Part shown: piece by piece, positions 1 through 64,000 of the stretch | Numbering within the stretch: position 1 is the first letter of the stretch | Layout: each line of letters opens with the position of its first letter | Program-made: the position numbers and the translations under genes | Source: Sipunculus nudus | Lineage: Eukaryota > Annelida > Sipuncula > Golfingiida > Sipunculidae | DNA length: 64,000 nucleotides | Direction: 5' to 3' | Assembly: GCA_026874595.1 (NCBI GenBank) | Contig: CM049309.1 | Span: forward strand, 92,960,723 to 93,024,722 | Notes under the pieces: generated by a model | The model's database searches: none | Seen by the model: only the letters and a program-made list of their open reading frames with translations | Told to the model about the DNA's origin: nothing

Positions 1-1149
1 AATTGTATTGCGGATACTATGTTTTTGACCAGGTTCCCCTGCCGCTGCCGTGTTCGTTTCCGGAGAACTCCTCTGAGACTACTGTACTGATTTTTCCGAA
101 ACTTACACCAATTATCAGGTCACATGTGAACTGGTGCCTAACCAATTGCTGTTGACCTCTGACCTCTCCTGTCTGCCCAGCATCCATTTGTGCATCTGTT
201 TTCACAAACAAACCGACATATCTTTTGTACAAATGTAGCCCTTGGATAGCTTGGATAACATACACAATAAAATGGTGGCGCCACCTGTACCCATATTTGC
301 ACAGTGTCCATCTGTTCGTCTGCCTTGGGTTAAAATCACTCATATCTCCGCAGTGGTTTGACTAATTCACCTGAAATTTGGCATGCGTATACATCCTTGA
401 TAGCTTTCTTGATTTTATGACAGGTGGCGCCACCTACATTCACGTTCACGCTGCAGACATCCAAGCTCATATCTCGGGAACCATTTGACCGATTTGGCCA
501 GAATTTTGCATGTGTATAGATCTCATATAGCTCTTTATCATACGCAAAACTGGTGGTCCCACCTACAACCGTTTTTGCACAGCTTCCGTCTGTTTGTCTG
601 CCGTGGGATAAAATCACTCATAACTCGGCAGTGGTTTGACATATCTGCCTAAAATTTTGCAGGTTTACACATCCTGGACAGCCTTCTTAATTTTATGACA
701 GGTGGCACCACCTACATTCTAGTTTAGGCTGCAGACATCCAAGCTCATATCTCGGGAACCGTTTGACCGATTGGGCCAAAATTTTGCTTGTGTATAGATC
801 TCACATAACTCTTCATCATACACCAAAGAGGGGCCACCTGCAACTGCAACCATTTTTGGACAGTGTCTGTCTGTTTGTCTGCTGTGGGCTAAAATCACTC
901 CTATCTCAGTAGTGGTTTAACTTACCTGCCTAAAATTTTGCGTATGTATACATCTTGGTTAGCTTTCTCGATTTATTTTGGCAGGTGGGGCCACCTACAT
1001 GCACATTTCAGCTGCAGACATCCATGATAATATGCAACACACCTCACTCCATTTCCCCTTTCCACTCAATCCATGCCTCACTTCACCCTTTCCACTCTGA
1101 TTTTGGCAGATACATGTAGTCGCTTGTCGACTACCTGTATTCTAGTTTA
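1..1149 (+). repeat. Dispersed element A, copy 1
   Basis: It matches A2 at 45221-46014. It has three diverged internal modules of about 285 bp, each with a GGTGGCGCCACC-type palindrome and GCAGACATCCAAGCTCATAT. It ends in a hairpin (GTAGTCG CTTGT CGACTAC at about 1117-1135) followed by TATTCTAGTTTA. The 5' hairpin seen in A2 is cut down: the bases between GTAT and TGCGGATAC are missing. Non-coding; the open frames at 17-343 and 336-617 on the minus strand are chance. Confidence 0.75.
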
Positions 1150-2041
1150 TTATATGATTCACACATTCAGTTATACACTGTCATAATATCTTGTATTAAA
1201 AGTGGTCAACTTCAAGAAAATGATTAATATAATACCTTTATTAATTTATATATGTACCTTTATTTGACTTAGCTTTACCTTATAATTTTATTATTTTGAG
1301 TTTATATAAACAAAAGGAGAAATGGCAAAATTCTTACAGTAATAAATTATGTAATTAATTGTATTTTCATTGTAATAGTATTTTAAGCATATGATACTTC
1401 AGTATAATAACACATGGATATAATTACAGTCTGATTGCTAGGGTAGTTTTATGATGGCACAATAAATTATTTAAACTAAAATAACAATATATCTTAAGGG
1501 AATACTTTTTACTGAATAATTAAGTTTATTACATCAAAATTCATGCAAAGAACAACGTTGGCAAGAGCAGGATAGGGATACAAATTTAAAATGTGACTGG
1601 ACATTATACTTAACGCTTAATTTTGATGTAGGAAGCACATATATTTGGGAATACCCTATGAAAAAAAATCTGCCATGGTCAAAATGCAATTGAAGATTTA
1701 ACACTCATTATGCAGTGGTCACTGTACATTAGTCCTTCAACTCCTTCCACTTGAAAATTGCTTTCAATAGCAGGGTTTGCTTGGTAATGCCACCAGGGAG
1801 TTAGTATAGGTGCAAGAAAGTTTTGGTTAGTAGGAGCTGGTTATCATTGGTCTGACCCAAGTTTGAAACTCCACTCTCATTGGTCAAAACAATCTAGGTC
1901 CTGAGGTAACTCCTTGGTTGCAACACCTTGAAGTTGTGGTGAAGTGGAAGATTTAAGTTATAGAATGAATGTTTCATGATGACTACATAATAAAAGGCAT
2001 GTATAGGCTGAGTCAGTGAGATCACCCTGTGTTGTTTTCAG
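1150..2041. other. Intronic or upstream AT-rich sequence, nothing recognised
   Basis: AT-rich sequence without a convincing exon, repeat family or RNA gene. It lies left of the first visible exon and is presumably intron, because the exon is entered mid-codon. Confidence 0.5.
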
Positions 2042-2176
2042 ATGAAGGCATGAAGATAACAGCTCATGAGAAGCTGGGGGAAATCTTACACATCCTCAAG
2101 AATATTCTACAGCGTTACCCAATGCACTCCACAGACATCCTGACTAGTGCCGCTGTACTCATCTCAAAGGTCAAAG
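2042..2176 (+). CDS. Exon 1 of the visible part: N-terminal helical segment
   Basis: The exon is preceded by GTTGTTTTCAG and followed by GTAGGA. It enters with two bases of a split codon, has 44 full codons and ends in phase 1 (the Gly codon is completed by the next exon). It encodes an amphipathic helical segment with ILHILKNILQRYPMHSTDIL and ending AAVLISKVKG. This resembles the segment upstream of the F-BAR in the family. The frame is fixed by joining to the next exon. An internal ATG exists, but reading runs in from upstream, so I treat this as an internal exon. Confidence 0.8.
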
Positions 2177-5100
2177 GTAGGACTATCTCAGGCATTAACA
2201 TGTTACAACATGGGTTCATTGCCATGAATTTTGAAAGTGTAAATTTTGGAAATCATAATCTACTATATGAAACCATAGATACCACTCATATGAGGTAAAC
2301 ATGCTGTTGTCCTGTATATGCATTTGGAAGTGAATGGACAAGACTTCTTGAAGCTTCTTTTCAATCACTTCCACAAACCATCTAGTTTAGCCACATTCAG
2401 AATTTGTGCCTGCCAGAACCACAGCCAGGATGATTGGTGGACTGTTCCAGTTTTTAGCTCAGCTGACTTTCAGTCATGCTGAGCTAAAGCGATCACTCTT
2501 TGTCCTTCGTCCGTCCGTCTGTCCGTCCGTCTGTCTGTCCGTTAACCAGGCACAAATCGTAACCGCTGGACCTAGAATCTTGTAACTTGACATTCTGAGA
2601 GGTCAATTAAAAATCTCTTTGGAAACCAGAAATTAGGTCTCTGTTACCCATATCCTTTAAGCTATGGGGCCCCAAAGTACCCCCCAGAATAGTGAAAAAT
2701 TTCATACAAAAACTTCAATATCTCATTAACTACATCACTGATGGTCATGACTTTTGGCATACATATTGATCATGAGATGTTTCATCAGTTTCTGCAGACT
2801 GGTGGCGCCACCTGTGTTTTTCGATTTTTTACGAACTGTTTTCTCTATTTTTGAGACTTTTAAAAATGTGGACACCTGTTAACAGGGCACAAATCGTAAA
2901 GACTGGACCTAGAATCTTCATTCTTGACATTCTGAGAGACCTATGAAAAGTCTCCACGGAAACCAGAAATTAGGTCTCTGTTACCCATATCCTTCGAGCT
3001 ATGGGGCCCCAAAGTACCCCCCAGAATAGTGAAAAATTTCATACAAAAACTTCAATATCTCATTAACTACATCACAAATGGTCATGATTTTTGGCATACA
3101 TATTGATCATGACATGTTCCATCAGTTTCTGCAGACTGGTGGCGCCACCTTTATTTTTCATATTTTTACCATTTTTTTCTCTATTTTTGAGACCTTTAAG
3201 GATGTAGTTATCTGTCAACAGGGTTGAAATTGTATTGACTGGACCTAGAATCTTCATGCTTGACACACAGGGAGACCCCAAAAAAAAACTCCATGGAAAC
3301 CTGGAATTGGGTCTCTGCTACCCATATGCTTTGAGCTATTGCACTCCTAAGTACAGCTCAGAATAATGGAAAATTTGATACAAAAGCTTATGTATCTGAA
3401 CAACTAATGCAGAGATCACCATAATTGTTTGCATGGATATTGATCATGGAGTGTTTCATCAGTTTCTGCAGCCTGGGTGCACCACCTCTATTTTTTTTTT
3501 ATTTTTTACGAAATTTTTTCATTTTTGAGACCTTTAAAAATGTGGACATCTGTTAACAGGGCACAAATTGTAGAGATTGAACCTAGAATCTTCATTCTTG
3601 ACATTCTGAGAGGCCTATGAAAAGTCTCCATGGAAACCAGAAATTAGGTCTCTGTTACCCATATCCCTCAAGCTATGGGGCCCCAAAGTACCCCCCAGAA
3701 TAGTGAAAAGTTTCATACAAAAACTCCAGTATCTCAGTAACTACAACACTGATGCTCATGATTTTTGGCATACATATTGATCATGACATGTTCCATCAGT
3801 TTCTGCAGACTGGTGGCGCCACCTTTATTTTTTTCTCAAATTTTTACAATTTTTTTCCCTATTTTTGAGACCTTTAAAGATGTGGTTATCTGTCAACAGG
3901 GTACAAATTGTAACAACTGGACCTAGAATATTCATTCTTGTCATGCAAGGAGGCCAATGAAAAGTGTCTGTGGAAACCTGAAATTAGGTCTCTGTTACCC
4001 ATATCCTCCAAGCTATAGGACTCCAAAGTATCCCTCAAAATAATGGAAAATTAATGGTGGAGCCACCTGTATTTTTTTTTTAATTTTATTTCTCTATTTT
4101 TTATATATATTAATACAGACACAATCTCAGCCTGTTAGTTAATCTGTTTGATGCTTCAGTTGAATGTGTATATACTACCATTCAGATGATAAAATTTCCT
4201 TTTGCAAATCTCTTCCCAGTCAGCTGAGCGTCATGACCCATGGGTCTCTTGTTATAATGAATGTCTACCATCACAGAGCTGTGAATAACATTTAAACATT
4301 TCATACCTTGACAAGATGGAGGCTTTTGAGATGATGGTGTATTTGCCTACAGCATCAACATTAAAGTTTGGTCAGTTGCCTTATGTACAAAACTTTTGTA
4401 AATTCCATGAAACTTAGATGTATCTGAGGTATACTTTAACAGGCTTTAGATGTTAAGTTGCCTGTGCAATCATCCAAATTCCACTGAGCTTTTAAAGAAT
4501 ATACAGAATTTCAGCAAAGTTTCAGGTGGTTTGCCTTATTTTTGGAATATTTTTATGCCCCCGCCACAAGGTGGCCAGGGCATATAGTTTTACCCATGTC
4601 CGTCCTTCCGTCCGTCATTCCGAAATCAAACAGTTGTACGGACTTTTTTTCGCAATGCCTGCGGATATGGGCCTGATTTTTGGTGTGTTAGCAGAAAATG
4701 ACCAGTTACAGATTGAGTTCGCGTTTTGTCCCAGTTGACTTACTTTTGACTGTTTGACAGAGCCCTAACATAGAAAATTTCATGAAAAATATAAATTTTC
4801 ATGACAAGTGCACGTGTACAGACTTTTTTTCGCAGTGCCTGCAGATATGGGCCTGATTTTTGGTGTGTTAGCAGATAATGACCAGTTACAGATCGAGTTC
4901 GCGTTTTGTCCCAGTTGACCTACTTTTGACCATTTGACAGAGCCCTTACATAGAAAATTTCATGAAAAATATAAATTTTCATGACAAGTGCACGTGTACA
5001 GACTTTTTTTTGCAATGCCTGCAGATATGGGCCTGATTTTTGGTGTGTTAGCAGAAAATGACCAGTTACAGATTGAGTTCGCGTTTTGTCCCAGTTGACT

Positions 5101-8100
5101 TACTTTTGACTGTTTGACAGAGCCCTAACATAGAAAATTTCATGAAAAATATAAATTTTCATGACAAGTGCACGTGTACAGACTTTTTTTCGCAGTGCCT
5201 GCAGATATGGGCCTGATTTTTGGTGTGTTAGCAGATAATGACCAGTTACAGATCGAGTTCGCGTTTTGTCCCAGTTGACCTACTTTTGACCATTTGACAG
5301 AGCCCTTACATAGAAAATTTCATGAAAAATATAAATTTTCATGACAAGTGCACGTGTACAGACTTTTTTTTGCAATGCCTGCAGATATGGGCCTGATTTT
5401 TTGTGTGTTAGCAGATAATGACCAGTTACAGATTGAGTTCGCGTTTTTCCAAGTTGACCTACTTTTGACCGTTTGACAGAGCCCTAACATAGAAAATTTC
5501 ATGAAAAATATAAATTTTCATGACAAGTGCACGTGTACAGACTTTTTTTCGCAATGCCTGCAGATATTGGCCTGATTTTTGGTGTTTTAGCAGATAATGA
5601 CCAGTTACAGATCAAGTTCGCGTTTTGTCCCAGTTGACCTACTTTTGACCGTTTGACAGAGCCCTAACATAGAAAATTTCATGAAAAATATAAATTTTCA
5701 TGACAAGTGCACGTGTACAGACTTTTTTTCGCAATGCCTGCAGATATTGGCCTGATTTTTGGTGTGTTAGCAGATAATGACCAGTTACAGATCGAGTTTG
5801 CGTTTTGTCCCAGTTGACCTACTTTTGACAGTTTGACAGAGCCCTAACATAGAAAATTTCATGAAAAATATAAATTTTCATGACAAGTGCACGTGTACGG
5901 ACTTTTTTTTGCAATGCCTGCAGATATGGGCCTGATTTTTGGTGTGTTAGCAGATAATGACCAGTTACAGATCGAGTTCGTTTTTTGTCTCAGTTGACCG
6001 ACTTTTGACTGTTTGATGGTGCCCTAACATTGAAAATTTCATGAAAAATAGAAATTTTCATGACAAGTGCACATGTATGGACTTTTTTTCGCAATGCCTG
6101 CAGATACAGGCCTGATTTTTAGCTCAGCTGACTATAAGTCATCTGAGCTATAGTCATGGTCCATTGTCCGTCGTCCGTCCGTCTGTCTGTCCGTCCGTCC
6201 GTCTGTCCGTCCGTCCGTCTGTCCGTCTGGATGTCCGTCCGTAAGACTGGCACGTTTCGACACCGTTGGACCTACAAATCTGAATTTCGACATACAGTTA
6301 GATGTCCCCAAAATCTCCTGCCATGCCAAAAATTGGGTCAATAGGACTTGGTTCCCCTGAGATATTAAGGAAAAACCTCAATTTTTTATTAAAAATCTAT
6401 TTTCACACTTCAGGACTGCCTAAAATCAAAACCACTCATCTGGTTTTCTTCATATTTACCATAAATATTCCTCTATATAGTTCCTATGTACATGCCAGAT
6501 ATTAAGTCAGTATTATATAATTTAAAAAAGTTATGGGCCCAAACATAATGGACTTAGTAAAAAAATCAGGAAGATATTTGGTCACTTAAGACCAAAAGTG
6601 TTAAAGGTAGGGACTTTTTTTCCAGTAATACAACTTATATTTATCAAAATTTAATTGTATACCAAAAATTAGATCAAAATTTGTTAAATTTTTTTAAATA
6701 TTGGCAAAAATATAAAATTGGTACCTTAAATTTTGCACAACTTTGGCCATGGCACGTTTTTTTCCTGTGAGTACTGTGGATTTAATTTTAACACCATGTA
6801 TACATAAGGATTTAATCTTTTAAAATCTGAAATTTAAAAATAAAAGCTGCAAAATTAGGCTAGTTATTGAATTTTTTTGGAGGCTCTTGTTGTATTCCCT
6901 TACATTGTCAAGCAGTCCACTTTGATGACTGTAGGTCATTCAGTGCACATCTCTATGCTCCCCAGGCTGTTGACATACTGTGGTTGGCTTTATTTTCGCG
7001 AGGCTGAAGTTTCGCGATTTTTCTTCATTTTGACCGTTTCGCGAGGGTTTCATTTTCGCGATTACACAAGAACATGTAAAATATAAGTAAAGCAGGATTC
7101 TACAATAGCTACCTCATTGCTGGTCTAGTCATTAAATTTGTATCATAATCGATATGTATCACAGTCTGTGTGTACGGCTAATGCATGGGCGAATTACGAA
7201 ACCAGGCACATATTACTTTATTAGGTTGCTGATCAGGTTGTTTTCAGAGGTCATCTTAGTTGATGGGGCATCTTATTCCCGAGGGTTTCATATTCGCGAT
7301 TATTTCACATTCGCGAATATCGCGAAATTAAAACCCTCGCGAATAAAAAGGCAACCACAGTAATTTTAGATGTCCCCAAAATCTCCTACCATACCGAAAA
7401 TTGGGTCATTAGGACTTTGTTCAGGACTTCGAGATATTAAGGAAAAAAAAACTCTGTTTTCCATAAAATAAGCCAATGTTACACTTCAGGGCTGCCTAAT
7501 ATCAAAACCACTGATCTGTTTTTGATCGTATTTAGGATTCACATTCTTTTATACATTTTCTATGAACATACCAAAAATTAGGTTAGTATTGGGTATTATT
7601 TTGATGTTATGGGCCAAAACATAATGCAATTTGTTAAAAAATCAGGAAATATATTTACTCACATGAGAATTGCTGAACCTAGAGACTTTTTTTCAGGAAT
7701 ATAACTTTATTTAATCAAGATTCAATTGTTTACCCAAAATTAGATCTGAATTTTGCAAATTTTTCAAGTTATTAGCATAAATAAAAAATCAATACCTTAA
7801 ATTTTGTCCAACTTTGGCACTGTTGATTTAATTTTCACAGCATATATACATAAGGATTAAATCTTTTAAAATCTGAAATTTCAAAGAAATTGATTGGAAA
7901 GAATAGCTTTTATTCATGTTTTCATACACCAAGTCAAGTGTTGTTTACATCCAGCCCACCTAGTAGTACAGCCTTCACTTGCATTATGTAACCCACCCCA
8001 GTCGGCTTGCCTTGGGTCAGCTACCAGCAGGCTTCCCCTCTGCTCTGCACTCCCTCCCCCCCCCCCCCCCCCCCCCGCAGATGGTGCATAAACTAGATGA

Positions 8101-11100
8101 ATGTTATTATTTTCTGTATGTGATTCATTCTTATTCTAGGCTATGCTACATTTTAGATTTTGTATTGTACCACCAGGGTTACAGTGATTAAAGTGTACAT
8201 TTAATTGTGTCCACAAAGTGGTGTATTGCTATGAAAGTGTGGATGTTCATGAGATAAGTAATTCCTTACTTCAGAGGAGTAAAAACTTCACCAGGTGTGA
8301 AATTGACTATTAATTTCAGAAATTAATTAAAACTTGGATAGTAATTAGCACAATGATATTGTTTGTTTCTCATTCAACCAACAGTGTGTATACTTTATTT
8401 GAAAAGATGTTTTATTTTATCAAATTTACTGAATCTTTTATTTTATTTTGGTGAATAAAATTAAGCAGGTACTGAAAACTCCAATGTGCAAAACTTTTTA
8501 AAAGTGATTCAAGGAATATTCTTGTAGATGCCATGTTGTGGCATTATTTTCTTTTAAATTCAGTTTAAACATTTATGATTTAAAAATAATTAAATATATG
8601 TGTATACATAATATGACCCAATATGAGCTACACTCTGGATATATGATGATTGCAACTTTTGCAACAATTCTAATATTTTAACTTATAGTTTCAGTTTTTT
8701 ACTCTGTATATATAATGATTGCAACTTTTGCAACAATTCTAATATTTTAACTTATATTTTCAGGTTTTTTCATTTAAAATTTATAAAACCTGTAAATAAA
8801 AAAAATGATTCAGATGAAAACTTCTTAATGGAAAAAGTGGATATGCTTAAAAAAAATAGGCTTATATATAAACTTAAATGCATTATTCCCTTGAAAGTGA
8901 AATAAAGGTATTAGTCCATTCTGTCCACTTGCCTGTCCAACTATAAATTTTCATATGCAACACAGTATCTCAAAACTTTTACTGTTTTTCTTCATGACAG
9001 TCTTGTCAGAGTATTAGTTTGCAATCATATATTTAGAACTTTACTATAACCAAGTAGGAGGGCCCCTTTCCTCTTAGCTTTTCATATTCTTATATAAATG
9101 AAAAACATTACAATAGAATATTTCTACATCCACCTTCGTGCTGCCCTCACTTTTCCCTTCTCCGAACCCCATCCCAAAGTCAGCCTCAGTAAGCAAGAAC
9201 AAGATGAATCAGATATATTCATACTTTAATATTTTGTATAACTATTCGTCCATAGGTACCTATGTACATGCCAGAAATTATGTCAATATTGTGTAATATG
9301 TAGACATAGTGGGCATCACAATAATGTACCTTGTCAAGACTAAAAAGATATTGTGTCATACAGTCACAAATTCATAAATCACTTCATCAGCATAGTTAAT
9401 CATAACATCATATCTGTCAAATTGAAAGCTTGCAGACTACCATACACTTTAGATCCTTCAACAAATAGCCTTATCATCATTCTACTACTGCTTATTACTG
9501 CTGTCATTGCATTCATATTTGCTCAAATATATCAAAATTTTCTACACCTCTTTAATAAATAAAAAATAAACCATTATATATGACTCTATTAATCCATCAG
9601 TCAGGTTATTTCATTTATCATTTACTCACATATTACATTACATTCCTTTATAATAGCCCAACATGTCCATGATATTCATAAGCTTTATCGACTCGATATA
9701 GTATCACAGTGGAGAAACATTTATGGTCCAATCACAATCAGCTGAGCGCCGTGACCCATGGGTCCCTTGTTGGTATGTGGGCAGAGAATGACCAGTTTTA
9801 GATCGAGTTTACGTTTTGACCCAGTTGACCTACTTTTGAACGTTTGACGGTGCCCTAACATAGAAATATTTCATGAAAAATATAAACTTTCATGACAAGT
9901 GCACATGTATGGACTTTCTTTCGCAATGCCTGCAGATATTGGCCTGATTTTTGGTGTGTGGGCAGATTGAGTTCCTGTTTTGTCCCAGTTGATCTACTTT
10001 TGACCATACGACACCTCCTGAACTTTTCCTGAAAAATTTAACAAATATTACTAATTTGCTCCAGGCGGGGGCATTCATGTCGTTCCGACACATCTAGTCT
10101 TCAGCTTGACTCTGATCTCAGGAAACCTTAAACCAAGAAGGCTTAATGACAACACATTATTCATAATCATATCTACACACAGGTTAAACAGGGAACATGA
10201 GATACAAGCAGGGGACTTGCTCTGTACCAAAAGTCACAGATGATTCATGAGACATTGAAATAAAGTAAATATATTAACAAAGCTGGCAGGCAGTATTGAT
10301 CAGATAACCATTCTACCAGCATTCTCTGTGTGTCCTGTATTATCACCCACGGGACATGATTCATTGGTGACTGTGAATTGATTGTTATCCTGAGGCAGCT
10401 CTGATCCACATGTAGATTTAGGATTTCAATGACGTTTTTGAGTAATCAGGAATCTTTGACAAGTTATTGTTCTCCTTTTTGACAACCTGTGTGTTCTTTT
10501 GTATGCACTCCTCAAGCTTGTCATTTTATATTTTAATTGCAATGAAAAAGTTACATACACTTATCCATGATCTTACAACTTACAACAAGGATTTCCTGAG
10601 TGCTCTAATGAACAAAATATAAAGTTATTCAATAGTTCAGTGTTCTATTCTCGTGAGCCTTTGTAGTTATACAGCTGCTTGATAATCTTGATAATGGCAG
10701 CTGGCAACATAAGGTTAAGGTTTATTTTCCAGTAAAGGTTGGGTTGCAGACCCACACACACGTTTATGATCACTTTAAATGTGTGCACATATACTCACCA
10801 TTTCTGACAGTTCTCCGTTATCTCTCTCTGCTTGTAATATAATTAATAATTTCACAATTTTGATATGGAGTTCTCCAGTATCAAGAACTAAGATATAATT
10901 AAGGTTTGACTTACTTGTCTTCATACAGTGGTTGATCACATAAACTTCTTATATCACAAATTGCTTGATTATCACCCAGAGGGTGCTGCATGTCCTGTCT
11001 TGCTGTATCGAGTCAGACAGTTTTCTGACTTTAGCTGGTGAGTAGTGCTGCCCTCTAGTGAGAAATCAGACACAACACTATCAGCGACTGAATCTGTCCG

Positions 11101-14100
11101 CTGTGGGCACATCACTAAATCAGCAAGTCAATCTGTTTACCGAGTTATCTGATTATCATCAGTGAAAATGGGATGTGTGGTTGAATGCAGACACATAATG
11201 AAATATGATATATTTTAGTGTGAATCACAAATGTTACACAGGAGCTTCTCATGGATATATCCCAGAGGTTCAGGCCCTGAAGGTCTGTGGTTCAAAACCC
11301 AGTTCCTGCTCAGGTATGTTGTACAGTCTTAACTTAGTGACATAGATTCACTAAAGTCATATATACCAAAACTAATAGCAAAAATTAGTTATATTCAGAA
11401 AACCATGTTCTTCTTGAGATGCTCATAGTCATGTGATATTGATATTATCCCCTTACTTCAAGCATGTGTGGACAGTTGTTAACAGTGACATGCACTGGTC
11501 AGATCATTAATGTCTTGACTAAGGGAAACTTTACTCTCCCAAGGAAGTGGCAAGACTAAGCATATTTTGCTCTGTCTACATGTTGCCAGTTTCCTGGCTA
11601 TGGATTGGTTTTGACATATTTTGCTCTGTCTACATGCTGCCAGTTTCCTGGCTATGGATGGGTTTTGACATATTTTGCTCTGTCTACATGCTGCCAGTTT
11701 CCTGGCTATGGATGGGTTTTGACATATTTTGCTCTGTCTACATGCTGCCAGTTCAGAGCACAATATGTTAAAACCCATCCAATCCATATTTTCTATGGTT
11801 ATTTAATGATCTCATATATTTTGGTCAAACATAGGTGTACTGGTGGGTCCTGTGATAGTGTGTCTTAGCCATCTGACTGCACATTTGGCTGGAACAAAAT
11901 CATAATGAATCCCCCTGAGAAGTTCTGAGCTTAAACCATATAACATCTTGAAAAACCCAAATCAGTAAAAGTTATGATGACCTGATGTCTCTAAGTTAAA
12001 AGCTGAAAGCAATATGAGAACCTTGAAGGTCAGACTTATCTTGATGAACAAATATCATTGAAACAATCTTCTCCACTGAAAGGGTACATGTATGTATGAG
12101 TTGAAACTTAAAATCAGCCAAATCATTTCTTTGAAATGTCAGTGACATTGTTGAAATTCATAATAATTGTACCATGTGAGTACAAATCCATACAAAAGAT
12201 TTTTTTCTCAATAATTAATGTATATAGATGGCCTTGAATTTTGAATCTGGACAGCTTTACTGAATGTTGCCTAAACTTGATAATGGCACTGCCGTTGTCT
12301 TAAAAAGAAGTGTAATTGTTAATATAAGACAAATAACAGTAGTCTCATAATTTTACTTAGGAGTGACATATTTTGCATCAGATCATAAAAATGAAATCAT
12401 AGTCAGAACTTATTTTTATACAAAGTTTGAAATAAACTTGGGTAGCCATTACATCATATTGGTCATAATTTTTCAGATTATATTGGGTCTTACTGTCACA
12501 GGTTGAAATTATGTGGCGCTTGTATTGTTAGCATAAAGCCCTCATTGTATATTTGGTGTCAGTTAACATTGTTTATCCCTTATCTCATAAAGATATATGG
12601 GAGCAAAAACCTGTCCTTATCAAAGAGGGGGAGTATATATGTCTAGTGATAATTTATAGTTTACTAATGATATAACAATCTCTGTTATCAATGTATTAGT
12701 CACAGTTATTTAAAGTGCACGCTTACAATTATGTTTCAAGTAGCCAGTTAAATATAAGGAACAGTTATTATTTTAAGTAAATTTCTTAGTTGTTACATTT
12801 ACAATTTTCAGACAAATTTTTGGCTTCATAAATTTAGTATTTAAAGTATTTTTAGCTCAGCTTACTGTAAATCATCTGAGCTGTAGCAATCACCCCATTG
12901 TAACCATTAGACCTAGAAACTTCTAACTGACAGTCTGTACATCTAGGGAGATCCTAGGTAAATCTCCTTCGAAATCTAAAATTAGGTCATGGTGACCTAT
13001 ATTTTGTGACCTATGGGCTGAAAGCATGATTTTGAGCACCAGGACAGTCAGACGAGGCCCTATTGTAGCCATTAGGCATAGAATGCTCTAACATAACATT
13101 CAAGGAGGTTCTAGGCAAAATCCCTTGGAATTGAAAAGTTATGAAGTGAAAACTATTCAGTAACTTCTTATTTTCTTTAAAAAAAACTAATTGTATCTTC
13201 CTTTATTATTCTGTTGCTCTGCTGTCTGCATTTATATGTACAGTTTTAATGACAATTTTTTCAGGCTTTAACTATGAGAGTGAAAACCAGGACCAAGATG
13301 ACGTGCTGGAAAGTTTGGACCAAGTGGCACTAGCATTTACCAGCAGGTGAGGTTTGTTCACAATCAAGATTTAGCTAAGTTGCACTAGCATTCACCAGCA
13401 GGTGAGGTTTGTTCACAATCAAGATTTAACTTAGTGGCACTAGCATTCACCAGCAGGTGAGGTTTGTTCACAATCAAGATTTAACTTAGTGGCACTAGCA
13501 TTCACCAGCAGGTGAGGTTTGTTCACAATCAAGATTTAGCTAAGTTGCACTAGCATTCACCAGCAGGTGAGGTTTGTTCACAATCAAGATTTAGCTTAGT
13601 GGCACTAGCATTCACCAGCAGGTGAGGTTTGTTCACAATCAAGATTTAACTTAGGGGCACTAGCATTCACCAGCAGGTGAGGTTTGTTCACAATCAAGAT
13701 TTAACTTAGTGGCACTAGCATTCACCAGCAGGTGAGGTTTGTTCACAATCAAGATTTAACTTAGTGGCACTAGCATTCACCAGCAGGTGAGGTTTGTTCA
13801 CAATCAAGATTTAGCTTAGTGGCACTAGCATTCACCAGCAGGTGAGGTTTGTTCACAATCAAGATTTAACTTAGTGGCACTAGCATTCACCAGCAGGTGA
13901 GGTTTGTTCACAATCAAGATTTAGCTTAGTGGCACTAGCATTCACCAGCAGGTGAGGTTTGTTCACAATCAAGATTTAACTTAGTGGCACTGGCATTCAC
14001 CAGCAGGTGAGGTTTGTTCACAATCAAGATTTAGCTTAGTGGCACTAGCATTCACCAGCAGGTGAGGTTTGTTCACAATCAAGAATTAGCTTGGTGGCAC

Positions 14101-17100
14101 TAGCATTCACCAGCAGGTGAGGTTTGTTCACAATCAAGATTTAACTTAGTGGCACTAGCATTCACCAGCAGGTGAGGTTTGTTCACAATCAAGATTTAAC
14201 TTAGTGGCACTAGCATTCACCAGCAGGTGAGGTTTGTTCACAATCAAGATTTAACTTAGTGGCACTAGCATTCACCAGCAGGTGAGGTTTGTTTACAATC
14301 AAAATTCAGCTTAGTGGCACTAGCATTCACCAGCAGGTTAGGTTTGTTCACAATCAAGATTTAACTTAGTGGCACTAGCATTCACCAGCAGGTGAGGTTT
14401 GTTCACAATCAAGATTTAACTTAGTGGCACTAGCGTTCACCAGCAGGTTAGGTTTGTTCACAATCAAGATTTAACTTAGTGGCACTAGCATTCACCAGCA
14501 GGTGAGGTTTGTTCACAATCAAGATTTAACTTAGTGGCACTAGCATTCACCAGCAGGTGAGGTTTGTTCACAATCAAGATTTAACTTAGTGGCACTAGCA
14601 TTCACCAGCAGGTGAGGTTTGTTCACAATCAAGATTTAACTTAGTGGCACTAGCATTCACCAGCAGGTGAGGTTTGTTCACAATCAAGATTTAGCTTAGT
14701 GGCACTAGCATTCACCAGCAGGTGAGGTTTGTTCACAATCAAGATTTAACTTAGTGGCACTAGCATTCACCAGCAGGTGAGGTTTGTTCACAATCAAGAT
14801 TTAACTTAGGGGCACTAGCATTCACCAGCAGGTGAGGTTTGTTCACAATCAAGATTTAACTTAGTGGCACTAGCATTCACCAGCAGGTGAGGTTTGTTCA
14901 CAATCAAGATTTAACTTAGTGGCACTAGCATTCACCAGCAGGTGAGGTTTGTTCACAATCAAGATTTAGCTTAGTGGCACTAGCATTCACCAGCAGGTGA
15001 GGTTTGTTCACAATCAAGATTTAACTTAGTGGCACTAGCATTCACCAGCAGGTGAGGTTTGTTCACAATCAAGATTTAGCTTAGTGGCACTAGCATTCAC
15101 CAGCAGGTGAGGTTTGTTCACAATCAAGATTTAACTTAGTGGCACTGGCATTCACCAGCAGGTGAGGTTTGTTCACAATCAAGATTTAGCTTAGTGGCAC
15201 TAGCATTCACCAGCAGGTGAGGTTTGTTCACAATCAAGAATTAGCTTGGTGGCACTAGCATTCACCAGCAGGTGAGGTTTGTTCACAATCAAGATTTAAC
15301 TTAGTGGCACTAGCATTCACCAGCAGGTGAGGTTTGTTCACAATCAAGATTTAACTTAGTGGCACTAGCATTCACCAGCAGGTGAGGTTTGTTCACAATC
15401 AAGATTTAACTTAGTGGCACTAGCATTCACCAGCAGGTGAGGTTTGTTTACAATCAAAATTCAGCTTAGTGGCACTAGCATTCACCAGCAGGTTAGGTTT
15501 GTTCACAATCAAGATTTAACTTAGTGGCACTAGCATTCACCAGCAGGTGAGGTTTGTTCACAATCAAGATTTAACTTAGTGGCACTAGCGTTCACCAGCA
15601 GGTTAGGTTTGTTCACAATCAAGATTTAACTTAGTGGCACTAGCATTCACCAGCAGGTGAGGTTTGTTCACAATCAAGATTTAACTTAGTGGCACTAGCA
15701 TTCACCAGCAGGTGAGGTTTGTTCACAATCAAGATTTAACTTAGTGGCACTAGCATTCACCAGCAGGTGAGGTTTGTTCACAATCAAGATTTAGCTTAGT
15801 GGCACTAGCATTCACCAGCAGGTGAGGTTTGTTCACAATCAAGATTTAACTTAGTGGCACTAGCATTCACCAGCAGGTGAGGTTTGTTCACAATCAAGAT
15901 TTAACTTAGTGGCACTAGCATTCACCAGCAGGTGAGGTTTGTTTACAATCAAAATTCAGCTTAGTGGCACTAGCATTCACCAGCAGGTGAGGTTTGTTCA
16001 CAATCAAGATTTAACTTAGTGGCACTAGCATTCACCAGCAGGTGAGGTTTGTTCACAATCAAGATTTAACTTAGTGGCACTAGCATTCACCAGCAGGTGA
16101 GGTTTGTTCACAATCAAGATTTAACTTAGTGGCACTAGCATTCACCAGCAGGTGAGGTTTGTTCACAATCAAGATTTAACTTAGTGGCACTAGCATTCAC
16201 CAGCAGGTGAGGTTTGTTCACAATCAAGATTTAACTTAGTGGCACTAGCATTCACCAGCAGGTGAGGTTTGTTTACAATCAAAATTCAGCTTAGTGGCAC
16301 TAGCATTCACCAGCAGGTTAGGTTTGTTCACAATCAAGATTTAGCTAAGTGGCACTAGCATTCACCAGCAGGTGAGGTTTGTTCACAATCAAGATTTAAC
16401 TTAGTGGCACTAGCATTCACCAGCAGGTGAGGTTTGTTCACAATCAAGAATTAACTTAGTGGCACTAGCATTCACCAGCAGGTGAGGTTTGTTCACAATC
16501 AAGATTTAACTTAGTGGCACTAGCATTCACCAGCAGGTGAGGTTTGTTCACAATCAAGATTTAGCTAAGTGGCACTAGCATTCACCAGCAGGTGAGGTTT
16601 GTTCACAATCAAGATTTAACTTAGTGACACTAGCATTCACCAGCAGGTGAGGTTTGTTCACAATCAAGAATTAACTTAGTGGCACTAGCATTCACCAGCA
16701 GGTGAGGTTTGTTCACAATCAAGATTTAACTTAGTGGCACTAGCATTCACCAGCAGGTGAGGTTTGTTCACAATCAAGATTTAACTTAGTGGCACTAGCA
16801 TTCACCAGCAGGTTAGGTTTGTTCACAATCAAGATTTAACTTAGTGGCACTAGCATTCACCAGCAGGTGAGGTTTGTTCACAATCAAGATTTAACTTAGT
16901 GGCACAAGCATTCACCAGCAGGTGAGGTTTGTTCACAATCAAGATTTAGCTTAGTGGCACTAGCATTCACCAGCAGGTGAGGTTTGTTCACAATCAAGAT
17001 TTAGCTTAGTGGCACTAGCATTCACCAGCAGGTGAGGTTTGTTCACAATCAAGATTTAACTTAGTGGCACTAGCATTCACCAGCAGGTGAGGTTTGTTCA

Positions 17101-20100
17101 CAATCAAGATTTAACTTAGTGGCACTAGCATTCACCAGCAGGTGAGGTTTGTTCACAATCAAGATTTAACTTAGTGGCACTAGCATTCACCAGCAGGTGA
17201 GGTTTGTTCACAATCAAGATTTAACTTAGTGGCACTAGCATTCACCAGCAGGTGAGGTTTGTTTACAATCAAAATTCAGCTTAGTGGCACTAGCATTCAC
17301 CAGCAGGTTAGGTTTGTTCACAATCAAGATTTAGCTAAGTGGCACTAGCATTCACCAGCAGGTGAGGTTTGTTCACAATCAGGATTTAACTTAGTGGCAC
17401 TAGCATTCACCAGCAGGTGAGGTTTGTTCACAATCAAGAATTAACTTAGTGGCACTAGCATTCACCAGCAGGTGAGGTTTGTTCACAATCAAGATTTAAC
17501 TTAGTGGCACTAGCATTCACCAGCAGGTGAGGTTTGTTCACAATCAAGATTTAACTTAGTGGCACTAGCATTCACCAGCAGGTGAGGTTTGTTCACAATC
17601 AAGATTTAGCTAAGTGGCACTAGCATTCACCAGCAGGTGAGGTTTGTTCACAATCAAGATTTAACTTAGTGGCACTAGCATTCACCAGCAGGTGAGGTTT
17701 GTTCACAATCAAGATTTAACTTAGTGGCACTAGCATTCACCAGCAGGTTAGGTTTGTTCACAATCAAGATTTAACTTAGTGGCACTAGCATTCACCAGCA
17801 GGTGAGGTTTGTTTACAATCAAAATTCAGCTTAGTGGCACTAGCATTCACCAGCAGGTTAGGTTTGTTCACAATCAAGATTTAGCTAAGTGGCACTAGCA
17901 TTCACCAGCAGGTGAGGTTTGTTCACAATCAAGATTTAACTTAGTGGCACTAGCATTCACCAGCAGGTGAGGTTTGTTCACAATCAAGATTTAACTTAGT
18001 GGCACTAGCATTCACCAGCAGGTGAGGTTTGTTCACAATCAAGATTTAACTTAGTGGCACAAGCATTCACCAGCAGGTGAGGTTTGTTCACAATCAAGAT
18101 TTAGCTTAGTGGCACTAGCATTCACCAGCAGGTGAGGTTTGTTCACAATCAAGATTTAGCTTAGTGGCACTAGCATTCACCAGCAGGTGAGGTTTGTTCA
18201 CAATCAAGATTTAACTTAGTGGCACTAGCATTCACCAGCAGGTGAGGTTTGTTCACAATCAAGATTTAACTTAGTGGCACTAGCATTCACCAGCAGGTGA
18301 GGTTTGTTCACAGTCAAGATTTAACTTAGTGGCACTAGCATTCACCAGCAGGTGAGGTTTGTTCACAGTCAAGATTTAACTTAGTGGCACTAGCATTCAC
18401 CAGCAGGTTAGGTTTGTTCACAATCAAGATTTAACTTAGTGGCACTAGCATTCACCAGCAGGTTAGGTTTGTTCACAATCAAGATTTAACTTAGTGGCAC
18501 TAGCATTCACCAGCAGGTGAGGTTTGTTCACAATCAAGATTTAACTTAGTGGCACTAGCATTCACCAGCAGGTGAGGTTTGTTCACAATCAAGATTTAAC
18601 TTAGTGGCACTAGCATTCACCAGCAGGTGAGGTTTGTTCACAATCAAGATTTAACTTAGTGGCACTAGCATTCACCAGCAGGTGAGGTTTGTTCACAATC
18701 AAGATTTAGCTTAGTGGCACTAGCATTCACCAGCAGGTGAGGTTTGTTCACAATCAAGATTTAACTTAGTGGCACTAGCATTCACCAGCAGGTGAGGTTT
18801 GTTCACAATCAAGATTTAACTTAGTGGCACTAGCATTCACCAGCAGGTGAGGTTTGTTTACAATCAAAATTCAGCTTAGTGGCACTAGCATTCACCAGCA
18901 GGTTAGGTTTGTTCACAATCAAGATTTAACTTAGTGGCACTAGCATTCACCAGCAGGTGAGGTTTGTTCACAATCAAGATTTAGCTAAGTGGCACTAGCA
19001 TTCACCAGCAGGTGAGGTTTGTTCACAATCAAGATTTAACTTAGTGACACTAGCATTCACCAGCAGGTGAGGTTTGTTCACAATCAAGAATTAACTTAGT
19101 GGCACTAGCATTCACCAGCAGGTGAGGTTTGTTCACAATCAAGATTTAACTTAGTGGCACTAGCATTCACCAGCAGGTGAGGTTTGTTCACAATCAAGAT
19201 TTAACTTAGTGGCACTAGCATTCACCAGCAGGTTAGGTTTGTTCACAATCAAGATTTAACTTAGTGGCACTAGCATTCACCAGCAGGTGAGGTTTGTTTA
19301 CAATCAAAATTCAGCTTAGTGGCACTAGCATTCACCAGCAGGTTAGGTTTGTTCACAATCAAGATTTAGCTAAGTGGCACTAGCATTCACCAGCAGGTGA
19401 GGTTTGTTCACAATCAAGATTTAACTTAGTGGCACTAGCATTCACCAGCAGGTGAGGTTTGTTCACAATCAAGATTTAACTTAGTGGCACTAGCATTCAC
19501 CAGCAGGTGAGGTTTGTTCACAATCAAGATTTAACTTAGTGGCACAAGCATTCACCAGCAGGTGAGGTTTGTTCACAATCAAGATTTAGCTTAGTGGCAC
19601 TAGCATTCACCAGCAGGTGAGGTTTGTTCACAATCAAGATTTAGCTTAGTGGCACTAGCATTCACCAGCAGGTGAGGTTTGTTCACAATCAAGATTTAAC
19701 TTAGTGGCACTAGCATTCACCAGCAGGTGAGGTTTGTTCACAATCAAGATTTAACTTAGTGGCACTAGCATTCACCAGCAGGTGAGGTTTGTTCACAATC
19801 AAGATTTAACTTAGTGGCACTAGCATTCACCAGCAGGTGAGGTTTGTTCACAATCAAGATTTAACTTAGTGGCACTAGCATTCACCAGCAGGTGAGGTTT
19901 GTTTACAATCAAAATTCAGCTTAGTGGCACTAGCATTCACCAGCAGGTTAGGTTTGTTCACAATCAAGATTTAGCTAAGTGGCACTAGCATTCACCAGCA
20001 GGTGAGGTTTGTTCACAATCAAGAATTAACTTAGTGGCACTAGCATTCACCAGCAGGTGAGGTTTGTTCACAATCAAGATTTAACTTAGTGGCACTAGCA

Positions 20101-23100
20101 TTCACCAGCAGGTGAGGTTTGTTCACAATCAAGATTTAACTTAGTGGCACTAGCATTCACCAGCAGGTGAGGTTTGTTCACAATCAAGATTTAGCTAAGT
20201 GGCACTAGCATTCACCAGCAGGTGAGGTTTGTTCACAATCAAGATTTAACTTAGTGACACTAGCATTCACCAGCAGGTGAGGTTTGTTCACAATCAAGAA
20301 TTAACTTAGTGGCACTAGCATTCACCAGCAGGTGAGGTTTGTTCACAATCAAGATTTAACTTAGTGGCACTAGCATTCACCAGCAGGTGAGGTTTGTTCA
20401 CAATCAAGATTTAACTTAGTGGCACTAGCATTCACCAGCAGGTTAGGTTTGTTCACAATCAAGATTTAACTTAGTGGCACTAGCATTCACCAGCAGGTGA
20501 GGTTTGTTTACAATCAAAATTCAGCTTAGTGGCACTAGCATTCACCAGCAGGTTAGGTTTGTTCACAATCAAGATTTAGCTAAGTGGCACTAGCATTCAC
20601 CAGCAGGTGAGGTTTGTTCACAATCAAGATTTAACTTAGTGGCACTAGCATTCACCAGCAGGTGAGGTTTGTTCACAATCAAGATTTAACTTAGTGGCAC
20701 TAGCATTCACCAGCAGGTGAGGTTTGTTCACAATCAAGATTTAACTTAGTGGCACAAGCATTCACCAGCAGGTGAGGTTTGTTCACAATCAAGATTTAGC
20801 TTAGTGGCACTAGCATTCACCAGCAGGTGAGGTTTGTTCACAATCAAGATTTAGCTTAGTGGCACTAGCATTCACCAGCAGGTGAGGTTTGTTCACAATC
20901 AAGATTTAACTTAGTGGCACTAGCATTCACCAGCAGGTGAGGTTTGTTCACAATCAAGATTTAACTTAGTGGCACTAGCATTCACCAGCAGGTGAGGTTT
21001 GTTCACAATCAAGATTTAACTTAGTGGCACTAGCATTCACCAGCAGGTGAGGTTTGTTCACAATCAAGATTTAACTTAGTGGCACTAGCATTCACCAGCA
21101 GGTGAGGTTTGTTTACAATCAAAATTCAGCTTAGTGGCACTAGCATTCACCAGCAGGTTAGGTTTGTTCACAATCAAGATTTAGCTAAGTGGCACTAGCA
21201 TTCACCAGCAGGTGAGGTTTGTTCACAATCAAGAATTAACTTAGTGGCACTAGCATTCACCAGCAGGTGAGGTTTGTTCACAATCAAGATTTAACTTAGT
21301 GGCACTAGCATTCACCAGCAGGTGAGGTTTGTTCACAATCAAGATTTAACTTAGTGGCACTAGCATTCACCAGCAGGTGAGGTTTGTTCACAATCAAGAT
21401 TTAGCTAAGTGGCACTAGCATTCACCAGCAGGTGAGGTTTGTTCACAATCAAGATTTAACTTAGTGACACTAGCATTCACCAGCAGGTGAGGTTTGTTCA
21501 CAATCAAGAATTAACTTAGTGGCACTAGCATTCACCAGCAGGTGAGGTTTGTTCACAATCAAGATTTAACTTAGTGGCACTAGCATTCACCAGCAGGTGA
21601 GGTTTGTTCACAATCAAGATTTAACTTAGTGGCACTAGCATTCACCAGCAGGTGAGGTTTGTTTACAATCAAAATTCAGCTTAGTGGCACTAGCATTCAC
21701 CAGCAGGTTAGGTTTGTTCACAATCAAGATTTAGCTAAGTGGCACTAGCATTCACCAGCAGGTGAGGTTTGTTCACAATCAAGATTTAACTTAGTGGCAC
21801 TAGCATTCACCAGCAGGTGAGGTTTGTTCACAATCAAGAATTAACTTAGTGGCACTAGCATTCACCAGCAGGTGAGGTTTGTTCACAATCAAGATTTAAC
21901 TTAGTGGCACTAGCATTCACCAGCAGGTGAGGTTTGTTCACAATCAAGATTTAACTTAGTGGCACTAGCATTCACCAGCAGGTGAGGTTTGTTCACAATC
22001 AAGATTTAGCTAAGTGGCACTAGCATTCACCAGCAGGTGAGGTTTGTTCACAATCAAGATTTAACTTAGTGACACTAGCATTCACCAGCAGGTGAGGTTT
22101 GTTCACAATCAAGAATTAACTTAGTGGCACTAGCATTCACCAGCAGGTGAGGTTTGTTCACAATCAAGATTTAACTTAGTGGCACTAGCATTCACCAGCA
22201 GGTGAGGTTTGTTCACAATCAAGATTTAACTTAGTGGCACTAGCATTCACCAGCAGGTTAGGTTTGTTCACAATCAAGATTTAACTTAGTGGCACTAGCA
22301 TTCACCAGCAGGTGAGGTTTGTTTACAATCAAAATTCAGCTTAGTGGCACTAGCATTCACCAGCAGGTTAGGTTTGTTCACAATCAAGATTTAGCTAAGT
22401 GGCACTAGCATTCACCAGCAGGTGAGGTTTGTTCACAATCAAGATTTAACTTAGTGGCACTAGCATTCACCAGCAGGTGAGGTTTGTTCACAATCAAGAT
22501 TTAACTTAGTGGCACTAGCATTCACCAGCAGGTGAGGTTTGTTCACAATCAAGATTTAACTTAGTGGCACAAGCATTCACCAGCAGGTGAGGTTTGTTCA
22601 CAATCAAGATTTAGCTTAGTGGCACTTGCATTCACCAGCAGGTGAGGTTTGTTCACAATCAAGATTTAGCTTAGTGGCACTAGCATTCACCAGCAGGTGA
22701 GGTTTGTTCACAATCAAGATTTAACTTAGTGGCACTAGCATTCACCAGCAGGTGAGGTTTGTTCACAATCAAGATTTAACTTAGTGGCACTAGCATTCAC
22801 CAGCAGGTGAGGTTTGTTCACAATCAAGATTTAACTTAGTGGCACTAGCATTCACCAGCAGGTGAGGTTTGTTCACAATCAAGATTTAACTTAGTGGCAC
22901 TAGCATTCACCAGCAGGTGAGGTTTGTTTACAATCAAAATTCAGCTTAGTGGCACTAGCATTCACCAGCAGGTTAGGTTTGTTCACAATCAAGATTTAGC
23001 TAAGTGGCACTAGCATTCACCAGCAGGTGAGGTTTGTTCACAATCAAGAATTAACTTAGTGGCACTAGCATTCACCAGCAGGTGAGGTTTGTTCACAATC

Positions 23101-26100
23101 AAGATTTAACTTAGTGGCACTAGCATTCACCAGCAGGTGAGGTTTGTTCACAATCAAGATTTAACTTAGTGGCACTAGCATTCACCAGCAGGTGAGGTTT
23201 GTTCACAATCAAGATTTAGCTAAGTGGCACTAGCATTCACCAGCAGGTGAGGTTTGTTCACAATCAAGATTTAACTTAGTGACACTAGCATTCACCAGCA
23301 GGTGAGGTTTGTTCACAATCAAGAATTAACTTAGTGGCACTAGCATTCACCAGCAGGTGAGGTTTGTTCACAATCAAGATTTAACTTAGTGGCACTAGCA
23401 TTCACCAGCAGGTGAGGTTTGTTCACAATCAAGATTTAACTTAGTGGCACTAGCATTCACCAGCAGGTTAGGTTTGTTCACAATCAAGATTTAACTTAGT
23501 GGCACTAGCATTCACCAGCAGGTGAGGTTTGTTTACAATCAAAATTCAGCTTAGTGGCACTAGCATTCACCAGCAGGTTAGGTTTGTTCACAATCAAGAT
23601 TTAGCTAAGTGGCACTAGCATTCACCAGCAGGTGAGGTTTGTTCACAATCAAGATTTAACTTAGTGGCACTAGCATTCACCAGCAGGTGAGGTTTGTTCA
23701 CAATCAAGAATTAACTTAGTGGCACTAGCATTCACCAGCAGGTGAGGTTTGTTCACAATCAAGATTTAACTTAGTGGCACTAGCATTCACCAGCAGGTGA
23801 GGTTTGTTCACAATCAAGATTTAGCTAAGTGGCACTAGCATTCACCAGCAGGTGAGGTTTGTTCACAATCAAGATTTAACTTAGTGACACTAGCATTCAC
23901 CAGCAGGTGAGGTTTGTTCACAATCAAGAATTAACTTAGTGGCACTAGCATTCACCAGCAGGTGAGGTTTGTTCACAATCAAGATTTAACTTAGTGGCAC
24001 TAGCATTCACCAGCAGGTGAGGTTTGTTCACAATCAAGATTTAACTTAGTGGCACTAGCATTCACCAGCAGGTGAGGTTTGTTCACAATCAAGATTTAAC
24101 TTAGTGGCACTAGCATTCACCAGCAGGTGAGGTTTGTTCACAATCAAGATTTAACTTAGTGGCACTAGCATTCACCAGCAGGTGAGGTTTGTTTACAATC
24201 AAAATTCAGCTTAGTGGCACTAGCATTCACCAGCAGGTTAGGTTTGTTCACAATCAAGATTTAACTTAGTGGCACTAGCATTCACCAGCAGGTGAGGTTT
24301 GTTCACAATCAAGATTTAACTTAGTGGCACTAGCGTTCACCAGCAGGTTAGGTTTGATCACAATCAAGATTTAACTTAGTGGCACTAGCATTCACCAGCA
24401 GGTGAGGTTTGTTCACAATCAAGATTTAACTTAGTGGCACTAGCATTCACCAGCAGGTGAGGTTTGTTCACAATCAAGATTTAACTTAGTGGCACTAGCA
24501 TTCACCAGCAGGTGAGGTTTGTTCACAATCAAGATTTAACTTAGTGGCACTAGCATTCACCAGCAGGTGAGGTTTGTTCACAATCAAGATTTAGCTTAGT
24601 GGCACTAGCATTCACCAGTAGGTGAGGTTTGTTCACAATCAAGATTTAACTTAGTGGCACTAGCATTCACCAGCAGGTGAGGTTTGTTCACAATCAAGAT
24701 TTAACTTAGGGGCACTAGCATTCACCAGCAGGTGAGGTTTGTTCACAATCAAGATTTAACTTAGTGGCACTAGCATTCACCAGCAGGTGAGGTTTGTTCA
24801 CAATCAAGATTTAACTTAGTGGCACTAGCATTCACCAGCAGGTGAGGTTTGTTCACAATCAAGATTTAGCTTAGTGGCACTAGCATTCACCAGCAGGTGA
24901 GGTTTGTTCACAATCAAGATTTAACTTAGTGGCACTAGCATTCACCAGCAGGTGAGGTTTGTTCACAATCAAGATTTAGCTTAGTGGCACTAGCATTCAC
25001 CAGCAGGTGAGGTTTGTTCACAATCAAGATTTAACTTAGTGGCACTGGCATTCACCAGCAGGTGAGGTTTGTTCACAATCAAGATTTAGCTTAGTGGCAC
25101 TAGCATTCACCAGCAGGTGAGGTTTGTTCACAATCAAGAATTAGCTTGGTGGCACTAGCATTCACCAGCAGGTGAGGTTTGTTCACAATCAAGATTTAAC
25201 TTAGTGGCACTAGCATTCACCAGCAGGTGAGGTTTGTTCACAATCAAGATTTAACTTAGTGGCACTAGCATTCACCAGCAGGTGAGGTTTGTTCACAATC
25301 AAGATTTAACTTAGTGGCACTAGCATTCACCAGCAGGTGAGGTTTGTTTACAATCAAAATTCAGCTTAGTGGCACTAGCATTCACCAGCAGGTTAGGTTT
25401 GTTCACAATCAAGATTTAACTTAGTGGCACTAGCATTCACCAGCAGGTGAGTTTTGTTCACAATCAAGATTTAACTTAGTGGCACTAGCGTTCACCAGCA
25501 GGTTAGGTTTGTTCACAATCAAGATTTAACTTAGTGGCACTAGCATTCACCAGCAGGTGAGGTTTGTTCACAATCAAGATTTAACTTAGTGGCACTAGCA
25601 TTCACCAGCAGGTGAGGTTTGTTCACAATCAAGATTTAACTTAGTGGCACTAGCATTCACCAGCAGGTGAGGTTTGTTCACAATCAAGATTTAGCTTAGT
25701 GGCACTAGCATTCACCAGCAGGTGAGGTTTGTTCACAATCAAGATTTAACTTAGTGGCACTAGCATTCACCAGCAGGTGAGGTTTGTTCACAATCAAGAT
25801 TTAACTTAGTGGCACTAGCATTCACCAGCAGGTGAGGTTTGTTTACAATCAAAATTCAGCTTAGTGGCACTAGCATTCACCAGCAGGTGAGGTTTGTTCA
25901 CAATCAAGATTTAACTTAGTGGCACTAGCATTCACCAGCAGGTGAGGTTTGTTCACAATCAAGATTTAACTTAGTGGCACTAGCATTCACCAGCAGGTGA
26001 GGTTTGTTCACAATCAAGATTTAACTTAGTGGCACTAGCATTCACCAGCAGGTGAGGTTTGTTCACAATCAAGATTTAACTTAGTGGCACTAGCATTCAC

Positions 26101-29100
26101 CAGCAGGTGAGGTTTGTTCACAATCAAGATTTAACTTAGTGGCACTAGCATTCACCAGCAGGTGAGGTTTGTTTACAATCAAAATTCAGCTTAGTGGCAC
26201 TAGCATTCACCAGCAGGTTAGGTTTGTTCACAATCAAGATTTAGCTAAGTGGCACTAGCATTCACCAGCAGGTGAGGTTTGTTCACAATCAAGATTTAAC
26301 TTAGTGGCACTAGCATTCACCAGCAGGTGAGGTTTGTTCACAATCAAGAATTAACTTAGTGGCACTAGCATTCACCAGCAGGTGAGGTTTGTTCACAATC
26401 AAGATTTAACTTAGTGGCACTAGCATTCACCAGCAGGTGAGGTTTGTTCACAATCAAGATTTAGCTAAGTGGCACTAGCATTCACCAGCAGGTGAGGTTT
26501 GTTCACAATCAAGATTTAACTTAGTGACACTAGCATTCACCAGCAGGTGAGGTTTGTTCACAATCAAGAATTAACTTAGTGGCACTAGCATTCACCAGCA
26601 GGTGAGGTTTGTTCACAATCAAGATTTAACTTAGTGGCACTAGCATTCACCAGCAGGTGAGGTTTGTTCACAATCAAGATTTAACTTAGTGGCACTAGCA
26701 TTCACCAGCAGGTTAGGTTTGTTCACAATCAAGATTTAACTTAGTGGCACTAGCATTCACCAGCAGGTGAGGTTTGTTTACAATCAAAATTCAGCTTAGT
26801 GGCACTAGCATTCACCAGCAGGTTAGGTTTGTTCACAATCAAGATTTAGCTAAGTGGCACTAGCATTCACCAGCAGGTGAGGTTTGTTCACAATCAAGAT
26901 TTAACTTAGTGGCACTAGCATTCACCAGCAGGTGAGGTTTGTTCACAATCAAGATTTAACTTAGTGGCACTAGCATTCACCAGCAGGTGAGGTTTGTTCA
27001 CAATCAAGATTTAACTTAGTGGCACAAGCATTCACCAGCAGGTGAGGTTTGTTCACAATCAAGATTTAGCTTAGTGGCACTAGCATTCACCAGCAGGTGA
27101 GGTTTGTTCACAATCAAGATTTAGCTTAGTGGCACTAGCATTCACCAGCAGGTGAGGTTTGTTCACAATCAAGATTTAACTTAGTGGCACTAGCATTCAC
27201 CAGCAGGTGAGGTTTGTTCACAATCAAGATTTAACTTAGTGGCACTAGCATTCACCAGCAGGTGAGGTTTGTTCACAATCAAGATTTAACTTAGTGGCAC
27301 TAGCATTCACCAGCAGGTGAGGTTTGTTCACAATCAAGATTTAACTTAGTGGCACTAGCATTCACCAGCAGGTGAGGTTTGTTTACAATCAAAATTCAGC
27401 TTAGTGGCACTAGCATTCACCAGCAGGTTAGGTTTGTTCACAATCAAGATTTAGCTAAGTGGCACTAGCATTCACCAGCAGGTGAGGTTTGTTCACAATC
27501 AGGATTTAACTTAGTGGCACTAGCATTCACCAGCAGGTGAGGTTTGTTCACAATCAAGAATTAACTTAGTGGCACTAGCATTCACCAGCAGGTGAGGTTT
27601 GTTCACAATCAAGATTTAACTTAGTGGCACTAGCATTCACCAGCAGGTGAGGTTTGTTCACAATCAAGATTTAACTTAGTGGCACTAGCATTCACCAGCA
27701 GGTGAGGTTTGTTCACAATCAAGATTTAGCTAAGTGGCACTAGCATTCACCAGCAGGTGAGGTTTGTTCACAATCAAGATTTAACTTAGTGGCACTAGCA
27801 TTCACCAGCAGGTGAGGTTTGTTCACAATCAAGATTTAACTTAGTGGCACTAGCATTCACCAGCAGGTTAGGTTTGTTCACAATCAAGATTTAACTTAGT
27901 GGCACTAGCATTCACCAGCAGGTGAGGTTTGTTTACAATCAAAATTCAGCTTAGTGGCACTAGCATTCACCAGCAGGTTAGGTTTGTTCACAATCAAGAT
28001 TTAGCTAAGTGGCACTAGCATTCACCAGCAGGTGAGGTTTGTTCACAATCAAGATTTAACTTAGTGGCACTAGCATTCACCAGCAGGTGAGGTTTGTTCA
28101 CAATCAAGATTTAACTTAGTGGCACTAGCATTCACCAGCAGGTGAGGTTTGTTCACAATCAAGATTTAACTTAGTGGCACAAGCATTCACCAGCAGGTGA
28201 GGTTTGTTCACAATCAAGATTTAGCTTAGTGGCACTAGCATTCACCAGCAGGTGAGGTTTGTTCACAATCAAGATTTAGCTTAGTGGCACTAGCATTCAC
28301 CAGCAGGTGAGGTTTGTTCACAATCAAGATTTAACTTAGTGGCACTAGCATTCACCAGCAGGTGAGGTTTGTTCACAATCAAGATTTAACTTAGTGGCAC
28401 TAGCATTCACCAGCAGGTGAGGTTTGTTCACAGTCAAGATTTAACTTAGTGGCACTAGCATTCACCAGCAGGTGAGGTTTGTTCACAGTCAAGATTTAAC
28501 TTAGTGGCACTAGCATTCACCAGCAGGTTAGGTTTGTTCACAATCAAGATTTAACTTAGTGGCACTAGCATTCACCAGCAGGTTAGGTTTGTTCACAATC
28601 AAGATTTAACTTAGTGGCACTAGCATTCACCAGCAGGTGAGGTTTGTTCACAATCAAGATTTAACTTAGTGGCACTAGCATTCACCAGCAGGTGAGGTTT
28701 GTTCACAATCAAGATTTAACTTAGTGGCACTAGCATTCACCAGCAGGTGAGGTTTGTTCACAATCAAGATTTAACTTAGTGGCACTAGCATTCACCAGCA
28801 GGTGAGGTTTGTTCACAATCAAGATTTAGCTTAGTGGCACTAGCATTCACCAGCAGGTGAGGTTTGTTCACAATCAAGATTTAACTTAGTGGCACTAGCA
28901 TTCACCAGCAGGTGAGGTTTGTTCACAATCAAGATTTAACTTAGTGGCACTAGCATTCACCAGCAGGTGAGGTTTGTTTACAATCAAAATTCAGCTTAGT
29001 GGCACTAGCATTCACCAGCAGGTTAGGTTTGTTCACAATCAAGATTTAACTTAGTGGCACTAGCATTCACCAGCAGGTGAGGTTTGTTCACAATCAAGAT

Positions 29101-32100
29101 TTAACTTAGTGGCACTAGCATTCACCAGCAGGTTAGGTTTGTTCACAATCAAGATTTAACTTAGTGGCACTAGCATTCACCAGCAGGTGAGGTTTGTTCA
29201 CAATCAAGATTTAACTTAGTGGCACTAGCATTCACCAGCAGGTGAGGTTTGTTCACAATCAAGGTTTAACTTAGTGGCACTAGCATTCACCAGCAGGTGA
29301 GGTTTGTTTACAATCAAAATTCAGCTTAGTGGCACTAGCATTCACCAGCAGGTTAGGTTTGTTCACAATCAAGATTTAGCTAAGTGGCACTAGCATTCAC
29401 CAGCAGGTGAGGTTTGTTCACAATCAAGATTTAACTTAGTGGCACTAGCATTCACCAGCAGGTGAGGTTTGTTCACAATCAAGAATTAACTTAGTGGCAC
29501 TAGCATTCACCAGCAGGTGAGGTTTGTTCACAATCAAGATTTAACTTAGTGGCACTAGCATTCACCAGCAGGTGAGGTTTGTTCACAATCAAGATTTAAC
29601 TTAGTGGCACTAGCATTCACCAGCAGGTGAGGTTTGTTCACAATCAAGATTTAGCTAAGTGGCACTAGCATTCACCAGCAGGTGAGGTTTGTTCACAATC
29701 AAGATTTAACTTAGTGACACTAGCATTCACCAGCAGGTGAGGTTTGTTCACAATCAAGAATTAACTTAGTGGCACTAGCATTCACCAGCAGGTGAGGTTT
29801 GTTCACAATCAAGATTTAACTTAGTGGCACTAGCATTCACCAGCAGGTGAGGTTTGTTCACAATCAAGATTTAACTTAGTGGCACTAGCATTCACCAGCA
29901 GGTTAGGTTTGTTCACAATCAAGATTTAACTTAGTGGCACTAGCATTCACCAGCAGGTGAGGTTTGTTTACAATCAAAATTCAGCTTAGTGGCACTAGCA
30001 TTCACCAGCAGGTTAGGTTTGTTCACAATCAAGATTTAGCTAAGTGGCACTAGCATTCACCAGCAGGTGAGGTTTGTTCACAATCAAGATTTAACTTAGT
30101 GGCACTAGCATTCACCAGCAGGTGAGGTTTGTTCACAATCAAGATTTAACTTAGTGGCACTAGCATTCACCAGCAGGTGAGGTTTGTTCACAATCAAGAT
30201 TTAACTTAGTGGCACAAGCATTCACCAGCAGGTGAGGTTTGTTCACAATCAAGATTTAGCTTAGTGGCACTAGCATTCACCAGCAGGTGAGGTTTGTTCA
30301 CAATCAAGATTTAGCTTAGTGGCACTAGCATTCACCAGCAGGTGAGGTTTGTTCACAATCAAGATTTAACTTAGTGGCACTAGCATTCACCAGCAGGTGA
30401 GGTTTGTTCACAATCAAGATTTAACTTAGTGGCACTAGCATTCACCAGCAGGTGAGGTTTGTTCACAATCAAGATTTAACTTAGTGGCACTAGCATTCAC
30501 CAGCAGGTGAGGTTTGTTCACAATCAAGATTTAACTTAGTGGCACTAGCATTCACCAGCAGGTGAGGTTTGTTTACAATCAAAATTCAGCTTAGTGGCAC
30601 TAGCATTCACCAGCAGGTGAGGTTTGTTCACAATCAAGATTTAGCTAAGTGGCACTAGCATTCACCAGCAGGTGAGGTTTGTTCACAATCAAGAATTAAC
30701 TTAGTGGCACTAGCATTCACCAGCAGGTGAGGTTTGTTCACAATCAAGATTTAACTTAGTGGCACTAGCATTCACCAGCAGGTGAGGTTTGTTCACAATC
30801 AAGATTTAACTTAGTGGCACTAGCATTCACCAGCAGGTGAGGTTTGTTCACAATCAAGATTTAACTTAGTGGCACTAGCATTCACCAGCAGGTGAGGTTT
30901 GTTCACAGTCAAGATTTAACTTAGTGGCACTAGCATTCACCAGCAGGTGAGGTTTGTTCACAGTCAAGATTTAACTTAGTGGCACTAGCATTCACCAGCA
31001 GGTTAGGTTTGTTCACAATCAAGATTTAACTTAGTGGCACTAGCATTCACCAGCAGGTTAGGTTTGTTCACAATCAAGATTTAACTTAGTGGCACTAGCA
31101 TTCACCAGCAGGTGAGGTTTGTTCACAATCAAGATTTAACTTAGTGGCACTAGCATTCACCAGCAGGTGAGGTTTGTTCACAATCAAGATTTAACTTAGT
31201 GGCACTAGCATTCACCAGCAGGTGAGGTTTGTTCACAATCAAGATTTAACTTAGTGGCACTAGCATTCACCAGCAGGTGAGGTTTGTTCACAATCAAGAT
31301 TTAGCTTAGTGGCACTAGCATTCACCAGCAGGTGAGGTTTGTTCACAATCAAGATTTAACTTAGTGGCACTAGCATTCACCAGCAGGTGAGGTTTGTTCA
31401 CAATCAAGATTTAACTTAGTGGCACTAGCATTCACCAGCAGGTGAGGTTTGTTTACAATCAAAATTCAGCTTAGTGGCACTAGCATTCACCAGCAGGTTA
31501 GGTTTGTTCACAATCAAGATTTAACTTAGTGGCACTAGCATTCACCAGCAGGTGAGGTTTGTTCACAATCAAGATTTAACTTAGTGGCACTAGCATTCAC
31601 CAGCAGGTTAGGTTTGTTCACAATCAAGATTTAACTTAGTGGCACTAGCATTCACCAGCAGGTGAGGTTTGTTCACAATCAAGATTTAACTTAGTGGCAC
31701 TAGCATTCACCAGCAGGTGAGGTTTGTTCACAATCAAGGTTTAACTTAGTGGCACTAGCATTCACCAGCAGGTGAGGTTTGTTTACAATCAAAATTCAGC
31801 TTAGTGGCACTAGCATTCACCAGCAGGTTAGGTTTGTTCACAATCAAGATTTAGCTAAGTGGCACTAGCATTCACCAGCAGGTGAGGTTTGTTCACAATC
31901 AAGATTTAACTTAGTGGCACTAGCATTCACCAGCAGGTGAGGTTTGTTCACAATCAAGAATTAACTTAGTGGCACTAGCATTCACCAGCAGGTGAGGTTT
32001 GTTCACAATCAAGATTTAACTTAGTGGCACTAGCATTCACCAGCAGGTGAGGTTTGTTCACAATCAAGATTTAACTTAGTGGCACTAGCATTCACCAGCA

Positions 32101-35100
32101 GGTGAGGTTTGTTCACAATCAAGATTTAGCTAAGTGGCACTAGCATTCACCAGCAGGTGAGGTTTGTTCACAATCAAGATTTAACTTAGTGACACTAGCA
32201 TTCACCAGCAGGTGAGGTTTGTTCACAATCAAGAATTAACTTAGTGGCACTAGCATTCACCAGCAGGTGAGGTTTGTTCACAATCAAGATTTAACTTAGT
32301 GGCACTAGCATTCACCAGCAGGTGAGGTTTGTTCACAATCAAGATTTAACTTAGTGGCACTAGCATTCACCAGCAGGTTAGGTTTGTTCACAATCAAGAT
32401 TTAACTTAGTGGCACTAGCATTCACCAGCAGGTGAGGTTTGTTTACAATCAAAATTCAGCTTAGTGGCACTAGCATTCACCAGCAGGTTAGGTTTGTTCA
32501 CAATCAAGATTTAGCTAAGTGGCACTAGCATTCACCAGCAGGTGAGGTTTGTTCACAATCAAGATTTAACTTAGTGGCACTAGCATTCACCAGCAGGTGA
32601 GGTTTGTTCACAATCAAGATTTAACTTAGTGGCACTAGCATTCACCAGCAGGTGAGGTTTGTTCACAATCAAGATTTAACTTAGTGGCACAAGCATTCAC
32701 CAGCAGGTGAGGTTTGTTCACAATCAAGATTTAGCTTAGTGGCACTAGCATTCACCAGCAGGTGAGGTTTGTTCACAATCAAGATTTAGCTTAGTGGCAC
32801 TAGCATTCACCAGCAGGTGAGGTTTGTTCACAATCAAGATTTAACTTAGTGGCACTAGCATTCACCAGCAGGTGAGGTTTGTTCACAATCAAGATTTAAC
32901 TTAGTGGCACTAGCATTCACCAGCAGGTGAGGTTTGTTCACAATCAAGATTTAACTTAGTGGCACTAGCATTCACCAGCAGGTGAGGTTTGTTCACAATC
33001 AAGATTTAACTTAGTGGCACTAGCATTCACCAGCAGGTGAGGTTTGTTTACAATCAAAATTCAGCTTAGTGGCACTAGCATTCACCAGCAGGTTAGGTTT
33101 GTTCACAATCAAGATTTAGCTAAGTGGCACTAGCATTCACCAGCAGGTGAGGTTTGTTCACAATCAAGAATTAACTTAGTGGCACTAGCATTCACCAGCA
33201 GGTGAGGTTTGTTCACAATCAAGATTTAACTTAGTGGCACTAGCATTCACCAGCAGGTGAGGTTTGTTCACAATCAAGATTTAACTTAGTGGCACTAGCA
33301 TTCACCAGCAGGTGAGGTTTGTTCACAATCAAGATTTAGCTAAGTGGCACTAGCATTCACCAGCAGGTGAGGTTTGTTCACAATCAAGATTTAACTTAGT
33401 GACACTAGCATTCACCAGCAGGTGAGGTTTGTTCACAATCAAGAATTAACTTAGTGGCACTAGCATTCACCAGCAGGTGAGGTTTGTTCACAATCAAGAT
33501 TTAACTTAGTGGCACTAGCATTCACCAGCAGGTGAGGTTTGTTCACAATCAAGATTTAACTTAGTGGCACTAGCATTCACCAGCAGGTTAGGTTTGTTCA
33601 CAATCAAGATTTAACTTAGTGGCACTAGCATTCACCAGCAGGTGAGGTTTGTTTACAATCAAAATTCAGCTTAGTGGCACTAGCATTCACCAGCAGGTTA
33701 GGTTTGTTCACAATCAAGATTTAGCTAAGTGGCACTAGCATTCACCAGCAGGTGAGGTTTGTTCACAATCAAGATTTAACTTAGTGGCACTAGCATTCAC
33801 CAGCAGGTGAGGTTTGTTCACAATCAAGATTTAACTTAGTGGCACTAGCATTCACCAGCAGGTGAGGTTTGTTCACAATCAAGATTTAACTTAGTGGCAC
33901 AAGCATTCACCAGCAGGTGAGGTTTGTTCACAATCAAGATTTAGCTTAGTGGCACTAGCATTCACCAGCAGGTGAGGTTTGTTCACAATCAAGATTTAGC
34001 TTAGTGGCACTAGCATTCACCAGCAGGTGAGGTTTGTTCACAATCAAGATTTAACTTAGTGGCACTAGCATTCACCAGCAGGTGAGGTTTGTTCACAATC
34101 AAGATTTAACTTAGTGGCACTAGCATTCACCAGCAGGTGAGGTTTGTTCACAATCAAGATTTAACTTAGTGGCACTAGCATTCACCAGCAGGTGAGGTTT
34201 GTTCACAATCAAGATTTAACTTAGTGGCACTAGCATTCACCAGCAGGTGAGGTTTGTTTACAATCAAAATTCAGCTTAGTGGCACTAGCATTCACCAGCA
34301 GGTTAGGTTTGTTCACAATCAAGATTTAGCTAAGTGGCACTAGCATTCACCAGCAGGTGAGGTTTGTTCACAATCAAGAATTAACTTAGTGGCACTAGCA
34401 TTCACCAGCAGGTGAGGTTTGTTCACAATCAAGATTTAACTTAGTGGCACTAGCATTCACCAGCAGGTTAGGTTTGTTCACAATCAAGATTTAACTTAGT
34501 GGCACTAGCATTCACCAGCAGGTGAGGTTTGTTCACAATCAAGATTTAGCTAAGTGGCACTAGCATTCACCAGCAGGTGAGGTTTGTTCACAATCAAGAT
34601 TTAACTTAGTGACACTAGCATTCACCAGCAGGTGAGGTTTGTTCACAATCAAGAATTAACTTAGTGGCACTAGCATTCACCAGCAGGTGAGGTTTGTTCA
34701 CAATCAAGATTTAACTTAGTGGCACTAGCATTCACCAGCAGGTGAGGTTTGTTCACAATCAAGATTTAACTTAGTGGCACTAGCATTCACCAGCAGGTGA
34801 GGTTTGTTTACAATCAAAATTCAGCTTAGTGGCACTAGCATTCACCAGCAGGTTAGGTTTGTTCACAATCAAGATTTAACTTAGTGGCACTAGCATTCAC
34901 CAGCAGGTGAGGTTTGTTCACAATCAAGATTTAACTTAGTGGCACTAGCGTTCACCAGCAGGTTAGGTTTGTTCACAATCAAGATTTAACTTAGTGGCAC
35001 TAGCATTCACCAGCAGGTGAGGTTTGTTCACAATCAAGATTTAACTTAGTGGCACTAGCATTCACCAGCAGGTGAGGTTTGTTCACAATCAAGATTTAAC

Positions 35101-38100
35101 TTAGTGGCACTAGCATTCACCAGCAGGTGAGGTTTGTTCACAATCAAGATTTAGCTTAGTGGCACTAGCATTCACCAGCAGGTGAGGTTTGTTCACAATC
35201 AAGATTTAACTTAGTGGCACTAGCATTCACCAGCAGGTGAGGTTTGTTCACAATCAAGATTTAACTTAGTGGCACTAGCATTCACCAGCAGGTGAGGTTT
35301 GTTTACAATCAAAATTCAGCTTAGTGGCACTAGCATTCACCAGCAGGTGAGGTTTGTTCACAATCAAGATTTAACTTAGTGGCACTAGCATTCACCAGCA
35401 GGTGAGGTTTGTTCACAATCAAGATTTAACTTAGTGGCACTAGCATTCACCAGCAGGTGAGGTTTGTTCACAATCAAGATTTAACTTAGTGGCACTAGCA
35501 TTCACCAGCAGGTGAGGTTTGTTCACAATCAAGATTTAACTTAGTGGCACTAGCATTCACCAGCAGGTGAGGTTTGTTCACAATCAAGATTTAACTTAGT
35601 GGCACTAGCATTCACCAGCAGGTGAGGTTTGTTTACAATCAAAATTCAGCTTAGTGGCACTAGCATTCACCAGCAGGTTAGGTTTGTTCACAATCAAGAT
35701 TTAGCTAAGTGGCACTAGCATTCACCAGCAGGTGAGGTTTGTTCACAATCAAGATTTAACTTAGTGGCACTAGCATTCACCAGCAGGTGAGGTTTGTTCA
35801 CAATCAAGAATTAACTTAGTGGCACTAGCATTCACCAGCAGGTGAGGTTTGTTCACAATCAAGATTTAACTTAGTGGCACTAGCATTCACCAGCAGGTGA
35901 GGTTTGTTCACAATCAAGATTTAGCTAAGTGGCACTAGCATTCACCAGCAGGTGAGGTTTGTTCACAATCAAGATTTAACTTAGTGACACTAGCATTCAC
36001 CAGCAGGTGAGGTTTGTTCACAATCAAGAATTAACTTAGTGGCACTAGCATTCACCAGCAGGTGAGGTTTGTTCACAATCAAGATTTAACTTAGTGGCAC
36101 TAGCATTCACCAGCAGGTGAGGTTTGTTCACAATCAAGATTTAACTTAGTGGCACTAGCATTCACCAGCAGGTTAGGTTTGTTCACAATCAAGATTTAAC
36201 TTAGTGGCACTAGCATTCACCAGCAGGTGAGGTTTGTTTACAATCAAAATTCAGCTTAGTGGCACTAGCATTCACCAGCAGGTTAGGTTTGTTCACAATC
36301 AAGATTTAGCTAAGTGGCACTAGCATTCACCAGCAGGTGAGGTTTGTTCACAATCAAGATTTAACTTAGTGGCACTAGCATTCACCAGCAGGTGAGGTTT
36401 GTTCACAATCAAGATTTAACTTAGTGGCACTAGCATTCACCAGCAGGTGAGGTTTGTTCACAATCAAGATTTAACTTAGTGGCACAAGCATTCACCAGCA
36501 GGTGAGGTTTGTTCACAATCAAGATTTAGCTTAGTGGCACTAGCATTCACCAGCAGGTGAGGTTTGTTCACAATCAAGATTTAGCTTAGTGGCACTAGCA
36601 TTCACCAGCAGGTGAGGTTTGTTCACAATCAAGATTTAACTTAGTGGCACTAGCATTCACCAGCAGGTGAGGTTTGTTCACAATCAAGATTTAACTTAGT
36701 GGCACTAGCATTCACCAGCAGGTGAGGTTTGTTCACAATCAAGATTTAACTTAGTGGCACTAGCATTCACCAGCAGGTGAGGTTTGTTCACAATCAAGAT
36801 TTAACTTAGTGGCACTAGCATTCACCAGCAGGTGAGGTTTGTTTACAATCAAAATTCAGCTTAGTGGCACTAGCATTCACCAGCAGGTTAGGTTTGTTCA
36901 CAATCAAGATTTAGCTAAGTGGCACTAGCATTCACCAGCAGGTGAGGTTTGTTCACAATCAGGATTTAACTTAGTGGCACTAGCATTCACCAGCAGGTGA
37001 GGTTTGTTCACAATCAAGAATTAACTTAGTGGCACTAGCATTCACCAGCAGGTGAGGTTTGTTCACAATCAAGATTTAACTTAGTGGCACTAGCATTCAC
37101 CAGCAGGTGAGGTTTGTTCACAATCAAGATTTAACTTAGTGGCACTAGCATTCACCAGCAGGTGAGGTTTGTTCACAATCAAGATTTAGCTAAGTGGCAC
37201 TAGCATTCACCAGCAGGTGAGGTTTGTTCACAATCAAGATTTAACTTAGTGGCACTAGCATTCACCAGCAGGTGAGGTTTGTTCACAATCAAGATTTAAC
37301 TTAGTGGCACTAGCATTCACCAGCAGGTTAGGTTTGTTCACAATCAAGATTTAACTTAGTGGCACTAGCATTCACCAGCAGGTGAGGTTTGTTTACAATC
37401 AAAATTCAGCTTAGTGGCACTAGCATTCACCAGCAGGTTAGGTTTGTTCACAATCAAGATTTAGCTAAGTGGCACTAGCATTCACCAGCAGGTGAGGTTT
37501 GTTCACAATCAAGATTTAACTTAGTGGCACTAGCATTCACCAGCAGGTGAGGTTTGTTCACAATCAAGATTTAACTTAGTGGCACTAGCATTCACCAGCA
37601 GGTGAGGTTTGTTCACAATCAAGATTTAACTTAGTGGCACAAGCATTCACCAGCAGGTGAGGTTTGTTCACAATCAAGATTTAGCTTAGTGGCACTAGCA
37701 TTCACCAGCAGGTGAGGTTTGTTCACAATCAAGATTTAGCTTAGTGGCACTAGCATTCACCAGCAGGTGAGGTTTGTTCACAATCAAGATTTAACTTAGT
37801 GGCACTAGCATTCACCAGCAGGTGAGGTTTGTTCACAATCAAGATTTAACTTAGTGGCACTAGCATTCACCAGCAGGTGAGGTTTGTTCACAGTCAAGAT
37901 TTAACTTAGTGGCACTAGCATTCACCAGCAGGTGAGGTTTGTTCACAGTCAAGATTTAACTTAGTGGCACTAGCATTCACCAGCAGGTTAGGTTTGTTCA
38001 CAATCAAGATTTAACTTAGTGGCACTAGCATTCACCAGCAGGTTAGGTTTGTTCACAATCAAGATTTAACTTAGTGGCACTAGCATTCACCAGCAGGTGA

Positions 38101-41100
38101 GGTTTGTTCACAATCAAGATTTAACTTAGTGGCACTAGCATTCACCAGCAGGTGAGGTTTGTTCACAATCAAGATTTAACTTAGTGGCACTAGCATTCAC
38201 CAGCAGGTGAGGTTTGTTCACAATCAAGATTTAACTTAGTGGCACTAGCATTCACCAGCAGGTGAGGTTTGTTCACAATCAAGATTTAGCTTAGTGGCAC
38301 TAGCATTCACCAGCAGGTGAGGTTTGTTCACAATCAAGATTTAACTTAGTGGCACTAGCATTCACCAGCAGGTGAGGTTTGTTCACAATCAAGATTTAAC
38401 TTAGTGGCACTAGCATTCACCAGCAGGTGAGGTTTGTTTACAATCAAAATTCAGCTTAGTGGCACTAGCATTCACCAGCAGGTTAGGTTTGTTCACAATC
38501 AAGATTTAACTTAGTGGCACTAGCATTCACCAGCAGGTGAGGTTTGTTCACAATCAAGATTTAACTTAGTGGCACTAGCATTCACCAGCAGGTTAGGTTT
38601 GTTCACAATCAAGATTTAACTTAGTGGCACTAGCATTCACCAGCAGGTGAGGTTTGTTCACAATCAAGATTTAACTTAGTGGCACTAGCATTCACCAGCA
38701 GGTGAGGTTTGTTCACAATCAAGGTTTAACTTAGTGGCACTAGCATTCACCAGCAGGTGAGGTTTGTTTACAATCAAAATTCAGCTTAGTGGCACTAGCA
38801 TTCACCAGCAGGTTAGGTTTGTTCACAATCAAGATTTAGCTAAGTGGCACTAGCATTCACCAGCAGGTGAGGTTTGTTCACAATCAAGATTTAACTTAGT
38901 GGCACTAGCATTCACCAGCAGGTGAGGTTTGTTCACAATCAAGAATTAACTTAGTGGCACTAGCATTCACCAGCAGGTGAGGTTTGTTCACAATCAAGAT
39001 TTAACTTAGTGGCACTAGCATTCACCAGCAGGTGAGGTTTGTTCACAATCAAGATTTAACTTAGTGGCACTAGCATTCACCAGCAGGTGAGGTTTGTTCA
39101 CAATCAAGATTTAGCTAAGTGGCACTAGCATTCACCAGCAGGTGAGGTTTGTTCACAATCAAGATTTAACTTAGTGACACTAGCATTCACCAGCAGGTGA
39201 GGTTTGTTCACAATCAAGAATTAACTTAGTGGCACTAGCATTCACCAGCAGGTGAGGTTTGTTCACAATCAAGATTTAACTTAGTGGCACTAGCATTCAC
39301 CAGCAGGTGAGGTTTGTTCACAATCAAGATTTAACTTAGTGGCACTAGCATTCACCAGCAGGTTAGGTTTGTTCACAATCAAGATTTAACTTAGTGGCAC
39401 TAGCATTCACCAGCAGGTGAGGTTTGTTTACAATCAAAATTCAGCTTAGTGGCACTAGCATTCACCAGCAGGTTAGGTTTGTTCACAATCAAGATTTAGC
39501 TAAGTGGCACTAGCATTCACCAGCAGGTGAGGTTTGTTCACAATCAAGATTTAACTTAGTGGCACTAGCATTCACCAGCAGGTGAGGTTTGTTCACAATC
39601 AAGATTTAACTTAGTGGCACTAGCATTCACCAGCAGGTGAGGTTTGTTCACAATCAAGATTTAACTTAGTGGCACAAGCATTCACCAGCAGGTGAGGTTT
39701 GTTCACAATCAAGATTTAGCTTAGTGGCACTAGCATTCACCAGCAGGTGAGGTTTGTTCACAATCAAGATTTAGCTTAGTGGCACTAGCATTCACCAGCA
39801 GGTGAGGTTTGTTCACAATCAAGATTTAACTTAGTGGCACTAGCATTCACCAGCAGGTGAGGTTTGTTCACAATCAAGATTTAACTTAGTGGCACTAGCA
39901 TTCACCAGCAGGTGAGGTTTGTTCACAATCAAGATTTAACTTAGTGGCACTAGCATTCACCAGCAGGTGAGGTTTGTTCACAATCAAGATTTAACTTAGT
40001 GGCACTAGCATTCACCAGCAGGTGAGGTTTGTTTACAATCAAAATTCAGCTTAGTGGCACTAGCATTCACCAGCAGGTTAGGTTTGTTCACAATCAAGAT
40101 TTAGCTAAGTGGCACTAGCATTCACCAGCAGGTGAGGTTTGTTCACAATCAAGAATTAACTTAGTGGCACTAGCATTCACCAGCAGGTGAGGTTTGTTCA
40201 CAATCAAGATTTAACTTAGTGGCACTAGCATTCACCAGCAGGTGAGGTTTGTTCACAATCAAGATTTAACTTAGTGGCACTAGCATTCACCAGCAGGTGA
40301 GGTTTGTTCACAATCAAGATTTAACTTAGTGGCACTAGCATTCACCAGCAGGTGAGGTTTGTTCACAATCAAGATTTAACTTAGTGGCACTAGCATTCAC
40401 CAGCAGGTGAGGTTTGTTCACAATCAAGATTTAACTTAGTGGCACTAGCATTCACCAGCAGGTGAGGTTTGTTCACAATCAAGATTTAGCTAAGTGGCAC
40501 TAGCATTCACCAGCAGGTGAGGTTTGTTCACAATCAAGATTTAACTTAGTGACACTAGCATTCACCAGCAGGTGAGGTTTGTTCACAATCAAGAATTAAC
40601 TTAGTGGCACTAGCATTCACCAGCAGGTGAGGTTTGTTCACAATCAAGATTTAACTTAGTGGCACTAGCATTCACCAGCAGGTGAGGTTTGTTCACAATC
40701 AAGATTTAACTTAGTGGCACTAGCATTCACCAGCAGGTTAGGTTTGTTCACAATCAAGATTTAACTTAGTGGCACTAGCATTCACCAGCAGGTGAGGTTT
40801 GTTTACAATCAAAATTCAGCTTAGTGGCACTAGCATTCACCAGCAGGTTAGGTTTGTTCACAATCAAGATTTAGCTAAGTGGCACTAGCATTCACCAGCA
40901 GGTGAGGTTTGTTCACAATCAAGATTTAACTTAGTGGCACTAGCATTCACCAGCAGGTGAGGTTTGTTCACAATCAAGATTTAACTTAGTGGCACTAGCA
41001 TTCACCAGCAGGTGAGGTTTGTTCACAATCAAGATTTAACTTAGTGGCACAAGCATTCACCAGCAGGTGAGGTTTGTTCACAATCAAGATTTAGCTTAGT

Positions 41101-44100
41101 GGCACTAGCATTCACCAGCAGGTGAGGTTTGTTCACAATCAAGATTTAGCTTAGTGGCACTAGCATTCACCAGCAGGTGAGGTTTGTTCACAATCAAGAT
41201 TTAACTTAGTGGCACTAGCATTCACCAGCAGGTGAGGTTTGTTCACAATCAAGATTTAACTTAGTGGCACTAGCATTCACCAGCAGGTGAGGTTTGTTCA
41301 CAATCAAGATTTAACTTAGTGGCACTAGCATTCACCAGCAGGTGAGGTTTGTTCACAATCAAGATTTAACTTAGTGGCACTAGCATTCACCAGCAGGTGA
41401 GGTTTGTTTACAATCAAAATTCAGCTTAGTGGCACTAGCATTCACCAGCAGGTTAGGTTTGTTCACAATCAAGATTTAGCTAAGTGGCACTAGCATTCAC
41501 CAGCAGGTGAGGTTTGTTCACAATCAAGAATTAACTTAGTGGCACTAGCATTCACCAGCAGGTGAGGTTTGTTCACAATCAAGATTTAACTTAGTGGCAC
41601 TAGCATTCACCAGCAGGTGAGGTTTGTTCACAATCAAGATTTAACTTAGTGGCACTAGCATTCACCAGCAGGTGAGGTTTGTTCACAATCAAGATTTAGC
41701 TAAGTGGCACTAGCATTCACCAGCAGGTGAGGTTTGTTCACAATCAAGATTTAACTTAGTGACACTAGCATTCACCAGCAGGTGAGGTTTGTTCACAATC
41801 AAGAATTAACTTAGTGGCACTAGCATTCACCAGCAGGTGAGGTTTGTTCACAATCAAGATTTAACTTAGTGGCACTAGCATTCACCAGCAGGTGAGGTTT
41901 GTTCACAATCAAGATTTAACTTAGTGGCACTAGCATTCACCAGCAGGTGAGGTTTGTTTACAATCAAAATTCAGCTTAGTGGCACTAGCATTCACCAGCA
42001 GGTTAGGTTTGTTCACAATCAAGATTTAGCTAAGTGGCACTAGCATTCACCAGCAGGTGAGGTTTGTTCACAATCAAGATTTAACTTAGTGGCACTAGCA
42101 TTCACCAGCAGGTGAGGTTTGTTCACAATCAAGAATTAACTTAGTGGCACTAGCATTCACCAGCAGGTGAGGTTTGTTCACAATCAAGATTTAACTTAGT
42201 GGCACTAGCATTCACCAGCAGGTGAGGTTTGTTCACAATCAAGATTTAACTTAGTGGCACTAGCATTCACCAGCAGGTGAGGTTTGTTCACAATCAAGAT
42301 TTAGCTAAGTGGCACTAGCATTCACCAGCAGGTGAGGTTTGTTCACAATCAAGATTTAACTTAGTGACACTAGCATTCACCAGCAGGTGAGGTTTGTTCA
42401 CAATCAAGAATTAACTTAGTGGCACTAGCATTCACCAGCAGGTGAGGTTTGTTCACAATCAAGATTTAACTTAGTGGCACTAGCATTCACCAGCAGGTGA
42501 GGTTTGTTCACAATCAAGATTTAACTTAGTGGCACTAGCATTCACCAGCAGGTTAGGTTTGTTCACAATCAAGATTTAACTTAGTGGCACTAGCATTCAC
42601 CAGCAGGTGAGGTTTGTTTACAATCAAAATTCAGCTTAGTGGCACTAGCATTCACCAGCAGGTTAGGTTTGTTCACAATCAAGATTTAGCTAAGTGGCAC
42701 TAGCATTCACCAGCAGGTGAGGTTTGTTCACAATCAAGATTTAACTTAGTGGCACTAGCATTCACCAGCAGGTGAGGTTTGTTCACAATCAAGATTTAAC
42801 TTAGTGGCACTAGCATTCACCAGCAGGTGAGGTTTGTTCACAATCAAGATTTAACTTAGTGGCACAAGCATTCACCAGCAGGTGAGGTTTGTTCACAATC
42901 AAGATTTAGCTTAGTGGCACTTGCATTCACCAGCAGGTGAGGTTTGTTCACAATCAAGATTTAGCTTAGTGGCACTAGCATTCACCAGCAGGTGAGGTTT
43001 GTTCACAATCAAGATTTAACTTAGTGGCACTAGCATTCACCAGCAGGTGAGGTTTGTTCACAATCAAGATTTAACTTAGTGGCACTAGCATTCACCAGCA
43101 GGTGAGGTTTGTTCACAATCAAGATTTAACTTAGTGGCACTAGCATTCACCAGCAGGTGAGGTTTGTTCACAATCAAGATTTAACTTAGTGGCACTAGCA
43201 TTCACCAGCAGGTGAGGTTTGTTTACAATCAAAATTCAGCTTAGTGGCACTAGCATTCACCAGCAGGTTAGGTTTGTTCACAATCAAGATTTAGCTAAGT
43301 GGCACTAGCATTCACCAGCAGGTGAGGTTTGTTCACAATCAAGAATTAACTTAGTGGCACTAGCATTCACCAGCAGGTGAGGTTTGTTCACAATCAAGAT
43401 TTAACTTAGTGGCACTAGCATTCACCAGCAGGTGAGGTTTGTTCACAATCAAGATTTAACTTAGTGGCACTAGCATTCACCAGCAGGTGAGGTTTGTTCA
43501 CAATCAAGATTTAGCTAAGTGGCACTAGCATTCACCAGCAGGTGAGGTTTGTTCACAATCAAGATTTAACTTAGTGACACTAGCATTCACCAGCAGGTGA
43601 GGTTTGTTCACAATCAAGAATTAACTTAGTGGCACTAGCATTCACCAGCAGGTGAGGTTTGTTCACAATCAAGATTTAACTTAGTGGCACTAGCATTCAC
43701 CAGCAGGTGAGGTTTGTTCACAATCAAGATTTAACTTAGTGGCACTAGCATTCACCAGCAGGTTAGGTTTGTTCACAATCAAGATTTAACTTAGTGGCAC
43801 TAGCATTCACCAGCAGGTGAGGTTTGTTTACAATCAAAATTCAGCTTAGTGGCACTAGCATTCACCAGCAGGTTAGGTTTGTTCACAATCAAGATTTAGC
43901 TAAGTGGCACTAGCATTCACCAGCAGGTGAGGTTTGTTCACAATCAAGATTTAACTTAGTGGCACTAGCATTCACCAGCAGGTGAGGTTTGTTCACAATC
44001 AAGATTTAACTTAGTGGCACTAGCATTCACCAGCAGGTGAGGTTTGTTCACAATCAAGATTTAACTTAGTGGCACAAGCATTCACCAGCAGGTGAGGTTT

Positions 44101-47100
44101 GTTCACAATCAAGATTTAGCTTAGTGGCACTAGCATTCACCAGCAGGTGAGGTTTGTTCACAATCAAGATTTAGCTTAGTGGCACTAGCATTCACCAGCA
44201 GGTGAGGTTTGTTCACAATCAAGATTTAACTTAGTGGCACTAGCATTCACCAGCAGGTGAGGTTTGTTCACAATCAAGATTTAACTTAGTGGCACTAGCA
44301 TTCACCAGCAGGTGAGGTTTGTTCACAGTCAAGATTTAACTTAGTGGCACTAGCATTCACCAGCAGGTGAGGTTTGTTCACAGTCAAGATTTAACTTAGT
44401 GGCACTAGCATTCACCAGCAGGTTAGGTTTGTTCACAATCAAGATTTAACTTAGTGGCACTAGCATTCACCAGCAGGTGAGGTTTGTTCACAATCAAGAT
44501 TTAGCTTAGTGGCACTAGCATTCACCAGCAGGTGAGGTTTGTTCACAGTCAAGATTTAACTTAGTGGCACTAGCATTCACCAGCAGGTGAGGTTTGTTCA
44601 CAATCAAGATTTAACTTAGTGGCACTAGCATTCACCAGCAGGTTAGGTTTGTTCACAATCAAGATTTAACTTAGTGGCACTAGCATTCACCAGCAGGTGA
44701 GGTTTGTTCACAATCAAGATTTAGCTAAGTTGCACTAGCATTCACCAGCAGGTGAGGTTTGTTCACAATCAAGATTTAACTTAGTGGCACTAGCATTCAC
44801 CAGCAGGTGAGGTTTGTTCACAATCAAGATTTAACTTAGTGGCACTAGCATTCACCAGCAGGTTAGGTTTGTTCACAATCAAGATTTAACTTAGTGGCAC
44901 TAGCATTCACCAGCAGGTGAGGTTTGTTCACAGTCAAGATTTAACTTAGTGGCACTAGCATTCACCAGCAGGTGAGGTTTGTTCACAATCAAGATTTAAC
45001 TTAGTGGCACTAGCATTCACCAGCTGGTGAGGTTTGTTCACAATCAAGATTTAACTTAGTGGCACTAGCATTCACCAGCAGGTGAGGTTTGTTCACAATC
45101 AAGATTTAACTTAGTGGCACTAGCATTCACCAGCAGGTGAGGTTTGTTCACAATCAAGATTTAACTCAAGATTTTAAAAGTGCAAATCATATACATTATG
45201 CTAGTGGTGAAGTTTTAATTGTATCTGCTAAAACAGAGTTTTGCAGATACTATGTTTTCAGCCCACCGCTATTGCTGCCACGTAGGTGTCCGGAAAACTT
45301 CTCTGTAACCACTGGGCGGAATTTTATGAAACTTGGGATTATGTTTAGGTCACATGTGAACTGCTGCGCCCCGATTTTGTTTTGACCTCTGACCTTTCCT
45401 CTGCGCTCTGCGTTCGTCTATGCGTCTGTGTTCACACATAAACCCCCCTGTTTTTGCACAGCGGACATCTGTTTATCTGCCTTTGGATAAAATCATGCAT
45501 ATCTCTGCAGTGGTTGGACTTATTCTCCTAAAATTTTGCAGGTTTATACATCTTGGATAGATTTTTGTTGATATGACAGGTGGCGCCACCTACCTATGCG
45601 TTTGCAGTGCAGACATCCATGCTTATATCTCAGGACACATTTGACCGATTGGGCTGAAATTTTACATGTTTATTCATCTTGGATAGTTTTTTCATTTTTG
45701 TGACAGGTGGTTCCACCTACCTCCCCGTTTATGCTCCAGACAACCATGCTAATATCTCAGAACTGGTTTGACATATCAGCCTGAGATTTTGCATGTGTAT
45801 TGGTCTAACCTTCAACTGTTTTGCACACTGTCCATCTGTCTGTCTGCCTTGGGATAAAATCATCCACACCAACTAATCTATATCTTTCATGTCATATGTC
45901 ATCTACCACACAAGGTTTTCCCATTACCTCTATATCCTATCACTACTTCACCCGTACCTCTCTGATTTAGGCGGATACACGTAGTCACTTGTTGACTACA
46001 CATATTCTAGTTTACTTTATATTCATATGGCTTCATAATGTTAATGTTACAAGTTTGGCTTCAAGTGCTCAAAACAAGATTTTAAGTACATTAATGAATA
46101 TTGTTTGTTATTTACATAAGATACCAAATCCTAAACAAATGGAACCACTTTATCTTCATTATAAGTACGGTCAGGTGGTTATGCATGGTGCTTTCTATGA
46201 ATGGAGTTGAGAATGGTTGTGGCCGCCCCCCCCCAAATTAATGTCTGAACTGATAAAGAAAAGGATTCGTCAATGTTTCTTGCTTTACTTGTTCTTGCAG
46301 TGTTTCTGACTATTTGATGTATGACTTACTTGTTCTTGCAGTGTTTCTGACTATTTGATGTATGACTTACTTGTTCTTGCAGTGTTTCTGACTATTTGAT
46401 GTATGACTTACTTGTTCTTGCAGTGTTTCTGACTATTTGATGTATGACTTACTTGTTCTTGCAGTGTTTCTGACTATTTGATTTATGACTTACTTGTTCT
46501 TGCAGTGTTTCTGACTATTTGATGTATGACTTACTTGTTCTTGCAGTGTTTCTGACTATTTGATGTATGACTTACTTGTTCTTGCAGTGTTTCTGACTAT
46601 TTGATTTATGACTTACTTGTTCTTGCAGTGTTTCTGACTATTTGATTTATGACTTACTTGTTCTTGCAGTGTTTCTGACTATTTGATTTATGACTTACTT
46701 GTTCTTGCAGTGTTTCTGACTATTTGATGTATGACTTACTTGTTCTTGCAGTGTTTCTGACTATTTGATGTATGACTTACTTGTTCTTGCAGTGTTTCTG
46801 ACTATTTGATGTATGACTTACTTGTTCTTGCAGTGTTTCTGACTATTTGATGTATGACTTACTTGTTCTTGCAGTGTTTCTGACTATTTGATGTATGACT
46901 TACTTGTTCTTGCAGTGTTTCTGACTATTTGATGTATGACTTACTTGTTCTTGCAGTGTTTCTGACTATTTGATTTATGACTTACTTGTTCTTGCAGTGT
47001 TTCTGACTATTTGATGTATGACTTACTTGTTCTTGCAGTGTTTCTGACTATTTGATGTATGACTTACTTGTTCTTGCAGTGTTTCTGACTATTTGATGTA

Positions 47101-50100
47101 TGACTTACTTGTTCTTGCAGTGTTTCTGACTTTTTGATGTATGACTTACTTGTTCTTGCAGTGTTTCTGACTATTTGATGTATGACTTACTTGTTCTTGC
47201 AGTGTTTCTGACTATTTGATGTATGACTTACTTGTTCTTGCAGTGTTTCTGACTATTTGATTTATGACTTACTTGTTCTTGCAGTGTTTCTGACTATTTG
47301 ATGTATGACTTACTTGTTCTTGCAGTGTTTCTGACTATTTGATGTATGACTTACTTGTTCTTGCAGTGTTTCTGACTATTTGATTTATGACTTACTTGTT
47401 CTTGCAGTGTTTCTGACTATTTGATTTATGACTTACTTGTTCTTGCAGTGTTTCTGACTATTTGATTTATGACTTACTTGTTCTTGCAGTGTTTCTGACT
47501 ATTTGATGTATGACTTACTTGTTCTTGCAGTGTTTCTGACTATTTGATTTATGACTTACTTGTTCTTGCAGTGTTTCTGACTATTTGATGTATGACTTAC
47601 TTGTTCTTGCAGTGTTTCTGACTATTTGATTTATGACTTACTTGTTCTTGCAGTGTTTCTGACTATTTGATTTATGACTTACTTGTTCTTGCAGTGTTTC
47701 TGACTATTTGATTTATGACTTACTTGTTCTTGCAGTGTTTCTGACTATTTGATTTATGACTTACTTGTTCTTGCAGTGTTTCTGACTATTTGATTTATGA
47801 CTTACTTGTTCTTGCAGTGTTTCTGACTATTTGATTTATGACTTACTTGTTCTTGCAGTGTTTCTGACTATTTGATGTATGACTTACTTGTTCTTGCAGT
47901 GTTTCTGACTATTTGATGTATGACTTACTTGTTCTTGCAGTGTTTCTGACTATTTGATGTATGACTTACTTGTTCTTGCAGTGTTTCTGACTATTTGATG
48001 TATGACTTACTTGTTCTTGCAGTGTTTCTGACTATTTGATGTATGACTTACTTGTTCTTGCAGTGTTTCTGACTATTTGATTTATGACTTACTTGTTCTT
48101 GCAGTGTTTCTGACTATTTGATTTATGACTTACTTGTTCTTGCAGTGTTTCTGACTATTTGATTTATGACTTACTTGTTCTTGCAGTGTTTCTGACTATT
48201 TGATTTATGACTTACTTGTTCTTGCAGTGTTTCTGACTATTTGATTTATGACTTACTTGTTCTTGCAGTGTTTCTGACTATTTGATGTATGACTTACTTG
48301 TTCTTGCAGTGTTTCTGACTATTTGATTTATGACTTACTTGTTCTTGCAGTGTTTCTGACTATTTGATGTATGACTTACTTGTTCTTGCAGTGTTTCTGA
48401 CTATTTGATTTATGACTTACTTGTTCTTGCAGTGTTTCTGACTATTTGATTTATGACTTACTTGTTCTTGCAGTGTTTCTGACTATTTGATTTATGACTT
48501 ACTTGTTCTTGCAGTGTTTCTGACTATTTGATTTATGACTTACTTGTTCTTGCAGTGTTTCTGACTATTTGATTTATGACTTACTTGTTCTTGCAGTGTT
48601 TCTGACTATTTGATTTATGACTTACTTGTTCTTGCAGTGTTTCTGACTATTTGATGTATGACTTACTTGTTCTTGCAGTGTTTCTGACTATTTGATGTAT
48701 GACTTACTTGTTCTTGCAGTGTTTCTGACTATTTGATGTATGACTTACTTGTTCTTGCAGTGTTTCTGACTATTTGATGTATGACTTACTTGTTCTTGCA
48801 GTGTTTCTGACTATTTGATGTATGACTTACTTGTTCTTGCAGTGTTTCTGACTATTTGATGTATGACTTACTTGTTCTTGCAGTGTTTCTGACTATTTGA
48901 TGTATGACTTACTTGTTCTTGCAGTGTTTCTGACTATTTGATTTATGACTTACTTGTTCTTGCAGTGTTTCTGACTATTTGATGTATGACTTACTTGTTC
49001 TTGCAGTGTTTCTGACTATTTGATGTATGACTTACTTGTTCTTGCAGTGTTTCTGACTATTTGATGTATGACTTACTTGTTCTTGCAGTGTTTCTGACTA
49101 TTTGATGTATGACTTACTTGTTCTTGCAGTGTTTCTGACTATTTGATGTATGACTTACTTGTTCTTGCAGTGTTTCTGACTATTTGATGTATGACTTACT
49201 TGTTCTTGCAGTGTTTCTGACTATTTGATGTATGACTTACTTGTTCTTGCAGTGTTTCTGACTATTTGATGTATGACTTACTTGTTCTTGCAGTGTTTCT
49301 GACTATTTGATGTATGACTTACTTGTTCTTGCAGTGTTTCTGACTATTTGATGTATGACTTACTTGTTCTTGCAGTGTTTCTGACTATTTGATGTATGAC
49401 TTACTTGTTCTTGCAGTGTTTCTGACTATTTGATGTATGACTTACTTGTTCTTGCAGTGTTTCTGACTATTTGATGTATGACTTACTTGTTCTTGCAGTG
49501 TTTCTGACTATTTGATGTATGACTTACTTGTTCTTGCAGTGTTTCTGACTATTTGATGTATGACTTACTTGTTCTTGCAGTGTTTCTGACTATTTGATGT
49601 ATGACTTACTTGTTCTTGCAGTGTTTCTGACTATTTGATGTATGACTTACTTGTTCTTGCAGTGTTTCTGACTATTTGATGTATGACTTACTTGTTCTTG
49701 CAGTGTTTCTGACTATTTGATGTATGACTTACTTGTTCTTGCAGTGTTTCTGACTATTTGATTTATGACTTACTTGTTCTTGCAGTGTTTCTGACTATTT
49801 GATGTATGACTTACTTGTTCTTGCAGTGTTTCTGACTATTTGATGTATGATATTGAAGTGTCAAAGCAAAACTCCAGCAGAAATAAGGTAAACACCTTCA
49901 CTTATCTTCAAAGATAATGGATGGTTTTGTAATCGCTTGCTTCAGGTTGATTTATTATCCATGTAGTATGTATTGATCATAGTAATGTCAGCGGTATTTC
50001 TTATAAAGGTCATACCGATTGTAAAAGTGAAGATAGAGGAGTGCCCTTGGCTGTCCAAATCTTCCTGGTTAGCTCAGCTGACTATAAGTCATCTGAGCTA

Positions 50101-53100
50101 TAGTCGTGGTCCATTGTCCGTCGTCCGTCCATCTGTCCGTCTGTCCGTCCGTCCGTCCGCCGGCTGTAGATGTGGCACGTTTTGAAACCGTAAGACCTAG
50201 GAATCCAAAATTCAGCATAATGTTAGATGTCCCCAAGATCTCCTACCAAGCCGAAAACTGGGTCTTTGCGACTTCGTTCCTTTGAGAAATTAAGGAAAAA
50301 CCTCAATTTTGTTATTAAAATCCTATTTTCACACTTCAGGACTGCCTAATATCAAAACCGCTCATCTGTTTTTCCTCATATTTACCATAAATATTCCTAT
50401 ATATACTTCCTATGTACATGCCAGAAATAAAGTCTGTAAAGTATAAATTCTTTAAGTTATGGGCCCAAACATAATGGACTTTGTAAAAAATCAGGAAAAA
50501 TAATAACTCACTTAACATGAACAATTTTGTAACTAGAGTCTATTTTCTCAAGTATATAACTATGTTTAATTAAGATTCAACTGTTTACCAAAAATTAGAT
50601 CTGAATTTTGTAAATTTTTAAAGTTATTAGCATAAAAAAAAAATCAGTACTTTAAATTTTGCCCAACTTTGACCATGGCACGTTTTTTTCTTGAAAGCAC
50701 CATTGATTTAATTTTCACAGCATGTAAACATAAATATTTAGTTTGTCTAAATCTGAAATTTGAAAATAAAAGCTTGAAAATTAAGCTAGTTATTGATTTT
50801 TTTTTCTGTAGTCACTTGCTTTGATTACAGATGCAGGGTCCCACTCCAGGTCACTGGAAGTCAGCTATGCCAGGGTTTCTGATTTGTTACAGTCACTGGG
50901 GGAGATCCCCTTCTGTGACAGGTGTACAGTTATTCTCATATCCCCCCCCCCCCCCCCGGGCAAACACAACCCACCAAGTGTTATGCAGTAATTGTTATTG
51001 TTTTCACTGTATCTCCTTAATTGTAATGCTGTTTCCACTCCGATATGCAAAAACTTTCCTAGAAAAAATAATTCAAGGTGTAATCCAGAAGATGCAATGT
51101 TGTGTAATGTAGCATTTTTAAAGAAATAAATTTTCTTTTAAATGATTTTAACAAATATAAATGAACCTGTCAGTATGCTTAAATTATTAAAAAATATGAA
51201 GCACATTATGGATAAATAAAGACACAATTAAAAATTGTGAAATCTAAATCAAGTATTATTTTTAGATATTTATTGTTTTGCAGATATAAAAGATATATTT
51301 TTGTGGTAAAAAATAAATAAACATTTGTATGCATGATGTGGTGTTATCTGACAAGATTGAGATTTATGATGATGCAATTGAGAATTTTGAATCAACTTTT
51401 ATATTCAGATATATATGTTAAATTGGAAATGTATAGAAATATAAACTTAAATTAGAATATAATTGATGTGATAAAAAAATCAGGATTTAATACAAACATT
51501 TGTTCATTATTTTCCTGCCTCAGCAGAATTTGAGATCAGGCTTTGTTTGCCCTGTTTTATGTTGTTAATTAGCTATATTTCAACTGTATACATTTCATAA
51601 AATATACATATATATTTAATAATATATGTTATACAAAAAAATAGATGCAATTGAACAAATGTGTAAACTACTGAAATGTCAACAATTAATCGAAAAACCA
51701 ACTAATGATCATGGTAATAGTACAGATCATTTGTTCACAAACTGCTCACATGCTTTAGTTTCAACATTAGGAAACACATGGTCAGGTCACAAAATATTTT
51801 TTGCAACAATTTCTTGCTCATCAATACAAACCAATCATATAAACCAACCATGGCCTTTATTACCTCTTCCTCTTACACTTTATTTCCATTAGATATTATT
51901 TTAGATTTTTACCTTCAAGGTGAACGTCAGCTGAGCACAGTGACCCATAGGTCCCTTGTTTTTAACAAATATTCCTTGTTTTAAAATTATTTGGTATCTA
52001 AGATTAAAAAAGGCATTGAACTGTAGTAATATGTGAAAACAGGGGTATTCCATTTGTTGCAGCAAGTGGTTGTTTCTTTGTTAAAGGCACTGTTCCACCA
52101 AATTAATCATGATCTAGAAATATACTTTGCTGACTACCAAGCGCCAGCATCCGAACCAAGGAGAGTGCCTTGTATTAGTTATTATAACTAGTTGTACAAT
52201 CCATGTAAAATAAATAAAGTTTATATTTATATATACTTTTTATATGTAACAGAGTGACAGTGTAGAAGTCACCATAGCCCATTTTAAGATATGTATTTAT
52301 GATATCTCCCGTGACTGTAATATAGATACCCACCTCAGCTGCTACCCAGCGGTATTTTAACAATATAATGCTTTAGATAATCATTTGCTCCTGTCAAGCA
52401 GTGTAATAAATAATCCAGATATCTGGTTGAACAGTGTGGAAAATTCTGACATTCATGCATACTTTACACCAGAATATAATATGCACCAGTAAAATATAAT
52501 ACACAGACCATCTTAATTTCAGTGAACAACTTATATTAGTTGATTTTCTGTTTCAGTCACAAGAGAATATTGCACTAGTCCAGGCCAGAAACAACTCCAG
52601 AGAACCATCCCAGAATCCTGATGAGTACAGAGACAGCAGTGAGTGTTTATGATGTTCAAATATGATGATAATGATTATAATGATAGTGTGGATGATTGAA
52701 ATAATAAAATAAAAATAATAAAAAAAGACATTTATAACCATGCACTCTACTTCCACCATGAATTTATATATATGTATATATATATGTAGGCCCGGCCTAA
52801 ATCCCAATCAGGATTTAGTCTTAACCCAATCGCTGAATGGCCCAGACTTGTATTTGGGCCTTGACATATATACTGTGGATGGGTTTATTTTCGCGATGCT
52901 GAAGTTTCACTATTTCTTCCTTTTGAATGTTTTGCAAGGGTTTCACTTTACAATTGCACCAGAACCAATAAAATCTGCAGTATTTGTATTAATTTCAAAT
53001 TTAGAATGAATCCTACGCTATACCTAAAAAATTTCTGATTCAGTCATTAACGTATTTTTCGTGTCACACTCAACATATCCCCTGTGATTAACGCTTAGTT

Positions 53101-56100
53101 CATAATAATTAATGCTTGTATGCATGGGCCATTTTCGATACCATGCACAGATTAGGTTGCTGATTTGGTTGTTTCCAGAGGTGTGATACCTAATCTGTGC
53201 AGATGCATCATCCTCTCTTGTTCATCTTATTGATGGGATGTCTAATTCATATTCTTGGTTATTTCACATGCAGAAATTCAAATGCTCACAAATAAAAAGT
53301 CAACCTTAGTATATAATGGAAGCAGACATTTTTCCAACTCTTTTCTTGGCACCCTCCCTTATTCCAACTCTTTCCCCAGCACCCTCTCCTATTCCAACTC
53401 TTTCCACAACACCCTCCCTTATTCCAACTCTTTCCCCAGCACCCTCTCCTATTCCAACTCTTTCCACAACACCCTCCCTTATTCCAACTCTTTCCCCAGC
53501 ACCCTCTCCTATTCCAACTCTTTCCACAACACCCTCTCTTATTCCAACTCTTTCCCCAGCACCCTCCCTTACTTCAACTCTATTCCCAGCAACCTCCCTT
53601 ACTCCAACTCTTTCCCCTGCAACCGCCCTTACTCCAACTTTCCCAAGCACCCTCCCTTACTCCAGCTCTTTCCCCAGCACCCTCCCTTCATCCAACTTTT
53701 TCCCTGACATCCTCCCTAATACCAACTCTTTCCCCTGGCACCCTCTCTTATTCCAATTCTTTCCCTAGCAACCATCCTTATTCAAACTCTTTCCCTAGCA
53801 CCCTCCCTTATTTTAACTCTTTCCCTAGCACCCTCCCTTATCTCAACTCTTTCCCGGCACCCTGCCTTTTTCCAACTCTTGTCTTGGCACCTTCCTTTTT
53901 TCCAACTCTTTCCCCTGCTCCCTCCCTTTTTTCCCAGCTCTTTTCCTGGCACCCTCCTTTACTCCAACTCTTTCCCCAGCACCACCCCCCCCCCCCCTTA
54001 TTTAGCTAGTTTTCTATTAAGTTTGGCAAGTTTGTAATAACATATGCTTTACATTAAGCTTGCCAGACTTTGGAATCTTTACAGAAAGTAAAACTTTCTT
54101 TCTTCCTAACTTGGCTGAGGATCAGCAAGTTAACTTGATTAATAATTGACTAGATAAAACTTCCAGGGTGTCAGTACCAGTGTTTTGATTATTTGTGAGT
54201 TTCAGATCTGTTGTCAGCAGAAGAGATGGACTCTATAATGCACCAGTTGGACTCCGGGGTGGAAGTTGCTCTCCAGCGAGCCAAAGCATGGGCCAAATAT
54301 GCCAAAGATGTCACATCATATGTAGAAAAGAGAGTCCAACTGGGTGAGTTGGCTGTTTGCTCATCCTACATGCACCTGTTGTGCACATTTGTTCATGGGT
54401 TTATTGGAAAGTGTGATCATAATATAATACTAGTTTGTGCATCCAAAACATCTTGATGTGACAAAGTAAGGTGCAAATTTTCATAAATTGTTGACCCATG
54501 GTTAGAAAATGTAACATTTTATACATGTAACATTTTATACATGTAACTCTGTGACCATACTCTCTGGGAATTGAGACTATGACCCTTTGAGAATAGTCAA
54601 GGTGAAGGTCGTAATGTGGCTAAAGCAACAGGAAAGACAAACAGATAAGCAGGGTCAGAGTTTAGTAGTGAATAGATTGATTTCTAAACTGATAAAAAAT
54701 GGGAGTGTAAAAAACTGCCATTTTACGTTGCAGCAGGCACTACATGTTTCCAGGAGACTAATTTAGGGGGCAGACATGATTGTCTTCTGATGATTGTTGT
54801 TCATTGCAAATTGATTAGAGTTGAGGTATTATATTTTATGCTCAGCTGACTTTCAGTCATGCTGAGCTATAGCGATCACTCTTTGTCCGTTGTCCGTCAG
54901 TCTGTCTGTCCGTCTGTCCGTTAACCTGGCACAAATCGTAACCACCGGACTTACAATCTTGTAACTTGACATTCTGAGAGGTCGATGAAAAATCTCCTTG
55001 GAAACCAGAAATTAGGTCTCTGTTACCCATATCCATCAAGCTATTGGGCCCAAAAGTACCCCCCAGAATTGACAAAAAATTCATGAAAAAACTTCAAAAT
55101 CTCATTAACTACATCACTGATGGTCATAATTTTTGGCATACATATTGATCATTAGATGTATCATCAGTTTCTGCAGACTGGTGGCGCCACCTATATTCTT
55201 CAATATTTTATGAATTGTTTCCTCTATTTTTAGACCTTTAAAAATGTGAACATCTATTAACAGGGCACAAATCGTAAAGACTGGACCTTGAATCTTCATT
55301 CTTGACAAACAGGGAGACCCATGAAAAGTCTCCATGGAAACCTGAAATTAGGCCTCTGTTACCCATATCCTTTGAGCTGTGGGGCTCCTAATTACCCCCC
55401 CCCCCCCCCCAGAATAATGGAAAAATTGATAAAAAAACTTCAAAATCTCATTAACTACATCACTGATGGTCATAATTTTTAGCATACATATTGATCAAGA
55501 GGTGTTCTATCAGTTCCTGCAGTCTGGTGGCGCCACCTGTATTTTTTAAAATTTTTATAATTTTTTTTCTCTATTTATGAGACCTTTAAGGATGTAGTTA
55601 TCTGTCAACAGGGTACAAATCTTAACGACTGAACCTAGAATCTTTTATTCTTGACACACGGGAGACTCATGAAAAGTCTCCATGGAAACCAAATATTAGG
55701 TCTCCGTTACCCAAATCCTTTGAGCTATGGGGACCCAAAGTACCCCCCAGAATTGTCAAAAATTTAAAAAAAAAACTTCAAAATCTCATTAACTACATCA
55801 CTGATGGTCATAATTTTTGGCATACATATTGATCATTAGATGTTTCATCAGTTTCTGCAGACTTGTGGCACCACCTATATTTTTCGATATTTTACGAGTC
55901 GTTTTCTCTAATTTTAGACCTTTAAAATTATGAACATCTGTTAACAGGGCACAAATCGTAAAGACTGGACCTAGAATCTTCATTCTTGACACACAGACAG
56001 ACCCATGAAAAGTCTCCATGGAAAATGAAATTAGGTCTCTGTTACCCATATCCTTTGAGCTGTGGGGCTCCCAATAACCCCCCCAGAATAATGGAAAATT

Positions 56101-59100
56101 TGATAAAAAAAAACTGCAACATCTCAATAACTACAACACTGATGGTCATGATTTTTGGCATACATATTGATCAAGAGGTGTTCCATCAGTTCCTGCAGTC
56201 TGGTGGTGCCACCTGTATTTTTCAAATTTTTATAATTTTTTCCTCTATTTATGAGACCTTTAAGGATGTAGTTATCTGTCAAAAGGGGTACAAATCTTAA
56301 CGACTGAACCTAGAATCTTCATTCTTGAAACACGGGGAGACCCATGAAAAGTCTCCATGGAAACCAAATATTAGGTCTCTGTTACCCATATCCTTTGAGC
56401 AATGGCACTCCAAAGTACAGCTCAGAATAATGGAAAATTTGATACATAAGCTGAAGTATCTGAACAACTAATGCAGAGATCACCATAATAGTTTGCATGG
56501 ATATTGATCATGGAATGTTTCATTAGTTTCTGCAGACTGATGGCACCACGTATATTTGTTCGGGTTTTTTTATGAATTTTTTTCTCTACTTTTGCGACCT
56601 TAAAAGATATGAACATCTGTTAACAGGGCACAAATTGTATAGACTGGACCTAGAATCTTCATTCTTGACGAACAGGGAGATCCATGAAAAGTCTCCATGG
56701 AAAATGAAATTAGGTCTCTGTTACCCATATCCTTTAAGCTATAGGACTCCGAAGTATCCCTAAGAATAATGAAAAATTTGATACAAAAACTGCAGTATCT
56801 CAATAACTACAACACTGATGGTCATGATTTTTGGCATACATATTGATCATGAGGTGTTCCATCAGTTTCTGCAGACTGGGTGCGCCACCTCTATTTTTTC
56901 AAATTTTTACAAATTTTTTTGTCCATTTTTTAGACCTTTAAAGATGTGGTTATCTGTCAACAGGGTACAAATCATAACAACTGGACCTAGAATCTGCATT
57001 CTTGTCATGCAAGGAGGCCCATGAAAAGTGTCTGTAGAAACCTGAAATTAGGTCTCTGTTTCCCATATCCTTCAAGCTATAGGACTCCGAAGTATCCCTC
57101 AGAATAATGAACAATTTGATACAAAAGCTTAAGTATCTGAACAACTAATGCAGAGATCACCATGATTCTTTGGATGGATATTGTATGGAGTGTTTCATCA
57201 GTTTCTGCAGACTGGTGGTTCAACCTATATTTTATTCAATTTTTCGAATTTTTTTCTCTATTTTTGAGACCTTTAAGGATGCTGTCATCTGTTTACATGG
57301 CACAAGTTGTAACAACTAATGCAGAGATCACCATGATTCTTTGCATGCATATTTTTTATTAGTTTCTGCAGACTGGTGGAGCCACTTGTATTTTTTACGC
57401 ATTTTTTCTCTATTTTTGAGATATATAAATACAGACACAATTTTGGCCTGTTGGTTAATCTGTTTGATGCTTCAGTTGAATGGGTATATACTACCATTCA
57501 GATGATAAAATTTCCTTTTGCGAATCTCTTCCCAGTCAGCTGAGAGTTTTGACCCATTGGTCACTTGTTGTCATAGTTAAACCATATGTATCTAAAAGGT
57601 TCTGTATCCACTCATACATACAGCTTTAAATAATATAATAGACAATCTGAAATTGATTTAGTTATTAAAATGTGATTAGAAAGTTTACTTTGGAGTAACT
57701 GGCAACTGTATTTTCTAACTGCATGTTTGATTGTTGATTTCAGATTTTTAAATAATTGATTACTTCTCTTGGGGGAAAATATGGTCAGGCAGTAAATATA
57801 AGGTAATATGGTGTCTTATATATCTTTAAATGAAATATTTGTGGTTTGTTGGTTTTACAGAAGCAGACTATGCCAAAGGATTATCAAAGTTGGCCAACAA
57901 TTACAGACCAGCCTTAACTGATGATGTGAGTACATACTTGTACACAGTAGGGTTACAAGTTTGTAAAATAAATATACAAATAAGATTAAAACAAAGTAAT
58001 GATTGCAGATTCTGTTTATATAAGAAAAGTTGACATTTATTTGAAAGGTATTAATTGTATTTAACTGATTGCCCTGTATCAAGACTGATCATTGCTGTTG
58101 GGTTTCATGTCATAAGCTCGTGTCAGTAGGATCAGGGAGTAAAAAAACTCATTTTTGACTTTTACCCACATTGTTCTATCATATGTGTCCTATATCATAC
58201 AGCTCTTACCATTTGAAGAACATAATGCCAAATGTGGCAGTCAGTTTATCAGTGTGTGGCTGTAATCAGTGTTTGACTCCTAGACCTTCACTTGAAGCTT
58301 TAGAGAATGACCAACTCCAACCATCAGCTTCACAAACATGTCCTAACTTTTCCAGGTCCACACTTTTAGAAATTGACAACCAACAACATCCAACTGTCAG
58401 TTTGAATGCCGTCTTGTACATATATCAAGTGAAATCTATGCTATGTAAATTGACTACTAAACGCCATCATCAGAGCCATGGAGAGTGCCTTGATTAGTTA
58501 TAACAGCTATTTGTACAATCCATGAAAAATAAATATGATTACTTTAAGCTTTTGGTCTGATAACGGACCAGCTGATCATATAACAATGTCTAGCTCTCAA
58601 CATTATGTATTTTAATTATTTCATGTTTTCAGAGCTTCCTGCCCTTCCAGTCAGTCTACTGCACAGCCCTGGACCAGGTGAGTCTGTAACATTATGCAGT
58701 CAGAGGTTAAAGATCTTGATTAACCATTCTCTGAACTTAGAAATATGAAATCAAGCTCATACTTTGATGAACTTTCACTAAGAGATCCCATTCACATGCT
58801 TAGTAAATAGTTCCAACTGTTACTATCATCTTTGTATACAAAACTGAAGAGGACAAGCTTAACGTTGGCAGAGCTTCTGGTGGTCTACAGCTTATCTTAT
58901 CCTGCCGGCTTTAAACAACTGAACTGAACTTGATTTAAACAGCTGATATATGATAATTCATAGTTTACTGATATGCCTACCAGGGAGAACCCATTTCTGC
59001 TGAAGAATTTCTGATTTTATTGTGTTAATCAGAGTTGTTTTAAAATAAACTGTAGCAAATGCTTCAGTGTTGGTCAAGGCTTAATGCGCCTTCTGGGGGT

Positions 59101-62100
59101 TCCTTGGTGATATTACCCAGCAATTTGTTTTTTGTTTTAGGACGTGGAGTACTCACAGGAAGCACAGACAGCCACCATGTTGATCCATACCAAAGCATTC
59201 ATAGAGGTACAATATAGAATGCGATGATAAATCTGACATGGCAAGAATATGTACCATGACTCAATGTGTGGCAGCTTTCAACTTCTCTATCACACTAGCC
59301 TTACTTCAGCTTGGATTTAATGTGTTGATACCTGTGCAGGAATTATAAAAGTTGTAAGAATATTAAAGCAAGAAATTGAGAGTATCTCTTGGAATTTTTT
59401 TAGGATGGAACACTCTTTTAGCAGACTTAACGTGAAGTAATGAAGTAATCCCTGTTAACCTGGGTTTAGTTGCATATTAGTTATATTTTTATTAGTTATA
59501 TTTGTCCATGAAATTGCTCTCCATAACAAAGTTATATACCTATAATTGAAAAACTGTTAATATTGTACAAGTCTATGAATAGTCATACACAGAGCGAAGC
59601 TTTGTTATGTTCAGTAATATCATGTATTATACCAGTGTTACAATAAAAATTAATTTGCAGCATGGTAACAAGCCATTTTTTTTATAAATATAGAATTGTC
59701 AGGGACTGCAGTAATGAATGCTATGTCAGATAAAACATTGTGGTTATTTAGAGTTTATGTTAATCATATGGCAGTAATGTTATGGCCATAGAAGGCCCTC
59801 TGGTGACCGAAATTGTAACTAATGAATTGTATGAGTGTGTAACTTAGATTTATTCTGGAGACATCTGGGCATATAAAGAAGCATGGAGGAAGAACAGGTA
59901 AAAGATCTGGCTTATGATGATGGTAGAAAACATAACATTTAATTTAAAATAATTATCTACAGCCTGTGTTACTCAAATGATTAAATGATACTTCTCTTTT
60001 TTCCTCAGCCTCTTAATGCCAAACGTTCAGAGCATGAGAAAAGAAGAAAAGCCATCAAGGACAGCTGGCAGAAGGAGCTGAGGAGGATGGTGAGTATCCC
60101 CAGGTCATGGTGCATGTACAAGGAAGCACAGAAATCAAAATAAAACAAAAATAATTGAATCTGTCAAATATACAGTTGCTTTTGTTCACCCCATATTAAG
60201 ATTCTGTAGCAGTAGGTCTTTGTTCATCATTGTTATATCCAAATGGCAGTCACCAGGGCAGTCTGCACCATTTTGTAATCTTGTAGTTAGCACTAATCTG
60301 TAATCTGGTAGTTAGCCCAAATCTTGCAGTAAAAATCATAAACATGAGACCTAGAATGCTGTAATCTCACATCTATATCGGTGATGGTGAAGTAAAAGAA
60401 ACACATCATTGAGTCCTATCCACCAGTGTGTTCTGCATGATATGGGAGGGATCCACCAGTGTTCTGCATGATACGGGAGGGATTCACCAGTGTTCTGCAG
60501 GATAAGGGAGGGATTCACCAGTGTTCTGCAGGATAAGGGAGGAAACATGGTTTTGGGCTCAGTGGTAAATGGCAATAGATTGCATTCCTATGTATTAGTG
60601 ACATTCAACCCTCTGACATTAGATAGTCTATGCCAGGCATAATGACTGTCAGCATGCCTTTAAATACTATAGTGGGGAACACACTTTAAGGCTCTAAGTC
60701 TGTTGAGCTTTTACACCAGAGCATACAGGCTGAAGCTTATCCCGTTTTGGTAGTGTAAAACAACTTAGGAGTTGAACTCCTCGTGGATGGGATAATAGTC
60801 CATCACAGCTTACCTTCCCAGTATTTACTGGTTTACTGGTACCCATTTTCTGCTGGGTGGACAGAGGCACACTTGTGGTTGAGACCTTGCCTCAGGGTCT
60901 TGGCACTTTGGGGTCTAATAGGGATTCAACCTCTCGATCATGAGCCTGGACCTCAACCATTACACCATCACCCACACTCTTTAAGGCTCTATGAGGATGC
61001 AAATATTAATTTCTGTCAATGCCTCATGGCCTACATGTACACTGTCACTTGACATATACCAGACCAATCATTAGCATATTTAGTGTACTTCCATTTAATC
61101 AGCATACTGGTAAACCCCTCCTCATGTTTGTTGGATTTCGGACGGCATGAACACAAGCATGGCTAGCACTGGTTACTGGATGCAGGCAACTTCTATGCAG
61201 TACAGGAAATAACTCATTACCATAGAGATGGAGTATCAATTAGTAGCCTTATATTAAGATTATGGGCTGTTTACCACAATATGAATGCAACATGATGGAA
61301 AACCACTGCGATGCATTCTTCAATATGGCTTGTATCACAACTCAAGTTAGGCACAATTTAAATGCCTATACTAAGTCCTTGTATATCTTTAATATGTTAC
61401 AGATGTATTAGGTAAGTTGACTGGTATCTGCTGCATTTCTGCAACTGTAGATTTGTGCCGAGTCTGATCCTGTACAAGGACAAGCATCTGAGTCATGAGT
61501 TACTTACAATGTATCCTGTTGTCCCAGCGCTATTGTAAATTGAATAATTTGTCCAACAGCAAGATGCAGTCAACAACATGAAGAAGTCCAGATCATTATA
61601 TGTTCAGCGCCAGCAGGAGTACGAGAAAGCTCATGATGCTGTACAGAAAGCAGAGAACGAAGCACTGGGTCAGAGCACCGGAAGCAGCTCAGTCAAACTG
61701 GACAAGAAGAAGAAATTAGAGGAGGAGGCCATGCACCGTGTAAGTGTGTATGTGGTGTACTTGTGTATGTGTTGGTGTAAGTGTGTATGTTGAGGTGTAA
61801 GTGTGTATGTGGTGGTGTAAGTGTGTATGTGGAGATGTGTGTATTTGGTGGGGTGTATATGTGATGGTATGTGTAAATGGTGGTGTAGGTGTGTATGTAG
61901 TGGTGAGTATGTGATGGTGTTTGTATGTGTTGGTGTAAGTGTGTGTGTGTTGGTGTGTGTGTGTTGGTGTAAGTGTGTATGTGTTGGTGTAAGTGTGTAT
62001 GTGGTGGTGTAAGTGTGTATGTGGTGGTGTAAGTGTGTATGTGGTGGTGTAAGTGTGTATGTGGTGGTGTAAGTGGGTATGTGGTGGTGTAAGTGGGTAT

Positions 62101-63730
62101 GTGGTGGTGTGTGTATATGGTGATGTAAGTGTGTATGTGGTGGTTTAAGTGTGTTTGTGGTGGTGTAAGTGTATATGTGGTGTTGTAAGTGTGTTTGTGG
62201 TGGTGTAAGTATGTATGTGGTGGTGTAAGTATGTATGTGGTGGAGCACCATGTAAGTGTATATGTGGTGGTGTAAGTGTATATGTGGTGGAGCACGGTGT
62301 AAGTGTGTATGTGGTGGAACCTTTGGTGAAGTTATGCACGGTGTAAGTGTGTATGTTGTTGAGCCTTGGGTGAAGTTTTGCACATTTTTAACACCAATTT
62401 TTGAGCATCTAGACTTCATTGAGTCTGGTTCAGTTAAGTCCTTGTGGATAAGAGATATCTTTGGAACTGTGCTGTCCACTCAGTGACCCCATCTCAACAC
62501 AAAAATAAACTGATCTGTAAGAAAAGTATTGGCCTCTCTTTTCATGAACTTTAATGGCGTTTGTATATTGTTTTAGTCATTTGATGTTTGTCTTTTATAA
62601 CCACCCAGTTTTTTCCAGCTCCTTTCACATTTATTTTCAACCATTTTAGAGAATTGCAAACATTTGACCAGGTGATCCATTTAATCATCCTGTTGTGGTC
62701 TCTTGATAACAACTTAGATTCTTCTCTCATAATTAACCCCAAAATTGATGCACAGATGATCGGAATAGTGTTGAGACTTCGGGTCTGTTCTTTGTTCTTG
62801 TTAGGCCATTGAAGCCGAGACTAGCTACCGAACCAGCGTGTCTGATGCAAACCAAAGGCAGCAGGAACTTGAAAAGGTCAAGGTCAGTGGACTGTTTGAC
62901 ACTGATTTCTTATGACCATCTTTCTCAAAATCTAATCTAACTCTAGAAGACTAGTGAGACCTATTTCATTGTGAATAAGTATTTACTAATGAATTATGAT
63001 GTATCCTTATTTACATAAGTCTTCTCTGGAAACAATTTTGAGGGGGTTATGCCCTTTCACATAAGCTAGAATCCTGTTTTACCATTGAGTAATATGTATT
63101 TTGACTTTATGTGAAGGTGTTCATTACAAGGAAACTCCAGGCCAAATGCAATAAAGAATGAATTGGAAAATGCAGATTTGCACTTTCAAGTTTATAGAAA
63201 TTATTCTGAAATGTTGAGTTGTTTTAGTACTTGGTATGAAGGAGAATGTTTTAAAAGTCTACATGTAATAATTTTTTTCTTTTCTGTTTCAGAGGAAAAA
63301 GCTGGCTGAACTTCGTGAATTACTCTTTCAGTGTGACTGCACTATGAAAATGGTATTTCAATTACACTGTTCCGCATTCTGCATTTCTTCTGCATGATCT
63401 GTATCAGATAACCCAGCACTCTTCACTACGTAATATGCATAAAAAACATAAGTGGATTTATATAAATAGTTTTGTCAGTAAATGATTCACATTAACAGAC
63501 ATGTTTACCAGTGCTATTTTATACTTTCAAATTGTAAGATGTACTGTAAAGCTTGGACTCCTTCTAATGGAAAATGAGAAATTTGAAAATCTGTCAGTCT
63601 TGTGATATATGAATACTTAGTGTACATGGACCAATCATTTACCTGAAGTTTTACTACTGTCTCTTTGTTACAGCTGACCATAGAGTACTTCAAACTGGAG
63701 CAGACCCTTACAGCATCTGTGCCTGTTCAG
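2042..63730 (+). CDS. F-BAR Rho GTPase-activating protein, ARHGAP29/ARHGAP45/GMIP family (13 exons, partial at both ends)
   Basis: The gene is spliced from 2042-2176, 13265-13346, 49827-49887, 52557-52638, 54206-54343, 57861-57925, 58633-58677, 59141-59206, 60009-60089, 61560-61739, 62805-62882, 63293-63352 and 63674-63730. The joined frame stays open for 376 codons and every intron is GT-AG. Residues 1-119 form the N-terminal region and residues ~120-376 most of an F-BAR domain. Family-like stretches are KAWAKYAKDVTSYVEKR, EADYAKGLSKLANNY, EHEKRRKAIKDSW, a KLDKKKKLEEEA segment, and SYRTSVSDANQRQQELEKVK. Known of the family: the F-BAR dimer binds curved membrane, and C1 and RhoGAP domains follow and act on Rho; neither is in the window. 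Assignment to one of the three vertebrate paralogues is not possible here, and an invertebrate may have a single pro-orthologue. The start codon and promoter lie left of the window. Intron 2 is exceptional (36,480 bp). Confidence 0.9.
2456..4253 (+). repeat. Dispersed element B, copy 1
   Basis: It begins with a hairpin: AGCTCAGC TGACT TTC AGTCA T GCTGAGCT (13 pairs, one bulge). A GTCCGTCCGTCTG run and several ~300-330-bp modules follow. Modules carry GGACCTAGAATCTTC, AAATTAGGTCTCTGTTACCC and often TTTCTGCAGACTGGTGGCGC then CACC. It ends CAGTCAGCTGAGCGTCATGA then CCCATGGGTCTCTTGTT. The 11-mer GCTCAGCTGAC near the start is inverted near the end (4219-4229). Copy 2 is at 54839-57569. No open frame; class unknown. 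Confidence 0.8.
4641..6120 (+). repeat. 180-bp tandem array with 360-bp higher-order period
   Basis: Units share GCCTGATTTTTGGTGTGTTA and TTTCATGAAAAATATAAATT. Units 2 and 4 are identical by eye (CGCAGTGCC, AGCCCTTACA). Units 1 and 3 share CAGAAAATGACC and TTGACTTACTTTTGACTG. A pair of units was therefore duplicated as a 360-bp block. Later units vary more. Confidence 0.9.
6976..7362 (+). mobile_element. Small inverted-repeat element F, copy 1 (MITE-like)
   Basis: Termini are imperfect inverted repeats of ~27 bp: TACTGTGGTTGGCTTTATTT at the left and the complement of AAAAAGGCAACCACAGTA at the right, each followed inward by TCGCGAG. The length is 387 bp. The flanking TA at both ends fits a TA target duplication, as for Tc1/mariner-type MITEs. 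The interior is rich in TTCGCGA. Nested in element C1. It has no transposase. Confidence 0.8.
8056..8076 (+). repeat. Poly-C tract (21 C)
   Basis: An uninterrupted run of 21 C inside element C1. The second copy of element C has a run of 16 C at 50942-50957. Confidence 0.9.
8633..8770 (+). repeat. Tandem duplication of ~69 bp
   Basis: Two copies starting at 8633 and 8702 share GATTGCAACTTTTGCAACAA then TTCTAATATTTTAACTTATA. Inside element C1. Confidence 0.85.
10099..11560. other. Intron sequence, nothing recognised
   Basis: Part of intron 1 of the visible gene. Unique-looking AT-rich sequence. A weak tRNA-like fragment near 11247-11320 was considered and rejected. Confidence 0.5.
11561..11752 (+). 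repeat. 54-bp minisatellite, ~3.6 copies
   Basis: Copies of CATATTTTGCTCTGTCTACA start at 11561, 11615, 11669 and 11723. 54 is a multiple of 3, so repetitive open frames appear on both strands. With no splice context or family match I treat them as chance. Confidence 0.9.
11753..12851. other. Intron sequence, nothing recognised
   Basis: AT-rich intron 1 sequence between the 54-bp minisatellite and element D. No exon, repeat or RNA gene seen. Confidence 0.5.
12852..13165 (+). repeat. Fragment of a hairpin-ended element (D), related to B and C
   Basis: It begins TTTTTAGCTCAGCTTACTGT then AAATCATCTGAGCTG, a decayed form of the start of elements B and C. Two diverged modules with ATTAGACCTAGAA / ATTAGGCATAGAA and AGATCCTAGG / GGTTCTAGG follow. 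No 3' end is recognised, so it is truncated. Confidence 0.6.
13265..13346 (+). CDS. Exon 2: N-terminal region; its last 24 nt seed the giant satellite
   Basis: The acceptor is ATTTTTTCAG and the donor is CAG|GTGAGG. The exon completes the Gly codon, encodes FNYESENQDQDDVLESLDQV then ALAFTS, and ends in phase 2 (AG of a Ser codon). The last 24 nt (13323-13346) are the exonic part of the 55-bp satellite unit that follows. They differ from the common unit by a T for C in GCATTTACC. Reading past the donor meets TGA at 13348-13350, so only this first donor keeps the frame. Confidence 0.85.
13323..45166 (+). repeat. Giant 55-bp satellite made of the exon 2 / intron 5' splice-site junction
   Basis: The unit is 55 bp: 31 nt of intron start (GTGAGGTTTGTTCACAATCA, then AGATTTAACTT) plus 24 nt of exon end (AGTGGCACTAGC, then ATTCACCAGCAG). 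Junctions fall at 13347 + 55n up to 45137, so there are 579 copies of CAG|GT and no net indel over 31.8 kb. Most junctions read CAG|GTGAGG and a minority CAG|GTTAGG. Marker variants recur: a unit with GTTTACAATCAAAATTCAGC, AAGAATTAACT, AGCTAAGTGG, TAGTGACAC, GGCACAAGC and CAGTCAAG. They form higher-order blocks of 21-22 units and far larger duplications. No frame stays open. It ends by running into CAAGATTTTAAAAG. Confidence 0.97.
13344..13352 (+). promoter_or_regulatory. Productive 5' splice site of exon 2
   Basis: CAG|GTGAGG matches the U1-complementary donor consensus except at the last base. It is the first of 579 such junctions. Using any later one would retain 13348-13350 (TGA), in frame with the coding sequence. 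Confidence 0.75.
45221..46014 (+). repeat. Dispersed element A, copy 2
   Basis: It starts with a 30-nt hairpin GTATCTGC T AAAAC AGA GTTTT GCAGATAC (13 pairs, one bulge) and ends with GTAGTCACTTGTTGACTAC then TATTCTAGTTTA. The interior repeats GGTGGCGCCACC and GCAGACATCCATGCTTATAT as in copy 1. It lies about 55 bp after the end of the 55-bp satellite. The open frame 45137-45385 is chance. Confidence 0.75.
46015..46283. other. Intron 2 spacer between element A2 and the 41-bp satellite
   Basis: Unique-looking sequence with a run of 9 C at 46226-46234. With the ~50 bp before A2 it is most of what is left of non-repetitive intron 2. Confidence 0.6.
46284..49850 (+). repeat. 41-bp satellite made of the intron 3' splice-site / exon 3 junction
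   Basis: The unit is 41 bp: ACTTACTTGTTCTTGCAG preceded by TGTTTCTGACTATTTGATGT and ATG. The acceptor AG ends at 46300 + 41n up to 49826: 87 junctions, 86 full units, with no indel. Each unit has 24 nt identical to the start of exon 3 and 17 nt of intron end. The main variation is GATGTATG versus GATTTATG. The pattern of this G/T position suggests a secondary duplication of about 19 units (roughly 47.5-47.9 kb versus 48.3-48.65 kb). The last copy runs into the genuine exon 3. Confidence 0.97.
49790..49826 (+). promoter_or_regulatory. 3' splice site of exon 3 with candidate branch point
   Basis: The sequence TTCTGAC lies with its branch A 32 nt before the acceptor G, followed by TTACTTGTTCTTGCAG. 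CTGAC is a good branch-point match, and this copy of it derives from duplicated exon sequence. A second candidate, ATGACTTAC, is closer. Assignment is by consensus and distance only. Confidence 0.5.
49827..49887 (+). CDS. Exon 3: N-terminal region; its first 24 nt repeat in the 41-bp satellite
   Basis: The acceptor TTGTTCTTGCAG is the last of 87 identical acceptors; the donor is AAG|GTAAAC. One base completes the Ser codon from exon 2, then VSDYLMYDIEVSKQNSSRNK follows, ending in phase 0. The SVSDYLM stretch after ALAFTS fits the family. The first 24 nt match the exonic part of every upstream 41-bp unit, and the exon becomes unique from TATTGAAGTG on. Confidence 0.85.
50071..51960 (+). repeat. 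Dispersed element C, copy 2
   Basis: It starts AGCTCAGCTGACTATAAGTC then ATCTGAGCTATAGTCGTGG, followed by the GTCCGTCC run. It ends GTCAGCTGAGCACAGTGACC then CATAGGTCCCTTGTT. It has one AGATGTCCCCAAGATCTCC module where C1 has two, and lacks F1. The poly-C tract is at 50942-50957. No coding capacity is visible. Confidence 0.8.
52105..52220 (+). repeat. Short dispersed repeat G, copy 1
   Basis: Shares TGACTACCAAGCGCC, GGAGAGTGCCTTG, TTAGTTAT and TTGTACAATCCATG then AAATAAATA with 58425-58535. Origin unknown, possibly an old SINE tail. Confidence 0.6.
52221..52556. other. Intron 3 sequence, nothing recognised
   Basis: AT-rich intron ending in the pyrimidine tract and acceptor of exon 4. Confidence 0.5.
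52557..52638 (+). CDS. Exon 4: linker before the F-BAR domain
   Basis: The acceptor is CTGTTTCAG and the donor is GACAGCA|GTGAGT. It has 27 codons plus one base (phase 1). It encodes SQENIALVQARNNS followed by a polar, Pro-containing stretch ending EYRDS. Low-complexity polar composition suggests a flexible linker. Confidence 0.75.
52871..53311 (+). mobile_element. Small inverted-repeat element F, copy 2 (decayed)
   Basis: Starts TACTGTGGATGGGTTTATTT then TCGCGATGCTGAAGTTTC. Ends CACAAATAAAAAGTCAACCT then TAGTA. It matches F1 end to end with many substitutions; most TTCGCGA motifs have decayed. A TATA-rich stretch at 52765-52790 lies upstream. Confidence 0.7.
53331..53997 (+). repeat. 30-bp pyrimidine-rich minisatellite, ~22 copies
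   Basis: The unit is CTTATTCCAACTCTTTCCCC then AGCACCCTCC (30 bp). The left part alternates CCCCAGCA with CCACAACA units, giving a 60-bp dimer; the right part is more diverged. It ends in 13 C at 53985-53997. The length is a multiple of 3, so long Ser/Pro/Thr-rich frames appear on + and Gly/Val/Arg-rich frames on -. No family match, no splice support. Confidence 0.9.
54206..54343 (+). CDS. Exon 5: start of the F-BAR (FCH) domain
   Basis: The acceptor is GAGTTTCAG and the donor is CAACTGG|GTGAGT. It completes an Asn codon, has 45 codons and ends in phase 1. It encodes LLSAEEMDSIMHQLDSGVEV, then helix 1 of the F-BAR with RAKAWAKYAKDVTSYVEKRV. The aromatic and basic pattern of this helix is the clearest family signature in the gene. 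Confidence 0.9.
54344..54838. other. Intron 5 sequence before element B2, nothing recognised
   Basis: Contains a short direct duplication of ACATTTTATACATGTAAC near 54512-54547. No exon or RNA gene seen. Confidence 0.5.
54839..57569 (+). repeat. Dispersed element B, copy 2 (longer, more modules)
   Basis: Starts GCTCAGCTGACTTTCAGTCA then TGCTGAGCTATAGCGATCAC and ends CAGTCAGCTGAGAGTTTTGA then CCCATTGGTCACTTGTT. It holds about eight ~300-bp modules with GGACCTAGAATCTTCATTCT, GAAATTAGGTCTCTGTTACC, TTTTTGGCATACATATTGAT and TTTCTGCAGACTGGTGGCGC. The last ~150 bp match the end of B1. 16 C lie at 55395-55410. The many 60-110-codon frames in it are chance. Confidence 0.8.
57861..57925 (+). CDS. Exon 6: F-BAR helix
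   Basis: The acceptor is GGTTTTACAG and the donor is GATGAT|GTGAGT. It completes the Glu codon and encodes ADYAKGLSKLANNYRPALTD then D. The 'EADYAKGLSKLA' stretch is the conserved FCH core (acidic, aromatic, A-K-x-L). Confidence 0.9.
57926..58424. other. Intron 6 sequence, nothing recognised
   Basis: AT-rich intron. The 108-codon frame at 58171-58497 has no splice support and overlaps repeat G. Confidence 0.5.
58425..58535 (+). repeat. Short dispersed repeat G, copy 2
   Basis: Diverged copy of the repeat at 52105-52220, with TGACTACTAAACGCC, GGAGAGTGCCTTG and TTGTACAATCCATG. Confidence 0.6.
58633..58677 (+). CDS. Exon 7: short F-BAR exon (15 codons)
   Basis: The acceptor is TGTTTTCAG and the donor is CCAG|GTGAGT. 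Both boundaries are phase 0. It encodes SFLPFQSVYCTALDQ, which continues the F-BAR helix. Confidence 0.85.
58678..59140. other. Intron 7, nothing recognised
   Basis: No repeat or RNA gene seen. Confidence 0.5.
59141..59206 (+). CDS. Exon 8: F-BAR helix
   Basis: The acceptor is TTTGTTTTAG and the donor is ATAGAG|GTACAA. Both boundaries are phase 0 with 22 codons. It encodes DVEYSQEAQTATMLIHTKAF then IE, comparable in spacing with the family segment before the EHEKRRK motif. Confidence 0.85.
59207..60008. other. Intron 8, nothing recognised
   Basis: AT-rich, with a small direct duplication of TTAGTTATATTT near 59476-59503. Confidence 0.5.
60009..60089 (+). CDS. Exon 9: F-BAR basic segment with EHEKRRK motif
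   Basis: The acceptor is TTTTTTCCTCAG and the donor is AGGATG|GTGAGT. It has 27 codons in phase 0. It encodes PLNAKRSEHEKRRKAIKDSW then QKELRRM. The basic EHEKRRK-IK--W block is strongly conserved in ARHGAP29/45/GMIP and probably lies on the membrane-facing surface (inference). Confidence 0.9.
60421..60543 (+). repeat. 31-33-bp minisatellite, 4 copies
   Basis: CACCAGTGTTCTGCATGATA-type units start at 60421, 60454, 60485 and 60516, each followed by (C/A)GGGAGGGAT. Inside intron 9. Confidence 0.9.
60764..60979 (-). mobile_element. tRNA-derived SINE, minus strand
   Basis: On the minus strand the element starts at about 60979 with GTGTGGGTGATGGTGTAATG. TGGTGTAATGGTTGAGG (60951-60967) resembles an RNA polymerase III A box. 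GGTTGAATCCC (60922-60932) resembles a B box. A non-tRNA body runs to about 60764. No intact cloverleaf, so a SINE rather than a tRNA gene. The 89-codon + strand frame here is chance. Confidence 0.6.
60980..61559. other. Intron 9, right part, nothing recognised
   Basis: No convincing feature up to the acceptor of exon 10. Confidence 0.5.
61560..61739 (+). CDS. Exon 10: F-BAR coiled-coil, donor expanded as minisatellite
   Basis: The acceptor is TCCAACAG and the donor is CACCGT|GTAAGT. It is the longest visible exon (60 codons, phase 0). It encodes QDAVNNMKKSRSLYVQRQQE, a charged helix, a short GSSS linker and then KLDKKKKLEEEAMHR. The YVQR and D/K-rich linker followed by L-D-K-K-K-K-L-E-E-E-A are family hallmarks. 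A GT-rich 20-bp minisatellite starts right at the donor. Reading on meets a stop at 61791-61793. Confidence 0.9.
61732..62384 (+). repeat. 20-bp GT-rich minisatellite starting at the exon 10 donor
   Basis: The unit is GTAAGTGTGTATGTGGTGGT (20 bp), more variable than the two large satellites. I count 21 GTAAGT hexamers between 61740 and 62348. Three right-end units keep exon-like sequence before the donor: GCACCATGTAAGTG at 62245, GCACGGTGTAAGTG at 62292 and ATGCACGGTGTAAGTG at 62334. The true border at 61731 is ATGCACCGTGTAAGTG. The opposite strand gives long His/Thr-rich open frames, which are chance products of the repeat. Confidence 0.85.
62385..62804. other. Intron 10, right part, nothing recognised
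   Basis: Unique-looking sequence between the GT-rich minisatellite and exon 11. Confidence 0.5.
62805..62882 (+). CDS. Exon 11: F-BAR helix, tandem donor
   Basis: The acceptor is TTCTTGTTAG. It has 26 codons in phase 0, AIEAETSYRTSVSDANQRQQ then ELEKVK. Two donors lie 6 nt apart: AAG|GTCAAG (exon end 62876) and AAG|GTCAGT (exon end 62882). The second matches consensus better and is chosen. Both keep the frame. Confidence 0.88.
62883..63292. other. Intron 11, nothing recognised
   Basis: AT-rich intron with a clear pyrimidine tract at its 3' end. Confidence 0.5.
63293..63352 (+). CDS. Exon 12: F-BAR helix
   Basis: The acceptor is TTTCTGTTTCAG and the donor is AAAATG|GTATTT. It has 20 codons in phase 0: RKKLAELRELLFQCDCTMKM. 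Confidence 0.85.
63353..63673. other. Intron 12, nothing recognised
   Basis: AT-rich intron, no repeat recognised. Confidence 0.5.
63674..63730 (+). CDS. Exon 13: F-BAR helix, last exon in the window
   Basis: The acceptor is CTTTGTTACAG and the donor is GTTCAG|GTAAAA. It has 19 codons in phase 0: LTIEYFKLEQTLTASVPVQ. The family shows a short aromatic-rich helix followed by a P-x-H/Q turn at this place. The gene continues to the right. Confidence 0.85.
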
Positions 63731-64000
63731 GTAAAAGCAAAATCTGTTTATCTGTTTAAGCAGAGGTAAAGCTTCACCTAAAAAAACCTTTAAAGCATTT
63801 TGAGAGGGCACATAGTGCTGTTCACAACTGTTTATGACTGGGTAAGTCATGGATATAGTTTGAAAACAAAGGCCAAACTGACATATTACAACTGGGAATG
63901 CCCTGCGCTTGTTATCCGTCTTATTTTATATCAGATCATAATTGAATTATATGTTAAATAAAACAAGTGTGACAAATGATGTATTTTAAGTACCAAGCCC

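Follow-up and report, generated by a model that had tools for sequence, protein, structure and literature searches.

The window, i.e. the whole 64,000-nt stretch of Sipunculus nudus DNA analysed here (0 N), carries on its (+) strand an ARHGAP29/45-type RhoGAP gene, whose exons are numbered below as they occur in the window. Exon 1 (2042..2176) is preceded by the acceptor TTTTCAG, which ends at 2041, is followed by the donor AAAG/GTAGGA and encodes the RHG29_45_N domain; its open frame matches the corresponding Pfam family PF24235 (RHG29_45_N) with an E-value of 1.4e-13. Exon 2 (13265..13346) is 82 bp long and exon 3 (49827..49887) 61 bp. The frame continues openly from exon 3 into exon 4 (50812..50921), for which both acceptor and donor are present, and the F-BAR region begins in exon 5 (54206..54343). 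Further downstream lie exon 6 (57861-57925), exon 7 (58633-58677), exon 8 (60009-60089), exon 9 (61560..61739; donor CACCGT/GTAAGT) and exon 10 (62805..62882). The alignment with GMIP lacks about 17 residues between exons 7 and 8, where a short exon was not located. The score of the PF24235 match increases from 46.9 bits for exon 1 to 76.6 for exons 1+2 and 89.1 for exons 1+2+3, and the three exons together cover profile positions 33-108 without a break, exon 3 completing the match to position 108. This continuity across the intervening intron indicates that exon 3 already followed exon 2 in the ancestral protein. The family has a single match in the genome, which thus offers no array-free paralogue for comparison.

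The intron between exons 2 and 3 (13347-49826, 36,480 bp) is occupied almost entirely by two tandem arrays on the (+) strand. Array 1 (13323..45166) comprises 579 copies of a 55-bp unit, in which 24 bp of exon end are joined to 31 bp of intron start, the last 24 bp of exon 2 belonging to the first copy (TRF on 13323-45166: 55 bp x 579.0, 96% matches). Array 2 (46285..49850) comprises 87 copies of a 41-bp unit, in which 16 bp of intron end (TTACTTGTTCTTGCAG) are joined to 25 bp, 24 of which agree with the beginning of exon 3, whose first 24 bp belong to the last copy (TRF on 46285-49850: 41 bp x 87.0, 99% matches). The first donor GT is found at 13347, while the first acceptor AG ends at 46300 and the last at 49826. 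The spacer between the arrays (45167..46284, +, 1,118 bp) contains a repeat of 127 bp with 2.2 copies (TRF, 45527-45801), and the intronic portions of both arrays amount to 35,362 bp, or 96.9% of the intron. The preliminary description had reported a 579-copy donor array and an 87-copy acceptor array at the ends of one intron, and both TRF and wrap-around alignment confirm them, with copy numbers that derive from one assembly. Its estimate of about 97% splice-site satellite is borne out as well, as is the amplification of each array from the intron's own splice junction, since each unit consists of the intron's own exon edge and intron edge; the two units are, as had been stated, without similarity to each other (unrelated by eye).

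A third, degenerate array, absent from that description, begins at the donor of exon 9 (array 3, 61738..62383, +). TRF resolves its main part (61738-62290) into 29 copies of a 20-bp unit, GTAAGT occurs 21 times within 61738-62400, and similarity to the exon/donor junction is seen in two distal copies (30-mers at 62284 and 62328; ATGCACGGTGTAAGT at 62334). Thus, 3 of the 6 minisatellite-like arrays of the window, a set that excludes the GTCC microsatellite at 6166, touch an exon border (p ~0.002 under random placement).

The preliminary description knew of no system in which both splice sites are amplified; however, the mirages of amphioxus precede the present case, being described as minisatellite-like duplications of 5' and 3' exon boundaries in the Adh3, globin, troponin C and PGBD5 genes (PMC3087553, PMC3902484). 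As in the mirages reported for Adh3, BflGb6, BflGb9, troponin C and PGBD5, the tandem units span the exon-intron border of their host gene, at the 5' and at the 3' side. The unit sequences are locus-specific, as in mirages: a 26-mer of unit 1 gave 579 forward and 0 reverse matches in the genome (up to 3 mismatches), equal to the 579 of the window itself, with positions listed for the first 100, and a 32-mer of unit 2 gave 87 forward and 0 reverse matches under the same conditions, 87/87 of them inside the window. The matching counts mean that neither unit was found outside the window in the genome apart from N-masked stretches. The chance insertion of a dispersed satellite, named in the preliminary description as the case that would refute it and looked for genome-wide, is therefore rejected with the same exception of N-masked stretches.

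The wrap-around alignment resolved array 1 into 578 full units of 55 bp and one of 54 bp, falling into 26 sequence types that follow one another in uneven order, and stretches of as many as 93 units (5,115 bp) stand in identical form at two places. The copy at the exon carries a T at unit position 16 that is private among the 578 full units (1/578), which places it outside the homogenised part of the array. An unhomogenised terminal copy at the exon edge is also what was described for the cluster-edge units of amphioxus mirages (PMC3087553). Array 2 consists of 87 units of 4 types, one of which is the shortened last unit; its terminal copy ends earlier and has no private base. The identical blocks of array 1 are the trace expected from exchange of many units at a time, and this pattern suggests that such exchange occurred in the past. 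Identical blocks of 5 kb in one assembly could also be partly assembly effects, and would fit arrays that are artefacts in themselves or in their length. Such an origin is most improbable, given a window free of N, the uneven order of the 26 unit types and the presence of three junction arrays within one gene and of others in other genes.

The reading frame stays open with 1 of the 579 donors (the first) and 1 of the 87 acceptors (the last), while exon 2 gains a stop codon with 578/579 donors of array 1. We consider it probable, with good confidence, that the arrays are mirage-type minisatellites that grew by unequal exchange and are tolerated because only their outer copies serve splicing. 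A short tandem duplication across the exon/intron border would have started the array at the donor of exon 2, independent border-spanning duplications would have done so at the exon 3 acceptor and the exon 9 donor, and repeated unequal exchange, a process that we infer here from the sequence of one assembly, would then have enlarged each of them. The outermost copy, i.e. the original exon edge, would still supply a working splice site, which would be the reason why the arrays are tolerated. Exon definition would pick the outermost donor and acceptor, since these adjoin the rest of their exons, and everything between would be intron; the spliceosome is thus expected to use this pair. The mirages of amphioxus are likewise said to leave splicing undisturbed, in Adh3 and the globins (PMC3087553) and in Adh and TnC (PMC3902484). 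On this reading, the window would contain a mirage of very large size, and such arrays recur in the genome (see below). The published copy numbers (6 and 3 in BflGb6, 2-7 in PGBD5; PMC3087553, PMC3902484) differ widely from the 579 and 87 copies found here at both ends of one intron, and this gap counts against the identification with mirages. With 579 x 87 = 50,373 closely similar donor-acceptor pairs, 1 of which leaves the frame open, this intron provides a natural setting in which exon definition can be tested against first-come choice.

The conservation of splice signals in the repeats could point to a function of the arrays, as decoys for U1/U2, in slowing of splicing, as poison exons or as U1 sites that protect a long intron from premature polyadenylation. 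Nearly all copies of array 1 contain CAG/GTGAGG or CAG/GTTAGG (intact CCAGCAG/GTKAGG: 576), the donor GT is invariant in 578/578 full units, TTGCAG is retained in 87/87 units of array 2, and the latter also offer a branch-point-like CTGAC, with its A 32 nt before the AG of the next unit. Nonetheless, we think such roles unlikely: most columns are invariant anyway, the donor position +3 varies among the full units of array 1 (G in 497, T in 81), GTAAGT occurs 21 times in array 3 against ~29 units by TRF, and the periods of the donor arrays sampled elsewhere are not limited to multiples of 3. In the unit of array 1, variable columns make up 10/24 of the exonic and 12/31 of the intronic part; as both vary alike, no coding constraint is visible on the extra exon copies, and the sequence of the arrays gives no sign of constraint.

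Alternatively, the arrays might represent intron gain in progress, in which inner copies of the AG/GT-bearing units may turn into additional exons or introns. This model was proposed for amphioxus mirages (PMC3087553), the units of array 1 carry CAG/GTGAGG, and some arrays elsewhere read as short GT...AG stretches, e.g. the 44-bp unit of L029/L030. It appears distinctly improbable for the present intron, where 578/579 donors of array 1 introduce the stop in exon 2. Moreover, an intron of 55 bp would be a short one, and the pyrimidine stretch of the unit is weak, which counts against this reading. The AGGT-segment tandem duplication described as a route of intron gain (PMC4974935, PMC2891723) likewise spans AG/GT, whereas here an existing intron has been lengthened at its own splice sites and none is new. 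The internal tandem repeats reported from human segmental duplications (~30-bp units, 4 copies) also alter exon/intron ends; half of them are located within coding regions, and the boundary repeats may give rise to new introns (PMC2812944). Unlike them, the present arrays enlarge an intron that was already there, with no change to the exon edge. For the earthworm metallothionein gene (PMC12783039), the relevant passages describe intronic minisatellites and no junction-spanning unit. Neither a genome-wide survey of junction-spanning arrays nor a mollusc case was found in a literature search that covered few subscription papers. The new aspects are the size of the arrays, their presence at both ends of one intron and the genome-wide sample of junction arrays.

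For this sample, distinct arrays were counted by eye among the first 100 matches listed per search, with matches >20 kb apart taken as separate arrays, and Pfam or PDB homology at E < 0.01 was required as exon support. Arrays of splice consensus motifs adjoin a homology-supported exon in 16 of the 44 cases sampled (12/30 for donor and 4/14 for acceptor motifs), compared to 0/8 for the less deeply tested control. The genes concerned include ATG7, SMC1A, FANCD2, HADH, ABCC, MMS19 and DOCK, and in FANCD2, ABCC, ATG7 and MMS19 the homology continues into the terminal repeat unit, first or last. All 14 listed arrays of the donor motif CAGGTAAG were inspected: homology supports an exon in 6 (L013, L015, L019, L020, L024, L026), an exon was recognised by eye alone in 6 (L016, L018, L021, L022 with a PH match at 0.018, L023, L025) and none in 2 (L014, L017). 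The support for L015 is a PDB match of the whole sequence (8.5e-4, no single stretch passing), and the Pfam match of L019 falls below the curated cut-off. Among the arrays of AAGGTGAG (14/14), homology was found in 5 (L054, L055, L060, L062, L063; the matches of L062 and L063 are below the Pfam cut-off), an exon by eye in 3 (L053, L061, L064) and no exon in 5 (L052, L056, L057, L059, L065), while the edge of L058 lies outside the sequence examined; the two arrays of TGGTAAGT (2/2) yielded one exon by homology (L066) and one by eye (L067). For the acceptor motif TTTTTCAG (14/14), homology supports 4 (L030, L031, L035, L036), 4 were assigned by eye (L028, L038, L040, L041) and 6 show no exon or an unclear one (L027, L032, L033, L034, for which TRF reports no array, L037, L039). 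L041 resembles what we take to be a ligand-gated channel; its short, low-scoring PDB match to outer surface protein A was dropped. The control motif GAATGGAC (8/8 listed arrays), for which Pfam alone, without PDB, was run on 20/32 open frames, gave no homology at E < 0.01 (best 0.014, L043), one exon by eye on the other strand (L045) and one doubtful case (L046). PDB mattered for 5 of the 16 supported exons, and L015, L055 and L066 have PDB homology only. Fisher's test against 0/8 gives p 0.037 for donor arrays (11/27, before inclusion of L066 and L067 and without L058), 0.25 for acceptor arrays (4/14) and 0.087 for both (15/41).

The recurrence of such arrays raises the question of their cause. 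Splice junctions might be mutational hot spots, at which transcription pausing, R-loops or a step in composition seed tandem duplications above background; this would add a cause to the mirage explanation, in that the gene would have been hit at three borders, two of them the ends of a single intron, and we take it seriously without favouring it. Besides the share of exon-border arrays in the window, it is consistent with the 14 distinct arrays of CAGGTAAG x3 against 2 of the reversed motif among the matches listed in C1 + C2:1-37.2 Mb (148 Mb; binomial p 0.007), with single copies numbering 46,239 and 37,054, respectively. Furthermore, an exon end starts 12 of the 14 arrays of CAGGTAAG (6 by homology, 6 by eye), compared to 1/8 control arrays by eye (Fisher p 0.0015). 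On the other hand, distinct arrays are few, the calls by eye were not blind, the acceptor arrays do not differ significantly from the control, and the odds ratio depends on an inferred count of real donors, going from 53 to 6 for 500 to 2,400 donors. The acceptor motif has 14 distinct arrays versus 7 for GACTTTTT among the matches listed in C1 + C2:1-26.9 Mb, and 4 of these 7, judged from the match listing alone, look like one dispersed sequence. Row counts of the triple-motif searches are governed by a few large arrays, which makes them misleading in either direction, and they were rejected as a gauge of enrichment: an excess over the control is seen for CAGGTAAG (1,016 vs 270) and AAGGTGAG (970 vs 233), and none for the other two of the four splice motifs, TGGTAAGT (829 vs 1,586 for its reversed control) and TTTTTCAG (474 vs 485).

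If tandem arrays do originate from splice junctions, the borders would be the starting point for part of the lengthening and birth of introns; this question and that of splice-site choice extend a phenomenon noted, in the published accounts, for a handful of amphioxus genes. Only tentatively do we propose that a transcription- or splicing-coupled process duplicates exon-intron borders genome-wide, at ~1/100 donors, and that introns grow from their splice sites, occasionally from both ends. By rough arithmetic, 12 junction arrays versus an excess of 954 single copies of CAGGTAAG in 148 Mb place such arrays on the order of 1% of CAGGTAAG-type donors. The special link between the two ends of the intron envisaged in the preliminary description is not supported: junction arrays seem common enough in this genome for some introns to carry them at both ends, perhaps by coincidence.

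The forward strand of the window (G000:C4:92960723-93024722, in a genome of 1.43 Gb and 153 contigs) carries the 5' part of a RhoGAP gene of the ARHGAP29/45 or GMIP type. The Pfam profile search identified the encoded RHG29_45_N domain, and the F-BAR region downstream of it matches GMIP (3qwe) at 5.3e-26. The genome profile search with PF24235 returned this gene as the only match in the whole genome. With exons numbered as seen within the window, the PF24235 score rises from 46.9 bits for exon 1 to 76.6 after addition of exon 2 (13265-13346, + strand) and to 89.1 after addition of exon 3 (49827-49887, + strand), and the three joined exons cover profile positions 33-108 without gaps. Exons 2 and 3 without exon 1 score 29.3 bits, above the curated cut-off of 27.7.

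The intron between exons 2 and 3 (36,480 bp) bears a junction-spanning tandem array at either end, both on the + strand. Array 1 (13323-45166) comprises 579 copies of a unit made of 24 bp of the exon 2 end and 31 bp of the intron start, while array 2 (46285-49850) comprises 87 copies of a unit made of 16 bp of the intron end, 24 bp of the exon 3 start and 1 base. Both copy numbers agree with the preliminary description, and the intronic parts of the two arrays take up 96.9% of the intron. Reading from exon 1, exon 2 is stop-free only with the first of the 579 donors, and with this donor exons 3-4 are stop-free only with the last of the 87 acceptors, i.e. one of the 50,373 donor-acceptor pairs keeps the frame. 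Because this outermost pair is the only stop-free one and the protein is conserved, we infer that it is the pair used in splicing.

The possibility that the units are dispersed satellites that came to this intron from elsewhere finds no support: in the searchable genome parts, probes for units 1 and 2 (up to 3 mismatches) gave 579 and 87 matches, all forward, which equal the counts in the window and leave none outside it. Thus, the arrays look like local amplifications. In array 1, the longest identical blocks, located at units 222 and 394, are each 93 units or 5,115 bp long, and further blocks comprise 66, 46 and 43 units, which points to growth by exchange of many units at once; duplication during assembly is a possible alternative source of these blocks. 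The exon copy of the array 1 unit has a private base absent from all other full units, and variable columns are similarly frequent in the exonic (10/24) and intronic (12/31) parts.

According to two reports on amphioxus (PMC3087553, PMC3902484), minisatellite-like repeats termed mirages lie across the 5' as well as the 3' borders between exons and introns, differ in length between haplotypes, have edge units that escape homogenisation, and leave splicing undisturbed. The earlier statement that no system with amplification of both splice sites had been described is therefore superseded. The window arrays share the structural features of mirages that were tested, but differ from them in size and occupy both ends of one intron. 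The feature is a real, very large case of the mirage type, and a special link between the two intron ends is not needed to account for it. Of greater interest is whether arrays of this type are seeded by splice junctions.

Arrays of this kind recur in the S. nudus genome. When the donor motif CAGGTAAG was sought in three spaced copies, C1 plus the initial 37.2 Mb of C2 yielded 14 distinct arrays, versus 2 for the reversed motif used as control; single copies number 46,239 and 37,054 genome-wide, respectively. Among the matches listed, flanks were fetched for 30 arrays with one of three donor motifs and for 14 with an acceptor motif, and a coding exon supported by homology (E < 0.01, some cases, e.g. 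SLC22-like and harmonin-like, being weak) was found at the edge of 12 and 4 of them, respectively. The donor-array exons resemble a TPR protein, SLC22-like, DOCK, FANCD2, ABCC, HADH, AP5B1, SMC1A, aquaporin (MIP), harmonin-like, FBF1-like and ATG7 sequences, and the acceptor-array exons MMS19, a sodium/calcium exchanger, DOCK and a C-type lectin. In FANCD2, ABCC, ATG7 and MMS19 the match enters the repeat unit, which therefore includes the true exon edge. Among the matches listed, a similar position was judged by eye for a further 10/30 donor-motif and 4/14 acceptor-motif arrays. None of the 8 control arrays yielded a homology-supported exon (Pfam only, 20 of the 32 printed open frames); against this, the acceptor arrays (4/14) do not differ significantly (p 0.25).

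The odds ratio for array membership ranges from 53 to 6 if 500 to 2,400 of the ~4,800 CAGGTAAG copies within the C1 and C2 stretch given above are real donors, a number that is a guess. There was no excess of raw rows over the control for TGGTAAGT (829 vs 1,586) or TTTTTCAG (474 vs 485); both TGGTAAGT arrays among the matches listed adjoin an exon (ATG7 by homology, the other by eye). Junction arrays are thus shown to form a class in this genome; a preference for junctions is probable in the case of one donor motif and possible in general.

One of the 8 control arrays (L045, G000:C2 8.885 Mb) lies on an other-strand donor: on the opposite strand it spans the donor-like CTCCAG|GTCTGT that follows a coiled-coil-like open frame. 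Another (L046, G000:C2 48.833 Mb) begins where an open frame ends, with no clear donor, and may mark a coding/3' UTR border. A donor array (L019, G000:C1 70.125 Mb) and an acceptor array (L035, 70.148 Mb) lie ~20 kb apart on one strand, and their exons both match the DOCK TPR region; apparently they belong to one DOCK gene, which would be the second gene to carry several junction arrays. Two acceptor arrays of closely similar sequence ~33 kb apart (L040 and L041, G000:C2 26.896 and 26.930 Mb) both end in near-identical exon-like stretches, as if a gene copy had taken its array along, and this pair could date the array.

Within the window, the RhoGAP gene has a third splice-junction array, absent from the preliminary description: array 3 (61738-62383, + strand), a degenerate 20-bp array starting at the exon 9 donor CACCGT|GTAAGT. 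Compared with arrays 1 and 2 it has degenerated further; the interval 61738-62400 contains GTAAGT 21 times, and two of the distal copies are still similar to the exon/donor junction. Counting each array once, and leaving out the GTCC microsatellite at 6166, the window has 6 minisatellite-like arrays with a period of 15-80 and 3 or more copies; they start at 11561, 13323, 46285, 53332, 60418 and 61738, and 3 of them touch an exon border. The pyrimidine-rich array at 53332-53983 (30 bp x 21.7), with CCCCAG in many units, is acceptor-like and stops ~220 bp upstream of exon 5. Near both window ends (2549-4052 and 54928-57312), a similar repeat of 337-338 bp occurs in tandem, apparently representing a dispersed family.
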